Shown here: positions 1-64,000 of the stretch, in pieces | Layout: every line of letters begins with the position of its first letter | Numbering within the stretch: position 1 is the first letter of the stretch | Origin: Hymenobacter sp. CRA2 | GTDB taxonomy: Bacteria > Bacteroidota > Bacteroidia > Cytophagales > Hymenobacteraceae | Direction: 5' to 3' | NCBI RefSeq assembly: GCF_002007105.1 | Contig: NZ_MVBC01000002.1 | Coordinates: 558,001 to 622,000, forward strand | Length of the DNA stretch: 64,000 bases | Program-made: the position numbers and the translations under genes | Notes under the pieces: generated by a model | Databases searched by the model: none | The model's input: only the letters and a program-made list of their open reading frames with translations | Told to the model about the DNA's origin: nothing

Positions 1-1516
1 CGTACATGCTGTCGCGGCGGAACTGCAGGGCGCGGCGCTGGGTAAACGGCTGCGCGGCCGAGCTGGTCCAGAAGCCGTTGGCTTCGTAGGGGTTAGTGGT
101 ACTGTTGAAGAACGGCGGCAGGTTGAACGCCACAGGTCCGGCCTGACGAAATAAGCCGGTGTGAAAGTGCCCGGTGGTAGCCGGACCGCTCAGCCCACCC
201 CACACCATAGCAAAGTGCGCGTTGCTCTGGTCGCGGTCGATGGACACGAAGCCGGCACCGTAGCCGTTGGTACTGACGGGGTTGGGCGCTTCCTGCTGGC
301 CGTTCAGCGAGAAGGTGTATCCCTCTCGGGCCAGCCGGTACACCTGCCCACGAATTTCGCCGTTGGGGTTGGCGGCCGTGCTGAACACCAGGTTGGCGCC
401 CCCACTCAAAAACAGGTTGACGGCCACCGTATTCAGGCCCGACAGCGTCAGGCCAAAGGAATTAGGCGTGCCGGCCGGAATGGTCACCGAGGCCAGCAGC
501 CCGGCCGGGGAGTTGACCTGCCCGGCTTCACCAGCGTAAATCTGCAGGGCCGTCGGAGCGCCGCTCAGGCCGGTATGCGCAATACTCATGCGCAGCGTGT
601 CCAGCGTGGTGTTCAGGCGCAACACGGCCACGGCCTGCGCGGTGGTGGTTACGGCCGGCACCATCTGCGCCCCATCGAGGCGGGCATCGTGGGCCAGGGC
701 GCGCAGGGTAGGCAACACCTGTCCGCGAATTTCTCCCCCAGGGTTGTTGGCCGTGTGCACGTTGATGTAGATCTGCCCGGCGGCCAGGGCCGTGAGAAAT
801 GCCGCGGTAGGCGTGATTTCGCCTTCGATGACGTTGCCGGTGCGGAAGGTTTCGGTGCCGACAATCACGGGGCCACTGACCCCGACCGCCCCGGTGTGGA
901 AGTGGCTGTTGGTAATGGCGCTGCTCAGCCCCGAAAACACGACTTTGAACCTAAACCTGGTCTGGTCCTGGCTCAGATTGAACGTACCAACGCCCGTGCC
1001 GTTGGTTGTCACGGCCGGCACCTCCTGAGCGCCGCTGAGGGCGGCGGCGTACTCTGCGTCCGTTTCTATTTCGATCTGCCCGCGGATTTCGCCGGCGGGG
1101 TTAGCAGCCGTGTGCACGTTGATGTAGTACTCCCCACGCAAGTATTTGCTGATCTTGGCGCGGTCGATGTCGGCGCCGGTGAGGAAGCCCTGCATGCGGT
1201 TGCCGCTCACAAACGGCAGCAAATTGGTCACCACCGGGCCGGCTACGCCGCGGGCGCCGTCGTGCACGTGGGCCTGGGTAATGGGCCCGCTCAAGCCATT
1301 GAAGGCTGCGGTAATAAATAAGGTGTCGCGCGTGGCGTTGAAGGTGAAGCTGGCCACGCCCCGGGCAGCCGTCGTGACGGCGGGCACTTCCTGAGCGCCG
1401 GTGAGCTGGGCGCCCAGCAGCAAGTGCGGGCGCAGGTGGTCGGCGCGGGCGGCCAGGCCCAGCAGCAGCAAGGGCAGCCAGCCGACCCGGAGGCACAGCG
1501 TACGGAGTAGGTTCAT
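1..1516 (-). CDS. CHRD-repeat secreted protein, C-terminus cut by window edge
   Basis: The frame opens at an ATG at 1514-1516 and runs without a stop off the left edge, so about 505 residues are visible and the C-terminus is missing. A signal peptide (basic start, Leu-rich core, end near residue 24, AARA) is followed by tandem CHRD-type repeats at roughly residues 29-140, 145-262 and 265-390, and a fourth that starts near 395. Each repeat carries a GAQEVP-like opening, an HVH or HFH segment and a closing EIRGQ motif; the third is the most diverged. CHRD domains are known from chordin and from bacterial surface or secreted proteins, but their bacterial function is not established. A T9SS sorting domain would be expected beyond the window edge but cannot be seen. 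A long open frame on the opposite strand here is an antisense shadow. Confidence 0.88.
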   Translation of the reverse strand, partial: MNLLRTLCLRVGWLPLLLLGLAARADHLRPHLLLGAQLTGAQEVPAVTTAARGVASFTFNATRDTLFITAAFNGLSGPITQAHVHDGARGVAGPVVTNLLPFVSGNRMQGFLTGADIDRAKISKYLRGEYYINVHTAANPAGEIRGQIEIETDAEYAAALSGAQEVPAVTTNGTGVGTFNLSQDQTRFRFKVVFSGLSSAITNSHFHTGAVGVSGPVIVGTETFRTGNVIEGEITPTAAFLTALAAGQIYINVHTANNPGGEIRGQVLPTLRALAHDARLDGAQMVPAVTTTAQAVAVLRLNTTLDTLRMSIAHTGLSGAPTALQIYAGEAGQVNSPAGLLASVTIPAGTPNSFGLTLSGLNTVAVNLFLSGGANLVFSTAANPNGEIRGQVYRLAREGYTFSLNGQQEAPNPVSTNGYGAGFVSIDRDQSNAHFAMVWGGLSGPATTGHFHTGLFRQAGPVAFNLPPFFNSTTNPYEANGFWTSSAAQPFTQRRALQFRRDSMY

Positions 1517-1672
1517 AGTAGCAAGGCGTTTGGAGGTTGGGAATGGAAGAAGGGTTTGGTTGTGAGCCCCGGTGGCCCGGCAGAGCCGGTTTGCGGCCTT
1601 TTGAGGCCGGCCACACCGCGGTGCTGAAGCTGAACTCGCAAACAATTGGCTGGCAGTTGCCCGTCGGCGGCG

Positions 1673-1680
1673 TATTTTTG
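1673..1680 (+). promoter_or_regulatory. -7 promoter element of guanine deaminase gene
   Basis: TATTTTTG matches the Bacteroidota -7 consensus TAnnTTTG and lies 24 nt before the ATG at 1704. A second, weaker TATTTTTC follows at 1693-1700. No well-spaced -33 TTG is obvious; the nearest (1646-1648) is 24 nt away. Confidence 0.55.
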
Positions 1681-1703
1681 CGGGTTCACCCCGTATTTTT
1701 CCC

Positions 1704-2180
1704 ATGGACTCTCCCAACCCCGACTTCATGCGCGAGGCCATCCGCCTCTCCGTTGAGCAAATGCAGGCCGGCCTCGGCGGCCCCTTCGGCGCGGTGGTAG
1801 TTAAGGACGGGCGCATCATTGCGCGCGGCTTCAACCAGGTCACCAGCACCAACGACCCTACCTGCCACGCCGAGGTCGACGCCATCCGCAAGGCCTGCCA
1901 GGCCCTGGGTAGCTTCCAGCTCGACGACTGCGACCTGTACACCAGCTGCGAACCGTGCCCGATGTGCCTCGGCGCCATTTACTGGGCCCGCCCACGCCGC
2001 GTGTTCTACGGCAACACCAAGCAAGACGCCGCCGCCATCGGTTTCGACGACCAGTTCATCTACGACGAAATCGAGAAGCCCCTCTCCGACCGCGGCATCC
2101 CCATGGAGCAGATGCTGCGCGAGGAGGCCCTGGCCGGCTTCCGCGCCTGGGAACAACACGAAGGCAAAACGGAGTACTAG
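1704..2180 (+). CDS. guaD: guanine deaminase (GuaD-type nucleoside deaminase)
   Basis: A 158-residue cytidine-deaminase-fold enzyme. Zinc ligands and catalytic residues are visible as CHAE (His55, Glu57) and PCPMC (Cys85, Cys88). The stretches around residues 50-98 (NDPTCHAEV, LDDCDLYTSCEPCPMCLGA) and the short C-terminal tail ending in Glu-Tyr resemble Bacillus GuaD, which turns guanine into xanthine, better than TadA tRNA deaminases or cytosine deaminase. The length equals that family. The role would be cytosolic purine salvage or nitrogen recovery. It is monocistronic: a -7 element precedes it and a strong hairpin follows it. Substrate is inferred from family resemblance. Confidence 0.85.
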   Translation: MDSPNPDFMREAIRLSVEQMQAGLGGPFGAVVVKDGRIIARGFNQVTSTNDPTCHAEVDAIRKACQALGSFQLDDCDLYTSCEPCPMCLGAIYWARPRRVFYGNTKQDAAAIGFDDQFIYDEIEKPLSDRGIPMEQMLREEALAGFRAWEQHEGKTEY

Positions 2181-2209
2181 GCCGCGCGGCCTCTTACCGG
2201 CCAGTCGTA

Positions 2210-2245
2210 AAGGGCTGCATTCCACGGTGGTGGAATGCAGCCCTT
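2210..2245 (+). terminator. hairpin after guaD
   Basis: A perfect 15-bp stem (2210-2224 with 2231-2245) closes a 6-nt loop just after the deaminase stop. It has only a short T-rich stretch behind it, so it may terminate or protect the transcript. Confidence 0.6.
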
Positions 2246-2369
2246 ATTCGTGCAGCTCATTTTGGGAGGCGCTTTATCAAAATAATTCTACTCTCTACCC
2301 AGTATCCAACGAACCAATTCCCAGCTCCTCTCCTTTGACAGGCACCTGATTTTCACGCACAGGCGCCTC

Positions 2370-5339
2370 ATGCTGCACTTCTCCCCTGCCAAAGCTTTTT
2401 TACAATCCATTCTCATTTTAGCTTTAATCCTATTCCATTTCAACAAGACCGTTGCCCAGAACGGCAGCTGGCACCCTGCTGAAGCCGCAGAAACCTTTCC
2501 GCGCACGTTGCTGACTGCGGACGAGCTGCCGGCCGTGCGGGCCGCCGTAACATCGGGAACGAGTTTCGCCCTGTATGCCAGCCTAGTAGCCGACGTAGCA
2601 GGTACCCCGCCCGCTGATAATACCTCGTCGGGTGGGCGCCGGGCGCGGGCCACGTTTGCCAAGAATGCCGCCTTCGTGGCGCTGCTAAACCAACAAGCGG
2701 GGCGCGGCGCGGCGCAGCTCTTGCCGGCCGCCGACCGTACACGGCTGTTGACCACTGCCCGGGGCCTGCTGGAAACCATGAACCCGGGCGTGGAGCCGTT
2801 TGCCAGCTTCAGCGGGACGCAGTACACCGAGTGGCAGTGGCGCTCCAAGGAACTGATCGACTACCTCGTGGCCTACGACTTGCTCCGGGGCGCGGGCGAG
2901 CCGGAAGCCAGCCTGGCCCCGGCCAAAGCCCGGCTACAGCTGTTTGCCGGCAACCTCTACCTGCAGTCGACCAAGCCGTTTTTGGGCGTGGCCTTCTACA
3001 AGACCATCAAAAACAACCACACGCTGATGACCGCCGCGGCCTTGGGCATGGCCGCCGCAGTGCTCAACGACGCCACCAGCTCCGACCCCAACCAGCAACC
3101 CACGAACTGGGCCAACGCGGGGCTGTTCAACCTCGACAACGTGCTCTGGGAAGACGCCCAGCGGCAGTCCGACCCCGCGGCCGTGGCGGGCTACGCCGAA
3201 GGGCCTTACTATTTCAAGTATGCTTTTCTGAATTGCCTGCCTCTCATCCGCACCCTGGGCCACTTTCTGCCCGACAAGGCGTTTAGCTACAGCTACGGCG
3301 GCGTGACGCGCAGCATCCCCAACCCATACTTCGACCCGCGTTACGACCGGCTCTACCAGTGGATAACGGCCATTCAGATGCCGGATGGCCGCTTTCCGGC
3401 CCTGGAGGACTCGTACATCGACATGGGCATGCCCGAGCTGGCCCTGACCGGCAAAGCGCAGTACGCCAACCCGCTGTACCTGAATAAGCTGAACCCGGGG
3501 CAGCTCAATACCCTGCTCACCCAGCTGCGCGACGTGACGGTGGACATGCGCGCGGCTTACCTGGCAGCCAATATCACGCCCGCTCCTCCCCAAAACGCCC
3601 AGCTTACCTCCCTGCCGCTGAGCGGCAACCTGGTATTTCGCTCCGGCAACGACTCGCTGGCCAGCTACCTGCACGTGTACGGCAAGAACGGCGCGCCGCT
3701 TGCCAACTCCGGCGGCCACAACCAGGGCGACGCCGGCTCCTTCATCCTGCACGCCCAAGGCCAGCTGCTGGCCCTGGATCCGGGCTACCTGAGCTACAAC
3801 CGCCGCGAGGAAATCGGCAATGCCAGCAACCACAACCTGGTACTGGTCGACGGGGCCGGCCCCGTTATCGGCAGCGCGGGCAATGCCAACGACGCGGCGG
3901 CTACGGTGCAGAACGCCTTTGAGACGCCGCAGCTGGCCTACGGCGAAGTGGCCACGGCCTACAACGGCGCCCGCCTCACGCGCAAAACGCTGTTTGTGCG
4001 CGGCCGCTACTTTCTACTGGCCGATGCCGTGCAGGCCAGCGCCCCGCACGCCTATACCTGGCAGCTGCACGGTTACGGCCTGGCGGGCGGCACGGCTACC
4101 ACGGGCACTTTCACCGACAGCCTGGCCACGCACACCGGCATCTGGCAGAAAAACGGGGCCAGCCTGCTGGCGCACGTGACGGCCCAGGGCGCGGCGGCCA
4201 CTTACACCACCGCTACCCGCATCCACGAGCTGACGTACAACACCACCGAAAACCACACGGCGCTGCTGGTGCAGTCGGGCCGGGCCACTCAGACGCAGTT
4301 TCTGGCCGCCTTGTACCCGTTTACCACGCACCAGCCGCGCATCGCAAGTGTCAGCACAGCCAGCACGGCGGGCCTGACCACCACTACCGACCGTTTCCGC
4401 GACCTGGCGTTTGCCCAGTCCGATACCCTGCTGCGCACGGCCACTAGTCCGCAACTCCGCCAAGCCATCGGCGCCGATGGCCTGCTGAACTTCTACTCGG
4501 CCGACAGCGCGGGCCGCTTTGCACAGCTGTTCATCGAACAGGGCACCGTACTGCAGCTCGATACGCTACCGTTGCTGCTGGCTTCGCGGCGGGCCACCAT
4601 CAGCTGGCAGCAGCTCGACGACCAGCATTTCGCCGGCTACGTGAGCCGGGCCACCACCCTGCGCCTCGCCTTTCCGCAGGCGCCCCCGACCGTGAGCGGC
4701 GCCGGCGTCAGCCGCTTCAGCTACGATGCCGACGCGCACCAATTGCGCATTGAGTTCAGCCAGGCCTCGGCCTTTACCGTGGTGTTGCCGGCCGCGGGCA
4801 AGGTGCTGCCGGTGGAGCTGATGCGCTTCGGGGCCGAGCGACAACGCGGCGACGTAGCCCTGACGTGGCAGACGGCCACCGAACTGCGCAACGCGGGCTT
4901 CACGGTGGAGCGGCGCACCGGGCAGGAAGCCGCTTTTCAGCCTATCGGCTACGTAGCCGGCGCGGGCACTTCCGCCGCCGCCCGCAGTTACCGCCTGCTG
5001 GACAACACCGCCCCGAGCAGCCTCACCTACTACCGCCTGCGCCAGGTCGACACTGACGGCACGGTTACCTACTCGCCGGTGGCCGTAGCCCCAGCAGCAG
5101 CTCCCGAGCCCGTGCTCATGCTTGCGCCCAACCCAGCCGATGCATACCTCACGGTGCGCCAATTTGGCACCGCCGGTACGCTGCAGCTGCTTGACACCCA
5201 GGGCCGCCGCGTGTTACAGCAGAGCTTTCAGCAGGAAGCCCGCCTGGATACCAGCCACCTGCCCGCCGGGCTGTACTACCTGCAGCTGCTACGCCCAAAT
5301 GCCCGCCCGCAGACCGGCAAAGTGCTGGTAGTGCATTAA
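2370..5339 (+). CDS. T9SS-secreted heparinase II/III-like polysaccharide lyase
   Basis: A 989-residue secreted protein. A signal peptide ends near residue 29 (TVAQN). Residues about 45-420 are helix-rich and fit the alpha/alpha toroid of polysaccharide lyases; residues about 425-750 contain the heparinase II/III C-terminal beta-sandwich, with the typical GGHNQGDAGSF stretch near residue 448 followed by a Tyr/Arg-rich segment. The last ~75 residues form a type A T9SS sorting domain (ANPADAY near 915, then LPAGLYYL and a basic end). Such lyases cleave acidic polysaccharides; the polymer cannot be told from the sequence. The gene stands alone between two hairpins and converges on ffh. An in-frame start at 2370 directly precedes the signal peptide. 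Confidence 0.85.
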   Translation: MLHFSPAKAFLQSILILALILFHFNKTVAQNGSWHPAEAAETFPRTLLTADELPAVRAAVTSGTSFALYASLVADVAGTPPADNTSSGGRRARATFAKNAAFVALLNQQAGRGAAQLLPAADRTRLLTTARGLLETMNPGVEPFASFSGTQYTEWQWRSKELIDYLVAYDLLRGAGEPEASLAPAKARLQLFAGNLYLQSTKPFLGVAFYKTIKNNHTLMTAAALGMAAAVLNDATSSDPNQQPTNWANAGLFNLDNVLWEDAQRQSDPAAVAGYAEGPYYFKYAFLNCLPLIRTLGHFLPDKAFSYSYGGVTRSIPNPYFDPRYDRLYQWITAIQMPDGRFPALEDSYIDMGMPELALTGKAQYANPLYLNKLNPGQLNTLLTQLRDVTVDMRAAYLAANITPAPPQNAQLTSLPLSGNLVFRSGNDSLASYLHVYGKNGAPLANSGGHNQGDAGSFILHAQGQLLALDPGYLSYNRREEIGNASNHNLVLVDGAGPVIGSAGNANDAAATVQNAFETPQLAYGEVATAYNGARLTRKTLFVRGRYFLLADAVQASAPHAYTWQLHGYGLAGGTATTGTFTDSLATHTGIWQKNGASLLAHVTAQGAAATYTTATRIHELTYNTTENHTALLVQSGRATQTQFLAALYPFTTHQPRIASVSTASTAGLTTTTDRFRDLAFAQSDTLLRTATSPQLRQAIGADGLLNFYSADSAGRFAQLFIEQGTVLQLDTLPLLLASRRATISWQQLDDQHFAGYVSRATTLRLAFPQAPPTVSGAGVSRFSYDADAHQLRIEFSQASAFTVVLPAAGKVLPVELMRFGAERQRGDVALTWQTATELRNAGFTVERRTGQEAAFQPIGYVAGAGTSAAARSYRLLDNTAPSSLTYYRLRQVDTDGTVTYSPVAVAPAAAPEPVLMLAPNPADAYLTVRQFGTAGTLQLLDTQGRRVLQQSFQQEARLDTSHLPAGLYYLQLLRPNARPQTGKVLVVH

Positions 5340-5353
5340 CTAACCTCTAAACC

Positions 5354-5400
5354 ACCACAAAAAGCCCCGCTACCAAGTAGGTAGCGGGGCTTTTTGTGGT
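5354..5400. terminator. bidirectional terminator between lyase gene and ffh
   Basis: A perfect 21-bp stem (5354-5374 with 5380-5400) with A-run and T-run at its outer ends lies between two convergent genes. It fits intrinsic termination in both directions. Confidence 0.9.
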
Positions 5401-5402
5401 CA

Positions 5403-5458
5403 GACCAATCGTCCACGTAATCCGTGAAATCCGACAGATCCGTCTAAATCCGTGATTA
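5403..5458 (-). repeat. copy A of 54-nt dispersed repeat
   Basis: Read on the minus strand this starts TAATCACGGATTTAGACGG and continues with CGGATTTCACGGATT and GTGGACGAT. Similar elements lie at 40894 and 43886. The first three bases are the ffh stop codon. Confidence 0.75.
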
Positions 5459-6796
5459 TTTGCGCATGCCCATCATGCGGGCCATCTGAGCCATGCCTCC
5501 TTTGGTCTGGCTCATCTTGTTCATGGTGCGCATCATCTTGCGCATCTCGTCAAACTGCTTCATCAGGTTGTTCACCTGCTGAATGCCCTGGCCCGAGCCG
5601 GCGGCAATGCGCTTGCGGCGCGAACCGTTGAGCAGGTCGGGGTTCTGGCGCTCCTGCGGGGTCATGCTCTTAATGATGGCCTCAATCGGCTTGAAGGCGT
5701 CGTCGTCGATTTCCACGTCCTTCATGGCCTTGCCCATGCCCGGAATCATGCCGACGAGGTCCTTCAGGTTGCCCATCTTCTTGATCTGCTCCAGCTGGGA
5801 GAGGAAGTCGTCGAAGTTGAACTGGTTCTTCCGGATTTTGGCGTTGATGCGCTTGGCCTCATCCTCGTCGAACTGCTGCTGCGCACGCTCTACCAGCGAA
5901 ATTACGTCGCCCATGCCCAGGATGCGCTGGGCCATGCGGTCGGGGTAGAACAGGTCCAGCGCCTCCATCTTCTCACCCGTCGAGATGAACTTGATGGGCT
6001 TTTCGACCACGGCCCGGATCGACAGAGCGGCACCGCCGCGGGAGTCGCCGTCGAGTTTGGTGAGCACCACGCCGTCGAAGTTGATGCGCTCATTGAAGGC
6101 CTTGGCGGTGTTCACCGCGTCCTGGCCGGTCATGGAGTCCACCACGAACAGGGTTTCCGACGGGTTGATGGCCCGCTTCACCTGCTCGATTTCGGCCATC
6201 ATCTGCTCGTCCACGGCCAGGCGGCCGGCGGTGTCGATGATGACCACCTTCTTGTTGTTCTGCTTGGCGTGCTGAATGGCGTTCTGCGCAATCTGCACGG
6301 GGTTTTTGTTCTCCACTTCGGAGTACACCTCCACGCCGATCTGCTCGCCGAGCACCTTCAGCTGGTCGATAGCGGCCGGGCGGTACACGTCGGCGGCCAC
6401 CAGCAGCACGGTGCGGTTCTGCTTCTTGATGAAGGAAGCCAGCTTGCCGGCGAAGGTAGTTTTGCCCGAGCCCTGCAGGCCCGAGAGCAGCACCACGGCC
6501 GGGTCGCCCTTGATCTGGATGTCCTTTTTCTCGCCGCCCATCAGGTCGGTCAGCTCGTCGTAGACGATTTTGACCATCAGCTGACCCGGCGACACGGCCG
6601 TGAGGACTTCGCGGCCCATGGCCTCGTCCTTGATCTTGTCGGTGACTTCCTTGGCCACCTTGTAGTTCACGTCGGCATCCACCAGCGCGCGGCGGATTTC
6701 CTTTACCGTGGAGGCGACGTTGATTTCGGTGATGCTGCCCTGGCCTTTGAGGGTCTTAAAGGCGCGGTCGAGCTTGGTAGATAAATTATCAAACAT
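5456..6796 (-). CDS. ffh: signal recognition particle GTPase Ffh
   Basis: A 446-residue protein of normal Ffh length. It has an N domain (residues 1-90), a G domain with the P-loop GLQGSGKTT (about 107-115), DTAGR (G3) and TKLDGDSRGG (G4), and a methionine-rich M domain from about 330 that ends MAQMARMMGMRK. Ffh binds signal sequences at the ribosome together with 4.5S RNA and docks with FtsY at the membrane. The SRP RNA gene is in this same window at 44022-44120. The start at 6796 (MFDNLSTKLD) is the usual Ffh start in this phylum. The stop codon is supplied by a dispersed repeat. Confidence 0.98.
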   Translation of the reverse strand: MFDNLSTKLDRAFKTLKGQGSITEINVASTVKEIRRALVDADVNYKVAKEVTDKIKDEAMGREVLTAVSPGQLMVKIVYDELTDLMGGEKKDIQIKGDPAVVLLSGLQGSGKTTFAGKLASFIKKQNRTVLLVAADVYRPAAIDQLKVLGEQIGVEVYSEVENKNPVQIAQNAIQHAKQNNKKVVIIDTAGRLAVDEQMMAEIEQVKRAINPSETLFVVDSMTGQDAVNTAKAFNERINFDGVVLTKLDGDSRGGAALSIRAVVEKPIKFISTGEKMEALDLFYPDRMAQRILGMGDVISLVERAQQQFDEDEAKRINAKIRKNQFNFDDFLSQLEQIKKMGNLKDLVGMIPGMGKAMKDVEIDDDAFKPIEAIIKSMTPQERQNPDLLNGSRRKRIAAGSGQGIQQVNNLMKQFDEMRKMMRTMNKMSQTKGGMAQMARMMGMRK

Positions 6797-6926
6797 GGGT
6801 TGGGCGTAGCAAAAGATGCTTCAGCAAAGGGCCAGGTACCGGCGGATGCGGCCGCGCAGCGTGCGCGGGCCCAGCAGCACCAAGCACAAAAATAGCCACA
6901 AAACCATGAATGCCGGTTTCGCGGCT

Positions 6927-6934
6927 TACTTTCG
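6927..6934 (+). promoter_or_regulatory. candidate -7 element of GT4 gene
   Basis: TACTTTCG, one base off TAnnTTTG, lies 30 nt before the GTG start at 6965. Confidence 0.4.
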
Positions 6935-6964
6935 CCCTTCCGTAACACCAAAAACCGCCTCGTT

Positions 6965-8269
6965 GTGCCCGCGCCGCTTCGTTTGCTGGTCATCACGTAC
7001 TACTGGCCCCCCTCGGGCGGAGCCGGCGTGCAGCGCTGCCTGAAGTGGGTGAAGCACCTGCCCGCGCTGGGCGTAGCGCCCACCGTCATTACCGTCGACC
7101 CGGCGCAGGCCGCGTACCCGGTGCTGGATTATTCGCTGGAAGCCGACGTGCCGCCCGGCGTGCGGGTGCTGCGCACGGGCACGCTGGAGCCCTTCGGGGC
7201 GTACCAGAAGCTCACCAGCCGGCCCATTCCGCACGGCGGCTTTGCCAACGAAGGCCGGCCCTCCATGGCGCAACGGGTGGCGCGCTTCGTGCGCGGCAAC
7301 GTGTTTTTGCCCGACCCGCGCCGGGGCTGGAACCGCTTCGTGCTCCGGCAGGTAGCCGAGCTGGTGACCCAAGGCGAGCAGTTCGATGCGGTGCTGACCT
7401 CCTCGCCGCCCCACTCTACCCAGCTCATCGGCCTGGCGCTGAAACGCCGCTACGGCTGGCGGTGGCTGGCCGACCTGCGCGACCCGTGGACGGACATCTA
7501 CTACTCGCAGACCTTGATGCGCACGGCCGTAGCCCGCTGGCTCGATCAGCGCTACGAGCGGCAGGTGCTTGAGGCCGCCGATGTGGTCATCACCACCAGC
7601 CCCGACACCGGCCGGCTGCTGCTGGGCAAGGCATCGGGCCTGCACTCAGATAAGTTCGTGGTGCTGCCCAACGGCTACGACGAAGCCGATTTTCAGCAGC
7701 CTTCTACCCCGCCCATGGACGCGCTGCTGCTGACTTACGTGGGTACCATTACCGGGCAATACCACGTCGGGCCGTTCCTGGAGGAAGTAGCGGCCTGCGC
7801 CGCCCGGCACCCCGCGGTACCGCTGCGGCTGCGCTTCGTGGGCCGCGTGGCGAAGGAAGTGGAGCGGCAGCTGGCTGACGCGGGGCTGCTGGAACGCACC
7901 GAGCTGCTGGAGTTTGTGCCCCACGACGAGGCCGTGGGCTACATGCTGCGCGCGTCGGTCTTGCTGCTGGCTATTCCCGACGTGGCCCACAACCGCGGAA
8001 TTTTGCCGGGCAAGGTGTTCGAGTATCTGGCGGCCAACAAGCCGGTCATCTGCATCGGTCCGGCTGGCGCCGACGCGGCCCACATCCTGGAGGAAACCCA
8101 CGCCGGCGAAAATTTCACCTACGAGGACCGGGAGGCCATGCGCGTTTACCTGGACCAACTAGTGGCCAGCTGGCAGCAGAATCCGAACCTGGATTTGCCC
8201 GCCTTTAGCAAGGCCCGCTACTCCCGCCGCGGCCTCACGCAGCGGCTGGTGGAGCTGATCCGGAAGTGA
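6965..8269 (+). CDS. family 4 glycosyltransferase
   Basis: A 434-residue GT-B fold transferase. The N-terminal Rossmann domain opens with LLVITYYWPPSGGAGVQR, the glycine-rich acceptor-side loop of GT4 enzymes; a linker region ADLRDPWTD near residue 170 and VLPNGYD near 235 mark the C-terminal nucleotide-sugar domain, and EYLAANKPVICIG near 355 is the usual donor-binding region. It probably transfers a sugar onto a lipid-linked or surface glycan in the cytoplasm. The start is GTG at 6965. It lies next to the FkbH/pse region and runs in the same direction as pseB, so a role in the same surface glycan is plausible. Donor and acceptor are unknown. Confidence 0.88.
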   Translation: MPAPLRLLVITYYWPPSGGAGVQRCLKWVKHLPALGVAPTVITVDPAQAAYPVLDYSLEADVPPGVRVLRTGTLEPFGAYQKLTSRPIPHGGFANEGRPSMAQRVARFVRGNVFLPDPRRGWNRFVLRQVAELVTQGEQFDAVLTSSPPHSTQLIGLALKRRYGWRWLADLRDPWTDIYYSQTLMRTAVARWLDQRYERQVLEAADVVITTSPDTGRLLLGKASGLHSDKFVVLPNGYDEADFQQPSTPPMDALLLTYVGTITGQYHVGPFLEEVAACAARHPAVPLRLRFVGRVAKEVERQLADAGLLERTELLEFVPHDEAVGYMLRASVLLLAIPDVAHNRGILPGKVFEYLAANKPVICIGPAGADAAHILEETHAGENFTYEDREAMRVYLDQLVASWQQNPNLDLPAFSKARYSRRGLTQRLVELIRK

Positions 8270-8273
8270 TGAT

Positions 8274-8358
8274 GTAGCGCGGACTTTCAGTTCGCGTATC
8301 GTTGCTGACGACCGGACAACCATTGTTCAGCGATACGCGAACTAAAAGTTCGCGCTAC
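8274..8358. repeat. long imperfect inverted repeat between convergent genes
   Basis: The arms 8274-8306 and 8327-8358 are near-perfect reverse complements (GTAGCGCG, AGTTCGCGTATCG) around a 20-nt loop. The right arm overlaps the last codons and stop of the FkbH-like gene. It may act as a two-way terminator; it also resembles a dispersed hairpin element. Confidence 0.75.
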
Positions 8359-10232
8359 AATTTCAGCCGGTCCCACACCTTGCGTACCGGCCGGGGCATA
8401 GCGTCCAGCAAAGCGGCACGTAGCTGCCCAACGGTGGAGCGGCTGAGCTGCCCGCCCTGCCACTGGGCCAGCTCGGCCGCGAGCTTTTCGGCCAGGGCCT
8501 TGTAGAGCGGGCGCTGGTAGTGGCGCAGGTTGTTGGTCACGTCGGCGCGGTGGCGCACGATGTCGCGCACGTCGACCACGAACACGCCCGGCGTGGCGGC
8601 GGCAAAGTCCAGCAGGGCGGCGTTCATCTGCCGGTGACGCTCTACGGCGCCTTTTTCGGCCGAGCCGGGCACCTCTACTTCGGCGCCGGTGAGGACAATC
8701 AGCGGCACGGCGGCGGGCAGCTGCTCGCGCAGCCAGGTCAGGTTTTGGCGGAACCGCTCGGGCGTAAGCGGTCCGACGTAGGTAAATTCCTGCCGAAAGC
8801 GCTGCAGAAATGCTTCGTCCATGCCGCGAAACTTGCGCTGGGCGTAGCGTTGGGCCTGCGCGGCGGGGTCAACTTGCGTGAGGTCCTGGTAGCCGCCGAA
8901 GGGAATCAGCACGCCGGTGGCGTTTTCGCGGTACAGGTCCTGCGTATAGTCCATCAGCGGGCTGTAGACTACGGCGTCGAAATCAGCCTGCCAGAGCCGG
9001 GGGCGAAAAGCTTCTTCGTCCAGGAAAGGCAGCGCGGCGGCCAGGCGGCGCTGCTCCTGCGGGGGCAGCATGCGGCTTAGGCGCAGCAGCTCGGTGTGCT
9101 CGGTGTGGACGGGCACCTGGTTGTCATTGACGTAGTTAAAGTCTTCGACTACCTCCACGGCGTAGGTTTGCAGGTAGGGCGTGAGCTGGCCCAGGTCGCA
9201 GCCGCCCTTGAGCAGGATGCGCAGGCGGTTCTTGGGGGCTGATGCAGGTAACGCGGCCGCGCCGGCAGCCTGGGCTTCGGCGGTGGTTTCCAGCGTAATC
9301 CAGTCCGGGCGCTCCGTGGAATTGAGCTGGGTAGCGACGTCGCCCTGCACCGCCAGCTGCGGAAAACCGAGGTGGGCGTAGGTCCACTGCTCCACGCCCA
9401 GGTGCAGGATGCGGCAGCTGAAGGTGAACTGCTCCAGCTCGTTCGTTTGGGTATTCAGGCAGTACACGCCCACGAGGCCGTAGTCGCCGAACCGGTCGCG
9501 TACGCGCACGGTGCCCCAACGCAGATGTGGCTCCGGCAGGCTGGCTTCCAGCGCGGGCACGGCCACCCGTTTCTTGGTGTAGTTGAGCTGATTGGAGCGG
9601 TTGATCAGCTCGTCGATGCGCGCCAGGTCGGGGCGCACGGCCTCGGCGCCTTCGCGCAGCTCCACGCGCACCTGGGCGTCGCGCAGGAAAGCGAGGTTGT
9701 CGCCCTGATACTCGGCGCGGGCCTGTTGCTGGCGCTCCAGCAGGCGGTACTGCTCCAGACGCGCGTACGAGGGGTCGGGCTTGCCCAATTGCAGCAGCTG
9801 CGGCGCGAGGCGGGGCAAATCGGCCGGATCGGCCACCTGCAGCCGGGGGTTGTAGTGCAGCGCCTCGGCCCGGTTCATGGAGTTGTCGTCGAGAAACAGC
9901 GCGTTGGGTGCGCGCAGCTGCATGTCGTCGAGCAACTGCTTGATGATGGGACCTTTCGGCTGCCAGCTGACCCGCAAAAACACGAACAGGTCGCGCACGC
10001 CCAGCTCGGCCAGCTTGGCCTCGGCCGGCGCCAGGTCGTTTTTGCTGACGACGGTGTGGATGATGCCCCGGGCCGCGGTGGCGCGTACCAGCTCCACGTT
10101 CTCAGCAATGGCTTCGATTTCGCCTTCCGAAAGCGTGCCGCGCCAGAAGGTGTCGTCCAGGTCCCAGATGATGAGCTTGACGGGGTTGTCGGTCGACAGT
10201 TGAAAATTGCCAGTTGTCAGATCGGGCACCAT
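8355..10232 (-). CDS. FkbH-like HAD protein with extra C-terminal SGNH-like domain
   Basis: A 625-residue protein if translation starts at the ATG at 10230-10232. The HAD domain starts at about residue 18: WDLDDTFWRGTL (nucleophile Asp24), VVSKND as the lysine loop and LFLDDNSMNRAEA as the acidic motif, all characteristic of FkbH. The following ~150 residues (RSNQLNYTKKR, GDYGLVGVY, CRILHLGVE) are the usual FkbH companion domain. From about residue 330 there is another ~290-residue region (LLKGGCDLGQL, VVYSPLMDY, PLIVLTGAEVEVP, HYQRPLYKALAEKLA) that looks like an SGNH/GDSL-type hydrolase. FkbH enzymes load a glyceryl group from 1,3-bisphosphoglycerate onto a carrier; no carrier protein is visible here. 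An upstream ATG (10349) would add a Pro/Arg-rich stretch that lies in a repeat tract, so I reject it. It is divergent from pseB. Confidence 0.82.
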   Translation of the reverse strand: MVPDLTTGNFQLSTDNPVKLIIWDLDDTFWRGTLSEGEIEAIAENVELVRATAARGIIHTVVSKNDLAPAEAKLAELGVRDLFVFLRVSWQPKGPIIKQLLDDMQLRAPNALFLDDNSMNRAEALHYNPRLQVADPADLPRLAPQLLQLGKPDPSYARLEQYRLLERQQQARAEYQGDNLAFLRDAQVRVELREGAEAVRPDLARIDELINRSNQLNYTKKRVAVPALEASLPEPHLRWGTVRVRDRFGDYGLVGVYCLNTQTNELEQFTFSCRILHLGVEQWTYAHLGFPQLAVQGDVATQLNSTERPDWITLETTAEAQAAGAAALPASAPKNRLRILLKGGCDLGQLTPYLQTYAVEVVEDFNYVNDNQVPVHTEHTELLRLSRMLPPQEQRRLAAALPFLDEEAFRPRLWQADFDAVVYSPLMDYTQDLYRENATGVLIPFGGYQDLTQVDPAAQAQRYAQRKFRGMDEAFLQRFRQEFTYVGPLTPERFRQNLTWLREQLPAAVPLIVLTGAEVEVPGSAEKGAVERHRQMNAALLDFAAATPGVFVVDVRDIVRHRADVTNNLRHYQRPLYKALAEKLAAELAQWQGGQLSRSTVGQLRAALLDAMPRPVRKVWDRLKL

Positions 10233-10365
10233 TGCACGCGTGGAGTTGTCAGTTACTGGTGGGCAGTTGTCGGGAGGCCGTTGCCGGGGCGGCCAGCGGC
10301 TTGCCGGCAGCGGCCAGGGCAAGCGCCTCCGACAACTCTCAACCGACAACTACTAACTGTGGTGC
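10190..10365. repeat. clustered CAGTTGTC/GACAACTG low-complexity repeats
   Basis: At least six copies of GTTGTC or its complement GACAAC occur within 175 nt between the FkbH-like gene and pseB, and the tract reaches into the start of the FkbH-like frame. Such short degenerate repeats are common between genes in this phylum. Confidence 0.6.
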
Positions 10366-10375
10366 AAAGATTGCC

Positions 10376-10383
10376 TACTTTTG
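10376..10383 (+). promoter_or_regulatory. -7 element of pseB
   Basis: TACTTTTG matches TAnnTTTG and lies 45 nt before the ATG at 10429. It also rules out the in-frame TTG at 10381 as a start. Confidence 0.65.
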
Positions 10384-10428
10384 CGCCCTTGCCGCGGCCC
10401 AGCCGGGCGGCGGACCTTTTTTCTACGC

Positions 10429-11448
10429 ATGGCCCTCGACCTCAACCATAAATCCATTCTGGTAACCGGCGGTACCGGTTCTTTCGGCAAGCAGTTCGTG
10501 CAGACCGTGCTCGACAACTACCCGCAGGTGAAGCGCCTGGTGGTGTTTTCGCGCGACGAGCTGAAGCAGTACGAAATGGCTCAGCACTTCCCTACTTCGA
10601 AGTACCCGGCCATGCGCTACTTCATCGGCGACGTGCGCGACGCCGAGCGCATGAAGCGTGCCTGCGAAGGCATCGACGTGATTGTGCACGCCGCGGCCCT
10701 CAAGCAGGTGCCCGCCGCCGAGTACAACCCGATGGAGTGCATCAAGACCAACATCTTCGGGGCCGAAAACGTGATTAACGCCGCTTTGGACTGCGGCGTG
10801 AAGGACGTGGTGGCCCTGAGCACCGACAAAGCTGCCGCGCCCATCAACCTGTACGGGGCCACCAAGCTGTGCTCCGACAAGCTTTTCGTGGCCGCCAACA
10901 ACATGAAAGGCAGCCGGGATCTGCGCTTTTCCGTGGTGCGCTACGGCAACGTAATCGGCTCGCGCGGCTCGGTGGTGCCCTTCTTCCTGCAGGAGCGCAA
11001 CAAAGGCGTGCTGCCCATCACCCACCCCGACATGACGCGCTTCAACATTTCGTTGGAAGAAGGCGTCGATTTGGTGCTCTACGCGCTGGAGCACTCCTGG
11101 GGCGGCGAGATTTTCGTGCCGAAGATTCCCTCCTACAAAATCACGGAGCTGGCCACGGCCATCGGGCCGGAGTGCCGGCAGGACGTGGTGGGCATCCGCC
11201 CCGGCGAAAAGCTGCACGAGGAGATGATTACCGAAACCGACGCGCTAAGCACCGTGGAGCTGGACCGGTACTACGTCATTCTGCCCTCCACGCCGCCGTG
11301 GGACGTAGAGAAGTTCATCGCGACGTTTAACGGCCGCCGCGTGCCGCTGGGCTTCCACTACGATTCGGCCAACAACACGGAGTGGCTGAGCGCGGAGCAG
11401 CTGCGCGAGGAAATTCGCTTGCACGTCGACGCGGAGTTTCAGGCGTAG
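10429..11448 (+). CDS. pseB: UDP-N-acetylglucosamine 4,6-dehydratase (inverting), PseB
   Basis: A 339-residue short-chain dehydrogenase/reductase. The NAD(P) loop is TGGTGSFGKQF near residue 10, a serine/threonine-Asp-Lys catalytic element is seen in ALSTDKAAAPINLYGATK, and HAAALKQVP near 90 and KIPSYKI near 235 are characteristic of PseB. The enzyme makes UDP-2-acetamido-2,6-dideoxy-beta-L-arabino-hexos-4-ulose, the first step of pseudaminic acid synthesis. The start is chosen because a -7 promoter overlaps any earlier start. pseC and pseI lie downstream on the same strand, but a gene on the opposite strand separates pseB from them. A terminator follows. Confidence 0.95.
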   Translation: MALDLNHKSILVTGGTGSFGKQFVQTVLDNYPQVKRLVVFSRDELKQYEMAQHFPTSKYPAMRYFIGDVRDAERMKRACEGIDVIVHAAALKQVPAAEYNPMECIKTNIFGAENVINAALDCGVKDVVALSTDKAAAPINLYGATKLCSDKLFVAANNMKGSRDLRFSVVRYGNVIGSRGSVVPFFLQERNKGVLPITHPDMTRFNISLEEGVDLVLYALEHSWGGEIFVPKIPSYKITELATAIGPECRQDVVGIRPGEKLHEEMITETDALSTVELDRYYVILPSTPPWDVEKFIATFNGRRVPLGFHYDSANNTEWLSAEQLREEIRLHVDAEFQA

Positions 11449-11465
11449 GCATCCTGCTGTTACCC

Positions 11466-11501
11466 AAAAAGCCCGACCGTTCGCCCCGGCCGGGCTTTTT
11501 T
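11466..11501. terminator. terminator after pseB
   Basis: AAAAAGCCCG...CGGGCTTTTTT forms a 14-bp stem with one mismatch (11466-11479 with about 11487-11500), with T-runs on both strands. It also serves the convergent gene ending at 11518. Confidence 0.88.
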
Positions 11502-11517
11502 ATTGCCTTCACCCAAG

Positions 11518-13524
11518 TTAGCGCATTACTTCTACCGTGCCTTTGATTTGCTGGCCGGTGCTGAGGTTGCGCAACACGTAGTAGTACACGCCGGCGGGCT
11601 GCTGCGCCGCGGCCCAATCGTTGGCGTAGCTGTCGGCTTGGTACACGCTACGCCCCCAGCGGTTGAAGATCTGGCAGCACCAATCCGTTGCACGCAGGCC
11701 CTTCAGCACGAAAAAGTCGTTTTGCCCGTCCCCGTTGGCGGTAATGATATTGGGAAGGTTCGGGCAGTCGGCTATGCTGACGGCCACTTCATCCGACGTT
11801 TCGCAGCCCGTTGGCCCGGTTACGGTGAGCCGGTACATACCCGCTTCCGCCACGGTTAGCTGCGCGCCCGTGCTGCCATTCTGCCACCGGTAGGTGCTGC
11901 CGCTGGGCTGGGTTCCCGCTTTGAGCGTCACGGCCTGATCGGCGCACACGTTCAGGTCCGGCCCCAGGTCGACGACCGGCCCAGGGATAATGCGAACCGT
12001 TTGGGTAGTGGTGAACTGGCGGCCGTCGACGGCCGTGACGCGCAGCGTGACGGTGTAGACGCCGCCCTGTGCGTAGCGGTGCACGGGCGCCTGCCCGGCC
12101 GAGGTATTCAGCGGGCCGGAAGCAGGGTCGCCAAAATCCCAGGCATAGGCGGCGGCCGTCACAAACGGGCTGAGCGAAGAGAGAAAAGCCACCGGCTCGC
12201 CGGGGCAGGCCGTGCCCACGCTGATGCTGCCGGCACTGCTCACCACCACCGGCGGCAGGTTCAGGTCGTTGGGCGAGAGCGGCAGCGTGCCGAAGCTGCT
12301 CTGGCGGGGCCGCAGGCTAAGCGCGCTGGCCTGGAGTTGGCAAGCGTTGCCGAGCACGTTGGGCGCCGCAATGCAGCTGACTTGCTCATCGCCGTAGACT
12401 AAGTAGATCTTGCCATCGGGCCCGAGCTTCATGTCTTGCAATCGTTGGCCCAGGTTGGGGCGCGGGGTCACGTGCCGGATCTGGGTGCGACTCGCATCGA
12501 TGGCCCCTGGCGAGCCGGCCAGCAAATCGTACTGCAAGGGGTACAAGCCGGCCGAATCGGCGTAGAGGCGGGCTCCGTCGGGCGAGAATTCCAAGCCCTG
12601 TAGGTTGGCCAGCACGCCCCCGCCCCCGTTTTGATTGCTGTACCAGCCGTAGCCTTTAAAGCGGGTGGGCAGTTCCTGCACGTTGCGGACCTGCCCGGTG
12701 GCCGGATCGAAGGCCGATAGCTCCAACCGGCCGTACGTGCGTCCCCCGTTTTGCTCCCGCGAATTGACCAGGTAGGCCAAGCGACGCCCATCCGGTGACG
12801 CTTTCAGAATCCCGTTGGAGCTCAGCCACCGAGGCGCGACACTGACCACCGGCGCCGCCGATAAGCCCGCCGACGAGAGCAGCCAGCTCACGTATTGCCC
12901 CTCCGTAGCCACGCCCACCAGCCACAGGTCGCGCCCGTTGGCGTGGCGCACGGCGGCCCAGTTGCCCGTCAGGCCGTAAATGGGGGCCTGAATGTGCAGT
13001 ACCCAGCCAGGCAGCTGCACACTATCGCGCCGCACAATGCCGCCCAGGCCGTTGCGGGCGTTGGTATCCACCACCACGTACGGCAGGTACAGGCGCGAGG
13101 CACCGCCCACGGGATATTCGTTGGTGTAAAACTCGCGCTGGCTCACGAACACGTAGAAGCGCGAGCTGCTGCCCGGCTGCGGCAACACCATGACTTGCCG
13201 TCTGTTGGTGCTATAGTTGAGCAGCACCTGCGACACGTTGCGCCCCGGCATCAGGCGCCAGTTTCGGTCCCAGAGCGCGTAGCCATCGGAGGCAAACAGA
13301 AAACGGCCGGCGTCGTCGGACAACGATGCGGCCCCCTGTGGGAACTTCACTTTGCCGTTGAGCAAGGCCGAAGGCTGCGGGCTGGGCGCCACGAAAGAAA
13401 TACCGGCGCTGTCGCCGAAGTACCAGTTGAAATACTCGCGCTGGGCCCGGGCGGGGGCCGACAGCGCCAGGAAGCACAGCAGGGTAATGGCGGCTCGCCA
13501 GTGCATCAGTAAAGAATACGTCAT
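11518..13524 (-). CDS. T9SS type B cargo protein with PKD domain
   Basis: A 668-residue secreted protein. A signal peptide ends near residue 28 (ARAQ). Residues about 30-410 read like a beta-propeller (repeats such as SPDGRRLAYLVN and FSPDGARLYAD). A PKD domain lies at about 430-520 (AYAWDFGDP, GVYTVTLRV), an Ig-like segment at about 520-585 (CADQAVTLKAG), and the last ~80 residues (NIITANGDGQNDFFVLKGL, IFNRWGRSVYQ, PAGVYYYVL) are the gliding-motility-associated C-terminal domain, i.e. a type B T9SS sorting signal. It is probably exported and anchored on the surface. An internal ATG at 13506 is an equally good start. The gene interrupts the pseB-pseC gene order on the other strand. Confidence 0.88.
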   Translation of the reverse strand: MTYSLLMHWRAAITLLCFLALSAPARAQREYFNWYFGDSAGISFVAPSPQPSALLNGKVKFPQGAASLSDDAGRFLFASDGYALWDRNWRLMPGRNVSQVLLNYSTNRRQVMVLPQPGSSSRFYVFVSQREFYTNEYPVGGASRLYLPYVVVDTNARNGLGGIVRRDSVQLPGWVLHIQAPIYGLTGNWAAVRHANGRDLWLVGVATEGQYVSWLLSSAGLSAAPVVSVAPRWLSSNGILKASPDGRRLAYLVNSREQNGGRTYGRLELSAFDPATGQVRNVQELPTRFKGYGWYSNQNGGGGVLANLQGLEFSPDGARLYADSAGLYPLQYDLLAGSPGAIDASRTQIRHVTPRPNLGQRLQDMKLGPDGKIYLVYGDEQVSCIAAPNVLGNACQLQASALSLRPRQSSFGTLPLSPNDLNLPPVVVSSAGSISVGTACPGEPVAFLSSLSPFVTAAAYAWDFGDPASGPLNTSAGQAPVHRYAQGGVYTVTLRVTAVDGRQFTTTQTVRIIPGPVVDLGPDLNVCADQAVTLKAGTQPSGSTYRWQNGSTGAQLTVAEAGMYRLTVTGPTGCETSDEVAVSIADCPNLPNIITANGDGQNDFFVLKGLRATDWCCQIFNRWGRSVYQADSYANDWAAAQQPAGVYYYVLRNLSTGQQIKGTVEVMR

Positions 13525-13525
13525 A

Positions 13526-13571
13526 GGCTCGTAGCTATCGAAAGCGCGGCGGCTTTCGATAGCTACGAGCC
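13526..13571. repeat. perfect 20-bp palindrome in divergent promoter region
   Basis: Arms 13526-13545 and 13552-13571 are exact reverse complements around a 6-nt loop. The element lies between divergent genes, 8 nt before the pseC -7 box. A 12-nt part of the arm (AGCTACGAGCCC) recurs at 31218-31229. Confidence 0.85.
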
Positions 13572-13579
13572 CGGCCGCC

Positions 13580-13587
13580 TATCTTTG
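13580..13587 (+). promoter_or_regulatory. -7 element of pseC, 6 nt before the ATG
   Basis: TATCTTTG is a perfect TAnnTTTG match and a TTTC lies 22 nt upstream inside the palindrome. The ATG follows at 13594, so transcription should start at or within a few bases of the start codon. Confidence 0.7.
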
Positions 13588-13593
13588 GGTTGC

Positions 13594-14763
13594 ATGAGCT
13601 TCCAACTTACCCGTTCCATTCCCTACGGCCGCCAGCACATCACCGAAGCTGACGTGCAAGCCGTCATCGATACGCTGCACTCCGATTTTCTGACCCAAGG
13701 GCCGAAAGTCGCTGAGTTTGAGCAGGCCTTTGCCCGCTACATCGGCGTGGAATATGCCGTGGCGGTGAGCAACGGCACGGCCGCGCTGCACCTGTGCGCG
13801 CTGGCACTGGGCGTGCAGCCGGGCCAGCGCGTCATCACCACGCCCATCACCTTTGCGGCCTCAGCCAACTGCGTGCGCTACTGCGGCGGCGAGGTGTACT
13901 TCGCCGACATCGACCCCGAAACGGCCCTTATCGACCTGAAAGCCGTGCGCCGCCTGCTGGAGCAGCACCCCAAGGGCTATTTCCACGGCCTGGTGCCGGT
14001 GGATTTTGCCGGCCTGCCCGTGGATCTGGAAGAAGCGCGCCGGCTGGCCGACGAGTTTGGACTCTGGATTATCGAGGACGCCTGCCACGCGCCGGGCGGC
14101 TTCTTCACCGACAGCCAGGGCCAAGCGCAGCGCTGCGGCAACGGGCAATTGGCCGAGCTGGCCATCTTCTCCTTCCACCCCGTCAAGCACATTGCCACCG
14201 GCGAAGGCGGCATGATTACCACCAACCGCCGCGACCTGTACGAGCAGTTGCTACTGCTGCGCACCCACGGCATCACCCGCGACGCGCAGCGCCTCACCCG
14301 CCCCGATGAAGGTGGCTGGTACTACGAAATGCAGGAGCTGGGCTACAACTACCGCATGCCCGACATGCTCTGCGCCCTGGGCCTGACGCAGCTACAGCGC
14401 GCCGACGAAGGCCTGCAGCGCCGCCGCGAGCTGGCTGCGCAGTACGACGCGGCCTTTGTCCAGGTGCCGGGCGTGACGCCACTGGCCGGCGCCGCGGGCC
14501 ACGCTTATCACCTCTACGTCATCCAGGTACAGGACCGGCGCGGGCTCTACGACTACTTGCGCAGCAAGCAGATTTACGCCCAGGTGCACTACATCCCGGT
14601 GCATACCATGCCCTACTACCAGCAGCTCGGCTGGCAGGCCGGCGACTTTCCGCACGCCGAGGCCTACTACGCCCACTGCCTGAGCCTGCCCATGTTCCCC
14701 AGCCTCTCGGACGACGAGCAGCAGTACGTCATCGACTGCGTGCTGGAGTTTGTGCAGGGCTGA
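13594..14763 (+). CDS. pseC: PseC aminotransferase (UDP-4-keto-sugar C4 transaminase)
   Basis: A 389-residue DegT/DnrJ/EryC1 aminotransferase. The opening IPYGRQHITEADVQAV and SNGTAALHLCALAL are PseC hallmarks; EDACHAPGG binds the cofactor and FHPVKHIATGEGG contains the PLP lysine (Lys198). PseC converts the PseB product to UDP-4-amino-4,6-dideoxy-N-acetyl-beta-L-altrosamine with glutamate as amino donor. An in-frame TTG at 13585 lies within the -7 box and cannot be the start, so I use the ATG at 13594. It heads a co-directional run with short gaps (28 nt to the next gene). Confidence 0.95.
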   Translation: MSFQLTRSIPYGRQHITEADVQAVIDTLHSDFLTQGPKVAEFEQAFARYIGVEYAVAVSNGTAALHLCALALGVQPGQRVITTPITFAASANCVRYCGGEVYFADIDPETALIDLKAVRRLLEQHPKGYFHGLVPVDFAGLPVDLEEARRLADEFGLWIIEDACHAPGGFFTDSQGQAQRCGNGQLAELAIFSFHPVKHIATGEGGMITTNRRDLYEQLLLLRTHGITRDAQRLTRPDEGGWYYEMQELGYNYRMPDMLCALGLTQLQRADEGLQRRRELAAQYDAAFVQVPGVTPLAGAAGHAYHLYVIQVQDRRGLYDYLRSKQIYAQVHYIPVHTMPYYQQLGWQAGDFPHAEAYYAHCLSLPMFPSLSDDEQQYVIDCVLEFVQG

Positions 14764-14791
14764 TTTTTCATTGCTTCTTGACTACTGCCTG

Positions 14792-15514
14792 ATGCGCGTA
14801 GGAATTATTTCACAGGTCCGGATGGGCAGCACCCGCCTGCCCGGCAAAGTACTGCTGCCCGCCGCCGGCCGGCCGCTGCTCGATTACCACGTGGTACGCC
14901 TGCAGCAAAGCGGCTTTCCCGTCATCCTGGCCACCAGCGTACTGCCCGCCGACGATGCGCTGGCCCAGTACGCCGAGCAGCACCAGCTACCCTACCACCG
15001 CGGCAGCGAAACCGACGTGCTGGCGCGCTACTACGAAACGGCCAAGGCCCAGCAGCTCGACGTCATTGCCCGCGTCACCAGCGACTGTCCGCTTATCGAC
15101 GGGGAGCTGCTCGGGGCCGCTCTGCGCCGCTACGTGGCCGACGCCAGTCCGCAGGTGTTTCGCTCCAACGCCGTGGTGCGCACTTACCCGCGCGGCTTCG
15201 ACTTCGAAATCTTCTCCTTTGCCCAGCTCGAAGCCGCGCAACAGCAGGCCAATACGGAGTTTGAGCGGGAGCACGTGACGCCCTACCTCAAGACCCGGGC
15301 GCCGGGCATAGCATTTCGCGACGAGGTGAACCCGGCGGGCGACTTCAGCCAGCTGCGCCTGACCCTGGACACGCCCGAGGACTACGAGCTGCTGCGCCGG
15401 CTCATCGAAGAGCACCACGCCGAGACCTTGCCTGGTCCGGCTATCGTGGAGCTGCTGCTTGCTCACCCCGAGCTGGTAGCCATCAACGCCCACGTCGAGC
15501 AAAAAACCACCTGA
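14792..15514 (+). CDS. SpsF/PseF-like cytidylyltransferase
   Basis: A 240-residue nucleotidyltransferase. It opens MRVGIISQVRMGSTRLPGK, the CTP-binding loop of the SpsF/NeuA superfamily, and has ARVTSDCPLID near residue 98, where acidic residues bind metal. In a Pse locus it most likely activates the nonulosonic acid to the CMP form, as PseF does, although the sequence is closer to the SpsF type than to classic PseF. No other cytidylyltransferase is visible in the window, which supports this. I chose the ATG at 14792 because the conserved domain starts there; an upstream frame extension overlaps pseC. It is followed after 12 nt by a methyltransferase gene. Confidence 0.85.
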   Translation: MRVGIISQVRMGSTRLPGKVLLPAAGRPLLDYHVVRLQQSGFPVILATSVLPADDALAQYAEQHQLPYHRGSETDVLARYYETAKAQQLDVIARVTSDCPLIDGELLGAALRRYVADASPQVFRSNAVVRTYPRGFDFEIFSFAQLEAAQQQANTEFEREHVTPYLKTRAPGIAFRDEVNPAGDFSQLRLTLDTPEDYELLRRLIEEHHAETLPGPAIVELLLAHPELVAINAHVEQKTT

Positions 15515-15526
15515 TTCCGCTGCCTC

Positions 15527-16273
15527 ATGGCTGATTCCATCCGGACTTTTTCCAACGCGGCGGCCCCGCAGCAGGACCGCCTGCAGCAGCTCACCGGGCA
15601 CCTGCGCCACTCCCCGCTGCCCGACGCCGAGCTGCTGCACAACCTCGGCCTGTACCTGACGCGCCAGACCCTGTCGCGCCTGCTGTTCCTGGACGAGCTG
15701 TACCGCCAAATCGTGCCCGTGCACGGCGTTATAATGGAATTCGGGGTGCGCTGGGGCCAGAACATGGCGCTGTTTCACGCCTTGCGCGGCATCTACGAGC
15801 CCTACAATTACAACCGCCGCCTCATTGGCTTTGACACCTTTGAAGGGTTTCCGCACGTGGCCGAGCAGGACGGCGGCCGAGCCCAGGTAGGCGATTACAA
15901 CGTGACGGAGGGTTACCAGCAGCAGCTGGAGCAGCTCCTGGCCCTGCACGAGGCCGAAAGCCCCATTGCCCACAAGCGCAAGTTTGAACTGGTGAAGGGC
16001 GACGCCACGGTGACGGTAAAAGAGTACCTGGCACAACACCCCGAAACCGTGGTGGCCTTTGCTTACTTCGACTTTGATCTGTACGCCCCCACCAAGGCCT
16101 GCCTGGAAGCTATTCTGCCGCGCATGCCCAAGGGTGCCATTCTGGCTTTCGACGAGGTGAATTGCCCCGAGTTTCCGGGCGAAACGCAGGCCCTGGACGA
16201 GGTGCTCGGCCTGCGCAACCACGCCCTGCGCCGCAGCCCGCTCAATCCGCTGATTTCCTACATCGTTCTGTAG
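15527..16273 (+). CDS. TylF/MycF-like SAM-dependent O-methyltransferase
   Basis: A 248-residue class I methyltransferase. VIMEFGVRWGQNMALF near residue 68 is the SAM-binding loop (E-x-G-x-x-x-G) and IGFDTFEGFP near 100 is a signature of the TylF/macrocin O-methyltransferase family; FAYFDFDLYAPTKACLEA and ILAFDEVNCPEFPGE supply the metal-binding acidic residues. Family members methylate sugar hydroxyls. Here it is directly joined to the next gene (stop at 16271-16273, ATG at 16274), so it probably decorates the nonulosonate or its substituent. The acceptor is inferred only from context. Confidence 0.82.
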   Translation: MADSIRTFSNAAAPQQDRLQQLTGHLRHSPLPDAELLHNLGLYLTRQTLSRLLFLDELYRQIVPVHGVIMEFGVRWGQNMALFHALRGIYEPYNYNRRLIGFDTFEGFPHVAEQDGGRAQVGDYNVTEGYQQQLEQLLALHEAESPIAHKRKFELVKGDATVTVKEYLAQHPETVVAFAYFDFDLYAPTKACLEAILPRMPKGAILAFDEVNCPEFPGETQALDEVLGLRNHALRRSPLNPLISYIVL

Positions 16274-17839
16274 ATGGAAGCGACCTGGCCCACCGCCTAC
16301 CGGGCGCTGCCGCAGCAGGAGTTTAGCGCCGACGGCTACACTCTGCTGCCCATTCGCTGGCAGGACCGGCAGTTGATCCGGCAGTGGCGCAACGAGCAGC
16401 TGGCTATTCTGCGGCAGAAGGCCCCCATCACGGCCGAGCAGCAGGATCAGTATTTCAGCCAGGTGGTGCGGCCGCTGTTCGGAGCTGAGCAGCCTGGACA
16501 ATTGCTGTTTTCGCTGCTGCACGAGGATGAACTGATCGGCTACGGCGGGCTGGTACACCTCGACTGGGAGGCTGGCCGCGGCGAAATTTCCTTTCTGCTC
16601 AACACCACCCGCAACGCCGACGTGGCCCAGTTCAAGCTGGACTTTGCCGCTTATCTGCGCCTGCTGCAGCAAGTAGCTTTCGAAGCGCTGCCGTTCAACA
16701 AAATCAACACTGAGGCCTACGACGTGCGGCCCTACCTGTTTGAGGTGCTGCTGGCAGCAGGCTTCGTGGAAGAAGCGCGCCTGCACCAGCACGTACGCGT
16801 GGACGGAACGCTCGTCGACACGGTGTTTCACGCCTGCTTTCGGCCCCAAGCGCCGTTGAATGCTTCGCCCGCAGCCGTGCTGGTCACCAGCATTTCGCGC
16901 AAGGTGCCACTGTTGCGCGCCGTGCGGGCCGCGGCCCAGCGCTGGCACTTTGCTACCCGCCTGCTCGGCGCCGATGCCGATGCGCGCTGCCTCGGCCGGC
17001 ACTTCGTGGACGAGTTCTGGCCCATGCCGCCATTACGGGACCTGTCGCTGGACGACTTACTGGCTCACTGTCGCAAGCACCACGTCAAGGCCATCATCCC
17101 GACGCGCGACGGGGAGCTGCTGTTCTGGGCCAAACACCGCACAGCCCTGGCCGAAGCCGGTGTGGCCGTGTTGGTAAGCGAGGCTACTGCCGTGGAGCTC
17201 TGCCTCGACAAGCTGCTTTTTGCCCGGCACCTCGCGGCCCACGGCTTTTCCGCTATTCCCACCGCCCTGCAGCGCACCGAACTCGCTGGCACGCAACAAT
17301 ATGTGGTGAAGGAACGATTCGGTGCGGGTTCTGTGAGTCTGGGCCTGAACCTGACGGCGGAAGCAGCCGACACACACGCCGCTACGCTCCACAGCCCGGT
17401 GTATCAGCCCTTCGTGGCTGGGCGGGAGTTGAGCGTGGATGTGTACGTGGACGCTCAGGGCCGGGCCCACGGCGGCGTGGCCCGCCACCGCAACGAGGTG
17501 CACCATGGCGAGTCACAGGTAACGACGACCGTCGAGCACCCTGCATTGGTAGCGCAATGCCAGCGCCTAGCCGAAAACCTGGGCATTTATGGCCCAGCGG
17601 TGTTTCAGGTTCTGGAAACTCCCGCTGGGGAGCTGCACTTCATTGAATGCAATGCCCGCTTCGGCGGCGCCTCTACCGCCAGCGTGGCCGCCGGCCTGCG
17701 CGTATTCGACTGGTTTCTGCGCGAAGCACTCAGCCCCGACAAGGTGCTGCTGCCTTTTCAGCCGCGGCCCGGGCAGTGGCGGCAGATCCGTTTCCCGGCC
17801 GACTTGGTAGCGCCCGCTGCCGAGGACCTCGATCAGTAG
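16274..17839 (+). CDS. GNAT acyltransferase fused to ATP-grasp ligase
   Basis: A 521-residue two-domain protein. Residues 1-190 are a GNAT domain of the RimJ/PseH kind (IRQWRNEQLAILRQ, LIGYGGLVHLDWEAGRGEIS, KINTEAYDVRPYLFEVLLAAGF). Residues about 197-515 are an ATP-grasp domain of the carbamoyl-phosphate-synthase type (AVLVTSISRKVPLLRAV, AIIPTRDGELLFWA, CLDKLLFARHLAAHG, YVVKERFGAGS, FIECNARFGGAS with the metal-binding Glu/Asn). The GNAT half could do the PseH N-acyl transfer at C4; the ligase half suggests ATP-driven attachment of a carboxylic acid or amino acid to an amine or carboxylate. The gene starts on the base after the preceding stop. Substrate is unknown. Confidence 0.82.
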   Translation: MEATWPTAYRALPQQEFSADGYTLLPIRWQDRQLIRQWRNEQLAILRQKAPITAEQQDQYFSQVVRPLFGAEQPGQLLFSLLHEDELIGYGGLVHLDWEAGRGEISFLLNTTRNADVAQFKLDFAAYLRLLQQVAFEALPFNKINTEAYDVRPYLFEVLLAAGFVEEARLHQHVRVDGTLVDTVFHACFRPQAPLNASPAAVLVTSISRKVPLLRAVRAAAQRWHFATRLLGADADARCLGRHFVDEFWPMPPLRDLSLDDLLAHCRKHHVKAIIPTRDGELLFWAKHRTALAEAGVAVLVSEATAVELCLDKLLFARHLAAHGFSAIPTALQRTELAGTQQYVVKERFGAGSVSLGLNLTAEAADTHAATLHSPVYQPFVAGRELSVDVYVDAQGRAHGGVARHRNEVHHGESQVTTTVEHPALVAQCQRLAENLGIYGPAVFQVLETPAGELHFIECNARFGGASTASVAAGLRVFDWFLREALSPDKVLLPFQPRPGQWRQIRFPADLVAPAAEDLDQ

Positions 17840-17889
17840 GTCTGCTTCGCTGCGGTTTTCCGATTCGCCTAACTCTTTACTCCTTCTCC

Positions 17890-18600
17890 TTGGCTGATTC
17901 CGCCCTGCCCGTCCTCGTTTTCGACCTCGACGATACGCTCTACGAGGAGCTGACCTATGTGCACAGCGGCTTTCGGGCCGTGGCGGAACTGCTGGCGGCG
18001 CGCTTCGGGGCCTCGGCCGAGGAGCTGACGGCGGAAATGATCCGCGAAGAGGCCGAGCACGGGCGCGGCGCGGTGTTCGACGCGGTGATGCGCCGCCGCG
18101 GCTGGTTTTCGCAGAACCTGCGCCAGCAGTGCCTCACCGCATACCGCGGCCACGCCCCGACGTTGCAGCTGCACCCCGATGCGGAGCGCTGCCTGCAGCG
18201 CTTCGCCGCGTACCCGCTCTACGTGCTGACCGACGGCAACAAGCTGGTGCAGGCCCGCAAAGCCGCGGCCATGGGCTTGTTCGAGCGGGTACGGCACGTG
18301 TACGTCACGCACCGCTACGGCCTGCACCGCGCTAAGCCCGACCCGGAACTGTTCCGCCGCATTGCCCGGCGCGAGGGCGTGCCCGCTGGGCAGGTGGTGT
18401 ACGTGGGCGACAACGTGCGCAAGGACTTTGTGGGCATCCGGCCGCTGGGCTTCCGCACCATCCGGGTGCGCCGCGGCAACTACGCCCACTACGTGCCCGC
18501 TACGCCTGGCCACGAGGCCGACGTGCAAATCGACTCGCTGGACGAACTGACGCCGGAGCTACTACACCAGCTTACGGCCACGCCGGCCCAAGCGGAGTAG
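17890..18600 (+). CDS. HAD-family phosphatase with TTG start
   Basis: A 236-residue HAD hydrolase. Motif I is FDLDDTLYEE near residue 12, motif II YVLTDGNK, motif III the lysine in RAKPDPELF and motif IV VVYVGDNVRKDFVG; the alpha-helical cap lies between I and II. The open frame extends far upstream, but that part overlaps the ATP-grasp gene in another frame; the only start near the domain is TTG at 17890. The gene sits 50 nt after the ATP-grasp fusion and just before pseI. It may remove a phosphate from a sugar or activated intermediate. Pseudaminic acid synthesis by PseI yields an unphosphorylated product, so its presence is not explained by the standard pathway. Confidence 0.82.
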   Translation: MADSALPVLVFDLDDTLYEELTYVHSGFRAVAELLAARFGASAEELTAEMIREEAEHGRGAVFDAVMRRRGWFSQNLRQQCLTAYRGHAPTLQLHPDAERCLQRFAAYPLYVLTDGNKLVQARKAAAMGLFERVRHVYVTHRYGLHRAKPDPELFRRIARREGVPAGQVVYVGDNVRKDFVGIRPLGFRTIRVRRGNYAHYVPATPGHEADVQIDSLDELTPELLHQLTATPAQAE

Positions 18601-18623
18601 CGGAAGTTCGGCAAGGGGTTGCG

Positions 18624-18631
18624 TAGCTTTG
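18624..18631 (+). promoter_or_regulatory. -7 element of pseI, 6 nt before the ATG
   Basis: TAGCTTTG fits TAnnTTTG. It lies between the HAD stop and the ATG at 18638, with the same spacing as the pseC element. Confidence 0.55.
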
Positions 18632-18637
18632 CGGACT

Positions 18638-19696
18638 ATGTCTGCTTCCGCTGCTCATTCGCTCACCATTGGCTCGGTGCCCGTGGGTGGAGCGCACCGC
18701 CCGTTTATCATCGCCGAAATGTCCGGCAACCACAACCAGTCGCTGGACCGCGCGCTGGCCATTGTGGATGCGGCCGCCGACGCCGGCGCCCACGCCATCA
18801 AGCTGCAAACCTACACGGCCGATACCATCACCATGGATACCGGCTTCGTGATTCAGGAGGAAGGCACCTCGCTGTGGGAGGGCAAGTCGCTCTACAAGCT
18901 CTACCAGGAGGCTTACACGCCATGGGAGTGGCACGCGGCCATTTTCGAGCGCGCCGCCGAGCGCGGCCTGCTGGCCTTCAGCTCGCCCTTCGATGAAACG
19001 GCTGTAGACTTCCTGGAGTCGCTGAACGTGCCGGCTTATAAGATTGCCTCCTTCGAAAACGCTCACCTGCCGCTGCTGCGCAAGGTGGCCGCCACGGGCA
19101 AGCCCGTCATCGTGAGCACCGGCGTGGCTACGCTGGCCGAAATCGACGAGGCCGTGCGCACCCTGCGTGCCGCGGGCTGCCGCGAGCTGGTGCTGCTCAA
19201 GTGCACCAGCACCTACCCTGCCTCGCCCGAAAACACCAACCTGCGCACGATTCCGGTGCTGGCCGAGACGTTCAACTGCCCCATTGGCCTCTCCGACCAC
19301 ACCATGGGCATCGGCGTGAGCGTGGCAGCGGTGGCTTTGGGCGCCTGCGTCATCGAGAAGCACTTCACGCTGAGCCGCGCCGACGGCGGCGTGGACTCGG
19401 CCTTTTCCATGGAGCCGCACGAGCTGAAGGCGCTGGTGGAAGAAACCGAGCGCGCCTGGCAGGCCATGGGCACCGTGCAGCTGTGCGTGCAGGCCGCCGA
19501 GGAGAAAAGCCGCATCTACAAGCGCTCCATCTACGTGTCGCAGCCGGTGAAAGCGGGCGAAGTACTGTCGACCGACAACCTGCGCATCATCCGCCCCGGC
19601 GACGGGCTGGCGCCGCGCTTCTGGGACGTGGTGCTGGGCCGCACCGCCACCCGCGACCTTAAGCCGGGTACCCCGCTCACCTGGGACCTGCTATGA
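18638..19696 (+). CDS. pseI: pseudaminic acid synthase PseI (NeuB family)
   Basis: A 352-residue nonulosonate synthase. The TIM-barrel part (about 20-270) has AEMSGNHNQSLDRALAIVDAA, IKLQTYTADTIT and SSPFDETAVDFLE, and the C-terminal SAF domain (about 290-350) has KRSIYVSQPVKAGEVL and ends with TPLTWDLL. The MSGNHN motif favours PseI over NeuB or legionaminic acid synthase. It condenses phosphoenolpyruvate with 2,4-di-N-acyl-6-deoxy-L-altrose. The ATG at 18638 is used because an in-frame TTG at 18629 lies inside the -7 box. Its stop overlaps the next start (ATGA at 19693-19696), so the two are translationally coupled. Confidence 0.94.
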   Translation: MSASAAHSLTIGSVPVGGAHRPFIIAEMSGNHNQSLDRALAIVDAAADAGAHAIKLQTYTADTITMDTGFVIQEEGTSLWEGKSLYKLYQEAYTPWEWHAAIFERAAERGLLAFSSPFDETAVDFLESLNVPAYKIASFENAHLPLLRKVAATGKPVIVSTGVATLAEIDEAVRTLRAAGCRELVLLKCTSTYPASPENTNLRTIPVLAETFNCPIGLSDHTMGIGVSVAAVALGACVIEKHFTLSRADGGVDSAFSMEPHELKALVEETERAWQAMGTVQLCVQAAEEKSRIYKRSIYVSQPVKAGEVLSTDNLRIIRPGDGLAPRFWDVVLGRTATRDLKPGTPLTWDLL

Positions 19697-20997
19697 GTCA
19701 GCCGCCGAACCGGGCGGCTACGTCATTGGTCGCCCGGTACCGCGACATTCTGCAGTTGCGCTTCACCCCCGCCTTTGCCGGGCTGCCTCGCCATGCCCTG
19801 AATGTGGTGTCGCCGGCCAGCGCGGTGCGCCGCTTGGTGAAGGTGCTGGGCTACACCGGGCTGCGCCTGGTGGGCAATATCTTTCGGCCGGTGCCGCAGC
19901 CCGAGCCGCTGGCGGGGCGGGTGTGGCTGTACGTGCTCAGCCAGAACAACTACGACGCGCTGCACTTCCTGCGGGCGCACCGCCCCGATGCCGCGATGGT
20001 AGCGGGCCAGAGCAAGCAGATCGGCCGCTACAACGGGCAGGTCGGCCGCCTCTCGCTGCGCGGCAAGCTGCTGTATTACTGGCAGTTTCCGGTGGTATTC
20101 TGGGGACTGTGGCGGCAGCATGGCAGCTTGGCGTGGCGGTTTTTCGACCTGATATACAACGCCATCGGCTACTACGAGGAGTACCGCCGGGCACTGCGCC
20201 GCTACCGGCCGCGGGCCGTGGTGTTTGCCAACGACCACAACGACGACGCCCGCGCCATGCTGCTCGCCTGCCAGGCAGAAGGCGTACCCACGGCCTACAT
20301 CCAGCACGCCAGCGTCAGCACTATCTTTCCCCCACTGGGCTTTGACCTGAACCTGCTCGAAGGCCAGGATGCGCTGGATAAGTATCGGCAGTGCGGCCCC
20401 GTGGCCGGGCAGGTGCAGCTGGTGGGCATGCCCAAGGCCGACGCTTTCGTGGGGCAGCGCAATACCAACCCGGTGGTGCGGCGCGTGGCCATTGCCACCA
20501 ATATTCTGGACCCCACCGAGGGCATTGCGGCGGCGGTGCAGCACCTGAGCGCGCAGTTTCCCGAGCTGCAGTTTACCCTGCGTCCTCACCCCAACGACCA
20601 GCGCGACTTTGCCCAGCTGCTACGGCCATACCCGCGGGTGCAGCTCTCCGATGCCCGCCGCGAAAACGTGTTTGCCTTCCTCGCTGCCCACGACGCGCTG
20701 GTGGCGGCCGATACCTCCACGCACCTGGAAGCCACGCTGTTGAACCTGGCCAGCATCTACTACCGCTTCGGCTCCACCGGCGGCTCGTTCGACTACTACG
20801 GTTACGCAGCCCACGGCCTGGTGGACTACGCCCCTGCGCTGCCGGATATAGACGCACTATTGACCCGCTATCAGCAAGGCAAACCAGCCGACCTCTATCT
20901 AAAAGCTGGCTACTATAACGCTACCCTCGGCACCCCGCACGAGGGGCACAGCCAGCAACTAGCATTGGCTGTGCTGGATCAATGGTTATCCAGCTGA
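19693..20997 (+). CDS. GT-B fold transferase of capsule/CDP-glycerol type, candidate nonulosonate transferase
   Basis: A 434-residue protein without a signal peptide. The N-terminal half holds RAVVFANDHNDDARAM and PTAYIQHASVSTIFP; the C-terminal half holds LRPHPNDQRDF and ALVAADTSTHLEATLLN. These HPND and ADTSTHLEA elements are like those in capsule-type GT-B transferases that use CMP-Kdo, CMP-sialic acid or CDP-glycerol donors. Coupling to pseI by a 4-nt overlap makes it the best candidate for transfer of the CMP-nonulosonate onto a glycan or protein. It lacks the Gly-Gly-His loop expected of PseG, so I do not think it is the missing UDP-sugar hydrolase. Function is inferred. Confidence 0.7.
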   Translation: MSQPPNRAATSLVARYRDILQLRFTPAFAGLPRHALNVVSPASAVRRLVKVLGYTGLRLVGNIFRPVPQPEPLAGRVWLYVLSQNNYDALHFLRAHRPDAAMVAGQSKQIGRYNGQVGRLSLRGKLLYYWQFPVVFWGLWRQHGSLAWRFFDLIYNAIGYYEEYRRALRRYRPRAVVFANDHNDDARAMLLACQAEGVPTAYIQHASVSTIFPPLGFDLNLLEGQDALDKYRQCGPVAGQVQLVGMPKADAFVGQRNTNPVVRRVAIATNILDPTEGIAAAVQHLSAQFPELQFTLRPHPNDQRDFAQLLRPYPRVQLSDARRENVFAFLAAHDALVAADTSTHLEATLLNLASIYYRFGSTGGSFDYYGYAAHGLVDYAPALPDIDALLTRYQQGKPADLYLKAGYYNATLGTPHEGHSQQLALAVLDQWLSS

Positions 20998-21105
20998 TTA
21001 TCTGCTTCAGCCGGGCATGATCTTTCCGCACGGATGGTAGTGGCCAAACTCAATGTGTTTTCTGACAAATTCCAAGAAATAGTTATACCCAAAGCTCGAC
21101 GGCGC

Positions 21106-21113
21106 TATCTTTA
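21106..21113 (+). promoter_or_regulatory. -7 element of LamG/T9SS gene
   Basis: TATCTTTA, one base off TAnnTTTG, is 29 nt before the ATG at 21143. Confidence 0.45.
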
Positions 21114-21142
21114 TTCGCCTTTTGTTCATCCAACTGCTCCCT

Positions 21143-24100
21143 ATGCATCTCGATTATTTTACTCGAATACTTTCCCGTGCTACCTGCATTGCCTTGAGCG
21201 CCGCGGCCAGCCTGTTGGGAGCTGCCGCTACTGCGCAGACTATGCCTGGCCCTGGCAACACGTTGCGCTTTACGGGCTTTTCGGGTTTCACAGCCGTCAA
21301 CTGCGGTACGGCCACGCGCGGCATCACCAGCCAGGTAACCGTCGAAGCGTGGATTAAAACCAGCTCTTCCAGTCTGCAATTCGCGGCAACCAAGTACTCC
21401 AACAGTCTGGGGGAGGACAGCGGGTTTCAGCTGGGGACCAACAACGGCCACGCCGCCTTTTACGGGCGGGCCCGCACGGGCACGTACTACGTCGCCGGTG
21501 AATCCTCGACGGTAGTGGCCGATGGGCGCTGGCACCATATTGCGGGCGTGTGCAACGACAACGTCTGGCAGATTTACGTGGATGGCGTGCTGGAAAACAG
21601 TGCCACCTACCCGTACAGCGGCGGTAACTTAGCCAGCAGCCAGGTCTTGTCGATTGGCAACTACTGGTCGGCGGGCGACTACTACTTCAACGGCAACATC
21701 GACGAGGTACGGGTATGGAATACGGCCCTGACAGCGGCACAGATCCGGGCAAACATGTGCCGCAAAATCACTATTGTCACCACCGCGCCGACGAACCTGG
21801 TGGCCTACTACCGCCTTGATCAAAGCAGCGGCAACAGCGTCCCCGACCTTGGGAGCCAGCCCGTTACGGGCACGGTGAGCGGAACAACGTCGTGGACGAC
21901 TTCCGGCGCGCCCATTGGCGACCTGAGCGTCGCCGCCTACCCTGGTAGCGGCACAGTTTCGCTCACCGCCGCCTCCGGCGATGTGGCTACCGTCAGCGGC
22001 CTGAGCGGGGCGCAGGGCGTGCAGCTGTACGCCATCAACAGTGCGCCGACCTCGGCGCCCAGCAGCGGGGCTGCCTCCACTTACTTCGGGGTATTTTCGC
22101 TGCCTACTACGGCCACATACACTTTCGCTCTGCAGCCGCAGAACAGCGTGTCGGTGACCAAGAACTTGTACAGCCGCTCGGGCGGCGACGCGGCCAGCTG
22201 GTCGACGACCTCCCCGACCCGCAGCGCCACTACCCTCACGCTGACTGGTCAGAGCTACCGCGCCGAATACATTATTGCCGACCCCAATGCCTGGACGGGC
22301 GCCGTGAGCACGGTGTACACCAACCCGGCCAACTGGAGCGCAGGCTTTGTGCCCACCTTTACTGATAACGTGGTAATTCCGGCCAACGCCGTGCGTATGC
22401 CGGTGCTCAGCGGCACGGCCAGCGCGGCTAGTTTTGGGGTAGAAACCGGCGCGTCGATGACCATTGATGCCGCCGGTACGCTCACCTTGTTCGGTGGCAG
22501 CTTAACCAACAATGGCGCGTTTGGGGGCCCGGGAAGCTTGGTGCTGAATCCCTCGGGCAGTGCAGTACAGCTCAGCGGCACTGCGGGCATCAGCGTGGGT
22601 AGCCTCAATGCCACCGGCAACGGCACCACCGATGTGCGCGTGCCGTTATCCATTTCTCGGGTGCTCACACTGAATCAGAACCTGGCGCTGAATGGCGCCG
22701 GCACGCTCACGCTGCTCTCCGATGCTCAGGGCACGGCCATGGTCGTGAACGTGGGCAACGGCCAGGTTATCGGCAACGCCACCGTGCAGCGCTACCTCGA
22801 CGGCTCGCTGAACGCCGGCCTGGGTTACCGTCACTTGTCGGCTCCGGTGGCCAACACCACCATGGCCGACCTGGTCACAGCCGCATTCAGCCCGGTTGTC
22901 AACCCGGCCTACAACACCGTAGGCAACAGCGTAACGCCCTTCCCGACGGTGTTTGGCTACGACCAAAGCCGCGTAACGAGCGGTTCGGGTGTGTCGGACT
23001 TTGACATGGGCTGGGTATCCCCCGCCAGCCTGACCGAAGCGCTGGTACCCGGCCGCGGCTATACCGTGAACACGACCGGCAACCAGACACTGGATTTTGT
23101 GGGCACGCTCGGCAACGGCAACGTAAGCCTCAGCGGCCTGACCCGCGGCACGGGGCCACAAGCCGGCTGGCACCTGCTAGGTAACCCCTACCCCGCGCCC
23201 ATGCTCTGGAGCCGGGCTTATCAGAACGCTACGGGCCTCGACAACGCGGTGTACGTTTATAAATCCAACGGGCAGTACACGGGTAGCTTCGTCAACGGCG
23301 TGGGCGCCAACGGCGGCTCCGACGTCATCCCGATGGGCCAAGCCTTCTTTGTGCGCACCAGCGCGCCGGGCATCAGTGGCAGCCTGAACCTGACCAACGC
23401 CGCCCGCGTGACCAGCTACCAAAACCCACTGGTGCAACGTCCCGCAGCCGAAACGCGCCCGCTGCTGCGCCTGCAGCTGCGCGGCAGTGCTACCGCCACC
23501 GATGAAGTGGTCCTCTACATGCAGGCCGGCGCCACCACCGGCTTCGATGGCGGCTTTGATGCCTTTAAAGTCAGCCAGGGCGAAACCCTGGCCCTGGGCG
23601 TACCGCAGGGCGCCGAGCAACTGAGCATCAGCGGCTTGCCCCTGACCGATGCCAGCACCCTGACAGTGCCTCTGACGGGCCGCGTGCCCCAGCCCAACAC
23701 TACCTACACCCTGACGGCCGCCGAGCTACTGAACCTGCCCGCTGGCCGCTCGGCCTACCTGCACGACGGCCTCACCGGCAGCGTAACCGATCTGGGCCAG
23801 CAGCCGAGCTACCGCTTTACCTCCGCCACTACGGACCTGGCGGGTCGCTTCACGGTATCGTTCAGCGCCAGCCGCGTGCTGGCCGCCTCGCAGGCGCAGC
23901 AGGCCCAAATTGGCCTCTACCCCAACCCGGCCCGGCGCGAGCTGTTCCTGCAGCTGCCCGTTACGGCTTCTCCTGGCGTGGTGGGCGTAACGCTCGTCAA
24001 CGCACTCGGCCAGAGAATCTTCGGGCAAACGTTGGCGGCGGCCCGCGCTACCGGTACCCAGCGCGTGGAATTGCCCAGCCTGCCGGCCGGTGTATACACC

Positions 24101-24154
24101 GTGCGCGTAGCCCTGACCTCGGGCGTCGTCACCAGGCAGCTGGTCATCGAATAA
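21143..24154 (+). CDS. LamG-domain T9SS cargo protein
   Basis: A 1003-residue secreted protein. The ATG at 21143 gives a clean signal peptide ending near residue 32 (AATAQ). A LamG/concanavalin-like domain covers about 38-210 (VTVEAWIKTSSSS, GRWHHIAGVCND, IDEVRVWNTALTAAQIRANM). The middle (about 330-560) is a Ser/Thr/Gly-rich beta-solenoid-like region, and the last ~75 residues are a type A T9SS sorting domain (LYPNPARRELFLQLP, LPAGVYTVRVAL). It is probably exported to the surface, where LamG may bind carbohydrate. It lies between glycan genes but has its own promoter and terminator, so it need not belong to the pathway. Confidence 0.86.
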   Translation: MHLDYFTRILSRATCIALSAAASLLGAAATAQTMPGPGNTLRFTGFSGFTAVNCGTATRGITSQVTVEAWIKTSSSSLQFAATKYSNSLGEDSGFQLGTNNGHAAFYGRARTGTYYVAGESSTVVADGRWHHIAGVCNDNVWQIYVDGVLENSATYPYSGGNLASSQVLSIGNYWSAGDYYFNGNIDEVRVWNTALTAAQIRANMCRKITIVTTAPTNLVAYYRLDQSSGNSVPDLGSQPVTGTVSGTTSWTTSGAPIGDLSVAAYPGSGTVSLTAASGDVATVSGLSGAQGVQLYAINSAPTSAPSSGAASTYFGVFSLPTTATYTFALQPQNSVSVTKNLYSRSGGDAASWSTTSPTRSATTLTLTGQSYRAEYIIADPNAWTGAVSTVYTNPANWSAGFVPTFTDNVVIPANAVRMPVLSGTASAASFGVETGASMTIDAAGTLTLFGGSLTNNGAFGGPGSLVLNPSGSAVQLSGTAGISVGSLNATGNGTTDVRVPLSISRVLTLNQNLALNGAGTLTLLSDAQGTAMVVNVGNGQVIGNATVQRYLDGSLNAGLGYRHLSAPVANTTMADLVTAAFSPVVNPAYNTVGNSVTPFPTVFGYDQSRVTSGSGVSDFDMGWVSPASLTEALVPGRGYTVNTTGNQTLDFVGTLGNGNVSLSGLTRGTGPQAGWHLLGNPYPAPMLWSRAYQNATGLDNAVYVYKSNGQYTGSFVNGVGANGGSDVIPMGQAFFVRTSAPGISGSLNLTNAARVTSYQNPLVQRPAAETRPLLRLQLRGSATATDEVVLYMQAGATTGFDGGFDAFKVSQGETLALGVPQGAEQLSISGLPLTDASTLTVPLTGRVPQPNTTYTLTAAELLNLPAGRSAYLHDGLTGSVTDLGQQPSYRFTSATTDLAGRFTVSFSASRVLAASQAQQAQIGLYPNPARRELFLQLPVTASPGVVGVTLVNALGQRIFGQTLAAARATGTQRVELPSLPAGVYTVRVALTSGVVTRQLVIE

Positions 24155-24174
24155 GCTGCTCTGACTACCAAGCC

Positions 24175-24214
24175 GGGCGGCGGGAGCGGGAATCATACTC
24201 CGCTCCCGCCGCCC
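24175..24214 (+). terminator. GC-rich hairpin after LamG gene
   Basis: A perfect 15-bp stem (24175-24189 with 24200-24214) with a 10-nt loop starts 20 nt after the stop, followed by GTTTCTGTT. Confidence 0.75.
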
Positions 24215-24286
24215 GTTTCTGTTGGGGCCCGCCACGCACCTTTGCCCAGCATGCTTCCAGCGCGCTGCCAGCTGTATTTTCGCGCC

Positions 24287-25657
24287 ATGAACCTCCCACC
24301 TGCCACCGCTGCACCAGTCACTACTGAAGCCCGCCTGGCCTACGTGCTGCGGCATTTCTGGCTGGCTTACCAGCCGGCTCCGCCCGTGCGCATCGGTTAC
24401 GCGGCAGACCGGCCGCAGGTGGAAGTGCTGGAAGGCGCCGTTGACTTTTTCAGCGGCCACGAGCCTTACCCGGCGGCGCCCAATTTTCGGGCGTGGCAAG
24501 AGCAGCAGGTGCCGTTTTTTTTCGATGCGCACCCCGAACGGCCGCTGCTGGAGTTGCTTCCCGGCCGGGCCGTGGTCAGCGCCGACGTCGTGTCGGCGGC
24601 GTTTTACCTGCTCAGCGGCTGGCAGGAGTACTTCTGCGCGGAGCGCGACCAGCACGGGCGTTTTCCCTACGCGGCCAGCGTGCAGCAGCGCTACGGGTTT
24701 GTGGCGCTGCCGGTGGTGAACTATTACTTCGACGTGCTGCGTCGGGCGGTGGAGCACGTCAGCGGGCAGGCACTGCAGCCGCGGCGCTGGGCGGCCGACG
24801 CGCCGTTTGCCACCTTCGTCACCCACGACATCGACAACCTGTATAGCGCCTGGAAGGAGCCGGCCAAAGCAGCGCTGAAGCGGGGGAACCTGCTCGGGTT
24901 TGGCCGGCATCTTTGGCAGCACCTCGCGCAGCCCGATGCCTGGGACAATCTGGAACAGGTGCAGCAGAACGTAGCAGCTTACGGCGCCTCGAGTACATTC
25001 TTCTTTATCCCGAATTACGGACGGTCCACCGAGCATGGGCCTTACAACGCGGACTACCGCTTGCACAAGCTGATTCCGCGCGTTCAGACGCTAGCTGCCA
25101 AATCTGAAATAGGCCTGCACGGGAGCATCGGTTCCGCTCGTACCCCCCAGCAGCTCGGGGCCGAAGCCGAAGCCATTGGCGAAGCGCTGACGGACAAAGG
25201 CCAGCGGTTGGGCCTGCGCTTTCACTACTTGCAATGGGAGCCGCGCGTGACGCCCGAGCACCTGACTGGCCTCGGCGCGCTCTACGATTCCACCTTGGGC
25301 TTCGCCGAGCATTTCGGCTTTCGCCACTCTTACTGCTTGCCCTTCCGCTTGTTTGACTTCAAGCACGGCCAGGCGTTCGACTTTCTCGAAATCCCGCTGA
25401 ACCTGATGGACGCCACCCTGCACCACCCGCGCTACCTGCGGCTGGCACCCGCGGAAATCATGCCCGCTATCCAGCCCATGCTACAGGAAATCGAGCGGTT
25501 CGGCGGCGTGTTTACTTTACTCTGGCACAACGAAAACTTCGACCCGGCCAACTCGGCGAACGGCCCGCGGGAGTTCCACCGCATCATGGAGTACCTTCGC
25601 GGCCGCGGCACGGCGTTTCTGACGGGCCGGGCAATATGTGCAGCGGTGCAAGAGTAA
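24287..25657 (+). CDS. polysaccharide deacetylase-fold protein
   Basis: About 456 residues. The NodB-like core begins near residue 180 with FVTHDIDNLYSAW, where the HDID carries the expected metal-binding Asp pair; IGLHGS near 280 gives the His, and LLWHNENFD near 415 the late His. The first ~170 residues form a Bacteroidota-specific N-terminal region. It may remove acetyl or act on a glycan, cytoplasmic because no signal peptide is seen. Two starts are possible: ATG at 24287, 4 nt after TATTTTCG (24275-24282), and ATG at 24251, 6 nt after CACCTTTG (24237-24244). It precedes the flippase gene, which supports a surface-glycan role. Confidence 0.75.
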   Translation: MNLPPATAAPVTTEARLAYVLRHFWLAYQPAPPVRIGYAADRPQVEVLEGAVDFFSGHEPYPAAPNFRAWQEQQVPFFFDAHPERPLLELLPGRAVVSADVVSAAFYLLSGWQEYFCAERDQHGRFPYAASVQQRYGFVALPVVNYYFDVLRRAVEHVSGQALQPRRWAADAPFATFVTHDIDNLYSAWKEPAKAALKRGNLLGFGRHLWQHLAQPDAWDNLEQVQQNVAAYGASSTFFFIPNYGRSTEHGPYNADYRLHKLIPRVQTLAAKSEIGLHGSIGSARTPQQLGAEAEAIGEALTDKGQRLGLRFHYLQWEPRVTPEHLTGLGALYDSTLGFAEHFGFRHSYCLPFRLFDFKHGQAFDFLEIPLNLMDATLHHPRYLRLAPAEIMPAIQPMLQEIERFGGVFTLLWHNENFDPANSANGPREFHRIMEYLRGRGTAFLTGRAICAAVQE

Positions 25658-25698
25658 GCTGAGGCGTTTGCCATTCGGCGCCACCACGCTGCTAGCCC

Positions 25699-25735
25699 AA
25701 TACCATAATTTCACGACCTCACTATTTCACCACTT
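25699..25735. repeat. TTCACC-type low-complexity repeat
   Basis: ATTTCACGACCTCACTATTTCACCAC lies between the deacetylase stop and the flippase start. The same words in either orientation recur at 50383-50420 and 50513-50540. Confidence 0.5.
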
Positions 25736-27206
25736 GGGCATCGTCCAGCGGCAGGGGCTGCGCAACACGGTTATTTCCTACTTCGGCCTGGGCTTGGGCT
25801 TCGTCAACACCGCCCTGCTCATGCCGCGGTTTCTGGCTGCCGACCAGGTGGGCCTTACGCGGGTGCTGCTGAGTCTAGCCACCATTTACGCCCAGCTGTC
25901 GGCTTTCGGCTTTGCCAGCGTGGGTATTCGCTTCTTCCCCTACTTCCGCAACCGCGACGCCGGTCACCACGGCTTTCTGCCCTTGCTGCTGGGCCTGCCG
26001 CTGCTGGGTTTTGCCGTCGTTACGGGTGCGTACTGGCTGGGCCAGCCGTTGATTCTGCAGGCCTATGCCACCGATGCAGCCCTGCTCGGCCCCTACTACA
26101 GTTGGTGCGCGGTGCTGGCCCTCTTCACGCTGCTTTACTCCCTGCAGGACGCCTACCTGAAAGGGCTGTACCACACGGCGTTTTCCTCGTTTCTGCAGGA
26201 AGTGCTGCTGCGCGTGCTCATTGCGGGCGTCACGCTGGCGTTTGGGCTGGGCTACCTCTCGTTTCACCAGTTTGTGCTCTGGTATATCGTCGTCAACAGC
26301 AGCATCACCCTGCTGCTGACGGGCTACCTGGCCTACATCGGGGAACTGCACCTGCGGCCTAAGCGGGCGGCGCTGGCGGTGCGCCCGGTACGCGAGCTGC
26401 TGAACTTCGGGGCCTTCGCCCTGCTCTCCAACATTTCCGGCACCGTTATCAGCTCCATCGACGCCCTGATGGTGGGCTCGAAGGTGAACCTGAAAGCGGC
26501 CGGCGTGTACACCACGGCGTTTTTCATCAGCACGGCGCTGACCATTCCCTTCCGCTCCATCAATAAGATTGCCTTTCCGCTGCTGGCCGATTACTGGAAG
26601 GAAAATGATTTGCCGCGCATGGCCGAATTCTACCGCAGCACCACCCGGCTCAATACCGTGCTGGGCTGCTACCTGGCCCTGGGCATCGGCCTGAACCTGG
26701 ATTTCATCTACTCCCTGATGCGGCCTGAGTACGCCGCCGGGGCCACCATCGTGTGGCTGCTGCTCGTCGGCCGCCTCATCGACGGCATCACCGGCGTCAA
26801 TGGCCTGATCGTGGTGACTTCGCCGCGCTACCGCTTCGATTTGTTTTTCAACGCCGGGCTGGCCGTGGCCACGGTCTTGCTGAATCTGCTGCTCATTCCG
26901 CCGCTGGGCATGGTGGGCGCGGCCTGGGCGGCCCTGCTGGCCCTTACCAGCATCAATGTAGCCCGCACGTGGTTTGTGTGGCACGCCTACCGCCTGCAGC
27001 CCTTCGATTACCGCATTCCGCTTATCCTGGCCATATCGGCCGCCACGGCGCTGGCGGCGTGGCTGGTTCCGCCGGTGCACTCCCCGCTGGTGACCATGCT
27101 CGTGCGTTCGGTGCTGCTGACGGTGGTGTACGCGGGGCTGGTGCTGCTCACCAGCGCCGTACCCGAAGCCACAGGTTTGGTGCGCAAGCTCACCGGACGC
27201 CGCTAA
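25734..27206 (+). CDS. Wzx-like oligosaccharide flippase
   Basis: A 490-residue polytopic membrane protein of the MOP/Wzx superfamily with about 14 hydrophobic segments and a positively charged C-terminus. I prefer the TTG at 25734 (GIVQRQGLRNTVISYFG) because flippases in this phylum begin just before this conserved amphipathic start; an earlier ATG at 25638 would add 32 residues from a repeat and overlap the preceding gene. It should flip a lipid-linked oligosaccharide across the inner membrane and so close the glycan export pathway. Its stop codon overlaps the stop of the convergent CPBP gene (27203-27206). Confidence 0.85.
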   Translation: MGIVQRQGLRNTVISYFGLGLGFVNTALLMPRFLAADQVGLTRVLLSLATIYAQLSAFGFASVGIRFFPYFRNRDAGHHGFLPLLLGLPLLGFAVVTGAYWLGQPLILQAYATDAALLGPYYSWCAVLALFTLLYSLQDAYLKGLYHTAFSSFLQEVLLRVLIAGVTLAFGLGYLSFHQFVLWYIVVNSSITLLLTGYLAYIGELHLRPKRAALAVRPVRELLNFGAFALLSNISGTVISSIDALMVGSKVNLKAAGVYTTAFFISTALTIPFRSINKIAFPLLADYWKENDLPRMAEFYRSTTRLNTVLGCYLALGIGLNLDFIYSLMRPEYAAGATIVWLLLVGRLIDGITGVNGLIVVTSPRYRFDLFFNAGLAVATVLLNLLLIPPLGMVGAAWAALLALTSINVARTWFVWHAYRLQPFDYRIPLILAISAATALAAWLVPPVHSPLVTMLVRSVLLTVVYAGLVLLTSAVPEATGLVRKLTGRR

Positions 27207-28087
27207 AGCGCTGGTACGGTTGGCAGTTCGCTGGAGGCAGCCACCGGCCGCGTAAGCTGCTGGATGTAGCGCATGCTCAGGCCCACCACGAGCAGCGACA
27301 CCGCCACGGTGGCAAACTCCCAAGGCTGCGCCGCGGAAATGTGCTCGTGCCACTTGTACTCTCCATGGGCCGCATACATGGCACCCCAGGCCGCCATATT
27401 ATTGATGGCATGCACGGCGATACACGCCATCAAGGACTGGGTGCGTGTGTAGAGCCAGCCCAAAAACAAGCCAAGCAAAAAGGCACTGAGGGCCTGGGGC
27501 GGATTTAGGTGGATGATGCCGAACAGCAGGCTGGTTTGCAGAATAGCCCGGCCGGCGCCGTAGTTGCGCGTGAGGCCCGGCAGCAGCAGGCCGCGCATCA
27601 GCCATTCTTCCAGCACCGGCGCCCCCACGCACATCACCACCAAAGCCAAGGCGGGCTGCTGCATGAGCTTGACAAAGGTCTTGTCGGCGCTCCAGGTGGG
27701 CAGGTCCAGCCACGCCACGGGCAGGCGGGCAAACAACAGGGCCACCGCTACCACTGCCACTACCGCGAATAGCCGCGGCGAGTCGGCCGGGCCAGTCCAG
27801 CTGGTGGGCTCCAGGCGCTTGGGTCCGGCCCGCCGCCTCAGGAACAGAATCAGGGCTAGTTGTGCCACTTGCCCCAATACCACCATAAAACCAGTAGCGT
27901 AGCGCGCCGGCAACCACGCGTGCCCGGCAATGATGGGCAGAGCGAATAGAATAGAACTGAGCAGCAACCAGCCCAGCATGCCCCAGCTTTCTTTGTACGT
28001 AGGATAATACCGGGTAACTACTGTGGGGGCTACGGGCGCGGGCGCTTCGGCCAGCGGCGCTTCCGATTCAGGGTATAGCTGTTCCAT
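27203..28087 (-). CDS. CPBP-family intramembrane metalloprotease
   Basis: A 294-residue membrane protein with about eight hydrophobic segments. The CPBP motifs are visible: EEWLMRG (motif 1, about residue 162), FGIIHLNPPQ (motif 2, about 190) and HAINN (motif 3, about 227), which supply the Glu and His metal ligands. Family members include Rce1-type prenyl-protein endopeptidases and bacteriocin self-immunity proteins; the bacterial substrate is unknown. A weak TACTTTAG (28108-28115, minus) lies 20 nt upstream of the start. Confidence 0.87.
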   Translation of the reverse strand: MEQLYPESEAPLAEAPAPVAPTVVTRYYPTYKESWGMLGWLLLSSILFALPIIAGHAWLPARYATGFMVVLGQVAQLALILFLRRRAGPKRLEPTSWTGPADSPRLFAVVAVVAVALLFARLPVAWLDLPTWSADKTFVKLMQQPALALVVMCVGAPVLEEWLMRGLLLPGLTRNYGAGRAILQTSLLFGIIHLNPPQALSAFLLGLFLGWLYTRTQSLMACIAVHAINNMAAWGAMYAAHGEYKWHEHISAAQPWEFATVAVSLLVVGLSMRYIQQLTRPVAASSELPTVPAL

Positions 28088-28123
28088 ATAGATGAGTTAA
28101 TTGCTGGCTAAAGTAAGCAAACG

Positions 28124-28158
28124 GCAACGCCGCCGGCCTCACGGCTCGGCGGCGTTGC
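28124..28158 (-). terminator. hairpin after APC permease gene
   Basis: GCAACGCCGCCG (28124-28135) pairs perfectly with 28147-28158 across an 11-nt loop, 24 nt past the permease stop; only a short T-rich tract follows. Confidence 0.55.
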
Positions 28159-28181
28159 TGCTGGATACCAAGAATAGTTTA

Positions 28182-29663
28182 CTAAGCCACCTGATTGCCG
28201 GCCGGCTCCACCGTGGGGTCTACCGTCAGCCCCTGGGCCAGCTTGCTGTGCTTCTTGCCGTAGCTGAAGTAGATAACCAGCCCGATGGCCAGCCACACCA
28301 CCAGACGAATCCACGTGTCGCCGGGCAGGCTGAGCATCATCACCAGGCAGGTAATAATGCCCAGAATAGGCACCACCGGCACCCAGGGCGTGCGGAAGGC
28401 GCGGGGCGCGTCAGGCTCTTTTTTGCGCATGATGAGCACGCCCACGCACACCATCACGAAGGCCAGCAGGGTGCCGATGCTGCACATCTCGCCGACTACC
28501 TTGATGGGCACCAGCCCCGCAAACAGGCTGATGAAGGCGCCGAGCAGCAGGTTGGATTTGTGCGGCGTCTGGAAGCGCGGGTGCACCTGCGAGAAGACGC
28601 GCGGCAGCAGCCCGTCGCGGCTCATGGAGAAGAATACCCGGCTCTGGCCCAGCAAATCCACCAGGATTACCGACGTGTAGCCGATGAGAATGGCGCCGAT
28701 GATGGCCGTGCTCAGCCAGCCGTAGGGCGTTTTTTCGATGGCAATGGCTACCGGCGCGGCGCTGTCTTTGAACTCCTTGTAGTTGGCCAGCCCCGTCATT
28801 ACGTAGCCGAAGAGCACGAAGAGCACCGTGCACACCAGCAAGGAGCCGATGATGCCGATGGGCATGTTGCGCTGCGGATTCTTGGCCTCCTGCGCCATGG
28901 TGGCCACGATATCGAAGCCGATGAAGACGAAGAAAACCAGCCCGGCCCCGCGCAGAATGCCGCTCCAGCCGAATTCGCCGAAGGTCCCGGTGTTCTGCGG
29001 GATGTAGGGGTGGTAGTTGGCCGGGTCGATGTATTGCCAGCCCAGGGCAATGAACACCAGCACCACCAGTACCTTCAGGGCCACCACCACGGCATTGAAC
29101 CACGCCGAGCCCTGCGTGCCCCGGATGATAATAGCCGTAATAGCCAGCACCACCAGAATGGCCGGCACATTCACCCAGCCGCTTACGGTGCTGCCGTCGG
29201 CCAGCGTAGCCGTTTCCCAGGGCGACATCACCAGTTGCGGCGGCAGGTGCAGGCCGTACTTGCTGAGAAACTTCACCAGGTACTGCGACCAGCTGATGGC
29301 CACCGTGGCCGCGCCCACCGAGTACTCCAGCACCAGGTCCCAGCCGATAATCCAGGCGAATAGCTCGCCCATGGTGGCATAGGAGTAGGTGTAGGCCGAG
29401 CCGGCCACCGGCACCATAGAGGCAAACTCGGCGTAGCACAGGGCCGAAAACGCGCAGCCGATGGCCGCTACAATAAAGGAGAGAGTCACGGCCGGGCCCG
29501 TGTGCTCGGCCGCGGCAATGCCCGTGAGCGAGAACAGGCCCGCCCCGATGATAACGCCCACCCCGATGGCAATGAGGTTGAAGGGCCCCAGGCTGCGCCT
29601 GAGCGTGTGCGAACCAGTCTCTGCGGCTTCCAGCCGCAGCAGTTCCAATGATTTTTTGAGCAT
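28182..29663 (-). CDS. APC-family amino acid permease
   Basis: A 493-residue transporter with twelve or more hydrophobic segments. The first membrane segment has the APC glycine motif IGVGVIIGAGLF, and FIGFDIVATMAQEAKNPQR in the middle is the conserved loop of the YfnA/CAT-like amino acid-polyamine-organocation subfamily. It should import an amino acid with protons. A SAM-I riboswitch lies in the leader region 290 nt upstream on the same strand, so methionine or a related sulfur compound is a good guess for the substrate. Substrate is inferred from the riboswitch, not from motifs. Confidence 0.9.
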   Translation of the reverse strand: MLKKSLELLRLEAAETGSHTLRRSLGPFNLIAIGVGVIIGAGLFSLTGIAAAEHTGPAVTLSFIVAAIGCAFSALCYAEFASMVPVAGSAYTYSYATMGELFAWIIGWDLVLEYSVGAATVAISWSQYLVKFLSKYGLHLPPQLVMSPWETATLADGSTVSGWVNVPAILVVLAITAIIIRGTQGSAWFNAVVVALKVLVVLVFIALGWQYIDPANYHPYIPQNTGTFGEFGWSGILRGAGLVFFVFIGFDIVATMAQEAKNPQRNMPIGIIGSLLVCTVLFVLFGYVMTGLANYKEFKDSAAPVAIAIEKTPYGWLSTAIIGAILIGYTSVILVDLLGQSRVFFSMSRDGLLPRVFSQVHPRFQTPHKSNLLLGAFISLFAGLVPIKVVGEMCSIGTLLAFVMVCVGVLIMRKKEPDAPRAFRTPWVPVVPILGIITCLVMMLSLPGDTWIRLVVWLAIGLVIYFSYGKKHSKLAQGLTVDPTVEPAGNQVA

Positions 29664-29952
29664 GATACAGGATTAGCGCCGCTACGGACGCGCAGAAAAC
29701 AGCCCCGGCCGCTAGCGGCCCATCAGCACGGCCCGCCCGGACGCTTATCCGCCGAACGGCCCTGGGGCAACGAGAAAAAGCTGGTCCACGGCGACTGACG
29801 CCGCCGGGCGCGCAGTTACACCCCGAAAGTGTGGCTACTGCCGACTAGCTCCAACAACAACAGCCGGCCTGCAAAGCGAGGCGGGCAGCAGGCACCGATA
29901 CGGCGCGGGTGGAAAGGCAAGCGGAAAAGTGGTTCGAAAAGCCCACAGCAAC

Positions 29953-30050
29953 TTGTTTTTATATGGTCAGGAATTGGCACCGTTCGGGACTTTCCCGAGG
30001 TTGCCGGCGCTTCGCAGAGCCTGTCTCTCCGCGCCTCTGTATAAAAACAA
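29953..30050 (-). ncRNA. SAM-I riboswitch aptamer
   Basis: On the minus strand an 11-bp closing helix P1 is formed by TTGTTTTTATA (30050-30040) and TATAAAAACAA (29963-29953). Inside it are the core elements of the S-box family: GGAGAGACAGGCTCTGCGAA, GCCGGCAACC and GGTGCCAATTCCTG, together with a P3 stem CTCGGGA/TCCCGA. These match the SAM-I consensus closely. A canonical promoter lies just upstream. The next gene in this direction is the APC permease, 290 nt away, so the riboswitch probably lowers permease expression when S-adenosylmethionine is abundant. The expression platform is not obvious: no U-tailed terminator follows P1. Confidence 0.92.
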
Positions 30051-30077
30051 TCCTTCAGCAGTAAAGAATTGGTCCGG

Positions 30078-30109
30078 CAAAGGTAGCCCCACGACGCCGG
30101 CAATTGCAA
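30078..30109 (-). promoter_or_regulatory. promoter of riboswitch leader
   Basis: On the minus strand TTTG (30110-30107), 21 nt and TACCTTTG (30085-30078) match the Bacteroidota -33/-7 consensus. The expected start site is about 20 nt before the aptamer. Confidence 0.75.
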
Positions 30110-30146
30110 ATCATGGTGCCCGCCCCGACTCTCCAAACGCCTGCCG

Positions 30147-30188
30147 CCCGGTGCGGCCAGCGGCCCGAAGACTGCTGGCCGCACCGGG
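30147..30188 (-). terminator. hairpin after outer-membrane protein gene
   Basis: A perfect 14-bp stem (30147-30160 with 30175-30188) lies between the stop at 30233 and the next promoter. No U-run follows on the minus strand. Confidence 0.5.
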
Positions 30189-30232
30189 CAGCGGTACGCG
30201 AAAAAAGTCGTTTTCTAGCTCAGGAAGGCAGG

Positions 30233-31123
30233 TTAGTAGTTGTAAGACACGCCGGCTGATACCCCGGTCGACTGCCCCACGTTGCGGCCCGTTACGTACT
30301 GGCTTACGCCCAGAATCACGCCGATGCCTTTGATGACGGGCTTGTACACGCTGGCCCCGATGCGCGCGTAGCTGACGCGCGTAGCCGTGAAGTCGCCCGT
30401 GAAATTGGGCTGCAGGATATCCGTGCCTGTGCTGCTCGACTGCTGCAAAGAGCCCCAGGCCTCAGCGTAGAAATTCAGGCCGGCGTAGCCCACCTTGGCG
30501 TCGGCGAGGAAGGCATTGGGTACGGCATTGGTGCGCAGGCTGTAGCCGGCCTGCCCCATAAAAAAGATGCCCGAGGGCGTACGCAGCTGCGCAATGCCGA
30601 GCGTGGTGTACTTGGTGGCTCGGTTGCCGATGGCAATGATGTAGCCCAGCCCGGGGTCGTTGCGGTAGTTGCCGGCCGGCGTGCTCACCCCCACCGCGCC
30701 CAGCAGATCCAGCTGGCTATTGCCCACCGGTGCCGAAAACGACTTGAACTTGAGCATCACCGACACGTCCTGCAGCCCGGCGCGGGTGTTGGTGTAGCCC
30801 TCGTCCTGCAGCACCGGCTGCGCCGCCTTGCCCTTCGCTTGGATGTAGGGCAGGCTCAGCACCGCCTCGATGTTGTCGGTGATGCCGTAGTTGGCGTACA
30901 GGCTGACCGAGGACACGCGCACCTCCCGAAAAATCGGCACGGCGTCGACTTTGTCGGGTACCAGAAAGACGTTTCGGTAGTGCTCGGCGGTGCCCGTAAA
31001 TACCACGGAGCCGTGGTGCTTGCCGGCCATAAAGCCGCTCACCAGGCTCTGGGCCTGCCCGGCCCCGACGGCGCCCAGCAGCGCCGCCCCGGTCAGCAGG
31101 CAGGTGAGGTAAGAGTGTTGCAT
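30233..31123 (-). CDS. outer-membrane beta-barrel protein of unknown function
   Basis: A 296-residue protein. The ATG at 31121-31123 gives a signal peptide ending near residue 26 (GQAQS); the longer frame upstream is not protein-like. The mature part alternates polar and hydrophobic residues in short strands with aromatic belts (SVSLYANYGITDN, FFMGQAGYSL, GLNFYAEAWGSL) and ends in Tyr-Asn-Tyr, which fits an outer-membrane barrel. It resembles poorly characterised transporter-like barrel proteins of the phylum. I cannot assign a substrate. It is divergent from the fasciclin gene. Confidence 0.75.
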   Translation of the reverse strand: MQHSYLTCLLTGAALLGAVGAGQAQSLVSGFMAGKHHGSVVFTGTAEHYRNVFLVPDKVDAVPIFREVRVSSVSLYANYGITDNIEAVLSLPYIQAKGKAAQPVLQDEGYTNTRAGLQDVSVMLKFKSFSAPVGNSQLDLLGAVGVSTPAGNYRNDPGLGYIIAIGNRATKYTTLGIAQLRTPSGIFFMGQAGYSLRTNAVPNAFLADAKVGYAGLNFYAEAWGSLQQSSSTGTDILQPNFTGDFTATRVSYARIGASVYKPVIKGIGVILGVSQYVTGRNVGQSTGVSAGVSYNY

Positions 31124-31350
31124 GTATAAGGTGAAGAGAGGAAATGAAGACGCTTTAGCGAGTAGTCCGGCGTGTTGGCACAGCGGTTTGCGGGCCTGAC
31201 CAAATTCGGGCGCGCTAGCTACGAGCCCAATTCTACCTTCGGATTCCCAACGCGGGAGAAAAATTTTCCGAACGGGTAAAACCACTGGCCCAACCGGTTC
31301 CGTTTGTTGGCCGGCTTCGCCGGAGCCATGTGCTACTCTCCACCTTCTCT

Positions 31351-32364
31351 ATGCCTTCACGCCTACGCGCCCTGTTTCCCATTTTGGGTTTAGCGGTTCT
31401 GACTTCGCTGTCGGGTTGCAACAAAAACACCGAAACCAACCCCTCCATTGCCGGCGTGGCCGTGGGCAATAAGGACTTCAGCGTGCTGGAAGATGCCGCC
31501 GTGCGCGGCGGTGTGGTGGCGCTCCTTTCGAACCGCAACCCCGACGACCCGCAGGGCAACTACACGGTCTTTGCGCCCAACAACGCCGCCTTTGCCCGCC
31601 TGGGCCTGTACTCGGCGACGGACCTGCTGGTGCTGAACCGCGACTTTCTCACCGGCACCCTGAAATACCACGTGACGGGCGGCACGCTGGCCGGCAGCAC
31701 CCTGCGCGCCGGCGTTAGCTCGCCGTCGGCGCTGGGCGGCATCCCGCGCCGCATCATCGAGCGCAACGGCGCACTCTACGTCAACGGGGCGCGCATCCTC
31801 GCCACCGATATTCCGGCCTCCAACGGCACGGTGCACGCCATCGACAAAGTGCTGCTGGCCACCGGCGGCAACGTGGTGGAATCGGCGCTGGCCCTCACTA
31901 ACAAGCAGGTGTTTGTGCAGCCGGAGCTGACCTTCCTGGTAGAAGCCGTGCTCTACGCCAACCTGGCCGGCACGCTCTCCAGCCCGGGGCCCTTTACCGT
32001 GTTTGCCCCCAATGACGCGGCCTTTCGTAACCTGCTCACGCAGTTGCAGGTAGCGCCCGGCTCGCCGCAGGGCTACGTGCCCGCCGACATCCGCAAGCTG
32101 CCCGTCGGTACCGTGACGAGCGTGCTACTGCAGCACGTCATCGTGCACCCGAGCGGCCCGGCTGGCCGCTTCACGCCCGAGCTGCCCGAAAACGGCCGTG
32201 CTGCCTCGGCCGGCGGCGGGGCCATCAGCTTCGGCCCCTTCACCGACGGGGTGCTGACGGTGCGCGCCACCGGCAACGGCCCCGCCGTGGCCAACATGGC
32301 CATTCCCGATGTGCAGTGCACCAACGGCGTGGTGCACGTCATCGACCGCGTGCTGCTGCCCTAA
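31351..32364 (+). CDS. fasciclin (FAS1) domain lipoprotein
   Basis: A 337-residue lipoprotein. The ATG at 31351 starts a signal peptide with lipobox LSGC (Cys near residue 22). Two FAS1 domains follow at about 35-170 and 178-335; each has the H1 box (YTVFAPNNAAFARL, FTVFAPNDAAFRNL) and the H2 box (GTVHAIDKVLL, GVVHVIDRVLL). FAS1 proteins mediate adhesion or surface assembly. It is probably anchored in the outer membrane. An in-frame start 21 nt earlier is possible but would spoil the signal peptide. Confidence 0.9.
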   Translation: MPSRLRALFPILGLAVLTSLSGCNKNTETNPSIAGVAVGNKDFSVLEDAAVRGGVVALLSNRNPDDPQGNYTVFAPNNAAFARLGLYSATDLLVLNRDFLTGTLKYHVTGGTLAGSTLRAGVSSPSALGGIPRRIIERNGALYVNGARILATDIPASNGTVHAIDKVLLATGGNVVESALALTNKQVFVQPELTFLVEAVLYANLAGTLSSPGPFTVFAPNDAAFRNLLTQLQVAPGSPQGYVPADIRKLPVGTVTSVLLQHVIVHPSGPAGRFTPELPENGRAASAGGGAISFGPFTDGVLTVRATGNGPAVANMAIPDVQCTNGVVHVIDRVLLP

Positions 32365-32469
32365 GCGCCTGGCCAACTGCTCGGTCCACCTACTTTCCTG
32401 CTTTAGCTACCTAGTGTTGCCCGCCTCGTGGTGCCGTCTGGCTTCGCGGGGCGTTTTTTCCCGATTGCC

Positions 32470-34008
32470 ATGAATAAATGTGTTGCGGGCCTGCTCTGGG
32501 GCTGGGTGCTCCTGCTGCTACCGCTGCTCACCTGGGCGCAGCCCGCTGCACAGCTGCCACCGACTGCCTCGCTGGAGGGCGAGTGGAAAGGGCCTCTGAC
32601 CGTGCCCGGCGGCAGCCTGCCCGTGAGCATCACCGTCACCGAGCTGGCCGGCGGTACCCGCTTTGCCGTGCTCAATGTGCCCGCGCAACGCATCAACCGT
32701 GCCCTGCTCACCGTCGACCTCAAAGCCGATACCATCATTTTCGAGTCGCAGGAGCTGGGCTTTAACTACATCTGCCGCCGCTCCGCCGACGGCCAGCAGC
32801 TGCAGGGCCAATGGCGCCAGCAGGGCTTCAAAACCGACCTCACGCTGCAGTTTACGCCGCTGCCGCCCCAGCCCAAGAACTTCAAGTTTCCGCCGCCCTA
32901 CCGCGTGGAGGAGGTCACTTTCACCAGCGCCCACGATAACACACGCCTGAGCGGCACCCTTACCACGCCGCCCGGCGAGGGCCCTTTCCCGGGCGTGGTG
33001 CTGCTACCCGATATGGGCCCGCACGACCGCGACGCCGCCGTGGGCGACTACAAGCTCTTCGGCTCCCTGGCCGATTACCTCACCCGCCACGGCGTGGCCG
33101 TGCTCCGCCTCGATGGCCGCGGCGTAGGCCAGTCGGGCGGCGACTGGCGTACCGCCACCCCCGCCGACCTAGCCAAGGATGCGCAGGTGGCGCTGAGCTT
33201 TCTGCGCACGCGCAAGCTGCTCGACATTGCCCAGCTCGGGCTGATTGGCCATGGGCTAGGCGGCAACGTGGCCCTGCAGGTAGCGACGCAGCCCCTGCCG
33301 CCGGCCTTCGTGGTGAGCCTCGGGGCCCTGGGCAACCCGGGCTACGACGTGATGGCGCAACGCCCGCTGGCCGCTTTTCTTAAAGCCGGTGAAGCCGACA
33401 CGGCCCAGGAGCATCGGGGCCGTCGACAGCTGCTACAGCAGCAACAGCAGGGCGAGAAACTGGCCGAGCTGCGCCGCAAAGGGGCCAATTCGGCCCAGAT
33501 AGAGACGTACCTGGGGCAGCAGCAGATGCGCCAGCGCGCCGCCGACAAAAAGCAGCTGGACGCCCGCGTGAAAAAGCAGCGCCCGATGATGGAAATCGTG
33601 CGCAACATGCCCAACAACGACCAGGCGCAGGCCATTCTCGTCAACATGCTGCGCCAGCAAAACCCTGCCCTCGACCCGGCGGTAGCCCAGGCGCACGCCA
33701 CCGACATGGTCACGCCCTGCTACCGTAGTCTGGTGACTTACGTGCCCACGCTCAACCTGGAGCAGGTGCGCACCGCCGTCTTCCTCCTCCACGGCACCGA
33801 CGACCAGCACATTCAGCCGACCAACCTGAGCGTGCTGGAAAAAGCGCTAAAGGACAACCGCCGCGTAACCTCTCGCCGTCTCGACGGCATTAACCACCTC
33901 TTGCAGGCTCCAGCGCTGGAATGGCCGCTCGTGAACGGCGAGCAGAAACCTGTGATGTGGCCGCAGCTGAACATCCTCGAGTGGATTCGTAAGCAGGGAA
34001 AAGGTTAA
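32470..34008 (+). CDS. alpha/beta-hydrolase-fold protein lacking the nucleophile serine
   Basis: A 512-residue protein. A signal peptide ends near residue 23 (TWAQ), then a beta-rich N-terminal domain (to ~150), then an alpha/beta-hydrolase domain with a Gln/Arg-rich helical insertion (about 315-400). The Asp (HGTDDQHI near 443) and His (GINHLLQ near 478) of the triad are present. The nucleophile elbow, however, reads GHGLGG at 260-265 in place of GHSxGG, so residue 262 is Gly where Ser is expected; the DNA there is GGCCATGGGCTAGGCGGC. In the family this serine is essential, so the protein may be a non-catalytic relative. The ATG at 32470 directly precedes the signal peptide. Confidence 0.82.
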   Translation: MNKCVAGLLWGWVLLLLPLLTWAQPAAQLPPTASLEGEWKGPLTVPGGSLPVSITVTELAGGTRFAVLNVPAQRINRALLTVDLKADTIIFESQELGFNYICRRSADGQQLQGQWRQQGFKTDLTLQFTPLPPQPKNFKFPPPYRVEEVTFTSAHDNTRLSGTLTTPPGEGPFPGVVLLPDMGPHDRDAAVGDYKLFGSLADYLTRHGVAVLRLDGRGVGQSGGDWRTATPADLAKDAQVALSFLRTRKLLDIAQLGLIGHGLGGNVALQVATQPLPPAFVVSLGALGNPGYDVMAQRPLAAFLKAGEADTAQEHRGRRQLLQQQQQGEKLAELRRKGANSAQIETYLGQQQMRQRAADKKQLDARVKKQRPMMEIVRNMPNNDQAQAILVNMLRQQNPALDPAVAQAHATDMVTPCYRSLVTYVPTLNLEQVRTAVFLLHGTDDQHIQPTNLSVLEKALKDNRRVTSRRLDGINHLLQAPALEWPLVNGEQKPVMWPQLNILEWIRKQGKG

Positions 34009-34131
34009 GTTCTAACGGTAGCACCCGCTGTCCTGGCGAGAAGGCACAACATTTCGCGCATCAAGCAGGAGCTACCTCTCTTTGCTCGAAGGACAGCTAG
34101 ATGAGCCATCGTGCGTCCTCACCACGGTAGG

Positions 34132-34890
34132 TTACTCACCCGTTGGTGCTACGTCACGGCTTTCGGCATCAGCGCTGAAATACCGCATGCGGTAGCAGTT
34201 CATGGCCGTTTCGCCGAGCTGCTCCAGCAGGCGGTAATTGGCCACGGCCCCGACGGCGGCTCCCACCAGCGGCAGCAGCTGCGCCAGCTTGGCCAGGTCG
34301 ATGTAGTCGCGGTATTCCTGCTGAAAGGTGCGCCAGTCGAAGTCGGCGGCGTCGGGGGGCAGCGTTTGACGGTAGGCTTCCCAGTCGGCCACGCGCTGGT
34401 ACACCTCGTTGCGGGTGTGCTGGCTGCTGAAAGCCAGCTGAAACACATGCAGCAGGTACAGTCGCTCGGTGTAGTCGTGCACATCGTGGCCATACAGGGC
34501 CGCAATGTCGAACAGCAGCTTGAGCTTGATGCCCAGCAGCAGCGGAAAATCGGCCAGCCCGACAAAAAAGCCGGCCGCGCCGGTGGCGGCGCCCTCCACC
34601 ACGGCCACGTGCCGGTAACGCCGGATGCGGGTGCGCACCACGGCTTCGCGCTCTGCCAGCGGGGCCGCCAGCAGCGGCCGGCGCGTAAGGTGCCGGGAGC
34701 CAAACAAGACCCCGCGCACCATCTGCTTGATGGCGGCCGTGAGGGCCTGGTGCAGCTTTTCGGGCAGCAGGGCGTTCAGGCGCGTCTGCATGCCGCGCGT
34801 CAGGCGGTCGAGCACGGTGGGCGGCTGCTGCATGCGGCGCTGCCACGCGTGCAACTCGGCGTAGGCCTGCTGGTCGGCGACGTCTATCAT
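34132..34890 (-). CDS. EcsC-family protein
   Basis: A 252-residue protein. The glycine/alanine-rich segment EGAATGAAGFFVGLADFPLLLGIKL (in the region of residues 98-122) and LLPLVGAAVGAVANYRLLEQLGETA near 205-230 are typical of EcsC. Two hydrophobic stretches suggest membrane association. EcsC was named from the Bacillus Ecs ABC locus, but its biochemical role is not established. It is flanked by unrelated genes and has no evident operon. Confidence 0.82.
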   Translation of the reverse strand: MIDVADQQAYAELHAWQRRMQQPPTVLDRLTRGMQTRLNALLPEKLHQALTAAIKQMVRGVLFGSRHLTRRPLLAAPLAEREAVVRTRIRRYRHVAVVEGAATGAAGFFVGLADFPLLLGIKLKLLFDIAALYGHDVHDYTERLYLLHVFQLAFSSQHTRNEVYQRVADWEAYRQTLPPDAADFDWRTFQQEYRDYIDLAKLAQLLPLVGAAVGAVANYRLLEQLGETAMNCYRMRYFSADAESRDVAPTGE

Positions 34891-35037
34891 GGCGGTTTGA
34901 AGTGCTTTTCGGGCCTAAGGTACGGGCTGGCGCGGCGCCCGATTCGTAAGCTCTACCATATCAGTGCGGGCGTAGTTGCGTAAGGTGAACGAGTAGCCGC
35001 TGCTATTTTCCTCACCACACCAAAACCCCACACACCG

Positions 35038-35532
35038 ATGTTTGATAAGCTGGAAACCCTGAACGACCTGCTCATTCTTCAACTCAAAGACCTCTACAGC
35101 GCCGAAACGCAGCTTGTGGATGCGCTGCCGCAAATGGCGGAAGCCGCCAAAGACGGCCGCCTGCGCCGCGGCTTCGAGCGGCACCTGCACGAAACCGAAA
35201 GCCAGGTGAAGCGCCTGGAGCGCATCGGCAAGGCGCTGGAAGTGGACCTGGACGGGCACACCTGCGTAGCCATGCAGGGCTTGATCAAAGAGGGTCAGAT
35301 AACGATGTCGGAAAACGCCACCGACGAGGTAATGGACGCCGCCCTGATTGCGGCGTCGCAAAAAATCGAGCACTACGAAATTGCCGGTTACGGCACGGCC
35401 GCTCACTACGCCGAGCGCCTGGGCTACGCCGACGCGGCTGATTTGCTGCGCAAAACCCTGGCCGAGGAGCAGCTCACCGACACCAAGCTCAACGACTTGG
35501 CCAAGAACTACCTGAACCAAAAAGCCGAGTAG
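35038..35532 (+). CDS. YciE/YciF ferroxidase-like protein (DUF892)
   Basis: A 164-residue all-helical protein of the ferritin-like DUF892 family. LQLKDLYSAETQLVDALPQMAEAA is the typical first helix, and HLHETESQVKRLE and KIEHYEIAGYGTAAHYAE carry the Glu/His residues that would bind a di-iron centre. Family members are induced by stress and are proposed to bind or oxidise iron. It is cytosolic, with no signal peptide, and monocistronic. Confidence 0.9.
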   Translation: MFDKLETLNDLLILQLKDLYSAETQLVDALPQMAEAAKDGRLRRGFERHLHETESQVKRLERIGKALEVDLDGHTCVAMQGLIKEGQITMSENATDEVMDAALIAASQKIEHYEIAGYGTAAHYAERLGYADAADLLRKTLAEEQLTDTKLNDLAKNYLNQKAE

Positions 35533-35551
35533 AACATCCGGCTCGGGGCAG

Positions 35552-35597
35552 GAAGACGAGAGCTGGCAGGCCGCTCGGCCTACCAGCTCTCGTCTTC
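35552..35597. terminator. bidirectional hairpin terminator overlapping a gene end
   Basis: A 15-bp perfect stem (35552-35566 with 35583-35597) extends inward with one mismatch. It lies between convergent genes; its right arm encodes the last residues of the DUF4468 protein. Confidence 0.8.
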
Positions 35598-36161
35598 TTT
35601 CATGGCCCCGGCTATGCTGCGCGTGAGCTGCTGGGCCACCAGCTGCAGTTGCCGCTGGTGGTTTTGCATGCGGCGCGGCGTCATGAAGGGCACCGAGGCA
35701 TCCAGGAACCTCTCCGCCGGCTCGATGCCGGGGCAGGGCGTGCCGGCGCTGGGGTAGTCCTGGAAGTAAAAGTCGGTTAGCTCGTACTTGTAGCGGCCGT
35801 CTTTCACGGCCAGCTTCACGGTGCAAAACAGCTGCTTCTGGAAGAGCAGATTCCCGAGCCCGGGCATGTCGATGTCCGTCACCACCTGCCCTACTACCAG
35901 CCCGGCTTCCGGCTCGGCCACGCGCAGGTACACCTGGCTGCGGCGCTGCGGGGTGGCAAACCAAGTTGAGGCCCGGCCAAACAGCACGGCTTGGCTGGCG
36001 TTGGCCATCGGTACCACCGCCGTGTAGCGAATGATCTGGGTGCCGGAATCCACCGGAATCGGCGCGAGGACCGGGGTAGCCGGGGCAGAGGCGACTTGGC
36101 TGCCCTGCGCCAAAGCGCCGATGGAGCCCATCAGCAGGCAAAGAGTAAGTACGTGTCTCAT
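35580..36161 (-). CDS. secreted DUF4468 protein
   Basis: A 193-residue protein with a signal peptide ending near residue 19 (ALAQG). The body (IIRYTAVVPMANASQAVLFGRASTWF, VTDIDMPGLGNLLFQKQLFCTVKLAVKDGRYKYELTDFY split over residues ~40-120) has the pattern of DUF4468, a TBP-like fold found in Bacteroidota periplasmic proteins. Function is unknown. The ATG at 36159-36161 is chosen for the signal peptide. The last codons form one arm of a terminator. Confidence 0.82.
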   Translation of the reverse strand: MRHVLTLCLLMGSIGALAQGSQVASAPATPVLAPIPVDSGTQIIRYTAVVPMANASQAVLFGRASTWFATPQRRSQVYLRVAEPEAGLVVGQVVTDIDMPGLGNLLFQKQLFCTVKLAVKDGRYKYELTDFYFQDYPSAGTPCPGIEPAERFLDASVPFMTPRRMQNHQRQLQLVAQQLTRSIAGAMKEDESW

Positions 36162-36184
36162 AGAGATAGGAATTAGTGGAAGTC

Positions 36185-36226
36185 GGTAAAAGCAAAAGCC
36201 CGGCCAGCTGTGCAGCTGCCGGGCTT
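36185..36226 (-). terminator. terminator after Gfo/Idh gene
   Basis: On the minus strand AAGCCCGGCAGCTG (36226-36213) pairs with 36196-36210 with one bulge, followed by TTTTGCTTTT. Confidence 0.8.
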
Positions 36227-36283
36227 GTTTCATCGCCAATAATGTGGTTGGCAAGCATTACTTCCTCGTATTGAGCTGCTTCG

Positions 36284-37333
36284 CTAAGCCGGTTTCAGCG
36301 CGTAAATCCGCTCGATAATCTCCACCACTTTCAGCCCTTCCAGCGCGTTGGTGGTGGCGTAGCTGCGCCGCTGCACCGTGTCCACCACGTTTTCGATGAC
36401 TTGCACGTGGTTAGCCGCTGAGCCTTGGTACGGGCCGTAGTTGTTGGCCGGGTTGGTAGGCGGCAGCACTGGCAACTGGTAGTCGCGCAGGTGGCAGTAC
36501 TCCACTTTGTCCATGTACTGCCCGCCCAGACGCAGGCTGCCGTGCTCGGCTACCACCGTGAGCGAACTTTCCAGGTTTCGGTCCCACACGGCCGTGCTGT
36601 ACTGCAGCGTGCCCGCGCCGCCGCGCACCAAGTCAAAAGTAACCAGCCCGGAATCCTCGAATTCCGTCAGCTGCTGGTGGTTGAAGTCACGGAAGCGGGC
36701 CGTAACGTTAGTAATGTCGCCGAACACCCAGTAGAGCAGGTCAATGAAGTGACTGAACTGGGTGAAGAGCGTGCCGCCGTCCTGGGCGCGGGTGCCGTGC
36801 CAAGTGCCGGGGCGGTAGTAGCGGGCGTCGCGGTTCCAGAAGCAGTTGAGCTGCACCAGGTAAATCTGCCCCAGCCGCCCCTCGTCGTACACCTGCTTGA
36901 GCCAGGCCGCGGGCGGTGAGTAGCGGTTCTGCATCACTCCGAACACCAGCCGGCCCGTCTGCAAGGCCGTGTGCACGATGTCTTCGGCATCGGCTTTGCG
37001 CAGGGCAATGGGCTTTTCGATGACCACGTGCAGGCCGTGGCGCAGCCCGCGAATGGCCTGCGGGGCGTGCAGGTAATTGGGCGTAGCCACCGTCAGCACA
37101 TCGGCGGCGGGGCCGTGGGCCAAAAACTCTTCGAGCGAATCGAAGAAAGGCACGTCGGGAAAAGCAGCGGCCAGCTCAGCCCGCAGCTCCTGCCGGGTAT
37201 CGACCAAGGCGACGAGCTGGGCGCCGGGGTGCCGCGCCACCAGGGAAGCGTGGCGGCGGCCGATATGGCCTACGCCGCAGATAACAAAGCGGACCGGGGC
37301 CGCGGCAGCAGAATTGGAGTCAGAAGACAGCAC
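36284..37333 (-). CDS. Gfo/Idh/MocA sugar oxidoreductase (WbpB-like)
   Basis: A 349-residue NAD-dependent dehydrogenase. The Rossmann loop is ICGVGHIGRRHA near residue 18, VIEKPIAL near 105 holds the catalytic-domain lysine EKP, and HFIDLLYWVFGD near 205 the active-site His/Asp. The length and the GTLFTQFSHFIDLL region resemble WbpB/WlbA enzymes that oxidise UDP-GlcNAcA at C3. A DegT aminotransferase of WbpE type lies upstream on the same strand, past an M48 protease gene. The pair would make a 3-amino uronic sugar. Assignment to WbpB is inferred. Confidence 0.82.
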   Translation of the reverse strand: MLSSDSNSAAAAPVRFVICGVGHIGRRHASLVARHPGAQLVALVDTRQELRAELAAAFPDVPFFDSLEEFLAHGPAADVLTVATPNYLHAPQAIRGLRHGLHVVIEKPIALRKADAEDIVHTALQTGRLVFGVMQNRYSPPAAWLKQVYDEGRLGQIYLVQLNCFWNRDARYYRPGTWHGTRAQDGGTLFTQFSHFIDLLYWVFGDITNVTARFRDFNHQQLTEFEDSGLVTFDLVRGGAGTLQYSTAVWDRNLESSLTVVAEHGSLRLGGQYMDKVEYCHLRDYQLPVLPPTNPANNYGPYQGSAANHVQVIENVVDTVQRRSYATTNALEGLKVVEIIERIYALKPA

Positions 37334-37511
37334 GCCGCAAGCTGCGAAAAAAGCAGCGGATGCAGCCCGGTTTACAGGCTTTTTGCTGGTAGCAGCTTAT
37401 CCAAATAAGCACCGTTTTTGGAGAAACGCCCTCCGTAGCGGCATCGGGAGTTGTATGGCTTTTCACACCCGGAATGCATCCGTACAACCCGCTCCCGCAC
37501 CGCTGCCTGTT

Positions 37512-37551
37512 AAAAAAGCGCAGCCGCTTCTCGGGTGAGAAGCGGCTGCGC
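37512..37551 (-). terminator. terminator after M48 gene
   Basis: A perfect 15-bp stem (37518-37532 with 37537-37551), GGGT loop, followed on the minus strand by TTTTTT. Confidence 0.9.
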
Positions 37552-37615
37552 AAGGGAAAAAAGTCACAGGTGATAAACAGCTACCGGGCCTGCGACATTG
37601 CAGGTGCTGAGCGGC

Positions 37616-38461
37616 TTAGAGCAGCCGCTTCAGCTCCGTGAAGTTGGTGTTGCTCACTGAGCGGCTGGTGCAGCCCAGCGCACGGGCACTGCTCTGAATG
37701 GCCTGCACGCGGGAGCCAGGGTTGGGGTGCGTGCTCATAAACTCCGGCGGATTGGCATTGCCCTGCTTCTCGGCCTTGATGAAGAAGCCAGCCGCACCGT
37801 CGCAGGCGTAGTAGCGGGTGCCGTTCAGGTAAATAGCCGAGTACTTATCCGCTTCCTGCTCGAAGGTGCGGCTGAACTTGAGCTGGCCCAGGCCGGCCAG
37901 GCCGCCGGCAATCTGCGTGAGCAAGCCCTGGTTTTTGCCCAGCACCACGCTGGCCAGAATACCGATGCCGTATTGGCGCTGCAGCAGCTGGGTGCTGTGG
38001 CGGCGGTCGGCGTGGGCTATTTCGTGGCCCAGCACGCCGGCCAGCTCGCTTTCGTTGTCGAGGAACTTCACCAGGCCCGTAAACACGTAAATGTGGCCGC
38101 CGGGCGTGGCAAAGGCGTTCTGCGTGGCGTCGTCCTTGATCAGCTTCACGTCCCAGGGAAACTGGTTGCGGTACTTCAGGTTGCCGTTGTCGAGCACACG
38201 CTTCACCACGCCGTCGAGCAGCTGGTAGGCGCGGGCGTTGCTGCTGCGTGACATCAGCTGGCCCTTAGCGGCGTACATCGAATCGGTCTGGTGCGCTACC
38301 TGGGCACCCAGGGCAATGTCCTGGTCGACGGAAAACAGGTTGAAGCCCTGCGCCGGTGCCACAGGGGCGGCCGCAGCAGCGGGCTTATAAACGGTGGCAG
38401 CGGTAAGGCCGGCTGCGGCCGTCAGCGCCGCGGCGAGGGTCAGGAAAGGACGGAACATCAT
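37616..38461 (-). CDS. M48-family metalloprotease
   Basis: A 281-residue secreted or periplasmic protease. A signal-like hydrophobic segment covers residues 4-25. The zinc motif is HEIAHADRRHS near residue 145, and FSRTFEQEADKYSAIYL supplies the third ligand Glu (EQEAD). FMSTHPNPGSRVQAIQ near the C-terminus is typical of the family (BepA/LoiP/HtpX relatives). It probably degrades misfolded envelope proteins. Two adjacent ATGs (38461, 38458) are possible starts; the longer frame before them is not protein-like. It sits between two sugar-nucleotide genes. Confidence 0.88.
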   Translation of the reverse strand: MMFRPFLTLAAALTAAAGLTAATVYKPAAAAAPVAPAQGFNLFSVDQDIALGAQVAHQTDSMYAAKGQLMSRSSNARAYQLLDGVVKRVLDNGNLKYRNQFPWDVKLIKDDATQNAFATPGGHIYVFTGLVKFLDNESELAGVLGHEIAHADRRHSTQLLQRQYGIGILASVVLGKNQGLLTQIAGGLAGLGQLKFSRTFEQEADKYSAIYLNGTRYYACDGAAGFFIKAEKQGNANPPEFMSTHPNPGSRVQAIQSSARALGCTSRSVSNTNFTELKRLL

Positions 38462-38555
38462 CGGGTAAGAAATCAAAAACAGAAGCGTTGTACGACGCTC
38501 AGAAAAAACGGTGCCAAGGCCGCGCAGCGGCACATCCGGGACGCGCAAATGGCCA

Positions 38556-38587
38556 GTCATCCTGAAGACTCGGCGCTTCAGGATGAC
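38556..38587. repeat. short GTCATCCTGA hairpin
   Basis: GTCATCCTGAAG (38556-38567) pairs perfectly with 38576-38587 around an 8-nt loop. It shares its outer sequence with the longer hairpins at 41053 and 62137 and may terminate the DegT gene. Confidence 0.7.
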
Positions 38588-38597
38588 CAATTCGAAA

Positions 38598-39788
38598 CTA
38601 CTCCGCTGCGCCAGTTTTTACCACCGCTGCCACGTATGCCACCTGCTCAGGCGTCAGACCGGGGTGAATGGGCAACGACAACACTGTACGGCACAGCGCC
38701 TCGGCCACCGGAAACTGACCGGCCCGGTAGCCCAAATAAGCGTAGGCCGGCTGCAGGTGCACCGGCACCGGGTAATACACTACCGAAGGCACCCCGTGCT
38801 GCTGCAGGTGCTTTTGCAAGGCATCACGCCGCGCCTCCGACGCCAACGTGAGGGTATACTGGTGAAACACGTGGGTGCTGCCGGCCTGCCGTGCGGGAAT
38901 CTGCAGGCCCGGCACCGTGCCGAGGGCCGCATCGTACTGGGCGGCTACCTGTTGCCGGGCGGCCGTCCAGGCGCCGAGGTGGCGGAGCTTCACGCGCAGC
39001 AGCGCCGCCTGCAGGGTATCGAGGCGCGAGTTCAGGCCGATGCGCTGGTGCACGTACTTGCGGCCGCGGGCCTGGCCGTGGTTGGCCAGCTCGTACAGGT
39101 GCGCGGCGCGGGCCGCGTCGCGGGTGAGCAGGGCGCCGCCGTCGCCGAGGCAGCCTAGGTTCTTCGACGGAAAGAAGGACGTGGTGCCCACCTCCCCTAC
39201 CGTACCGGCCGCTACCAGCTGCCCGTCAGCCCCTTGCCAGGTAGCCCCGATGGCCTGGGCGTTGTCTTCAATCAGGGCGAGGCCGTGCCGGTTGGCCACG
39301 CCGCGCAGGGCGGTGAGGTCGGCGCACTGCCCGTAGAGGTGCACGGCCAGGATGGCGCGGGTGCGCAGCGTGATGGCGGCCTCGGTAGCGGCGGCGTCGA
39401 GCGTGAACATGCGCGGATCGACTTCGGCCGGCACGGGGCGCAGGCCCAGGATGGCAGCTGCTTCGGCCGTAGCCACGTAAGTAAACGCCGGCACAATTAT
39501 TTCGTCGCCGGGCTGCAGCTCCAGGCTCATCAGGGCCAGTTGCAGCGCGTCGGTGCCGTTGGCGCAGGGCACCACGTAGGCGCCCCCGAGGTAGGCGCCC
39601 AGCTCCTGGGCAAACTGCTCCACGTCGGGGCCCTGGATAAAATCCCCGGTGTGCATCACGTGCTGTAGGGCAGCATCCAGTTCCGCTTGGATGGCAGCGT
39701 GTTGGGCGGGCAGGTCGAGCAGGCGGATGGGCGCCGGGGGCGCAGCGAGAGCAGATGCAGCGGACAAAACGCGGGAGATGAAAGGCAT
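38598..39788 (-). CDS. DegT/DnrJ/EryC1 aminotransferase (WbpE-like)
   Basis: A 396-residue PLP-dependent sugar aminotransferase. IRLLDLPAQHAAIQAELDAAL and GDFIQGPDVEQFAQELGAYLG open the domain, PCANGTDALQLALMSL and EDNAQAIGA bind the cofactor, and TTSFFPSKNLGCLGDGG contains the PLP lysine (SKNLG). This opening is typical of WbpE, which aminates the C3 keto group made by WbpB. The partner dehydrogenase is at 36284. A -7 box (TATCTTTA) and a 9-bp hairpin (39791-39811) precede the ATG. Confidence 0.88.
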   Translation of the reverse strand: MPFISRVLSAASALAAPPAPIRLLDLPAQHAAIQAELDAALQHVMHTGDFIQGPDVEQFAQELGAYLGGAYVVPCANGTDALQLALMSLELQPGDEIIVPAFTYVATAEAAAILGLRPVPAEVDPRMFTLDAAATEAAITLRTRAILAVHLYGQCADLTALRGVANRHGLALIEDNAQAIGATWQGADGQLVAAGTVGEVGTTSFFPSKNLGCLGDGGALLTRDAARAAHLYELANHGQARGRKYVHQRIGLNSRLDTLQAALLRVKLRHLGAWTAARQQVAAQYDAALGTVPGLQIPARQAGSTHVFHQYTLTLASEARRDALQKHLQQHGVPSVVYYPVPVHLQPAYAYLGYRAGQFPVAEALCRTVLSLPIHPGLTPEQVAYVAAVVKTGAAE

Positions 39789-39790
39789 TG

Positions 39791-39811
39791 ACCACCGCGT
39801 GGCGCGGTGGT
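39791..39811. promoter_or_regulatory. hairpin in 5' leader of WbpE-like gene
   Basis: ACCACCGCG (39791-39799) pairs perfectly with 39803-39811 over a 3-nt loop, 2 nt before the start codon on the minus strand. It could mask translation initiation. Confidence 0.5.
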
Positions 39812-39820
39812 TTCGGGGGC

Positions 39821-39828
39821 TAAAGATA
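39821..39828 (-). promoter_or_regulatory. -7 element of WbpE-like gene
   Basis: TATCTTTA on the minus strand, one base off TAnnTTTG, 32 nt before the ATG. Confidence 0.5.
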
Positions 39829-39996
39829 GCGCGGGGCTGTGGCGACGGAACTTCCCGGCTCGCTTATATAGGCTTAAAGCCATCTTTCTGCCCGCAGCCT
39901 GCGTAACCTGCTATGTAGAGCTTGCGTTAAGCGGCCCAAATGCCCCGCTGGCCGCAGTGCGGGCGACATTTTTCTTCACTGTAACCTAGCATCCCC

Positions 39997-40896
39997 ATGT
40001 TTAAGAAGGTTCTTACCACCCAAGCCCTGGCCCTGCTGCTGCTCAGCGGCGGCGTGGCCTTTACCAGCGCCAGCTGCAACCGCGCCGACCGTCAGGAAGC
40101 CGCGGCCGACACCGATCAGGCCTACGAAGACTTCAAAACCTTCGTCGCCAACACCGAAGCCAATGCCGAAGCCGTGGGCAACAAAACCCAGGCCGAATGG
40201 GACGAGGAAACCAACCAGCTGAAATCGGAATACGACGCCAAAACCGCGGCGGCCGAAGCCAGCATGAGCAGCTGGAACGACCAGCGCAAAGCTGAATACG
40301 ACGAGCTGAAAACGCGCTACACCACGGCCTACGACAAGCGTTCCACCGCTTACGGCAGCGGCAGCATGAGCGCCGGCGGTAGCGACGCTACCAAACCGGG
40401 CAAGTACTACACGGCCACGAACCCGGCCACCCAGCTGACGGCCGCCAACGCCCGGCAGACCTACGAGGCCTTCGTCAATAACATCAAGCAGAACGAAGAC
40501 AAGTACGACATCGACGACTGGCGCTACATTAAGACGGAGTGGCGCGCCCTCGACGAAGCTTACGACAAGGTGAAAGGCGACATTCCGGCCAAGGACCTGG
40601 CCGAAATCCAGAAGGAAAAGCTGAAGTTCGCCGCCTTCAAATCCTTTGACAAAGCCGAAGCCCGCGCTGCCCAGGGCGCCGACGCAGTAAGCGGCGAAGC
40701 CCGGAAATTGGACGCCAATACCCAGGACGAACGTTCGAAAGTTGGTCAGGCCGCCAGCAACACCGCTCACGACGTGAAGGAAGCCGGTAAGGACGTGGGC
40801 CACGGCATTGGTCACGTCGCCAAGAAAATCGGCGAGAAGACCAAGGATGGCTACAAGGAAGTAAAGTCGGAAGTCAAGAACACCGACAATGACTAA
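39997..40896 (+). CDS. coiled-coil lipoprotein of unknown function
   Basis: A 299-residue lipoprotein. A signal peptide with lipobox TSASC (Cys near residue 27) is followed by a highly charged, Ala/Glu/Lys-rich helical region with two similar blocks (YEDFKTFVANTEANAEAVG near 43 and YEAFVNNIKQNEDKYDIDD near 155) and a LEA-like C-terminus (VGQAASNTAHDVKEAGKDV, KKIGEKTKDGYKEVKSEV). The two blocks suggest an internal duplication. Probably periplasmic, anchored to a membrane. I do not recognise a named family. Its stop codon lies in a dispersed repeat. Confidence 0.82.
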   Translation: MFKKVLTTQALALLLLSGGVAFTSASCNRADRQEAAADTDQAYEDFKTFVANTEANAEAVGNKTQAEWDEETNQLKSEYDAKTAAAEASMSSWNDQRKAEYDELKTRYTTAYDKRSTAYGSGSMSAGGSDATKPGKYYTATNPATQLTAANARQTYEAFVNNIKQNEDKYDIDDWRYIKTEWRALDEAYDKVKGDIPAKDLAEIQKEKLKFAAFKSFDKAEARAAQGADAVSGEARKLDANTQDERSKVGQAASNTAHDVKEAGKDVGHGIGHVAKKIGEKTKDGYKEVKSEVKNTDND

Positions 40897-40949
40897 TCAC
40901 GGATTGCGGCAGATTCATCGGCTTTCACGGATTTCGTGAACGATGGACG
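40894..40949 (+). repeat. copy B of 54-nt dispersed repeat
   Basis: Starts TAATCACGGATTGCGGCAG and continues CGGCTTTCACGGATT and GTGAACGAT, aligned with copies at 5403 and 43886. Its TAA is the lipoprotein stop codon. Confidence 0.75.
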
Positions 40950-40969
40950 CCACACGGTGGAATTTCAGC

Positions 40970-41000
40970 AAAAAGGCCTCGCTTCGGCGGGGCCTTTTTT
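40970..41000 (+). terminator. terminator after coiled-coil lipoprotein gene
   Basis: AAAAAGGCCTCGC, TTCG loop, GCGGGGCCTTTTTT: a ~12-bp stem with one mismatch and a T6 tail. Confidence 0.88.
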
Positions 41001-41052
41001 AGTTGCTACGCGATGAAAGCGGTTTAGAAATGGGTATGTATAGCTAAGCCGT

Positions 41053-41147
41053 CTGTCATCCTGAGCGGAACGCGAAGGATCTTATCACGCTTGGGCATAT
41101 TACCCTCTAGCGCTGTAAGGTCCTTCGCGTTCCGCTCAGGATGACAG
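41053..41147. repeat. long hairpin element, copy 1
   Basis: Arms 41053-41084 and 41116-41147 are 32 nt with one mismatch around a 31-nt loop. Outer part CTGTCATCCTGAGC, core GGAACG, inner CGAAGGA. Compare the element at 62137. Confidence 0.88.
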
Positions 41148-41191
41148 GAGGAAGATGAACCTTGAGCAGCGTCTTTAAGACGAGCTTTGCG

Positions 41192-42082
41192 TCAAAGCAC
41201 TTCTAGCAGCCAGGACAGCTTCAGCAGATCCAACGCGCGCAAATCCGACTGCTCCAGGACACGGCGGCGCAGCCGCCACTCGGCGGCGCGCAATCCAGCC
41301 AGAGCCAAGCGGCTCAGTCCCAACCGGCGCAGCCGCAGCGCCGTGCCCAGCAGGCGGGTATCGGTGCCCAACCCTTCGGAGCGGTAGAGCGCGGCCAGGT
41401 TCAGTACCGCGTCGTGCGACTTTTGCAGAAACACCGGTGCCGGCTCCAGCCCGTCGTGGCGCACGGGGTTATCAAGGTGCAGCACGGGTACTTGGGCTTC
41501 GCGCAGGCGCCAGCCAAATTTGGTGTCCTCGTGACCGTAGCGAGTAAGGCTTTCATCCAGGCTGAAGCCGCGAAACAGCTCGGCCCGGATGAGCAGGTTG
41601 TTGATGGTCAGCTGGGCGTACGGGTCTCGTTGCCGCGCGGCCGCCGGGCGCGCCTCGCGCTGCCAGCCGTAATACCAGCGCAGGTGCAGCACCGGGTCAG
41701 CCGGTGGGGCATCGGCATAACAAGTACCGCCCACCAATACTGGCGCCTGCGACGCCACCGCTGCGTAACGGGCGATGAAGCCGGCGTCGGGCAGGGAGCT
41801 GTCGTTATCGAGCAGCAGCAGCCAGGGGTGCCGGGCCCAGGCCACCAGCTGATTGCGGATAGCCGCCCGGCCTACGTTGTGGGGCAGCTCGCGGTAGTGC
41901 ACGCCGGGCAGCGCGGCCAGCGGGCGGTGTTGCGCCCGAACAGGCGGGGCCGAGCCGTCGTCGAGCAGCAGGATTTCCGCGGGGCCGGGCCAGTTGGCCA
42001 GCTGTGCCCGCAGGGCCTGCACCAAGGTCTCGACGGGCCAGTTGTACACGGGAATCAGGACGGAAAGGCCTGCTTCGGGCAT
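41192..42082 (-). CDS. family 2 glycosyltransferase
   Basis: A 296-residue GT-A fold transferase. LSVLIPVYNWPVETLVQAL opens the nucleotide-binding domain, LLLLDDGSAPP and LLLLDNDSSLP carry the two acidic motifs (the DxD is LDNDS), and GHEDTKFGWRL near 190 is the ED motif. It has no membrane segment. It starts 3 nt after the ftsE stop, so the two are cotranscribed. The glycan it acts on is unknown; no glycan locus is adjacent. Confidence 0.88.
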   Translation of the reverse strand: MPEAGLSVLIPVYNWPVETLVQALRAQLANWPGPAEILLLDDGSAPPVRAQHRPLAALPGVHYRELPHNVGRAAIRNQLVAWARHPWLLLLDNDSSLPDAGFIARYAAVASQAPVLVGGTCYADAPPADPVLHLRWYYGWQREARPAAARQRDPYAQLTINNLLIRAELFRGFSLDESLTRYGHEDTKFGWRLREAQVPVLHLDNPVRHDGLEPAPVFLQKSHDAVLNLAALYRSEGLGTDTRLLGTALRLRRLGLSRLALAGLRAAEWRLRRRVLEQSDLRALDLLKLSWLLEVL

Positions 42083-42085
42083 GAC

Positions 42086-42793
<708 letters not shown>

Positions 42794-42895
42794 GAGGTTA
42801 GCAATTAAGGACCAAGGGTGAGCAATCAAAAAGGCCCCGGACTTAAACGCGGCATAAGTTACCTGCGCAGTCCTGAGGCCCCTCCTGCCCAAACC

Positions 42896-43099
42896 CTAAA
42901 TAGCCAAGGGCTGCAGCTTGCCGAACTCCAGCCCCTCAATCACCGCCGCCAGCTCGGTTTCTTTGCCTTCCAGTCCGTAGCGGTGCAAATCCTTCAGCGG
43001 GCGGTCGGCGCGGAAGTAGGCAATGAGCACGAACTCATCGTCGCGGAGCTGGATGTAGTCCGGAATCTTGGCCTTGCCTTTGACTTTGATGATGTACAT
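42896..43099 (-). CDS. 67-residue conserved-looking small protein
   Basis: MYIIKVKGKAKIPDYIQLRD opens a compact soluble protein with an even mix of charged and hydrophobic residues and alternating beta-like strands, ending EFGKLQPLAI. It has protein-like codon use and lies in the same direction between fsa and ftsE, about 90 nt after fsa and 102 nt before ftsE. I do not recognise a named family. Its context suggests co-expression with its neighbours. Confidence 0.7.
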   Translation of the reverse strand: MYIIKVKGKAKIPDYIQLRDDEFVLIAYFRADRPLKDLHRYGLEGKETELAAVIEGLEFGKLQPLAI

Positions 43100-43105
43100 G
43101 ATGCT

Positions 43106-43185
43106 AATGTGAGAAATGTGAAAATGTGAAAAATGTGAGAATGGTCACTCGGCACATTCCGCACATTTTTCACATTTCACACATT
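43106..43185. repeat. AATGTG/CACATT inverted low-complexity repeat
   Basis: Four AATGTG words (43106-43137) face four CACATT words (43153-43185), giving an imperfect stem between fsa and the small gene. Confidence 0.6.
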
Positions 43186-43191
43186 AACAAT

Positions 43192-43848
43192 TTAACCGTT
43201 GACCTTCTTGTGGTCGGCCAGGAAGGTGGCCAGGCCTTTGTCGGTCAGCGGGTGGTTCAGCAGGCCGGTGATGACGTTCAGCGGGCAGGTCACCACGTCG
43301 GCGCCCACTTCGGCGCACTGGATCAGGTGCGGCACGTGGCGCAGCGAGGCGGCCAGCACTTGCGTGGGGTAGCCGTAGTTGCCGAAGATGTTCACGATCT
43401 GCTCGATGAGCTGAATGCCGTCATGGCCGATGTCGTCGAGGCGGCCGACGAAGGGCGACACGTAGGTAGCGCCGGCTTTGGCGGCCAGCAGGGCCTGCCC
43501 GGCCGAAAAGATCAGCGTGCAGTTGGTCTTGATGCCTTTCTCCGAGAAGTACTTGATGGCCTTTACGCCGTCGCGAATCATAGGCACCTTCACCACGATG
43601 TTGGGGTGCAGTTCGGCCAGCTCTTCGCCTTCGCGGATGATTTCCTCGTAGGTGGTGCCGATTACCTCAGCCGACACGTCGCCGTCCACCAGCTCGCAGA
43701 TGCGCTTGTAGTGGGCCATCACGTTGTCCACGCCGCCGATGCCTTCCTTGGCCATCAGCGAGGGGTTGGTGGTTACGCCGTCGAGCACACCCAGCTCCAC
43801 GGCTTCCTGAATGTCCTTCAGGTTGGCGGTGTCAATGAAAAACTTCAT
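43192..43848 (-). CDS. fsa: fructose-6-phosphate aldolase / TalC-type transaldolase
   Basis: A 218-residue single-domain TIM-barrel enzyme of the short transaldolase family. [13 protein letters not shown] and GVTTNPSL are the family start, NIVVKVPM holds the Schiff-base lysine (Lys87), [17 protein letters not shown] and [10 protein letters not shown] follow. It splits fructose 6-phosphate to dihydroxyacetone and glyceraldehyde 3-phosphate, or acts as a transaldolase in the pentose phosphate pathway; the sequence alone does not decide between these. It is first in a run with the small gene, ftsE and GT2. Confidence 0.93.
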
Positions 43849-43885
43849 CAGGGAAAGACTTAAAACGAAAATACTGGCCCAAAGC

Positions 43886-43941
43886 TAATCACGGATTTAA
43901 ACGGATTGGGCGGATTCCACGGATTTTGTGGACGGTATGGC
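43886..43941 (+). repeat. copy C of 54-nt dispersed repeat
   Basis: Starts TAATCACGGATTTAAACGG and continues GGCGGATTCCACGGATT and GTGGACGGTATGG. This copy lies upstream of fsa, not at a stop codon. Confidence 0.75.
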
Positions 43942-44021
43942 ATCGAAAACGAGGCCGATAGGCGCCGGCTGCCAGCAGCAAGCCATATGCCTCCGCTGCC
44001 CCTCCGCTTTCAGCTATGGGC

Positions 44022-44120
44022 AAAAAAAAAGCGAACCAGTATCGCACCGCTACAACCGCCTGCCCTTGCTACCTTCCGGTCCTGGGGGAGTTCAGCGGGA
44101 GCTGGTCGTACTGATTCGCC
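44022..44120 (-). ncRNA. ffs: SRP RNA (4.5S-type)
   Basis: On the minus strand the RNA would start GCGAATCAGTA (44119) and end TACTGGTTCGC followed by nine Ts (44030-44022), so its ends pair. The apical domain reads CCCAGGACCGGAAGGTAGCA followed by AGGGCAGG, the universally conserved symmetric-loop and GGAA tetraloop region that binds the Ffh M domain. Length, about 99 nt, is normal for the small bacterial SRP RNA. A canonical promoter precedes it and the 3' stem with its T9 tail acts as terminator. The ffh gene is in this window at 5456-6796. Confidence 0.94.
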
Positions 44121-44124
44121 GGTG

Positions 44125-44156
44125 CAAAGATACCACAGCGCTTTCGGGCAAAGCAA
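44125..44156 (-). promoter_or_regulatory. promoter of ffs
   Basis: On the minus strand TTG (44156-44154), 21 nt and TATCTTTG (44132-44125) match the Bacteroidota consensus; the RNA begins about 6 nt after the -7 box. Confidence 0.8.
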
Positions 44157-44255
44157 GCCCAAGGGCAAAAAATGCCCGAAAATATCTTCCCAAAGTCGGT
44201 TAGCTAGGTACAAGCCCTTGGTTCACAAGCCACCTGCCACGTCATCCGGCCCGAA

Positions 44256-44301
44256 AAAAACATGATGACCGCGGTCCGAAAGTGCGCATTGACACCTTCG
44301 G
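44256..44301 (-). terminator. possible terminator of beta-barrel gene
   Basis: On the minus strand CCGAAGGTG and CACTTTCGG form a stem (44301-44276), then GACCGCGGTC and a T7 run at 44262-44256. Confidence 0.45.
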
Positions 44302-44326
44302 GCGACGGCCACCCGCTATGGGGCAC

Positions 44327-45049
44327 CTAGCGCAGAGGAGCCACCCGCAGGGCCATGCCGAAGCTGATTTGGCTGGCGAAGTGCCGGAACGGGTATTGCT
44401 CGCCGTTCAGCTCGATGTTGCGGGCCACGCGGAGCATGCTGCGCTCGTAACGGGCCGTGAGCATGACGCGGCCCAGCTCGTAGCCCACGCCGGCCTGCCA
44501 GGCCACGCCGAGGCGCCGCATGCTGCTGTTGATGCTGTGCACGATGGCGTAATCCTGCCCGCTGCGCTCATAGCCGGTGGGAATGCGCACGGCCAGCACC
44601 GGGCCGCTCAGGGCCAAAAAATGCTCGCCGAAGCGGAAGCCCAGGGGCAGGGCTACGTTCAGGCGCTGCCAGTCCTGAGAGGTAGCCAGCGTGCTGAAAT
44701 CGGTAGGCGCCGTGGCGGGCACGGGCTCCACGGTATTGGTCACGCGGTGCCAGCTCTGGTTACGCGAGTACGACAACTCGGGCTGCAGCAGCCACCGGCG
44801 CTCCGGGCCGAAGTTGTAGCGCCCCCAGAACCCGATGCGGAAGCCCGGGGAGGGCGTGGTCATGCGCGGCACCACCCGGTACTGCCCCACCGCAAAAGCG
44901 GGCTGCTGATTGGTCACGCGAAACAGATCGTGGCCGAAGAGCATGCCGCCCTGCAGCGCAGCCCGGGTGGGGGCTGCTGCTGCGGGGACAAGGGTTTGGG
45001 CCTGGGCCGCGGAAGCGGCCAAGAGTAGTAGAAGTAAAAGTTTTTTCAA
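44327..45049 (-). CDS. outer-membrane beta-barrel protein
   Basis: A 240-residue protein with a signal peptide ending near residue 18 (AAQAQ). The mature part shows paired strands with aromatic ends (FRIGFWGRYNFGPERRWLLQ, WQRLNVALPLGFRFGEHF, VMLTARYERSM) and ends with an amphipathic strand, as in PorT-like or generic outer-membrane barrel proteins of the phylum. Function is unknown. It is divergent from guaA. Confidence 0.82.
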   Translation of the reverse strand: MKKLLLLLLLAASAAQAQTLVPAAAAPTRAALQGGMLFGHDLFRVTNQQPAFAVGQYRVVPRMTTPSPGFRIGFWGRYNFGPERRWLLQPELSYSRNQSWHRVTNTVEPVPATAPTDFSTLATSQDWQRLNVALPLGFRFGEHFLALSGPVLAVRIPTGYERSGQDYAIVHSINSSMRRLGVAWQAGVGYELGRVMLTARYERSMLRVARNIELNGEQYPFRHFASQISFGMALRVAPLR

Positions 45050-45259
45050 GCAGGGTAAGCGTAGGCAGAGTGCGGAGTATTACCTCAAAAAAGCAAATTC
45101 CGGCGCCGCCATGCAACTCAAAAAACGCATATAGGCATGTTTACCAATAAATTACTGAGCAGCCCTTTTCTTATCCTATTTCCGCCCGTGGCGTTAGTCT
45201 GCCGGCTTGGGGTTGGGCGCCTTTTCGGGCCCTTCCCTGAGCCTTCCTGCGTAAGCGGG

Positions 45260-45291
45260 TTGGATGGCAAGGCTTTGCCGCCCTACCTTTG
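45260..45291 (+). promoter_or_regulatory. guaA promoter, -7 box 3 nt before the ATG
   Basis: TTG (45260-45262), 21 nt and TACCTTTG (45284-45291). The ATG is at 45295, so the mRNA should start at or inside the start codon region. Confidence 0.7.
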
Positions 45292-45294
45292 CCC

Positions 45295-46827
45295 ATGCCT
45301 CAACAGATTTTGATCCTTGATTTCGGGTCGCAGTACACGCAGCTCATTGCGCGGCGCATCCGCGAGCTGAACGTCTTCTGCGAAATCCACCCCTTCACGC
45401 ACGCCCCGGACCTCACTGAGGATATCCGGGGCGTTGTGCTTTCGGGCTCGCCCTGCTCGGTGCGCGACCCGGAGGCCCCCAACCCCGACCTCGCTAAGTA
45501 CCTGGGCCGGGTGCCGGTGCTCGGCGTGTGCTACGGCGCTCAGCTGCTGGCCCACCAGGGCGGCGGCGAAGTGCTGCCGGCCACCATCCGCGAGTACGGC
45601 CGGGCCCGCCTGCACCACATCGAGCAAGGCTCGCCGCTGATGCAGGGCCTGAGCCTGGACTCGCAGGTGTGGATGTCGCATGGCGACACGATTAAGACGC
45701 TGCCTGCAGGCTTCGACATCATTGCCAGCACGCCGGAGGTAGCCGTGGCGGCCTACCACGTGCAGGGCCAGCCCACCTACGGCATTCAGTTTCACCCCGA
45801 GGTGACGCACTCCACCGAGGGCAAGCGGCTGCTGCGCAACTTCGTGGTCGATATCTGCCAATGCGCGCAGGACTGGACGCCCGAGCACTACGTGGACACG
45901 GCCGTGGCGGCCCTACAAAACACCATCGGGCCCGACGACCAGGTAATCCTGGGCCTCTCCGGGGGCGTGGATTCGTCGGTGGCGGCTTTGCTGCTGCACC
46001 GCGCCATTGGCCCGCGCCTGCACGGCATCTTCGTCAACAACGGGCTGCTGCGCAAGGAGGAGTTTGAGAGCGTGCTCCACTCCTACCAGGGCCTGGGCCT
46101 GAACGTGACGGGCGTGGACGCATCGGAAGAGTTTTACGCGGCGCTGAAGGGACTCTCCGACCCCGAGCAGAAGCGGAAGGCCATCGGGCGCACCTTTATT
46201 GAGGTGTTCGACCGCGAAGCCCACAAGGTGGAAGGGGCGCGCTGGCTGGCGCAGGGCACCATTTACCCCGACGTGATTGAGTCCGTGTCGGTGAAAGGCC
46301 CGGCCGTGACCATCAAGAGCCACCACAACGTGGGCGGCCTGCCGGCCGAAATGAACCTGAAGGTGGTGGAGCCGCTGCGCATGCTCTTTAAGGATGAGGT
46401 GCGCGAAGTGGGCGAAACCCTCGGGCTGCCGCACCACATCCTGCACCGCCACCCCTTCCCCGGCCCCGGCCTGGGCATCCGCATCCTGGGCGACATCACC
46501 CCCGAGAAAGTGCGCCTGCTGCAAGCCGCCGACGCGGTGTTTATCGATGCGCTGCACCAGACCGGGCTGTACGAGAAAGTATGGCAGGCCGGCGCCATTT
46601 TGCTGCCCATCCAGAGCGTGGGCGTGATGGGCGACGAGCGGACCTACGAGCAGGTAGTGGCCCTGCGCGCCGTGACCAGCGTGGATGGTATGACGGCCGA
46701 CTGGGCCCACCTACCCTACGACTTCCTGGCCGATGTATCAAACCGCATCATCAACCAGGTGCGCGGCATCAACCGCGTGGTCTACGACATTTCGTCGAAG
46801 CCGCCGGCGACGATTGAGTGGGAATAA
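45295..46827 (+). CDS. guaA: GMP synthase (glutamine-hydrolysing)
   Basis: A 510-residue enzyme of normal length. The class I glutaminase domain (1-190) has the nucleophile Cys79 in [10 protein letters not shown] and the His/Glu pair in QFHPEVTHS. The ATP pyrophosphatase domain follows with [14 protein letters not shown] (P-loop) near 222, and the dimerisation domain with [17 protein letters not shown]. It converts XMP to GMP in purine synthesis. Any start earlier than 45295 lies in the -7 box. A hairpin terminator follows. Confidence 0.98.
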
Positions 46828-46842
46828 GGCATTAGCTAAACC

Positions 46843-46886
46843 GGGCCAATTATTCGGAGCCGGGGCTGGCTCCGGATAATTGGCCC
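46843..46886 (+). terminator. terminator-like hairpin after guaA
   Basis: A 19-bp stem with one G-U pair (46843-46861 with 46868-46886). A -7-like AACCTTTG (46887-46894) directly follows, possibly the promoter of the lipoprotein gene. Confidence 0.75.
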
Positions 46887-46982
46887 AACCTTTGCACCCA
46901 TCGTTTCGGCGCATACTTCGCCTTGGCGGGGTGCTTCCGATCAGCTTCTTCAATGCTTCTTTACTACCTCCTTTAAGTACCT

Positions 46983-48386
46983 ATGTCCCGACTGCTACAT
47001 TATCCGAGCGGTATGCTGCTTGCGCTGGCCCTGACCCTGGGCGCCTGCTCCCACGACGACGCGCCAGCCCCGCTGAGCGTGACGGCCAGCACCGACCCGA
47101 ACGCGGCGCCGACCATTGAGCCTAGCTCCAGTGCCGTGACACCGCCGACCAAGCCGCTCGACCCGGCTGCGGCCTTCGACCTAGACAACGCGCTTTTTCT
47201 GCCCACCCCGCCTAACGCTGCCCCGGTTCCGGCGCCGTGGGCACCCGGAGCTCCCCGGGCCTTCGGTGAGGACCTGGCGCAAGACCACCGGAGTGCCGAC
47301 GGCTGGGAGGTCGTGTTCAGCTCGTTTTCGACCCGATCGTTGTCGGCGTCGTCCCATCTGCTGCTCTACAACAAGTACCGGGGCGTGATGCGCCTCTACG
47401 TCCTGAATGCCAACGGCACCGTAAGCAACCGCGCCGTACTGGCCTCCACGGCTCAGCTGCAAGGCAGCCGCGCCTACGCGTCGCCGTTGCTGGCTTTTGC
47501 CAGTCAGGCCGTCGTTGATCCAGACCAGCGTCCGACAAGCACTTCCACCCTGGAGCCCCAGTCCCTGAGTGCGGCTACGTGGTACGCCACGGAAATCGAG
47601 CTGGCTTACGACTCCAACATGCGCACCTACGACTTTGCTTCCTTGGCATTGGGCTGGAAGCTCGTCAGCGCTGAGGTGGCAGATGTACGCCTGGGCGGCA
47701 CCGCCACGGGCAATTCCCTGCCGGTAGCTATACAGGCTCCGGAGGTTGATTTCGCCGGCCGCGGCACCTACGACGGGCCCGCCGAAATGCGCCTGACGGG
47801 CTCAGGCAGCGTAGCAGCCCTGCAGCAAGCCAACTTGCCCACCGAGGCCGCCCGCAACGTACTGGCCCAGGCCGCCGGTACCAACTGGTACCGCGGGCTG
47901 ATCAGCCAGCAGCCTGGCAACGCCGGCTCCCTGGTGTACCTGCCGACGCAGGCCCGCGTGTCCGTAGCCGCCGACGTGTTAGTGGCGTCGAATAGCTTCG
48001 CGCTGCCTGGCTACGACAACACCACCGTGACGGGCTCTGCTCCGCAGTATAACGCTGCGCCCGGGGTGTTCTTTCTAGCGGCCCGCCCCGTGGTGACAAC
48101 TCAATCCTCCTCGGGCGGCACGTACACCTATACCCTGGATGCGGCCTCGGTCCGCTACCGCTTCAACCCCGCCGTCACGGCCATTGCCGACATCCGCAAC
48201 GTGCGGCAGGAAATAGTGGCTGCCGCCCCCAACAAGGAGTGGGATGCGCCCATTTACACCGGCACCACGCTCACGGCCAACCAGCAGCTGAACGTGTACG
48301 GTGTGCGCGTGGCCTTCGACGTGGTGCCGCGCAATGGCAGCGCCGCCGTGCACATCAGCAAGACGTTCAAAGCAGACCTGCGCTAA
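46983..48386 (+). CDS. large secreted lipoprotein of unknown function
   Basis: A 467-residue lipoprotein. The signal peptide carries lipobox LGAC (Cys near residue 22), then a Pro/Ala/Thr-rich linker to about residue 85. The rest is beta-rich (VVFSSFSTRSLSASSHLLLYN, ATEIELAYDSNMRTYDFASLAL, VRYRFNPAVTAIADIRN) and has no motif I recognise. It is probably on the outer membrane surface. It has its own terminator. Confidence 0.8.
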   Translation: MSRLLHYPSGMLLALALTLGACSHDDAPAPLSVTASTDPNAAPTIEPSSSAVTPPTKPLDPAAAFDLDNALFLPTPPNAAPVPAPWAPGAPRAFGEDLAQDHRSADGWEVVFSSFSTRSLSASSHLLLYNKYRGVMRLYVLNANGTVSNRAVLASTAQLQGSRAYASPLLAFASQAVVDPDQRPTSTSTLEPQSLSAATWYATEIELAYDSNMRTYDFASLALGWKLVSAEVADVRLGGTATGNSLPVAIQAPEVDFAGRGTYDGPAEMRLTGSGSVAALQQANLPTEAARNVLAQAAGTNWYRGLISQQPGNAGSLVYLPTQARVSVAADVLVASNSFALPGYDNTTVTGSAPQYNAAPGVFFLAARPVVTTQSSSGGTYTYTLDAASVRYRFNPAVTAIADIRNVRQEIVAAAPNKEWDAPIYTGTTLTANQQLNVYGVRVAFDVVPRNGSAAVHISKTFKADLR

Positions 48387-48413
48387 CGGCCAGCCCAGCA
48401 ACAACCAACATGC

Positions 48414-48446
48414 AAAAGCCGCCCTGGAATACCGGGGCGGCTTTTT
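48414..48446 (+). terminator. terminator after lipoprotein gene
   Basis: AAAAGCCGCCC pairs with GGGCGGCTTTTT around a short loop, with T5 tail. Confidence 0.88.
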
Positions 48447-48474
48447 CGTGCTTGTTCGGGCCAGTCTCAGAAGA

Positions 48475-50382
48475 CTATGGCTGACTTCCGTCCGCTATTT
48501 CCAGCAGGGCCTGGGCTTCGTAGCTCAGCTCCACTGGCTCGCCTGTGCGCCGCAGCCGGTTGAGCTGCCGCAGAAATAGCTGCAGCCGTAGGTTTCCCTG
48601 CTGCCCGCGCAAGGTAAGCCGGGCCGCGGGCAGCTCGTAGGAAGGTTCTACCGCCCCGGCCCCGGCCCGGTCGTAGGCGTTGACCAGCGAATCAGCCAGT
48701 TCCCCCGGCTGCAGGGTGATGCGCGGCTCCCAACGGCCGTCGGCGGTTATTTGCTGAAGCTGCACCTGTCGGCCGTGGTTGCTGGCCCAAAGCCGGAACT
48801 TGCCTTCGGGCAGCGCGGCCTCCACCAGCTGCTCTTCGGCCGGCTGCTGGTAGCGGGTCAGGTCGAGGTCATCGAGCCAATAGCGGCCCTGGCCCAGCGG
48901 CCACACCTGCGCGTCGCGGGGCTGAAAGTTGTCCCAACGCGCTTCTACTTCTCCCGCCGCCACGGCGCCATATTCCACAGTCCCCGACTCGCGCTCCAGC
49001 TGGTCGCGGAGCCAGTGTTGTTGCTGCCAGCGAGCCTTGTGCTGCAGCGAGTCAGGCGGCGTCAGGCGGGCGGCGAAGAAGGGCTGCAGTACGGCGTTTC
49101 CCTGCCGGTCGACGAAAAACTCCAGGATGGACCACAAGCGCCGCTGGTCCTCCTGTGCCAGTTGGGCGCCCCGCTTGGCGTCGAAGCGGCCGTTGACCAA
49201 CAGTTGATACCGAGCGGCCGTTTCGCGCAGACGCCGCAGCTGGCTGCGCTGGGCCACGGCGAAGGCGCCCCAGGGCCCGCCGGCCGACAAAAACGTCACC
49301 ACTGCCAGGGAAGCCGGAATCCAGATAATACCCTGCCCGCGGCGCACCAGGAAGTACACGGCCATGCCCAGCAGCCAAGCCGCCAGCACCAGCACGAAGT
49401 ACCGCTCCTCGGTGATGCCGTAGGCCCGTACCCGCGTGCCGATGGCCACGGCCAGCAGGGCCAGCAGCGGGAACAAGGCGAGGTAAAACCAGCGCGCGAA
49501 GGAGCGAATCCACGCATTCTCGGCTGCGTTGCGGATGGGATGAATCAGCAGCAGGGCGAAAATGCCCGCTACGGCCAGGGCCAGTACCAGCAAGGACACC
49601 CAACCCTTGGGCAGCGTCCAGGCCAGCACGATGCGGGCCATGTAGGCATAGAGAATGGTCAGGTAGAGCACCACCAGCGGCAGCAGCACAAACTGCGTGA
49701 ACAGCTTCAGGCCCCGCGGGTAGTCGTTTTTCTGCTCCAGCGCGGCGAAGTCGCGCGGTACGCCGGCCAGGAAAAACCAGGTGTTGAACACCGTCGCCAG
49801 CACCACGAACAGGTAGGCGTACAGCCGCTCGTTCAGGTGCACCTCAAACAGCTGATCCACAGCCACCAAGGCCAGGGCGCACCCCACGAACAGCACGCCG
49901 GAGTACAGCCCGCCGATGAGAAAGCGCAGAAACAGCGTTTCGTTGTAGCGCCAGAAGCCGGGCGTATCGGCCTGGCGGCGCAGCTCGGCCAGGTACGGGC
50001 CGGTGGCCACCAGCAGGTGCAGGCCCAGCAGCAGGAGCAGCAGGCGCAGCACCCACAGAGTATTGGGCTCGGTGGGCGCCAGCGCGTACCACGTGGCGAG
50101 CAAGCCCAGCGCCGCAACCTGCCCGCCCCAGCGCCTCGTAGCCGGCCAGCGGTACCGCTCGCCCGTGAGGGCTACCGCCAAGGTAAGCGAGAGGCCTAGC
50201 GCAGCCGTCGACAGCAGTGGGAACAGCCAGGGCGGCGGCCCCTCCAGCAGCCGGCCGCCATCAAGGTGAATGAGGTAGATACCAGCGCCGCCGAGCACGA
50301 GGGCCCAAAGCAGCGTGAGCGGAAAGCGACGAATCACGGCCCCGGCCCTGGACAAAACACCTTGTAAGGATGGCAGACGCAT
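48475..50382 (-). CDS. DUF4153 integral membrane protein
   Basis: A 635-residue protein. The first ~400 residues contain about twelve hydrophobic segments; the loop FLAGVPRDFAALEQKNDYPRG and FVLLPLVVLYLTILYAYM are characteristic of DUF4153. Residues about 410-635 form a soluble domain with no known motif. Function is not established. It begins with ATG at 50382, just after a low-complexity repeat. Confidence 0.84.
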   Translation of the reverse strand: MRLPSLQGVLSRAGAVIRRFPLTLLWALVLGGAGIYLIHLDGGRLLEGPPPWLFPLLSTAALGLSLTLAVALTGERYRWPATRRWGGQVAALGLLATWYALAPTEPNTLWVLRLLLLLLGLHLLVATGPYLAELRRQADTPGFWRYNETLFLRFLIGGLYSGVLFVGCALALVAVDQLFEVHLNERLYAYLFVVLATVFNTWFFLAGVPRDFAALEQKNDYPRGLKLFTQFVLLPLVVLYLTILYAYMARIVLAWTLPKGWVSLLVLALAVAGIFALLLIHPIRNAAENAWIRSFARWFYLALFPLLALLAVAIGTRVRAYGITEERYFVLVLAAWLLGMAVYFLVRRGQGIIWIPASLAVVTFLSAGGPWGAFAVAQRSQLRRLRETAARYQLLVNGRFDAKRGAQLAQEDQRRLWSILEFFVDRQGNAVLQPFFAARLTPPDSLQHKARWQQQHWLRDQLERESGTVEYGAVAAGEVEARWDNFQPRDAQVWPLGQGRYWLDDLDLTRYQQPAEEQLVEAALPEGKFRLWASNHGRQVQLQQITADGRWEPRITLQPGELADSLVNAYDRAGAGAVEPSYELPAARLTLRGQQGNLRLQLFLRQLNRLRRTGEPVELSYEAQALLEIADGSQP

Positions 50383-50543
50383 ATGGTGAAATAGTAAGGT
50401 GGTGAAATAGTGAGTTGATGTTTAGATAGCGCCCTATTCACGCACCCCAAAGCTAAACGGCCCCGGCAACAGTTGCTGCCAGGGCCGTTTGCGCCATATG
50501 AGCCGCCAGAACGTCAACTCACCATTTCACCATCTCACCGAAT
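50383..50543. repeat. inverted pair of TTCACC/GGTGAA repeats around a terminator
   Basis: ATGGTGAAATAG and GGTGGTGAAATAGTGAGTTG (50383-50420) face CGTCAACTCACCATTTCACC (50512-50531). The right copy contains the stop codon of the binding-protein gene. Confidence 0.6.
50456..50490 (-). terminator. terminator after binding-protein gene
   Basis: AAACGGCCC and GGGCCGTTT enclose an inner GGCAAC/GTTGCTGCC stem, about 15 bp in all. Confidence 0.75.
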
Positions 50544-52532
50544 ACCCACCGGGTTCTGCACCTCGATTTCCAGACGCTCCAGCTTGGTAATGGGCACGTA
50601 CTGGTTATCGTGGGCCTGCTGCGGGTAGCCGATGCCTTGGAACAGCGTGCCCGATACCGGCCCGGAATTGGCCAGGGGCAGCTGAAAAGCCGGGCCGTTC
50701 AGGTACAGCTGGGTGCCGAAGTAGTACAGCAGCTCGTAGCCCGAGGCGGCAAACACCGAAGGCGGAATATTCTGCTGCTGGGTGTAGAGCTGGCGGAAGC
50801 GGCGCACGCCCGGCAGGGTCAGGTCGAGGTACTTGGGCTGCACGAAATACACGGCGCGGCGGTCGAGCTGGCCCAGGCCGATGCTGGGGTTTTCCTGCCA
50901 GGAGGCGTAGGTAATGAGCGGCACCGCCAGGCCCTGGCTCTGCATGATGCCGAGCGTGAACGGGCCGGCCTTGCGGTGGTCGGAGGCCACTACCAAGTGT
51001 CCGCCCCCCTTCAAATCTATACCGCCGAAGCCGGCGTTGAGGCTTTCGGGGTTATCAGAGTCGATGCGGCGCACGGCCAGCACTTTACCGCCGAGGGCCT
51101 CAAAGGTCTTCTTGTACGCTTCGGCAAAGGCCGCCTCGTCCTTGGTGTCTTCGTGAATGATGACGGCGGGCCGGGCTCCGCCGAAGGTGCGGTAGGCATA
51201 CTCCGCCGCCGTGCGCCCCTGCGTGGCCGTGCTCGGCTCGAAGAGGTAGTACCAGGCGTTGTCCTGCACCAGGGAGCCGTCCTGCGACAGGGGATTCACC
51301 GCCACAATCTGGTTTTGCTGGGCGTAGCGGGCCAGAATCTTGGCGCCCGACTTGTACACCGGCCCGATAATCAGGTCCATGCCGGCCAGCTCGGGCTGCT
51401 GCAGCAGCTGCTTGAGCTGCAGGGTGTCGGCGCCGGTGTCGTAGGCGTAGAGGTTGAGCAGGCGGCCCTCGCGCTGCAGCGAGTCCTGGGCCAGCTTCAT
51501 GCCGGCGTACAAATCGGTGACGAACTGCAGGCGGCGGCGCGTCTCCCAGCTCGGGTCATCGAACTCGAAGGGCAGGAGCACGGCCACGTTGTAGCTGGCC
51601 TTCTTCTGCGGGCGCGGCCGCGGCGTGTAGCGCGCGCGGTCCAGGCCGAAGCGCTGCACCAGTTGCTCCAGCTGCGGGCGGTCGGCGTCGGTGTACAAGC
51701 CGCCGAACACCAGCTGATCGACATAGGCCCGGGCCACGGTGGTGTCCTGGGCGTAGGTACGCAGCAGGCTTTGCCACAGAGCTTTGTCGCGCACGCGGGC
51801 CAGGTACGTAGCCTTCATGGCCATGCGCTGGGTCCGCAGCTGCGGCTCGGGGATGCGGCCGAGCACGTTCAGGGCATTGTCGGTGTCGCCCTGCTCGAAG
51901 GATACTTGGCCCTGCAAAAACAGCGCGTCGGACAGGCCAGCCCACTGCGAATACTCGTTGCGGAGCAGGTTAAGCATCTGCTCGGCTTCGGCCCACTTAT
52001 GAGCCCGGCTGGCCGCTATGGCAAACAGGTAAGCCGCCTCCGGCCCGCGGCCATACTTGGCGGCGGGCGGCGTGAGCGGGCGCAGCTCGTCCATGGCCAG
52101 CTCGTAGCGGGCCTGGTTGATGAGCGTCTTGCCGTTGCGGTAGCGTGTGTCGGGGTCGGTGGAGCCCAAGTTGGCCGGCAGCGGTGGCGTGGGCTTGGCG
52201 GCGGGCTTCGGCGCGGCGGGCGTAGTGCCAGCGCCCGAAGCACCCGTCGTTTTGGCCGGCGTGGTAGCGGGCGTTGCTTTGGGCGTGGTGCCGACAGGGC
52301 TTGGCTTCGCGCCCGTGGCGGGGGTGGTTTTCGGCGTGGTGGCGCTGGGCGTCTTGCCGGTGGCAGTGGTACCCGGTTTGGTTACCGTGGCAGGCTGCTT
52401 GGCGGGCGTAGGGGCCGGTTTAGCCGGGGTGGTTTTGGCCGGTGCCGGCTTGGAGGGCGTGGGTTGCTGCGCCAGGCTGGACCCGGCACAAAGCGAAGAC
52501 AACAGGAGGGCACACGCGAATAAGGACCGCAT
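50535..52532 (-). CDS. LpoA/LivJ-like periplasmic binding protein with TPR-like and Pro-rich regions
   Basis: A 665-residue protein. The ATG at 52532 starts a signal peptide ending near residue 22 (SLAQQ). Residues about 25-120 are an extreme Lys/Pro/Thr/Ala linker, residues about 125-310 are TPR-like helices (YLFAIAASRAHKWAEAEQMLN, GDTDNALNVLGRI), and residues about 325-665 are a periplasmic-binding-protein type I fold (YNVAVLLPFEFD, GMDLIIGPVYKSGAKI, PAVIIHEDTKDE). This order resembles LpoA, an activator of penicillin-binding proteins. An earlier ATG (52628) is excluded because a -7 box lies inside that stretch. It is located in the cell envelope. Confidence 0.85.
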   Translation of the reverse strand: MRSLFACALLLSSLCAGSSLAQQPTPSKPAPAKTTPAKPAPTPAKQPATVTKPGTTATGKTPSATTPKTTPATGAKPSPVGTTPKATPATTPAKTTGASGAGTTPAAPKPAAKPTPPLPANLGSTDPDTRYRNGKTLINQARYELAMDELRPLTPPAAKYGRGPEAAYLFAIAASRAHKWAEAEQMLNLLRNEYSQWAGLSDALFLQGQVSFEQGDTDNALNVLGRIPEPQLRTQRMAMKATYLARVRDKALWQSLLRTYAQDTTVARAYVDQLVFGGLYTDADRPQLEQLVQRFGLDRARYTPRPRPQKKASYNVAVLLPFEFDDPSWETRRRLQFVTDLYAGMKLAQDSLQREGRLLNLYAYDTGADTLQLKQLLQQPELAGMDLIIGPVYKSGAKILARYAQQNQIVAVNPLSQDGSLVQDNAWYYLFEPSTATQGRTAAEYAYRTFGGARPAVIIHEDTKDEAAFAEAYKKTFEALGGKVLAVRRIDSDNPESLNAGFGGIDLKGGGHLVVASDHRKAGPFTLGIMQSQGLAVPLITYASWQENPSIGLGQLDRRAVYFVQPKYLDLTLPGVRRFRQLYTQQQNIPPSVFAASGYELLYYFGTQLYLNGPAFQLPLANSGPVSGTLFQGIGYPQQAHDNQYVPITKLERLEIEVQNPVGIR

Positions 52533-52587
52533 AGGGGGAGAGGTCAACGAGGGAGACATAGCGAGCCATTCGGAATGGCTTGGCAGA

Positions 52588-52595
52588 CAAAGGTA
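52588..52595 (-). promoter_or_regulatory. -7 element of LpoA-like gene
   Basis: TACCTTTG on the minus strand, 55 nt before the ATG at 52532. Confidence 0.55.
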
Positions 52596-52802
52596 CGCAG
52601 TTGGGCAAGCCCACGATTCAGTTGGCACAGACAGCCTGCACCGGCCGAATTTTTAATGGACATTTAAGTTGACTTTAACGCGGCCTTAAGCTTGCATAGC
52701 TCTCTTTGCGGTTGAAACGAGCAGTTCAGCTCAGTTCCTCGCCTCTCTTTCAGGGTGCGGGTATTGAGCTTCTGCCAAGCCGCACACACCCTTATTAGTA
52801 CC

Positions 52803-54551
52803 ATGGCTGAAGCCTCTCCTACCGGTTCTCTCTCGCCCATGCAGCGCCTCTGGCGCCTGCTCGGCACCGAGCGCCGCGACATCATCTACCTCTACGTCTA
52901 CGCTTCCCTCACCGGTCTCATTGCCTTGTCGCTGCCGCTGGGCGTGCAGTCGGTTATCGGCTTCATTTCCAGCGGAGCCGTCAGCACTTCGCTGATTGTG
53001 CTCATTCTGTTTATCGTGCTCGGCACCCTGGTGGTAGGCGCCCTGCAGGTGATGCAGGTGTATCTGGTGGAGTTCATTCAGCAGCGCCTGTTTGCCCGCG
53101 TGGCCTTCGACTTTGCCGTGCGCCTGCCGCGGGTACGCACCGAGGCGCTGAACGGACAGTACCTGCCCGAGCTGGTCAACCGCCTGCTCGACACGCCCAC
53201 CCTGCAGAAGGGCCTGGCCACGCTGCTGCTGGAAGTATCGGCGGCGGGGCTGCAAATCGTGTTCGGCCTGCTGCTGCTCTCCTTCTATCACCCGGTGTTT
53301 ATTGCCTTCGGGATGCTGTTGGTAGGCTTGCTGGCGCTGCTGCTGCGCGCCACTGGCCGCCAGGGACTTGAGACCAGCCTCACCGAGTCGAAATACAAGT
53401 ACCACGTGGTGGCCTGGCTGGAAGACGTGGCCCGCACGGTGCACACCTTCCGGCTGGCGCCGCGCCACCGCCTCGTGCTGGGCCGCACCGACGAGCTGGT
53501 GCAGGGCTACCTGGGCGCCCGCCGCGGCCACTTCCGGGTGCTGCTCACCCAGTACTTCGGCTTCGTGGCGTTCAAGACGCTCATCACCGCCGGCCTGCTC
53601 ATCATCGGTTGCTGGCTGCTGATCGAGAAACAAATCAACATCGGTCAGTTCGTGGCCTCCGAAATCATCATCATCCTCACCATCAACGCGGTGGAGAAGG
53701 TGCTCATCAAGCTCGACGTGTTCTACGACGCGCTGACCTCGCTCGACAAAATCGGGACGGTGCTCGACTTGCCCGTGGCCCCCGACCACCAGGGCGCCGG
53801 CCTCGACCTGCCCGCCACTACGAAAGGCCTGGCCGTGGCCCTGCGCGAGGTGCGCTACCAATACCCCGGCGGCAGCCGCCTCTCCCTTACCGGCGTTACG
53901 CTGCAGCTGCACCCGGGCGAGCATCTGGGCCTGGCCGGCTACGACGGCTCGGGCAAGACCTCGCTGCTGCGCGTGCTGGCCGGCCTGCTCGACGAGTACA
54001 CCGGCCTGGTGGCCTACGACGGCGTGGCCCTGCGCGACCTGGCCCCGGCCACGCTCTCGCGCATCGTGGGCGAAAACCTGTCGCACCAGCACCTGTTCTC
54101 GGGCACCGTACTCGAAAACCTCACCCTCGATCAGCCCGAGGTGAGCCCGCAGGACGTGGCCTGGGCGCTGGAGCTGGTGGGCCTGCGCGACGACATCTAC
54201 GCCCGCCCGCAGGGTCTGGCCACCGCGCTGGGCAACGGCGTGCCGCTGCCCGACCACGTGCGGCAGAAGCTGCTGCTGGCCCGCGCCCTGGTGCGCCGCC
54301 CCCGCCTGCTGCTGCTCGACCACTTCCTGCCCGGCGTGGAGCCGGCCGAGCGCCTGCGCATCCTGCAGCGCCTGGTGGCCCCCGAGCAGCCCTGGACGCT
54401 GATTCTGGCCGCCAACGACCCGGCTCTGCTGGCCCTGTGCCCGCGCGCCGCCCTGCTGCGCAACGGCCAATTGGTGGCCGACGGCACCTACCAGCAAGTA
54501 TCGCAGCAGCCGGAGTTGCGCGAGCTGTTATCCATGAGGAAAGGAGAATAA
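52803..54551 (+). CDS. type I secretion-like ABC permease/ATPase with degenerate ATPase motifs
   Basis: A 582-residue fusion of a six-helix ABC membrane domain (about 20-320) and a nucleotide-binding domain. Walker A is intact (GYDGSGKTS near residue 377) and the Q-loop region reads SHQHLFSGTV. The signature LSGGQ is replaced by LPDHV near 482, the Walker B catalytic Glu by His (LLLLDHFLPG near 503), and the H-loop His by Asn (LILAANDP near 538). These positions are needed for hydrolysis in exporters, so ATP may be bound but poorly or not hydrolysed. HlyD- and TolC-like genes follow in the same operon. The ATG at 52803 fits the family start. Confidence 0.88.
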   Translation: MAEASPTGSLSPMQRLWRLLGTERRDIIYLYVYASLTGLIALSLPLGVQSVIGFISSGAVSTSLIVLILFIVLGTLVVGALQVMQVYLVEFIQQRLFARVAFDFAVRLPRVRTEALNGQYLPELVNRLLDTPTLQKGLATLLLEVSAAGLQIVFGLLLLSFYHPVFIAFGMLLVGLLALLLRATGRQGLETSLTESKYKYHVVAWLEDVARTVHTFRLAPRHRLVLGRTDELVQGYLGARRGHFRVLLTQYFGFVAFKTLITAGLLIIGCWLLIEKQINIGQFVASEIIIILTINAVEKVLIKLDVFYDALTSLDKIGTVLDLPVAPDHQGAGLDLPATTKGLAVALREVRYQYPGGSRLSLTGVTLQLHPGEHLGLAGYDGSGKTSLLRVLAGLLDEYTGLVAYDGVALRDLAPATLSRIVGENLSHQHLFSGTVLENLTLDQPEVSPQDVAWALELVGLRDDIYARPQGLATALGNGVPLPDHVRQKLLLARALVRRPRLLLLDHFLPGVEPAERLRILQRLVAPEQPWTLILAANDPALLALCPRAALLRNGQLVADGTYQQVSQQPELRELLSMRKGE

Positions 54552-54670
54552 GACAAGCGGCATAAGCCTGTCGGGCGCCTCTGGCCCCGTTCTCACCCAA
54601 CGGCCCTTCCGACAACGGGAGCAAGCCCTCAATTCCTCATTCTTCACTCCTACTTCCCTTTAGAATAAAA

Positions 54671-56065
54671 ATGGCTCCTTTTGCCGAACACCCCATCCCG
54701 GTCGACCACCCCGCCGCGGCGCAGTTCCGTGCCTTCGAGCAGGTGCAGACGCCGCGCACCGGCCGCGTGCTGGCGCGCTGGTGCGGCGGCCTGGGCGTGC
54801 TGGTTTTGCTGGCCGGCTTTCTGCCCTGGACCCAAAACATCCGTTCCACCGGCTCCCTCACCACCCTGCGCCCGCAGGACCGCCCCCAGACGGTGCCAAG
54901 CACCATTGCGGGCCGCATTGAGCGCTGGCGCGTGCAGGAAGGCCAGCTGGTACACAAGGGCGACACGCTCGTCGACATTGCCGAAATCAAGGACAAGTAC
55001 TTCGACCCCGAGCTGCTGGCCCGCACGCAGGAGCAGCTGACGGCCAAGGAAGCCTCGCTGCGCGAAAACGTGGCCAAGGGCCGCGCCCTGGAAAACCAGC
55101 AGGAGGCCCTGCGCACCTCCCTGCGCGTGAGCCTGGAAAAAGCCCAGAACAAGGTGGAGCAAACCCGCCTGAAGGTGAACAGCGACGAAGCCGAGCTGCG
55201 CGCTGCCCAGAACGACTTCGACATTGCCCAGCGCCAGCAGGAGCGCCAGGAAAACCTTTACAAGCAGGGCCTGAAGTCGCTCACGGAGCTGGAGCAGCGC
55301 CGCCTGAAGTTTCAGGAATCGACGGCGAAGCGCCAGTCGGTGGAAAACAAGCTGGCCGCCTCGCGCCAGGAGCTGATCAACGCCCGGCTGGAGCTGTCCT
55401 CCTTGCAGGCCGAATACCAGGACAAGCTGGCCAAGTCCGAATCGGACCGCCGCTCGACGCTGGCCTACCAATTCGACACGGAAGGGCAGATTTCGAAGAT
55501 GCGCAACGAGTACGCCAACCTGAGCATCCGCTCGGGCTTCTACCGCATCACGGCCCCGCAGGACGGCTACGTGGTACGGGCCCTGAAGGCGGGTATCGGC
55601 GAGGTCATCAAGGAAGGCGAGGCGCTGGTGACGGTGATGCCCAACAAGCCGCAGCTGGCCGCCGAACTCTACGTGCAGCCCATGGACATCCCGCTGCTCT
55701 CGGTGGGCCGCAAGGTGCGCCTGCAGTTCGATGGCTGGCCGGCGCTGGTTTTCTCCGGCTGGCCGGGCACCAGCTTCGGCACCTTCGCCGGGCGCGTGGC
55801 CGTCATCGACAACCTCGACTCGCAGGGCCGCTACCGCATCCTCGTCACGCCCGACCCCAACGAGGAGCCCTGGCCCCAGCCGCTGCGCGTGGGCTCGGGC
55901 GTGTACGGCTGGGCCCTGCTCGACGACGTGCCCATCTGGTACGAGCTCTGGCGCCAGCTCAACGGTTTCCCGCCCAACTACATCGGCACCGACAAAACCG
56001 ACAAAGCCAAATCCGACAAAAAAGCCGACAAAGGCGGCTATTCCTCCGAAGAAACCGAATTATGA
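54671..56065 (+). CDS. HlyD-family membrane fusion protein
   Basis: A 464-residue periplasmic adaptor. A single membrane segment lies at about 36-55 (GLGVLVLLAGFLP). A split lipoyl-like motif (IAGRIERWRVQEGQLVHKGDTL and ITAPQDGYVVRALKAGIGEV) brackets a long coiled-coil hairpin (about 115-280). A beta-barrel domain follows and the C-terminus is Lys/Asp-rich. It should link the ABC component to the TolC channel. Its last codons overlap the next start (ATGA at 56062-56065). Confidence 0.93.
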   Translation: MAPFAEHPIPVDHPAAAQFRAFEQVQTPRTGRVLARWCGGLGVLVLLAGFLPWTQNIRSTGSLTTLRPQDRPQTVPSTIAGRIERWRVQEGQLVHKGDTLVDIAEIKDKYFDPELLARTQEQLTAKEASLRENVAKGRALENQQEALRTSLRVSLEKAQNKVEQTRLKVNSDEAELRAAQNDFDIAQRQQERQENLYKQGLKSLTELEQRRLKFQESTAKRQSVENKLAASRQELINARLELSSLQAEYQDKLAKSESDRRSTLAYQFDTEGQISKMRNEYANLSIRSGFYRITAPQDGYVVRALKAGIGEVIKEGEALVTVMPNKPQLAAELYVQPMDIPLLSVGRKVRLQFDGWPALVFSGWPGTSFGTFAGRVAVIDNLDSQGRYRILVTPDPNEEPWPQPLRVGSGVYGWALLDDVPIWYELWRQLNGFPPNYIGTDKTDKAKSDKKADKGGYSSEETEL

Positions 56066-57672
56066 CCCATTTGCTTAGCCTGCCGCGGCTTCTTCGCCGC
56101 TTTGCCGCGCCGGTGCTAGCCCTGGGCCTGAGCCCCTTGCCCAGTCCGGCGCAGATTCCGCTGAATGCTACGGCCAAAGCCGCTGCTTTCGGCTCCCCGC
56201 TTACTCCCACTACCTCAGCCGCTCCGGCCACCTCGTCTTTGCCCTTATCCGGCTCCTCTGCTCTTTCGCAGAAGGAAGCGGGCGAAAAGGCTGACGAGGC
56301 GCCCGCGCAAAACGAGGCCTTCACCCTGGCCGACCTGCTGATCATGGTCGGCGAAAACCACCCGGTAGCCCGCCAAGCTGCTCTGCAGCCCGAGCGGGCC
56401 CGCCAGGAAGTACGCCAGGCCCGCGGCCTGTTTGACCCCGCTGCCGAAAGCAAGTTCTACCGCAAGGAATTCGGCGGCAAGGACTACTGGAACCTCTGGG
56501 ATAACACCCTGCGCGTGCCCACCTGGTACGGCCCCGACGTGAAGCTGGGCTACGAACGCAACGTGGGCCCACGCGTGAGCGAGCAAAACGCCACGCCCGG
56601 CCCCGGCCTTACCTACGTCGGCCTTTCGCTGCCTTTGGCCCAGGGCCTGCTCATCGATGAGCGCCGCGCCGCCGTGCGCCAGGCCCAGGCCCTGCAGGGC
56701 CTGGCCGAAGCCGAACGCCGCGCCGCCCTCAACAAGCTGCTGCTGGCCGCCACCAAGGACTACTGGAACTGGACGCTGAGCTTCGAGCGCCGCCGCCTGC
56801 TGCAGAGCAACCTGGAGCTGGCCGACATTCGCTACCGGGCCGTGCGCGAGCGGGTGCGCCAGGGCGACATGGCCGCCATCGACTCGGTGGAGGCCCTGAC
56901 GGAGCTACAAAACCGCCGCGCCCAGCTGGTGCAGGGCGAGGTGGAGTGGCAGAATGCCACCCTGCTGCTCAGCAACTACCTCTGGGATGCCCAGCAACGC
57001 CCCCGCGAGCTGCCCGCCACGCTCCAGCCCCAGCCCCTGCCCTCGGCCGCGGCCTGGCAGGCCCCGCCGGTCGTGCCGCTGGAAGAGCTGGTGCTGCAGG
57101 CCCGCCAGCAGCACCCCGAGCTGCTGAAGGCCCGGGCCAAGCTCGGCGCCCTCGACGTGGAACGCCGCCTGTACCAAAACAAGCTGCTGCCCAAGCTTAC
57201 CGTCGACTACAACCTGCTGCTCACCGGCCGCCCCTACGACGCGGAAGCCGGCTACGGCCCCACGCCCGTGTACCAGAACAACTACAAGCTGGGCGTGAGC
57301 TTTGCCTACCCGCTGCTGCTGCGCCAGGAGCGCAGCAAGCTGCAGCTTACCCGCCTCAAAATTCGCGACGCCAACCTGGGCCTCGACCAGATCGGCCGCG
57401 AAATAGCCACGGGCGTGCGCACCACCGCCAACGACCGGCAAGCCCTGGCTCAGCAGCTGGAAGTGCAGGCCCAGGTAGTGGCCAACAGCCAGCGCCTGCG
57501 CGACGGGGAGCAAATCCGCTTCGAAAACGGGGAAAGCAGCGTGTTCCTGCTCAACTCCCGCGAGTCCTACCTGCTCACGGCCCGCATCAAGCTGGCCGAG
57601 CTGCAGGCCAAGTACGCCCAAACCCAAGCCTCGCTGCGCTTTGCCGCGGGCGGCGCCCCGGTAGCCGAATAA
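56062..57672 (+). CDS. TolC-family outer-membrane efflux/secretion channel
   Basis: A 536-residue protein. A signal peptide ends near residue 32, followed by a low-complexity Ala/Thr/Ser stretch to ~85. The OEP domain then has two similar halves with long coiled coils (ALQGLAEAERRAALNKLLLAATKDYWNW, LRQERSKLQLTRLKIRDANLG) and short strand segments. It would form the trimeric outer-membrane exit duct of the tripartite system. Four-base overlap with the HlyD gene indicates translational coupling. The exported substrate is unknown and no RTX-like protein is adjacent. Confidence 0.93.
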   Translation: MTHLLSLPRLLRRFAAPVLALGLSPLPSPAQIPLNATAKAAAFGSPLTPTTSAAPATSSLPLSGSSALSQKEAGEKADEAPAQNEAFTLADLLIMVGENHPVARQAALQPERARQEVRQARGLFDPAAESKFYRKEFGGKDYWNLWDNTLRVPTWYGPDVKLGYERNVGPRVSEQNATPGPGLTYVGLSLPLAQGLLIDERRAAVRQAQALQGLAEAERRAALNKLLLAATKDYWNWTLSFERRRLLQSNLELADIRYRAVRERVRQGDMAAIDSVEALTELQNRRAQLVQGEVEWQNATLLLSNYLWDAQQRPRELPATLQPQPLPSAAAWQAPPVVPLEELVLQARQQHPELLKARAKLGALDVERRLYQNKLLPKLTVDYNLLLTGRPYDAEAGYGPTPVYQNNYKLGVSFAYPLLLRQERSKLQLTRLKIRDANLGLDQIGREIATGVRTTANDRQALAQQLEVQAQVVANSQRLRDGEQIRFENGESSVFLLNSRESYLLTARIKLAELQAKYAQTQASLRFAAGGAPVAE

Positions 57673-57791
57673 GCCTCCTGCCGCAGATATGCCTACTTCC
57701 GGTGCCGCCGGTGCTACCCAGCACCGGCGGCACCGTTTGGGGGGGCAATACGCAGGCAGCCACTTGCTTGCCGCGTGCCGCGTTTGATGCC

Positions 57792-57799
57792 TACTTTAG
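57792..57799 (+). promoter_or_regulatory. candidate -7 element of DUF1361 gene
   Basis: TACTTTAG, two bases off TAnnTTTG at the end, 68 nt before the ATG. Confidence 0.3.
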
Positions 57800-57867
57800 C
57801 CGGCGGCGCACGTACTTTCTGCGCCGCGCGGCCGTTACGCGGCTTCGCCCTACTCTGCCTTACCGCC

Positions 57868-58557
57868 ATGCCCAGCTTATCCCCTGCTACTTCCTCCGCT
57901 CTGCGCCAGCGCTTCGGGCTGGTGCTCATCCTGGCCGCGTCGCTGGCCCTGAGCGGCGTGCTCATCGTATTCCGGGTGTTCTGGACGCACCACATCACCT
58001 TCGTTTTCCTGATCTGGAATTTGTTTCTAGCCGCCATCCCGATGGGTCTGACGCTACTGCTGGGCCTGGCCGAACCCGCCACGCGCCGCCGCTGGCTGCT
58101 GCCGGTGGGGCTACTCTGGCTGCTGTTCTTCCCCAACGCCCCCTATATCCTCACCGACCTGCTGCATTTGGGCGAGTTTCCCGGCGTGCCGCGCTGGTAC
58201 GATCTTACCCTGATTCTCACCGCCGCCTGGAACGGGTTAATGCTCGGCTACGCGTCCCTGCTGGATATGCAGCGCTTCGTAGAGGAGCGCCTCGGCTGGG
58301 CCGCGGGGTGGATGTTCAGTTCCGCAGCCCTCACACTCAGCGCCTACGGCGTGTACCTGGGCCGCTTCCTGCGCTTCAATAGCTGGGACATCGTCACCAA
58401 CCCCTTCAGCCTGGCCTACGACATCCTCGATACCCTGTTGCACCCGGCCCACCATCCGCGCGCCTGGGGCGTTACGCTGCTGCTCGGGGCCTTTCTGCTG
58501 CTGGGCTACCTCACGGTGCGGGCCTTGGGGCGCCTGCAGCTAGCCGACCAGCAATAA
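57868..58557 (+). CDS. DUF1361 membrane protein
   Basis: A 229-residue protein with about seven hydrophobic segments. FFPNAPYILTDLLHLGEFP near residue 88 and GVYLGRFLRFNSWDIVTNP near 170 are the conserved stretches of DUF1361. Function is not established. The ATG at 57868 is chosen over an upstream in-frame ATG (57775) whose extra residues are not protein-like. Confidence 0.85.
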   Translation: MPSLSPATSSALRQRFGLVLILAASLALSGVLIVFRVFWTHHITFVFLIWNLFLAAIPMGLTLLLGLAEPATRRRWLLPVGLLWLLFFPNAPYILTDLLHLGEFPGVPRWYDLTLILTAAWNGLMLGYASLLDMQRFVEERLGWAAGWMFSSAALTLSAYGVYLGRFLRFNSWDIVTNPFSLAYDILDTLLHPAHHPRAWGVTLLLGAFLLLGYLTVRALGRLQLADQQ

Positions 58558-58686
58558 CCTCAAAGGCTCAAAATCCGGGTGAAGAAGCCCTGCCGTTGCC
58601 TCCCAACGACAACCGCCCCACCCGCTTCGCTCTAACGCGCCAGCCGTAAGCCAATCGGCTGCACCAGCGCCATCAATCGTCAGGCT

Positions 58687-58711
58687 CCCCCTCTCCTTTT
58701 CGGAGAGGGGG
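58687..58711. repeat. CCCCCTCTCC hairpin element
   Basis: CCCCCTCTCC (58687-58696) pairs perfectly with 58702-58711 across TTTTC, followed by CCGGGGGGTGAGG. This word set is a widespread intergenic repeat in bacteria. Confidence 0.6.
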
Positions 58712-58777
58712 CCGGGGGGTGAGGCGCAAGTGAGGCGCCCCGCAGAACGCCCCCATGCCGCAAGCACCCCGCCTGCG

Positions 58778-58785
58778 TATCTTGC
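58778..58785 (+). promoter_or_regulatory. candidate -7 element of dGTPase gene
   Basis: TATCTTGC, a shortened form of TATCTTTG, 7 nt before the ATG at 58793. Confidence 0.35.
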
Positions 58786-58792
58786 CCGCTGC

Positions 58793-60193
58793 ATGAAGCT
58801 CGCCACCTCCCCCACCCCCATGTCCTGGCCGCGGCTGCTCTCGCGCCGCCGCTACCCCGACCAGCCCCAGCTGCACATCGTCACCAACGCCGCCCCCGTG
58901 CGCGGTGCCTTCGTGCAGGACTACGACCGGGTGGTGTTCAGCTCGGCGTTCCGGCGCCTGCAGCGGCAGGCCCAGAACGTGCCCATGCCCGAAACCGACT
59001 TCGTGCACAGCCGCCTTACGCACTCGCTCGAAACCGCCTGCGTAGGCCGCTCCCTGGGCCGCCTCGGCGGGCGCCTGCTCATGGAGCAGGACGCGGCCCT
59101 GGCCGAAGAGCTGCCCCACTTCGATGCTGACTGCGGCGACATCGTAGCCGCCGCCTGCCTGGCCCACGACATCGGCAACCCGCCTTTCGGTCACTCTGGG
59201 CAGGACGCCATTTCAGCCTACTTCAGCAGCCCCGCGGCCGAGCCCTTTGTGCGCACCCTCACGGCTGCCCAGCGCGCCGATTTGCAGCAGTACGAGGGCA
59301 ATGCCGCCGGCTTCCGCATCCTCACGCATACCTACGCGGCCCACAGCAGCGGCACCGCCGGGCTGGGCCTCACCTACGCCACGCTGGGCGCCTTCAGCAA
59401 GTATCCGCGCCCCTCGGCGGGGCCCGCAGCCGAGCAGGCCGGCAGCGCCAGCGAACGGAAATACGGCCACTTTCAGACCGAAGCCGAACGGTTTCACCAC
59501 GTAGCTCAGGACCTCGGCCTGCTGCCCAAAGCCGACGCCAGCGGCTTCTACCACCGCCACCCGCTGGCCTTCCTCGTCGAAGCCGCCGATGACATCTGCT
59601 ACCGCATCATCGATTTCGAGGATGCGCTCAAGCTCGGCCTCATCGCGCCCGAGCAGGGCCTGCAGCTGCTGCGCGACATGCTCGCCGACCCCGCCGACCG
59701 CCCCCGCACGGTGCAGTGGTACGACTGGCGCGAGGAGCTAGGCTACCTGCGCGCCCGCCTCATCGGCAAGCTGGTGGCCGAAACCGCCGCCTGCTTTGCC
59801 CGCCACGCCCCCGCCATGCTCGTGGGCGAGTACGACGCCTGCCTGATTCAGGAGCTGGACTGCTGGCAGGCCCTGCAGGAAGTGCAGCAGCTCTCCGTGC
59901 AACACCTCTATCGCAGCCGCCCGGTGCTACAGACCGAAGCCGCCGGTTTCGAGGTCCTCGCTGGCCTGCTCGACGCCTTCCTGCACGCCACCTTCGACCC
60001 GACGGCCGGCGCCCGCTCCCGCAAGCTACTCGACCTGGTGCCGGCCCAATACCGCGCCGTAGGTCCGCAGGCCGACCTCTCCGCCTACGAGCAGATCATC
60101 CTGCTCACCGATTACGTCGGCGCCCTCACCGACCAAAACGCCCTCAGCCTCTTCCGCACCATCCGCGGCATCGACCTGCCAAAAGGCTTCTAA
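58793..60193 (+). CDS. dgt: dGTP triphosphohydrolase
   Basis: A 466-residue HD-domain enzyme. YDRVVFSSAFRRLQRQAQ near residue 45, HSRLTHSLETA near 75 and CLAHDIGNPPFGHSG near 122 give the histidines and aspartates of the metal site; DDICYRIIDFEDAL near 265 is a later conserved helix. Family members split dGTP (or other dNTPs) to nucleoside and triphosphate, which sets nucleotide pools and can limit phage. It is close to dcd, another dNTP enzyme. ATGs at 58793 and 58820 are both possible; 58793 fits the promoter spacing. Confidence 0.92.
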   Translation: MKLATSPTPMSWPRLLSRRRYPDQPQLHIVTNAAPVRGAFVQDYDRVVFSSAFRRLQRQAQNVPMPETDFVHSRLTHSLETACVGRSLGRLGGRLLMEQDAALAEELPHFDADCGDIVAAACLAHDIGNPPFGHSGQDAISAYFSSPAAEPFVRTLTAAQRADLQQYEGNAAGFRILTHTYAAHSSGTAGLGLTYATLGAFSKYPRPSAGPAAEQAGSASERKYGHFQTEAERFHHVAQDLGLLPKADASGFYHRHPLAFLVEAADDICYRIIDFEDALKLGLIAPEQGLQLLRDMLADPADRPRTVQWYDWREELGYLRARLIGKLVAETAACFARHAPAMLVGEYDACLIQELDCWQALQEVQQLSVQHLYRSRPVLQTEAAGFEVLAGLLDAFLHATFDPTAGARSRKLLDLVPAQYRAVGPQADLSAYEQIILLTDYVGALTDQNALSLFRTIRGIDLPKGF

Positions 60194-60461
60194 GCCGGAA
60201 GGTGAGCAACCAAGAGCGGTTCCCGCCCCCCTGTACCAGTAGCCCCGCGCTACGGCGCGGGCGTAGCTGAACGACAGTATGGGAACTGCACTGACTTGGG
60301 AATAGAACAGCAGACAAGAACAACAAACTCCCCTCCTCAGATGAGGAGGGGACGCGGCAAGTTTACTTGCCGCTGGGGTGGTTGACCGTCGTTGCTGACG
60401 TTGTTTTCATCCGACGCAGTTTTCATCCTTCCATCAGCAAGAGGCCCTAGTACGGCAGCTA

Positions 60462-60692
60462 CTACCGCCCGCAAGAGGGCAGCTACCTCCTCCCCGCCCT
60501 CAACTACCGCCTCACCGATGCTACCTACCGCCTCACCGCTTGCACCTACCGTCTCTCCGCCCTTAACTACTGCCTCGCCGATACTAACTACCAGCTCTCC
60601 GCCCCTAACTACCGCCTCGCCGACATCAACTACCACCTCGCCGGCAGTAACTACCGCTTCGCCGACGCTACCTACTGCCTCGCCGCTGCTTA
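60462..60692. repeat. 21-bp tandem repeat, 11 units
   Basis: The word CTAC recurs exactly every 21 nt at 60462, 60483, 60504, 60525, 60546, 60567, 60588, 60609, 60630, 60651 and 60672. The unit is roughly AACTACCGCCTCGCCGACA plus two variable bases. No insertion or deletion breaks the period. Plus-strand translation gives SPxxTTA heptads; minus-strand translation gives GEAVVxx heptads. Confidence 0.92.
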
Positions 60693-60732
60693 CCCATTGC
60701 CCCGCACGAGGGCATCACGATAATCCACGGTC

Positions 60733-60740
60733 TATCTTTG
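60733..60740 (+). promoter_or_regulatory. -7 element of hemL
   Basis: TATCTTTG, perfect TAnnTTTG, 46 nt before the ATG at 60787. Confidence 0.65.
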
Positions 60741-60786
60741 CCCGCAGCTGCCGGCACCAACCTCCCCCGGCGCTTGTTCGGCCCCT

Positions 60787-62109
60787 ATGCAACAAGCTAC
60801 TTCCGCTACCGACCTCAACCTCTCGACCAGCGACCAGCTCTTCACCCGCGCCAAAGACCTGATTCCGGGCGGCGTCAACTCCCCCGTGCGCGCCTTTCGC
60901 GCTGTGGGTGGCCACCCAGTGTTCATGCAGTCGGCGCAGGGCGCCTGGCTTACCGACGTCGACGGCAACCGCTACCTCGACCTGATCAATAGCTGGGGCC
61001 CGATGATTCTCGGCCACGCCCCCCAAATCGTGCTCGACGCCGTGGCGCAGGCCCTGCCGTCTTCGCTCTCGTTTGGTGCCCCCACGCGCCGCGAGGTCGA
61101 AATGGCCGAACTCATCATCGAGATGGTGCCCAGCATCGAAAAGGTACGCCTCGTCAACTCCGGCACCGAGGCTACCATGTCGGCCATCCGCGTGGCCCGC
61201 GGCTACACCGGTCGCTCCAAGATCCTCAAGTTTGAGGGCTGCTACCACGGCCACGGCGACTCCTTTCTGATTGCTGCCGGCTCGGGCGCCCTCACCCTCG
61301 GCACCCCCGATTCGCCCGGCGTCACCGAAGGCGTAGCGCAGGACACGCTCACCGTGCCCTACAACAACCTCGACGCTACCGCCGCCGCCATCGAAGCCAA
61401 CCCCGAGCAGATTGCGGCCATCATCCTGGAACCTGTCGTGGGCAACATCGGCCTGGTGCCGCCCGCCGAAGGCTTCCTGCAAGGCCTGCGCGAGCTGTGC
61501 ACCCGCCACGGCATCGTGTTCATCTTCGACGAGGTAATGACCGGCTTCCGCCTGGCCCGCGGCGGCGCGCAGGAACTGTTCGGCATCGAGCCCGACCTGA
61601 CCACGCTCGGCAAAATCATCGGCGGCGGCATGCCGGTGGGTGCTTACGGCGGCAAAAAGGAAATCATGGACCAAGTGGCGCCGGCTGGCAAAGTGTACCA
61701 GGCCGGCACGCTCTCGGGCAACCCCATTGCCACCGCCGCCGGCCTGGCGCAGCTGCGCTACCTGCAGGAGCACCCCGAGGTGTACGAGCAGCTGGAGCGC
61801 ACCAGCGCGGCCCTCGCCGACGGCACCCGCCAGATTGCGGCCGAGCTGGGCCTGAACTACACCGTCAACCGCGTCGGCTCGATGTGGAACGTGTTCTTCA
61901 CCTCGCAGCCCGTCACCGACCTGGCCTCGGCCAAAACCTCTGACCTGGAAGCCTTCGGCCGCTACTTCCGCGCCATGCTGCACCGCGGCGTTTACCTGGC
62001 GCCCTCGCAGTTCGAGGCCCTGTTCGTGAGCACCGCCATCACCGACGACCTCGTGGACCTGTACCTGTCGGCCTGCCGCGCCTCCATGCGCGAAGCCCAC
62101 GGCCTGTAA
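60787..62109 (+). CDS. hemL: glutamate-1-semialdehyde 2,1-aminomutase
   Basis: A 440-residue PLP enzyme of normal HemL length. IPGGVNSPVRAFRAVGG near residue 27, EGCYHGHGDSFL near 150, IFDEVMTGFR near 250 and LGKIIGGGMPVGAYGG with PLP Lys276 are diagnostic. It makes 5-aminolevulinate from glutamate 1-semialdehyde in the C5 route of haem synthesis. It has its own promoter and a strong hairpin with T8 tail behind it. Confidence 0.98.
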   Translation: MQQATSATDLNLSTSDQLFTRAKDLIPGGVNSPVRAFRAVGGHPVFMQSAQGAWLTDVDGNRYLDLINSWGPMILGHAPQIVLDAVAQALPSSLSFGAPTRREVEMAELIIEMVPSIEKVRLVNSGTEATMSAIRVARGYTGRSKILKFEGCYHGHGDSFLIAAGSGALTLGTPDSPGVTEGVAQDTLTVPYNNLDATAAAIEANPEQIAAIILEPVVGNIGLVPPAEGFLQGLRELCTRHGIVFIFDEVMTGFRLARGGAQELFGIEPDLTTLGKIIGGGMPVGAYGGKKEIMDQVAPAGKVYQAGTLSGNPIATAAGLAQLRYLQEHPEVYEQLERTSAALADGTRQIAAELGLNYTVNRVGSMWNVFFTSQPVTDLASAKTSDLEAFGRYFRAMLHRGVYLAPSQFEALFVSTAITDDLVDLYLSACRASMREAHGL

Positions 62110-62136
62110 GCGTCAGCCTCGGTTCAGGTAACGTAT

Positions 62137-62241
62137 CTGTCATCCTGAGCCGTAGGCGAAGGACCTTCTCACGTGTGATAGTAATAATCTATCTAGCGTA
62201 ACAAGGTCCTTCGCCTACGGCTCAGGATGACAGTTTTTTTA
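62137..62241. repeat. long hairpin element, copy 2, doubling as hemL terminator
   Basis: Arms 62137-62167 and 62203-62233 are perfect 31-nt reverse complements around a 35-nt AT-rich loop, followed by a T run. The outer part CTGTCATCCTGAGC is shared with the element at 41053; the core is CGTAGG instead of GGAACG. Confidence 0.9.
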
Positions 62242-62335
62242 GGCGTTAGCCGCAGGTGTACTGTCAGTTCTTTACCGCCGGATTTATGCTTATTCCAAGC
62301 ACCGGTGCCTTATTTATTCGCGTCATAGCCATTGG

Positions 62336-62369
62336 TTTGGCATCATAGCCGGTTCGCGGCCTATCTTTG
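62336..62369 (+). promoter_or_regulatory. promoter of membrane-protein gene
   Basis: TTTG (62336-62339), 22 nt and TATCTTTG (62362-62369), 23 nt before the ATG at 62393. Confidence 0.7.
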
Positions 62370-62392
62370 CCCCAAACCTGTTGACTGTTGTT

Positions 62393-63265
62393 ATGCCTTA
62401 CCGCTACCGTTTGGGGTTTTGGAGCCTGCTCGTGCTGTTGCTGATGATGCCGTTGGGAATGCTTGCCCAAAGCGAAAAACTAGCCGCGCAGAACAAGCAG
62501 CTCTTCGACCGCGCCGTGGACGAGCTGAATTTCCGCACCATGGAAACCGTCTACGACAAGACGTTTACCCGGCGCAAATTCCCCGTCAACCTGCGCACGG
62601 CCAAAGCCCGCCGGGAGTTTGACGACTTCCCCGGCCGCGACGACCTTAAAACGCTGTTTCGCAACTACAACAGCGTGGCCGAGCGCTACAAGAACCGCTT
62701 CGGCAAGGGCCGCACCGACCTGGCCGAGTTCGAGAAGCAACTCAACGGCATCCTCATCGACCAAAACTTTGAGTTCTTCATCCACGGCCTGCCCCGCGAC
62801 GAGCGTTCAGCCCTGATTCACGGTCTGCAGCGCTACATCAAGCAGGCCAGCGCCCAGTTCAACGCCTCCGAGGACCCCGCCCCCGAAGAGCTGCTGGCCG
62901 ATGCCGCCAACGTGCCGCCCGCCGACGTGGACGCCGCCTCCGAGGCCCCCGTTGCCAAGCCCCTGGAAGAACCCGCGCCCCTGACCGACGCCACGACCGA
63001 AACCACCGATGTGGAGTCGCCGCGGGCGCGGCCCATCGGCGAGTACAGCGCCCCGCGCCACGATTGGCTGGACTACACCACCCTGCTGTGCTCGGTGGTT
63101 TCCTTGGCGCTGCTGCTGCACCTGACGCTGAGCGTCATCCCGGCCATGCGCACGCAGATCAACAACCTCACGGCCGAACCGGACATGGACGAAGACGAAG
63201 CACCCGCCCCGAAGCGCCACGCGGCGGTGCTCCCTTCCGACCGTTACGACGACGAGGAAGTCTAA
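62393..63265 (+). CDS. membrane-anchored protein of unknown function
   Basis: A 290-residue protein. A signal peptide or first membrane segment covers residues 8-26 (LLMMPLGMLAQ). The periplasmic-like part (30-140) is basic and helical (NKQLFDRAVDELNFRTMETVYD, LFRNYNSVAERYKNRFGKG), then comes an acidic Pro/Ala/Glu-rich linker (160-215), a second membrane segment (about 225-247, YTTLLCSVVSLALLLHLTL) and a short acidic tail. I do not recognise a named family. The ATG at 62393 is chosen because an earlier in-frame TTG (62381) has no better context. It is 97 nt before dcd. Confidence 0.78.
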   Translation: MPYRYRLGFWSLLVLLLMMPLGMLAQSEKLAAQNKQLFDRAVDELNFRTMETVYDKTFTRRKFPVNLRTAKARREFDDFPGRDDLKTLFRNYNSVAERYKNRFGKGRTDLAEFEKQLNGILIDQNFEFFIHGLPRDERSALIHGLQRYIKQASAQFNASEDPAPEELLADAANVPPADVDAASEAPVAKPLEEPAPLTDATTETTDVESPRARPIGEYSAPRHDWLDYTTLLCSVVSLALLLHLTLSVIPAMRTQINNLTAEPDMDEDEAPAPKRHAAVLPSDRYDDEEV

Positions 63266-63362
63266 CCCTACTCCGCTTGCCACACCCGATGAGGAATGAA
63301 GAACAGCGCCCGCGCCCCTTCTTCATTCCTCGTCTTTTTTCTTTCTCCTTCTCTCTCCTTTC

Positions 63363-63899
63363 ATGATCCTCACCGACGAGCAAATCTTGGCCGAAATGGA
63401 ACGCGGCACCATCGTTATTGAGCCGTACGACCGCGCTTGCCTCGGTACCAACTCCTACGACGTGCACCTCGGCCGCTACCTGGCCACCTACCGCGACCGG
63501 GTCCTCGACGCACGCAAGCACAACGAAATCGAGGTCTTCGAAATCCCGGAGGAGGGCTTCGTGCTCGAACAAAATACGCTCTACCTCGGCGTAACGGAGG
63601 AATACACCGAAACCCACGCCCACGTGCCCTTCCTCGAAGGCAAAAGCTCCGTTGGCCGCCTGGGCATCGACATTCACGCTACTGCCGGCAAGGGCGACGT
63701 GGGTTTCTCAAACACCTGGACGCTGGAAATCAGCGTGACGCAACCCGTGCGCATTTACCGCGGCATGCCCATCGGGCAGCTTATCTACTTCACGGTGGAG
63801 GGCGCCATCCAGAACTACTACAACCGCAAGCCCAACGCGAAGTACAACCAGCGCACCGACAAGCCGGTGGAATCGATGATGTGGATGAATAAGTTCTAG
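63363..63899 (+). CDS. dcd: dCTP deaminase
   Basis: A 178-residue enzyme of the dUTPase/Dcd fold. GTNSYDVHLGRYLATY near residue 29, FLEGKSSVGRLG near 92 (nucleotide loop with the conserved Ser/Arg), and IDIHATAGKGDVGFSNTWTLEI near 103 with the catalytic Glu are diagnostic. It turns dCTP into dUTP for thymidylate synthesis; bifunctional forms exist but cannot be told apart here. It follows the membrane-protein gene and ends in a terminator. The neighbouring dgt also acts on dNTP pools. Confidence 0.95.
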   Translation: MILTDEQILAEMERGTIVIEPYDRACLGTNSYDVHLGRYLATYRDRVLDARKHNEIEVFEIPEEGFVLEQNTLYLGVTEEYTETHAHVPFLEGKSSVGRLGIDIHATAGKGDVGFSNTWTLEISVTQPVRIYRGMPIGQLIYFTVEGAIQNYYNRKPNAKYNQRTDKPVESMMWMNKF

Positions 63900-63919
63900 G
63901 ACGGCCTTTTGGCTGTTCC

Positions 63920-63965
63920 AAGACCGTTGATTCGAGCGCTACGCTCGGCCCAACGGTCTTTTTTT
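63920..63965 (+). terminator. terminator after dcd
   Basis: AAGACCGTTG (63920-63929) pairs with 63951-63960; an inner GAGCG/CGCTC stem sits in the loop, and a T7 tail follows. Confidence 0.88.
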
Positions 63966-64000
63966 GCAGCCGACGTGCGGCAATTCGCCTCTTACCGAAC

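Follow-up and report, generated by a model that had tools for sequence, protein, structure and literature searches.

The canonical pathway to CMP-pseudaminic acid, as found in Campylobacter, Helicobacter and Tannerella, uses six enzymes, PseB, PseC, PseH, PseG, PseI and PseF. Among described systems, the flagellin modification genes sfmABCDE of Shewanella oneidensis resemble the locus considered here in comprising PseB/PseC homologues, a NeuB-like protein, a methyltransferase and an ATP-grasp protein, and in that clear PseH and PseG are not reported in the available excerpts of their description; they differ in that their ATP-grasp protein belongs to another family (ATP-grasp_4) than ours and in that those excerpts name no GNAT protein (PMC3765264). 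In Tannerella, the nonulosonate Pse5Am7Gra carries a glyceroyl group at N-7 for which, in the excerpts available, no gene is assigned (PMC6388019, PMC6120980) and the gene is termed elusive (PMC6120980).

The locus studied here lies in a window of 64,000 nucleotides (the whole stretch of Hymenobacter sp. CRA2 DNA analysed); all features named below are on the plus strand unless stated otherwise. It shares with the canonical pathway PseB (UDP-GlcNAc 4,6-dehydratase (inverting), 10429..11448, TIGR03589, 526 bits), PseC (UDP-4-amino-4,6-dideoxy-AltNAc transaminase, 13594..14763, TIGR03588, 474 bits) and PseI (pseudaminic acid synthase, 18638..19696, TIGR03586, 494 bits), all above the curated cut-offs, together with an SpsF-type cytidylyltransferase of presumed PseF function (14792..15514; CTP_transf_3, PF02348, 76 bits), and these four results bear out the first-pass annotation. 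The gene order is that of PseG-positive relatives, but the genome lacks PseG and no PseH is seen in the locus. At the PseG position stands a GNAT-fold domain, here called A1 (16274..16870; Pfam GNAT match and family alignments), which forms the N-terminal half of a fusion of 521 amino acids. At the PseH position are the C-terminal half of that fusion, an ATP-grasp ligase domain of the PRK12767 / PylC-N type (16871..17839, profile matches), and a HAD phosphatase whose start codon is uncertain (17851..18600; TIGR02253-like, below that family's cut-off). From sequence comparisons we consider it on balance likely that this is a variant of the pseudaminic-acid-type pathway with two of its six usual enzymes replaced, PseG by A1 and PseH by the ATP-grasp/HAD pair; the bacterium appears to make a surface sugar resembling sialic acid without PseG.

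Other members of the locus are a GT-B glycosyltransferase-like protein, presumably the nonulosonate transferase (19693..20997, profile and homologues in sister loci), and two conserved neighbours, a DUF7033 / VimE-like deacetylase (24287..25657, profile match below the VimE cut-off) and a flippase (25638..27206, so named in the first-pass annotation and with blastp homologues in sister loci). The GT-B and flippase genes are indeed present, but they do not belong to the variant since they also occur in PseG-positive loci. The GT-B protein was considered as a hidden PseG and rejected: homologues 64-71% identical are found in most loci of the family, PseG-positive and PseG-less alike (49-52% in a more distant genus), and it is therefore not the PseG substitute.

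Distribution and position of PseG and A1

Searched in full, the 5.9 Mb assembly (99.97% complete) gave no match to PseG at E<=0.001, although the same model (TIGR03590) gives 165-192 bits in 7/7 other sampled genomes of the genus. The absence noticed in the window thus extends to the assembly, and the suggestion that PseG might lie outside the window is contradicted. The PseH model TIGR03585 likewise matched none of the ten locus proteins tested at E<=0.001, the GNAT half included; a true PseH, in the related locus L086, scores 149 bits.

Two main samples of genomes were used to follow both genes. In the family (150 genomes, PseI counted above its cut-off), PseI was found in 134 genomes, of which 116 have PseG without A1 and 18 have A1 without PseG, with none having both and none neither; the curated PseG cut-off was passed in 115 of the 116. 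In an evenly sampled set of 345 genomes of the phylum (PseI at E<=1e-100, PseG at E<=5.8e-29), 50 genomes have PseI and 41 of these have PseG (28 above the curated cut-off and 13 at 101-153 bits), and the remaining nine are exactly the nine A1 genomes. Neither sample holds a PseI genome without both genes, and TIGR03590 has no credible match in the A1 genomes. In both samples A1 alone among the exchanged genes accompanies every absence of PseG, and the earlier annotation, which took this half of the fusion for PseH, had placed the novelty in the wrong genes. An additional genus sample of 199 genomes contained A1 in 20, PseG in 5 and both in none, which is close to the about 0.5 genomes with both that chance alone would give.

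Because the genomes are related, the 18 family and nine phylum cases are not independent events. On a PseI tree of 83 rows, in which 29/80 inner branches are drawn open and which carries long-branch warnings, the A1/PseG label needs about five changes, of which only two are strongly forced (starred branches). A1 relatives were found neither in a scan of viral contigs nor on plasmids, and a scan of genome contigs with the whole fusion returned one locus, from Geobacillus, matched through the ATP-grasp half.

Within loci, A1 shares with PseG, a GT-B UDP-sugar hydrolase of an unrelated family, the slot between the cytidylyltransferase and PseI. In one genus, locus L179 has the order PseB-PseC-AKR-SpsF-AT3-PseG-PseH with PseI two genes further on, and L198 has PseB-PseC-AKR-SpsF-AT3-[A1-PseH]-PseI, an order which L193 and L197 match from PseC onward. 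A1 is also found fused to the N-terminus of PseH, as PseG is: PseG-PseH fusions of 488-496 amino acids (L087, L089, L180-L182) have their counterpart, at the same place, in A1-PseH fusions of 330-350 amino acids, found in 13 of the 45 mapped A1 loci. In the relatives examined A1 thus sits where PseG is missing, and it therefore probably performs the PseG role. We know of no GNAT-fold UDP-sugar hydrolase, and among the matches listed no literature title or abstract reports the replacement of PseG by a GNAT protein.

Relationship of A1 to PseH

Profile comparison places A1 in the GNAT superfamily, with homology to PseH (hhalign 97.8%, E 8e-13, 156 columns) and also to SpeG-like acetyltransferases. 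A1 shares with PseH, a GNAT N-acetyltransferase (PDB 4xpk, 4ri1), the WRN, QH and D residues: R39, N40, Q57, H173 and D182 of A1 fall on positions that do not vary among three PseH rows. By contrast, the pattern Q/RxxGxG/A is present at the CoA loop in 0/25 A1 rows (three have it elsewhere) against 6/9 PseH rows, the exact pattern being missing in the other three PseH rows too and degenerate in the solved PseH 4xpk. The invariant Asn128 of PseH is replaced by R152 in A1, which together with E104, D150 and H186 makes up the residues special to A1. Thirty-three residues are invariant in the 25 A1 rows; when four further rows were added, D182 and E167 fell to at least 90%. A single-sequence AlphaFold model of A1 (pLDDT 43.9) was not used as evidence. 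Judged from these alignments, A1 is a PseH relative that has lost the acetyl-CoA loop.

This homology, with the Pfam GNAT assignment, is what would be expected if A1 were still an acyltransferase, acting on the 4-amine or another position, while some unrecognised hydrolase encoded elsewhere, gained at every loss of PseG, released UDP. We regard this as rather unlikely, for the CoA loop is missing in all 25 rows, A1 occupies the place of PseG, no PseI genome of the two main samples lacks both, and a separate candidate N-acyl enzyme is already present in 45/45 mapped A1 loci (a PseH-like GNAT in 24, ATP-grasp with phosphatase in 19, a formyltransferase in 2). The homology to PseH, and nothing beyond it, would also suit a locus making plain Pse5Ac7Ac, in which A1 would be an ordinary PseH and a promiscuous housekeeping enzyme would stand in for PseG. 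That seems quite improbable: A1 is accompanied by PseH or a PseH-like GNAT in L086, which has a true PseH, and in the majority of second-family loci, and a promiscuous enzyme does not predict the complementarity of A1 and PseG. The first-pass reading of the GNAT half as PseH fails on the absent TIGR03585 match, the missing loop and the separate PseH found elsewhere beside or fused to it.

We lean, by a little, towards the reading that A1 is the founder of a new class of GNAT-fold UDP-sugar hydrolases, in which a relative of PseH would have abandoned acetyl-CoA, taken over the step that follows its own in the pathway and been swapped with PseG several times in Bacteroidota. The nonulosonate system to which it belongs would be modular, the installer of the N-7 acyl group (PseH, formyltransferase, or ATP-grasp with phosphatase) and the releaser of UDP (PseG or A1) being exchanged independently.

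Acylation, methylation and the proposed pathway

The ATP-grasp domain carries the residues conserved across its family, and among solved sequences it matched 2pn1 alone at E<=0.1. The HAD phosphatase travels with it, and its DLDDT, TDG, KP and GDN..KD residues do not vary across 16 rows. The pair lies between SpsF and PseI in 17/18 PseG-less genomes of the family, which is what might be expected if it, not A1, replaced PseG, for example with the HAD completing a two-step removal of UDP. We judge this very improbable, and rejected the pair as the PseG substitute: it is missing in the eighteenth genome (G101, locus L086), which has A1 and true PseH, and in 6/7 PseG-less phylum-sample loci outside the family, and its presence goes with the absence of PseH instead. 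It also occurs together with PseG in the flagellin glycosylation island of Geobacillus thermocatenulatus BGSC 93A1 (L069), where a HAD and an ATP-grasp protein 51% identical to ours likewise adjoin an SpsF-type enzyme and PseI, but where PseG is present (290 bits) without A1. No PseH-like stretch was found in the 20.9 kb of that island by tblastn with seven GNAT/PseH references, and such islands of related strains are reported, in the excerpts available, without PseH (PMC5109656). The earlier proposal that the ATP-grasp and HAD genes fill the PseG gap is thus not supported, but its other part stands, since it is plausible that the pair gives the nonulosonate an unusual N-acyl group.

This group could be glyceroyl or O-methylglyceroyl, with the HAD converting phosphoglycerate to glycerate, the ATP-grasp ligating it and the methyltransferase acting on it, a possibility that we hold only tentatively. 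Consistent with it, the ATP-grasp keeps a phosphatase as its partner even without the HAD (L207 has a metallophosphatase), 15/17 family loci have an SDR fused to the ATP-grasp, and N-7 glyceroyl is known, from the excerpts cited, in Tannerella Pse5Am7Gra (PMC6388019, PMC6120980). However, acid specificity is not readable from sequence, and amino acids or hydroxy acids of other kinds would suit just as well. The ATP-grasp of the window and that of L070 lack the SDR, which is therefore not essential.

The methyltransferase also speaks against a glyceryl target. It is of the TylF family (15527..16273, Pfam and closest solved relative), as annotated earlier, with copies 69-77% identical in 14/17 other A1 loci of the family, but its closest solved relative is CalS11 (E 3.8e-67; PDB name TDP-rhamnose 3'-O-methyltransferase), which makes a sugar hydroxyl more likely than a glyceryl group as its target.

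The FkbH-like HAD-IIIC protein, encoded divergently (8355..10349, minus strand), had been assigned to the route and is rejected as part of the variant: a copy 80% identical occupies the same place beside pseB in the PseG-positive locus L087 of the same genus, so that it is not linked to the PseG-less state. Among the 20 mapped family stretches no other carried it, but some of them stop at pseB or short of it. Its profile score of 123 bits is below the cut-off of 146.65 for the glyceryl-loading FkbH family, and no acyl-carrier-like ORF was seen in the window by a loose pattern scan, which is a weak test.

In the proposed pathway PseB and PseC would, by homology, form the UDP-4-amino-4,6-dideoxy-AltNAc intermediate, the 4-amine of which would be acylated by the ATP-grasp ligase in place of PseH, with ATP spent on linking a carboxylic acid to it and with the HAD phosphatase perhaps supplying or trimming that acid. 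UDP would then be removed by the GNAT-fold A1 and not by the GT-B-fold PseG, as suggested by its distribution complementary to PseG, its position, its fusions and its lost motif. By homology, condensation of the free sugar with phosphoenolpyruvate is predicted for PseI, and addition of CMP for the SpsF-type enzyme. A sugar hydroxyl is the probable target of O-methylation by the CalS11-like enzyme, which may act on the nucleotide sugar.

A genome without PseG is normally called incomplete for pseudaminic acid, and for those carrying A1 this is very likely wrong. Should A1 indeed release UDP, a protein of the GNAT fold would have become a sugar-nucleotide hydrolase one step along its own pathway, a case of enzyme recruitment in which the relative, PseH, still adjoins it or is fused to it in many genomes, and the ATP-grasp/phosphatase cassette would provide concrete candidates for the installation of non-acetyl groups at N-7.

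The pseudaminic acid-type locus and its missing hydrolase

The Hymenobacter sp. CRA2 locus encodes PseB (10429-11448), PseC (13594-14763) and the synthase PseI (18638-19696), and all three pass their NCBI equivalog cut-offs, which upholds the first-pass annotation of these genes. Between PseC and PseI lie an SpsF-type cytidylyltransferase (14792-15514), a methyltransferase of the TylF family (15527-16273), a 521-aa protein in which a GNAT domain, here called A1, is fused to an ATP-grasp ligase (16274-17839), and a HAD phosphatase ending at 18600. The locus also carries a DUF7033/VimE-like deacetylase and what we presume to be a GT-B protein, a LamG-like surface protein and a flippase. PseG, the UDP-sugar hydrolase, had been thought absent from the window but possibly present elsewhere; a profile search of the whole assembly returned no match at E<=0.001, and the same model detected PseG in each of the seven other genomes sampled from the genus, at 165-192 bits.

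An FkbH-like gene, upstream and divergent, had been counted as part of the variant route. A copy 80% identical to it adjoins pseB in L087, a PseG-positive locus of the same genus, none was seen in the other 19 family stretches mapped (of which L071, L072, L073 and L074 reach no further than pseB), and a loose scan of the window found no acyl-carrier-like ORF; FkbH was therefore left out of the pathway.

A surface protein encoded antisense between pseB and pseC (11518-13524, minus strand), which we take to be of PKD/gliding-motility type, has homologues at the same position in L070, L073, L080-L084 and L086 and not in L075-L079 or L085. A gene for a DUF7033 protein (24287-25657 in the window) related to VimE, a UDP-diacetamido-sugar deacetylase, lies downstream of GT-B in most family loci, PseG-positive and PseG-less alike, which hints that the glycan is de-N-acetylated. 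L085 has this gene split between two ORFs. L084 encodes a TIGR03587 'pseudaminic acid biosynthesis-associated methylase' (6498-7145, 252 bits), and ORFs of similar size occupy this place in other sister loci, the window having no room for one.

Mutually exclusive distribution of A1 and PseG

Within the window's family, we tallied PseI, PseG and the fusion protein across 150 genomes. PseI was above cut-off in 134, the remainder having weaker NeuB-like matches only (6) or none at E<=1e-20 (10). Of the 134, 116 have PseG: 115 exceed its cut-off, and G099 was counted although its 151.8 bits fall slightly below the threshold of 153.55; a weak match in G111 (E 8.5e-4) was excluded. The fusion query matched 18 genomes, every one through its GNAT half, and these are precisely the 18 PseI genomes without PseG. 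GNAT, ATP-grasp and HAD genes occur together in 17 of them (the window and L070-L085) and G101 has the GNAT alone, so the two halves of the fusion were searched separately.

Among 345 genomes drawn evenly from the phylum, the ATP-grasp family was found in three (E<=1e-50), A1 in nine (E<=1e-12) and PseI in 50 (E<=1e-100; 49 above cut-off). PseG (E<=5.8e-29) accompanies PseI in 41 of the 50, with 28 over the curated cut-off and 13 scoring 101-153 bits; the nine left are exactly the A1 genomes, whose weak PseG-model matches (E 7.5e-5 or worse, partial model coverage) look like the secondary matches of PseG-positive genomes. No PseI genome in either sample has both A1 and PseG, or neither, although these genomes are related and the counts thus not independent. 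The main alternative to A1 standing in for PseG is an unlinked hydrolase whose distribution matches that of A1 and which supplies the activity in its place.

The genus of G317 (199 genomes; A1 in 20, PseG in five, no overlap) adds little on exclusivity, since numbers are small, about 0.5 overlap is expected by chance and PseI was uncounted. The gene neighbourhoods are more informative: around A1, 20 stretches were fetched from 19 of these 20 genomes (two from G612), G317 itself having been mapped earlier as L107; PseI is present in 19 of the stretches, and the remaining one, L200, stops at a contig edge.

Exchange in place and the acylation step

In the four mapped PseG-positive loci of the window's family (L087-L089, L182), the order is PseB, PseC, other genes, SpsF, then PseG and the N-acetyltransferase PseH, fused or apart, followed by PseI, GT-B, deacetylase (not seen in L089 and L182) and flippase; in the family A1 loci, the place of PseG and PseH holds A1 and its partners. 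In a second family, L179 reads PseB-PseC-AKR-SpsF-AT3-PseG-PseH with PseI two genes later, and L198 reads AKR-SpsF-AT3, A1 with PseH, PseI, as do L193 and L197 from PseC on with one extra gene; the AT3 of each of these three shares 79-82% identity with its L102 counterpart. The PseG-PseH fusions (488-496 aa; L087, L089, L180-L182) are mirrored in 13 of the 45 mapped A1 loci, where A1 and PseH form one protein of 330-350 aa (L103, L106, L188, L189, L193, L195, L196, L198, L199, L201, L202, L204, L205), and A1 is fused to ATP-grasp in three (the window, L070 and L104). On a quick 83-row PseI tree, the A1/PseG label requires five changes, two of which are forced by strongly supported branches. 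Of its 80 inner branches 29 are open, it carries long-branch warnings, and its PseG rows from the window's family are mostly best PseI scorers rather than a random draw; the exchange has thus probably occurred several times, not as 27 independent events.

Three proteins recur as a set in the second family: an AKR-like reductase, an SpsF-type cytidylyltransferase and an aminotransferase of class III, which resembles glutamate-1-semialdehyde aminomutase and in L106 is fused to SpsF (L102, L179, L188, L193, L197, L198, L203), possibly for a further nonulosonate modification. HisF/HisH-type acetamidino-modification genes, suggesting acetamidino derivatives, separate PseC from A1 or PseG in L107, L180, L190 and L191, and adjoin A1 in L207, where PseC is outside the stretch.

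All 45 A1 loci contain another candidate for acylation of the 4-amine: a PseH-like GNAT in 24 (several assigned by blastp or Pfam alone, or scoring under the PseH cut-off), ATP-grasp with a phosphatase in 19 and a formyltransferase in two, L192 having both GNAT and formyltransferase. L086, which falls inside the ATP-grasp clade of the PseI tree, keeps A1 with a true PseH (149 bits, cut-off 93) instead of ATP-grasp/HAD. Geobacillus thermocatenulatus L069 combines ATP-grasp/HAD with PseG (290 bits), and no PseH-like stretch was found in its locus; for islands of this type in related strains, PMC5109656 gives PseH as the enzyme not found. The two exchanges, of PseH with ATP-grasp/phosphatase and of PseG with A1, are therefore separable. 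Of 17 family loci, 15 have an SDR fused to the ATP-grasp; the window's ATP-grasp is without it. In the second-family locus L207 (1850-4730), A1 adjoins a separate SDR, a calcineurin-like phosphatase and ATP-grasp; an unrelated phosphatase seems to replace HAD there, suggesting that the pathway requires the phosphatase reaction itself.

Nature of A1 and a proposed pathway

In a profile comparison, A1 and PseH align over 156 columns (probability 97.8%, E 8e-13). Among proteins of solved structure, those closest to A1 in sequence are SpeG-like acetyltransferases, and PseH (4ri1) ranks lower (E 2e-4). The glycine-rich loop Q/RxxGxG/A binds the acetyl-CoA pyrophosphate. At the loop, this motif is present in none of 25 A1 rows versus six of nine PseH rows; three A1 rows have it elsewhere (RLLGQA further along in all, one also N-terminally), and four of the 25 have a lone glycine in the loop zone. 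The loop is also degenerate in Campylobacter PseH (4xpk), so motif loss alone is no proof. Across the 25 rows, 33 residues are invariant; in a 16-row set including four further sequences, D182 and E167 are down to at least 90%. R39, N40, Q57, H173 and D182 align with invariant residues of three PseH rows, and R47, Q48, Y90-G91-G92, E104, D150, R152 and H186 are special to A1, R152 aligning with the invariant N128 of PseH. Judged from sequence, this fits A1 being a PseH relative that may have kept nucleotide-sugar binding and lost CoA binding.

The canonical roles are those set out in PMC6388019. For Tannerella, PMC6120980 describes 7-N-glyceroyl pseudaminic acid, the gene for which 'remains elusive', and for Shewanella PMC3765264 reports an ATP-grasp gene with clear PseH/PseG absent. 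Among the matches listed by a search of titles and abstracts, incomplete for subscription papers, no GNAT protein replacing PseG was described, a weak indication that such a protein in PseG's place may be new.

What the analysis shows directly is gene content, distribution, exchange in place, homology and loss of the loop motif; for A1, ATP-grasp, HAD and the methyltransferase, we infer activities as follows. PseB and PseC would yield UDP-4-amino-4,6-dideoxy-AltNAc, to whose 4-amine the ATP-grasp domain would ligate an acid made or trimmed by the HAD. The methyltransferase is closest to CalS11, whose substrate by PDB name is TDP-rhamnose, and we therefore favour O-methylation of the sugar. After acylation, A1 would hydrolyse the UDP-sugar, PseI would form the nonulosonate and the SpsF-type enzyme would activate it.
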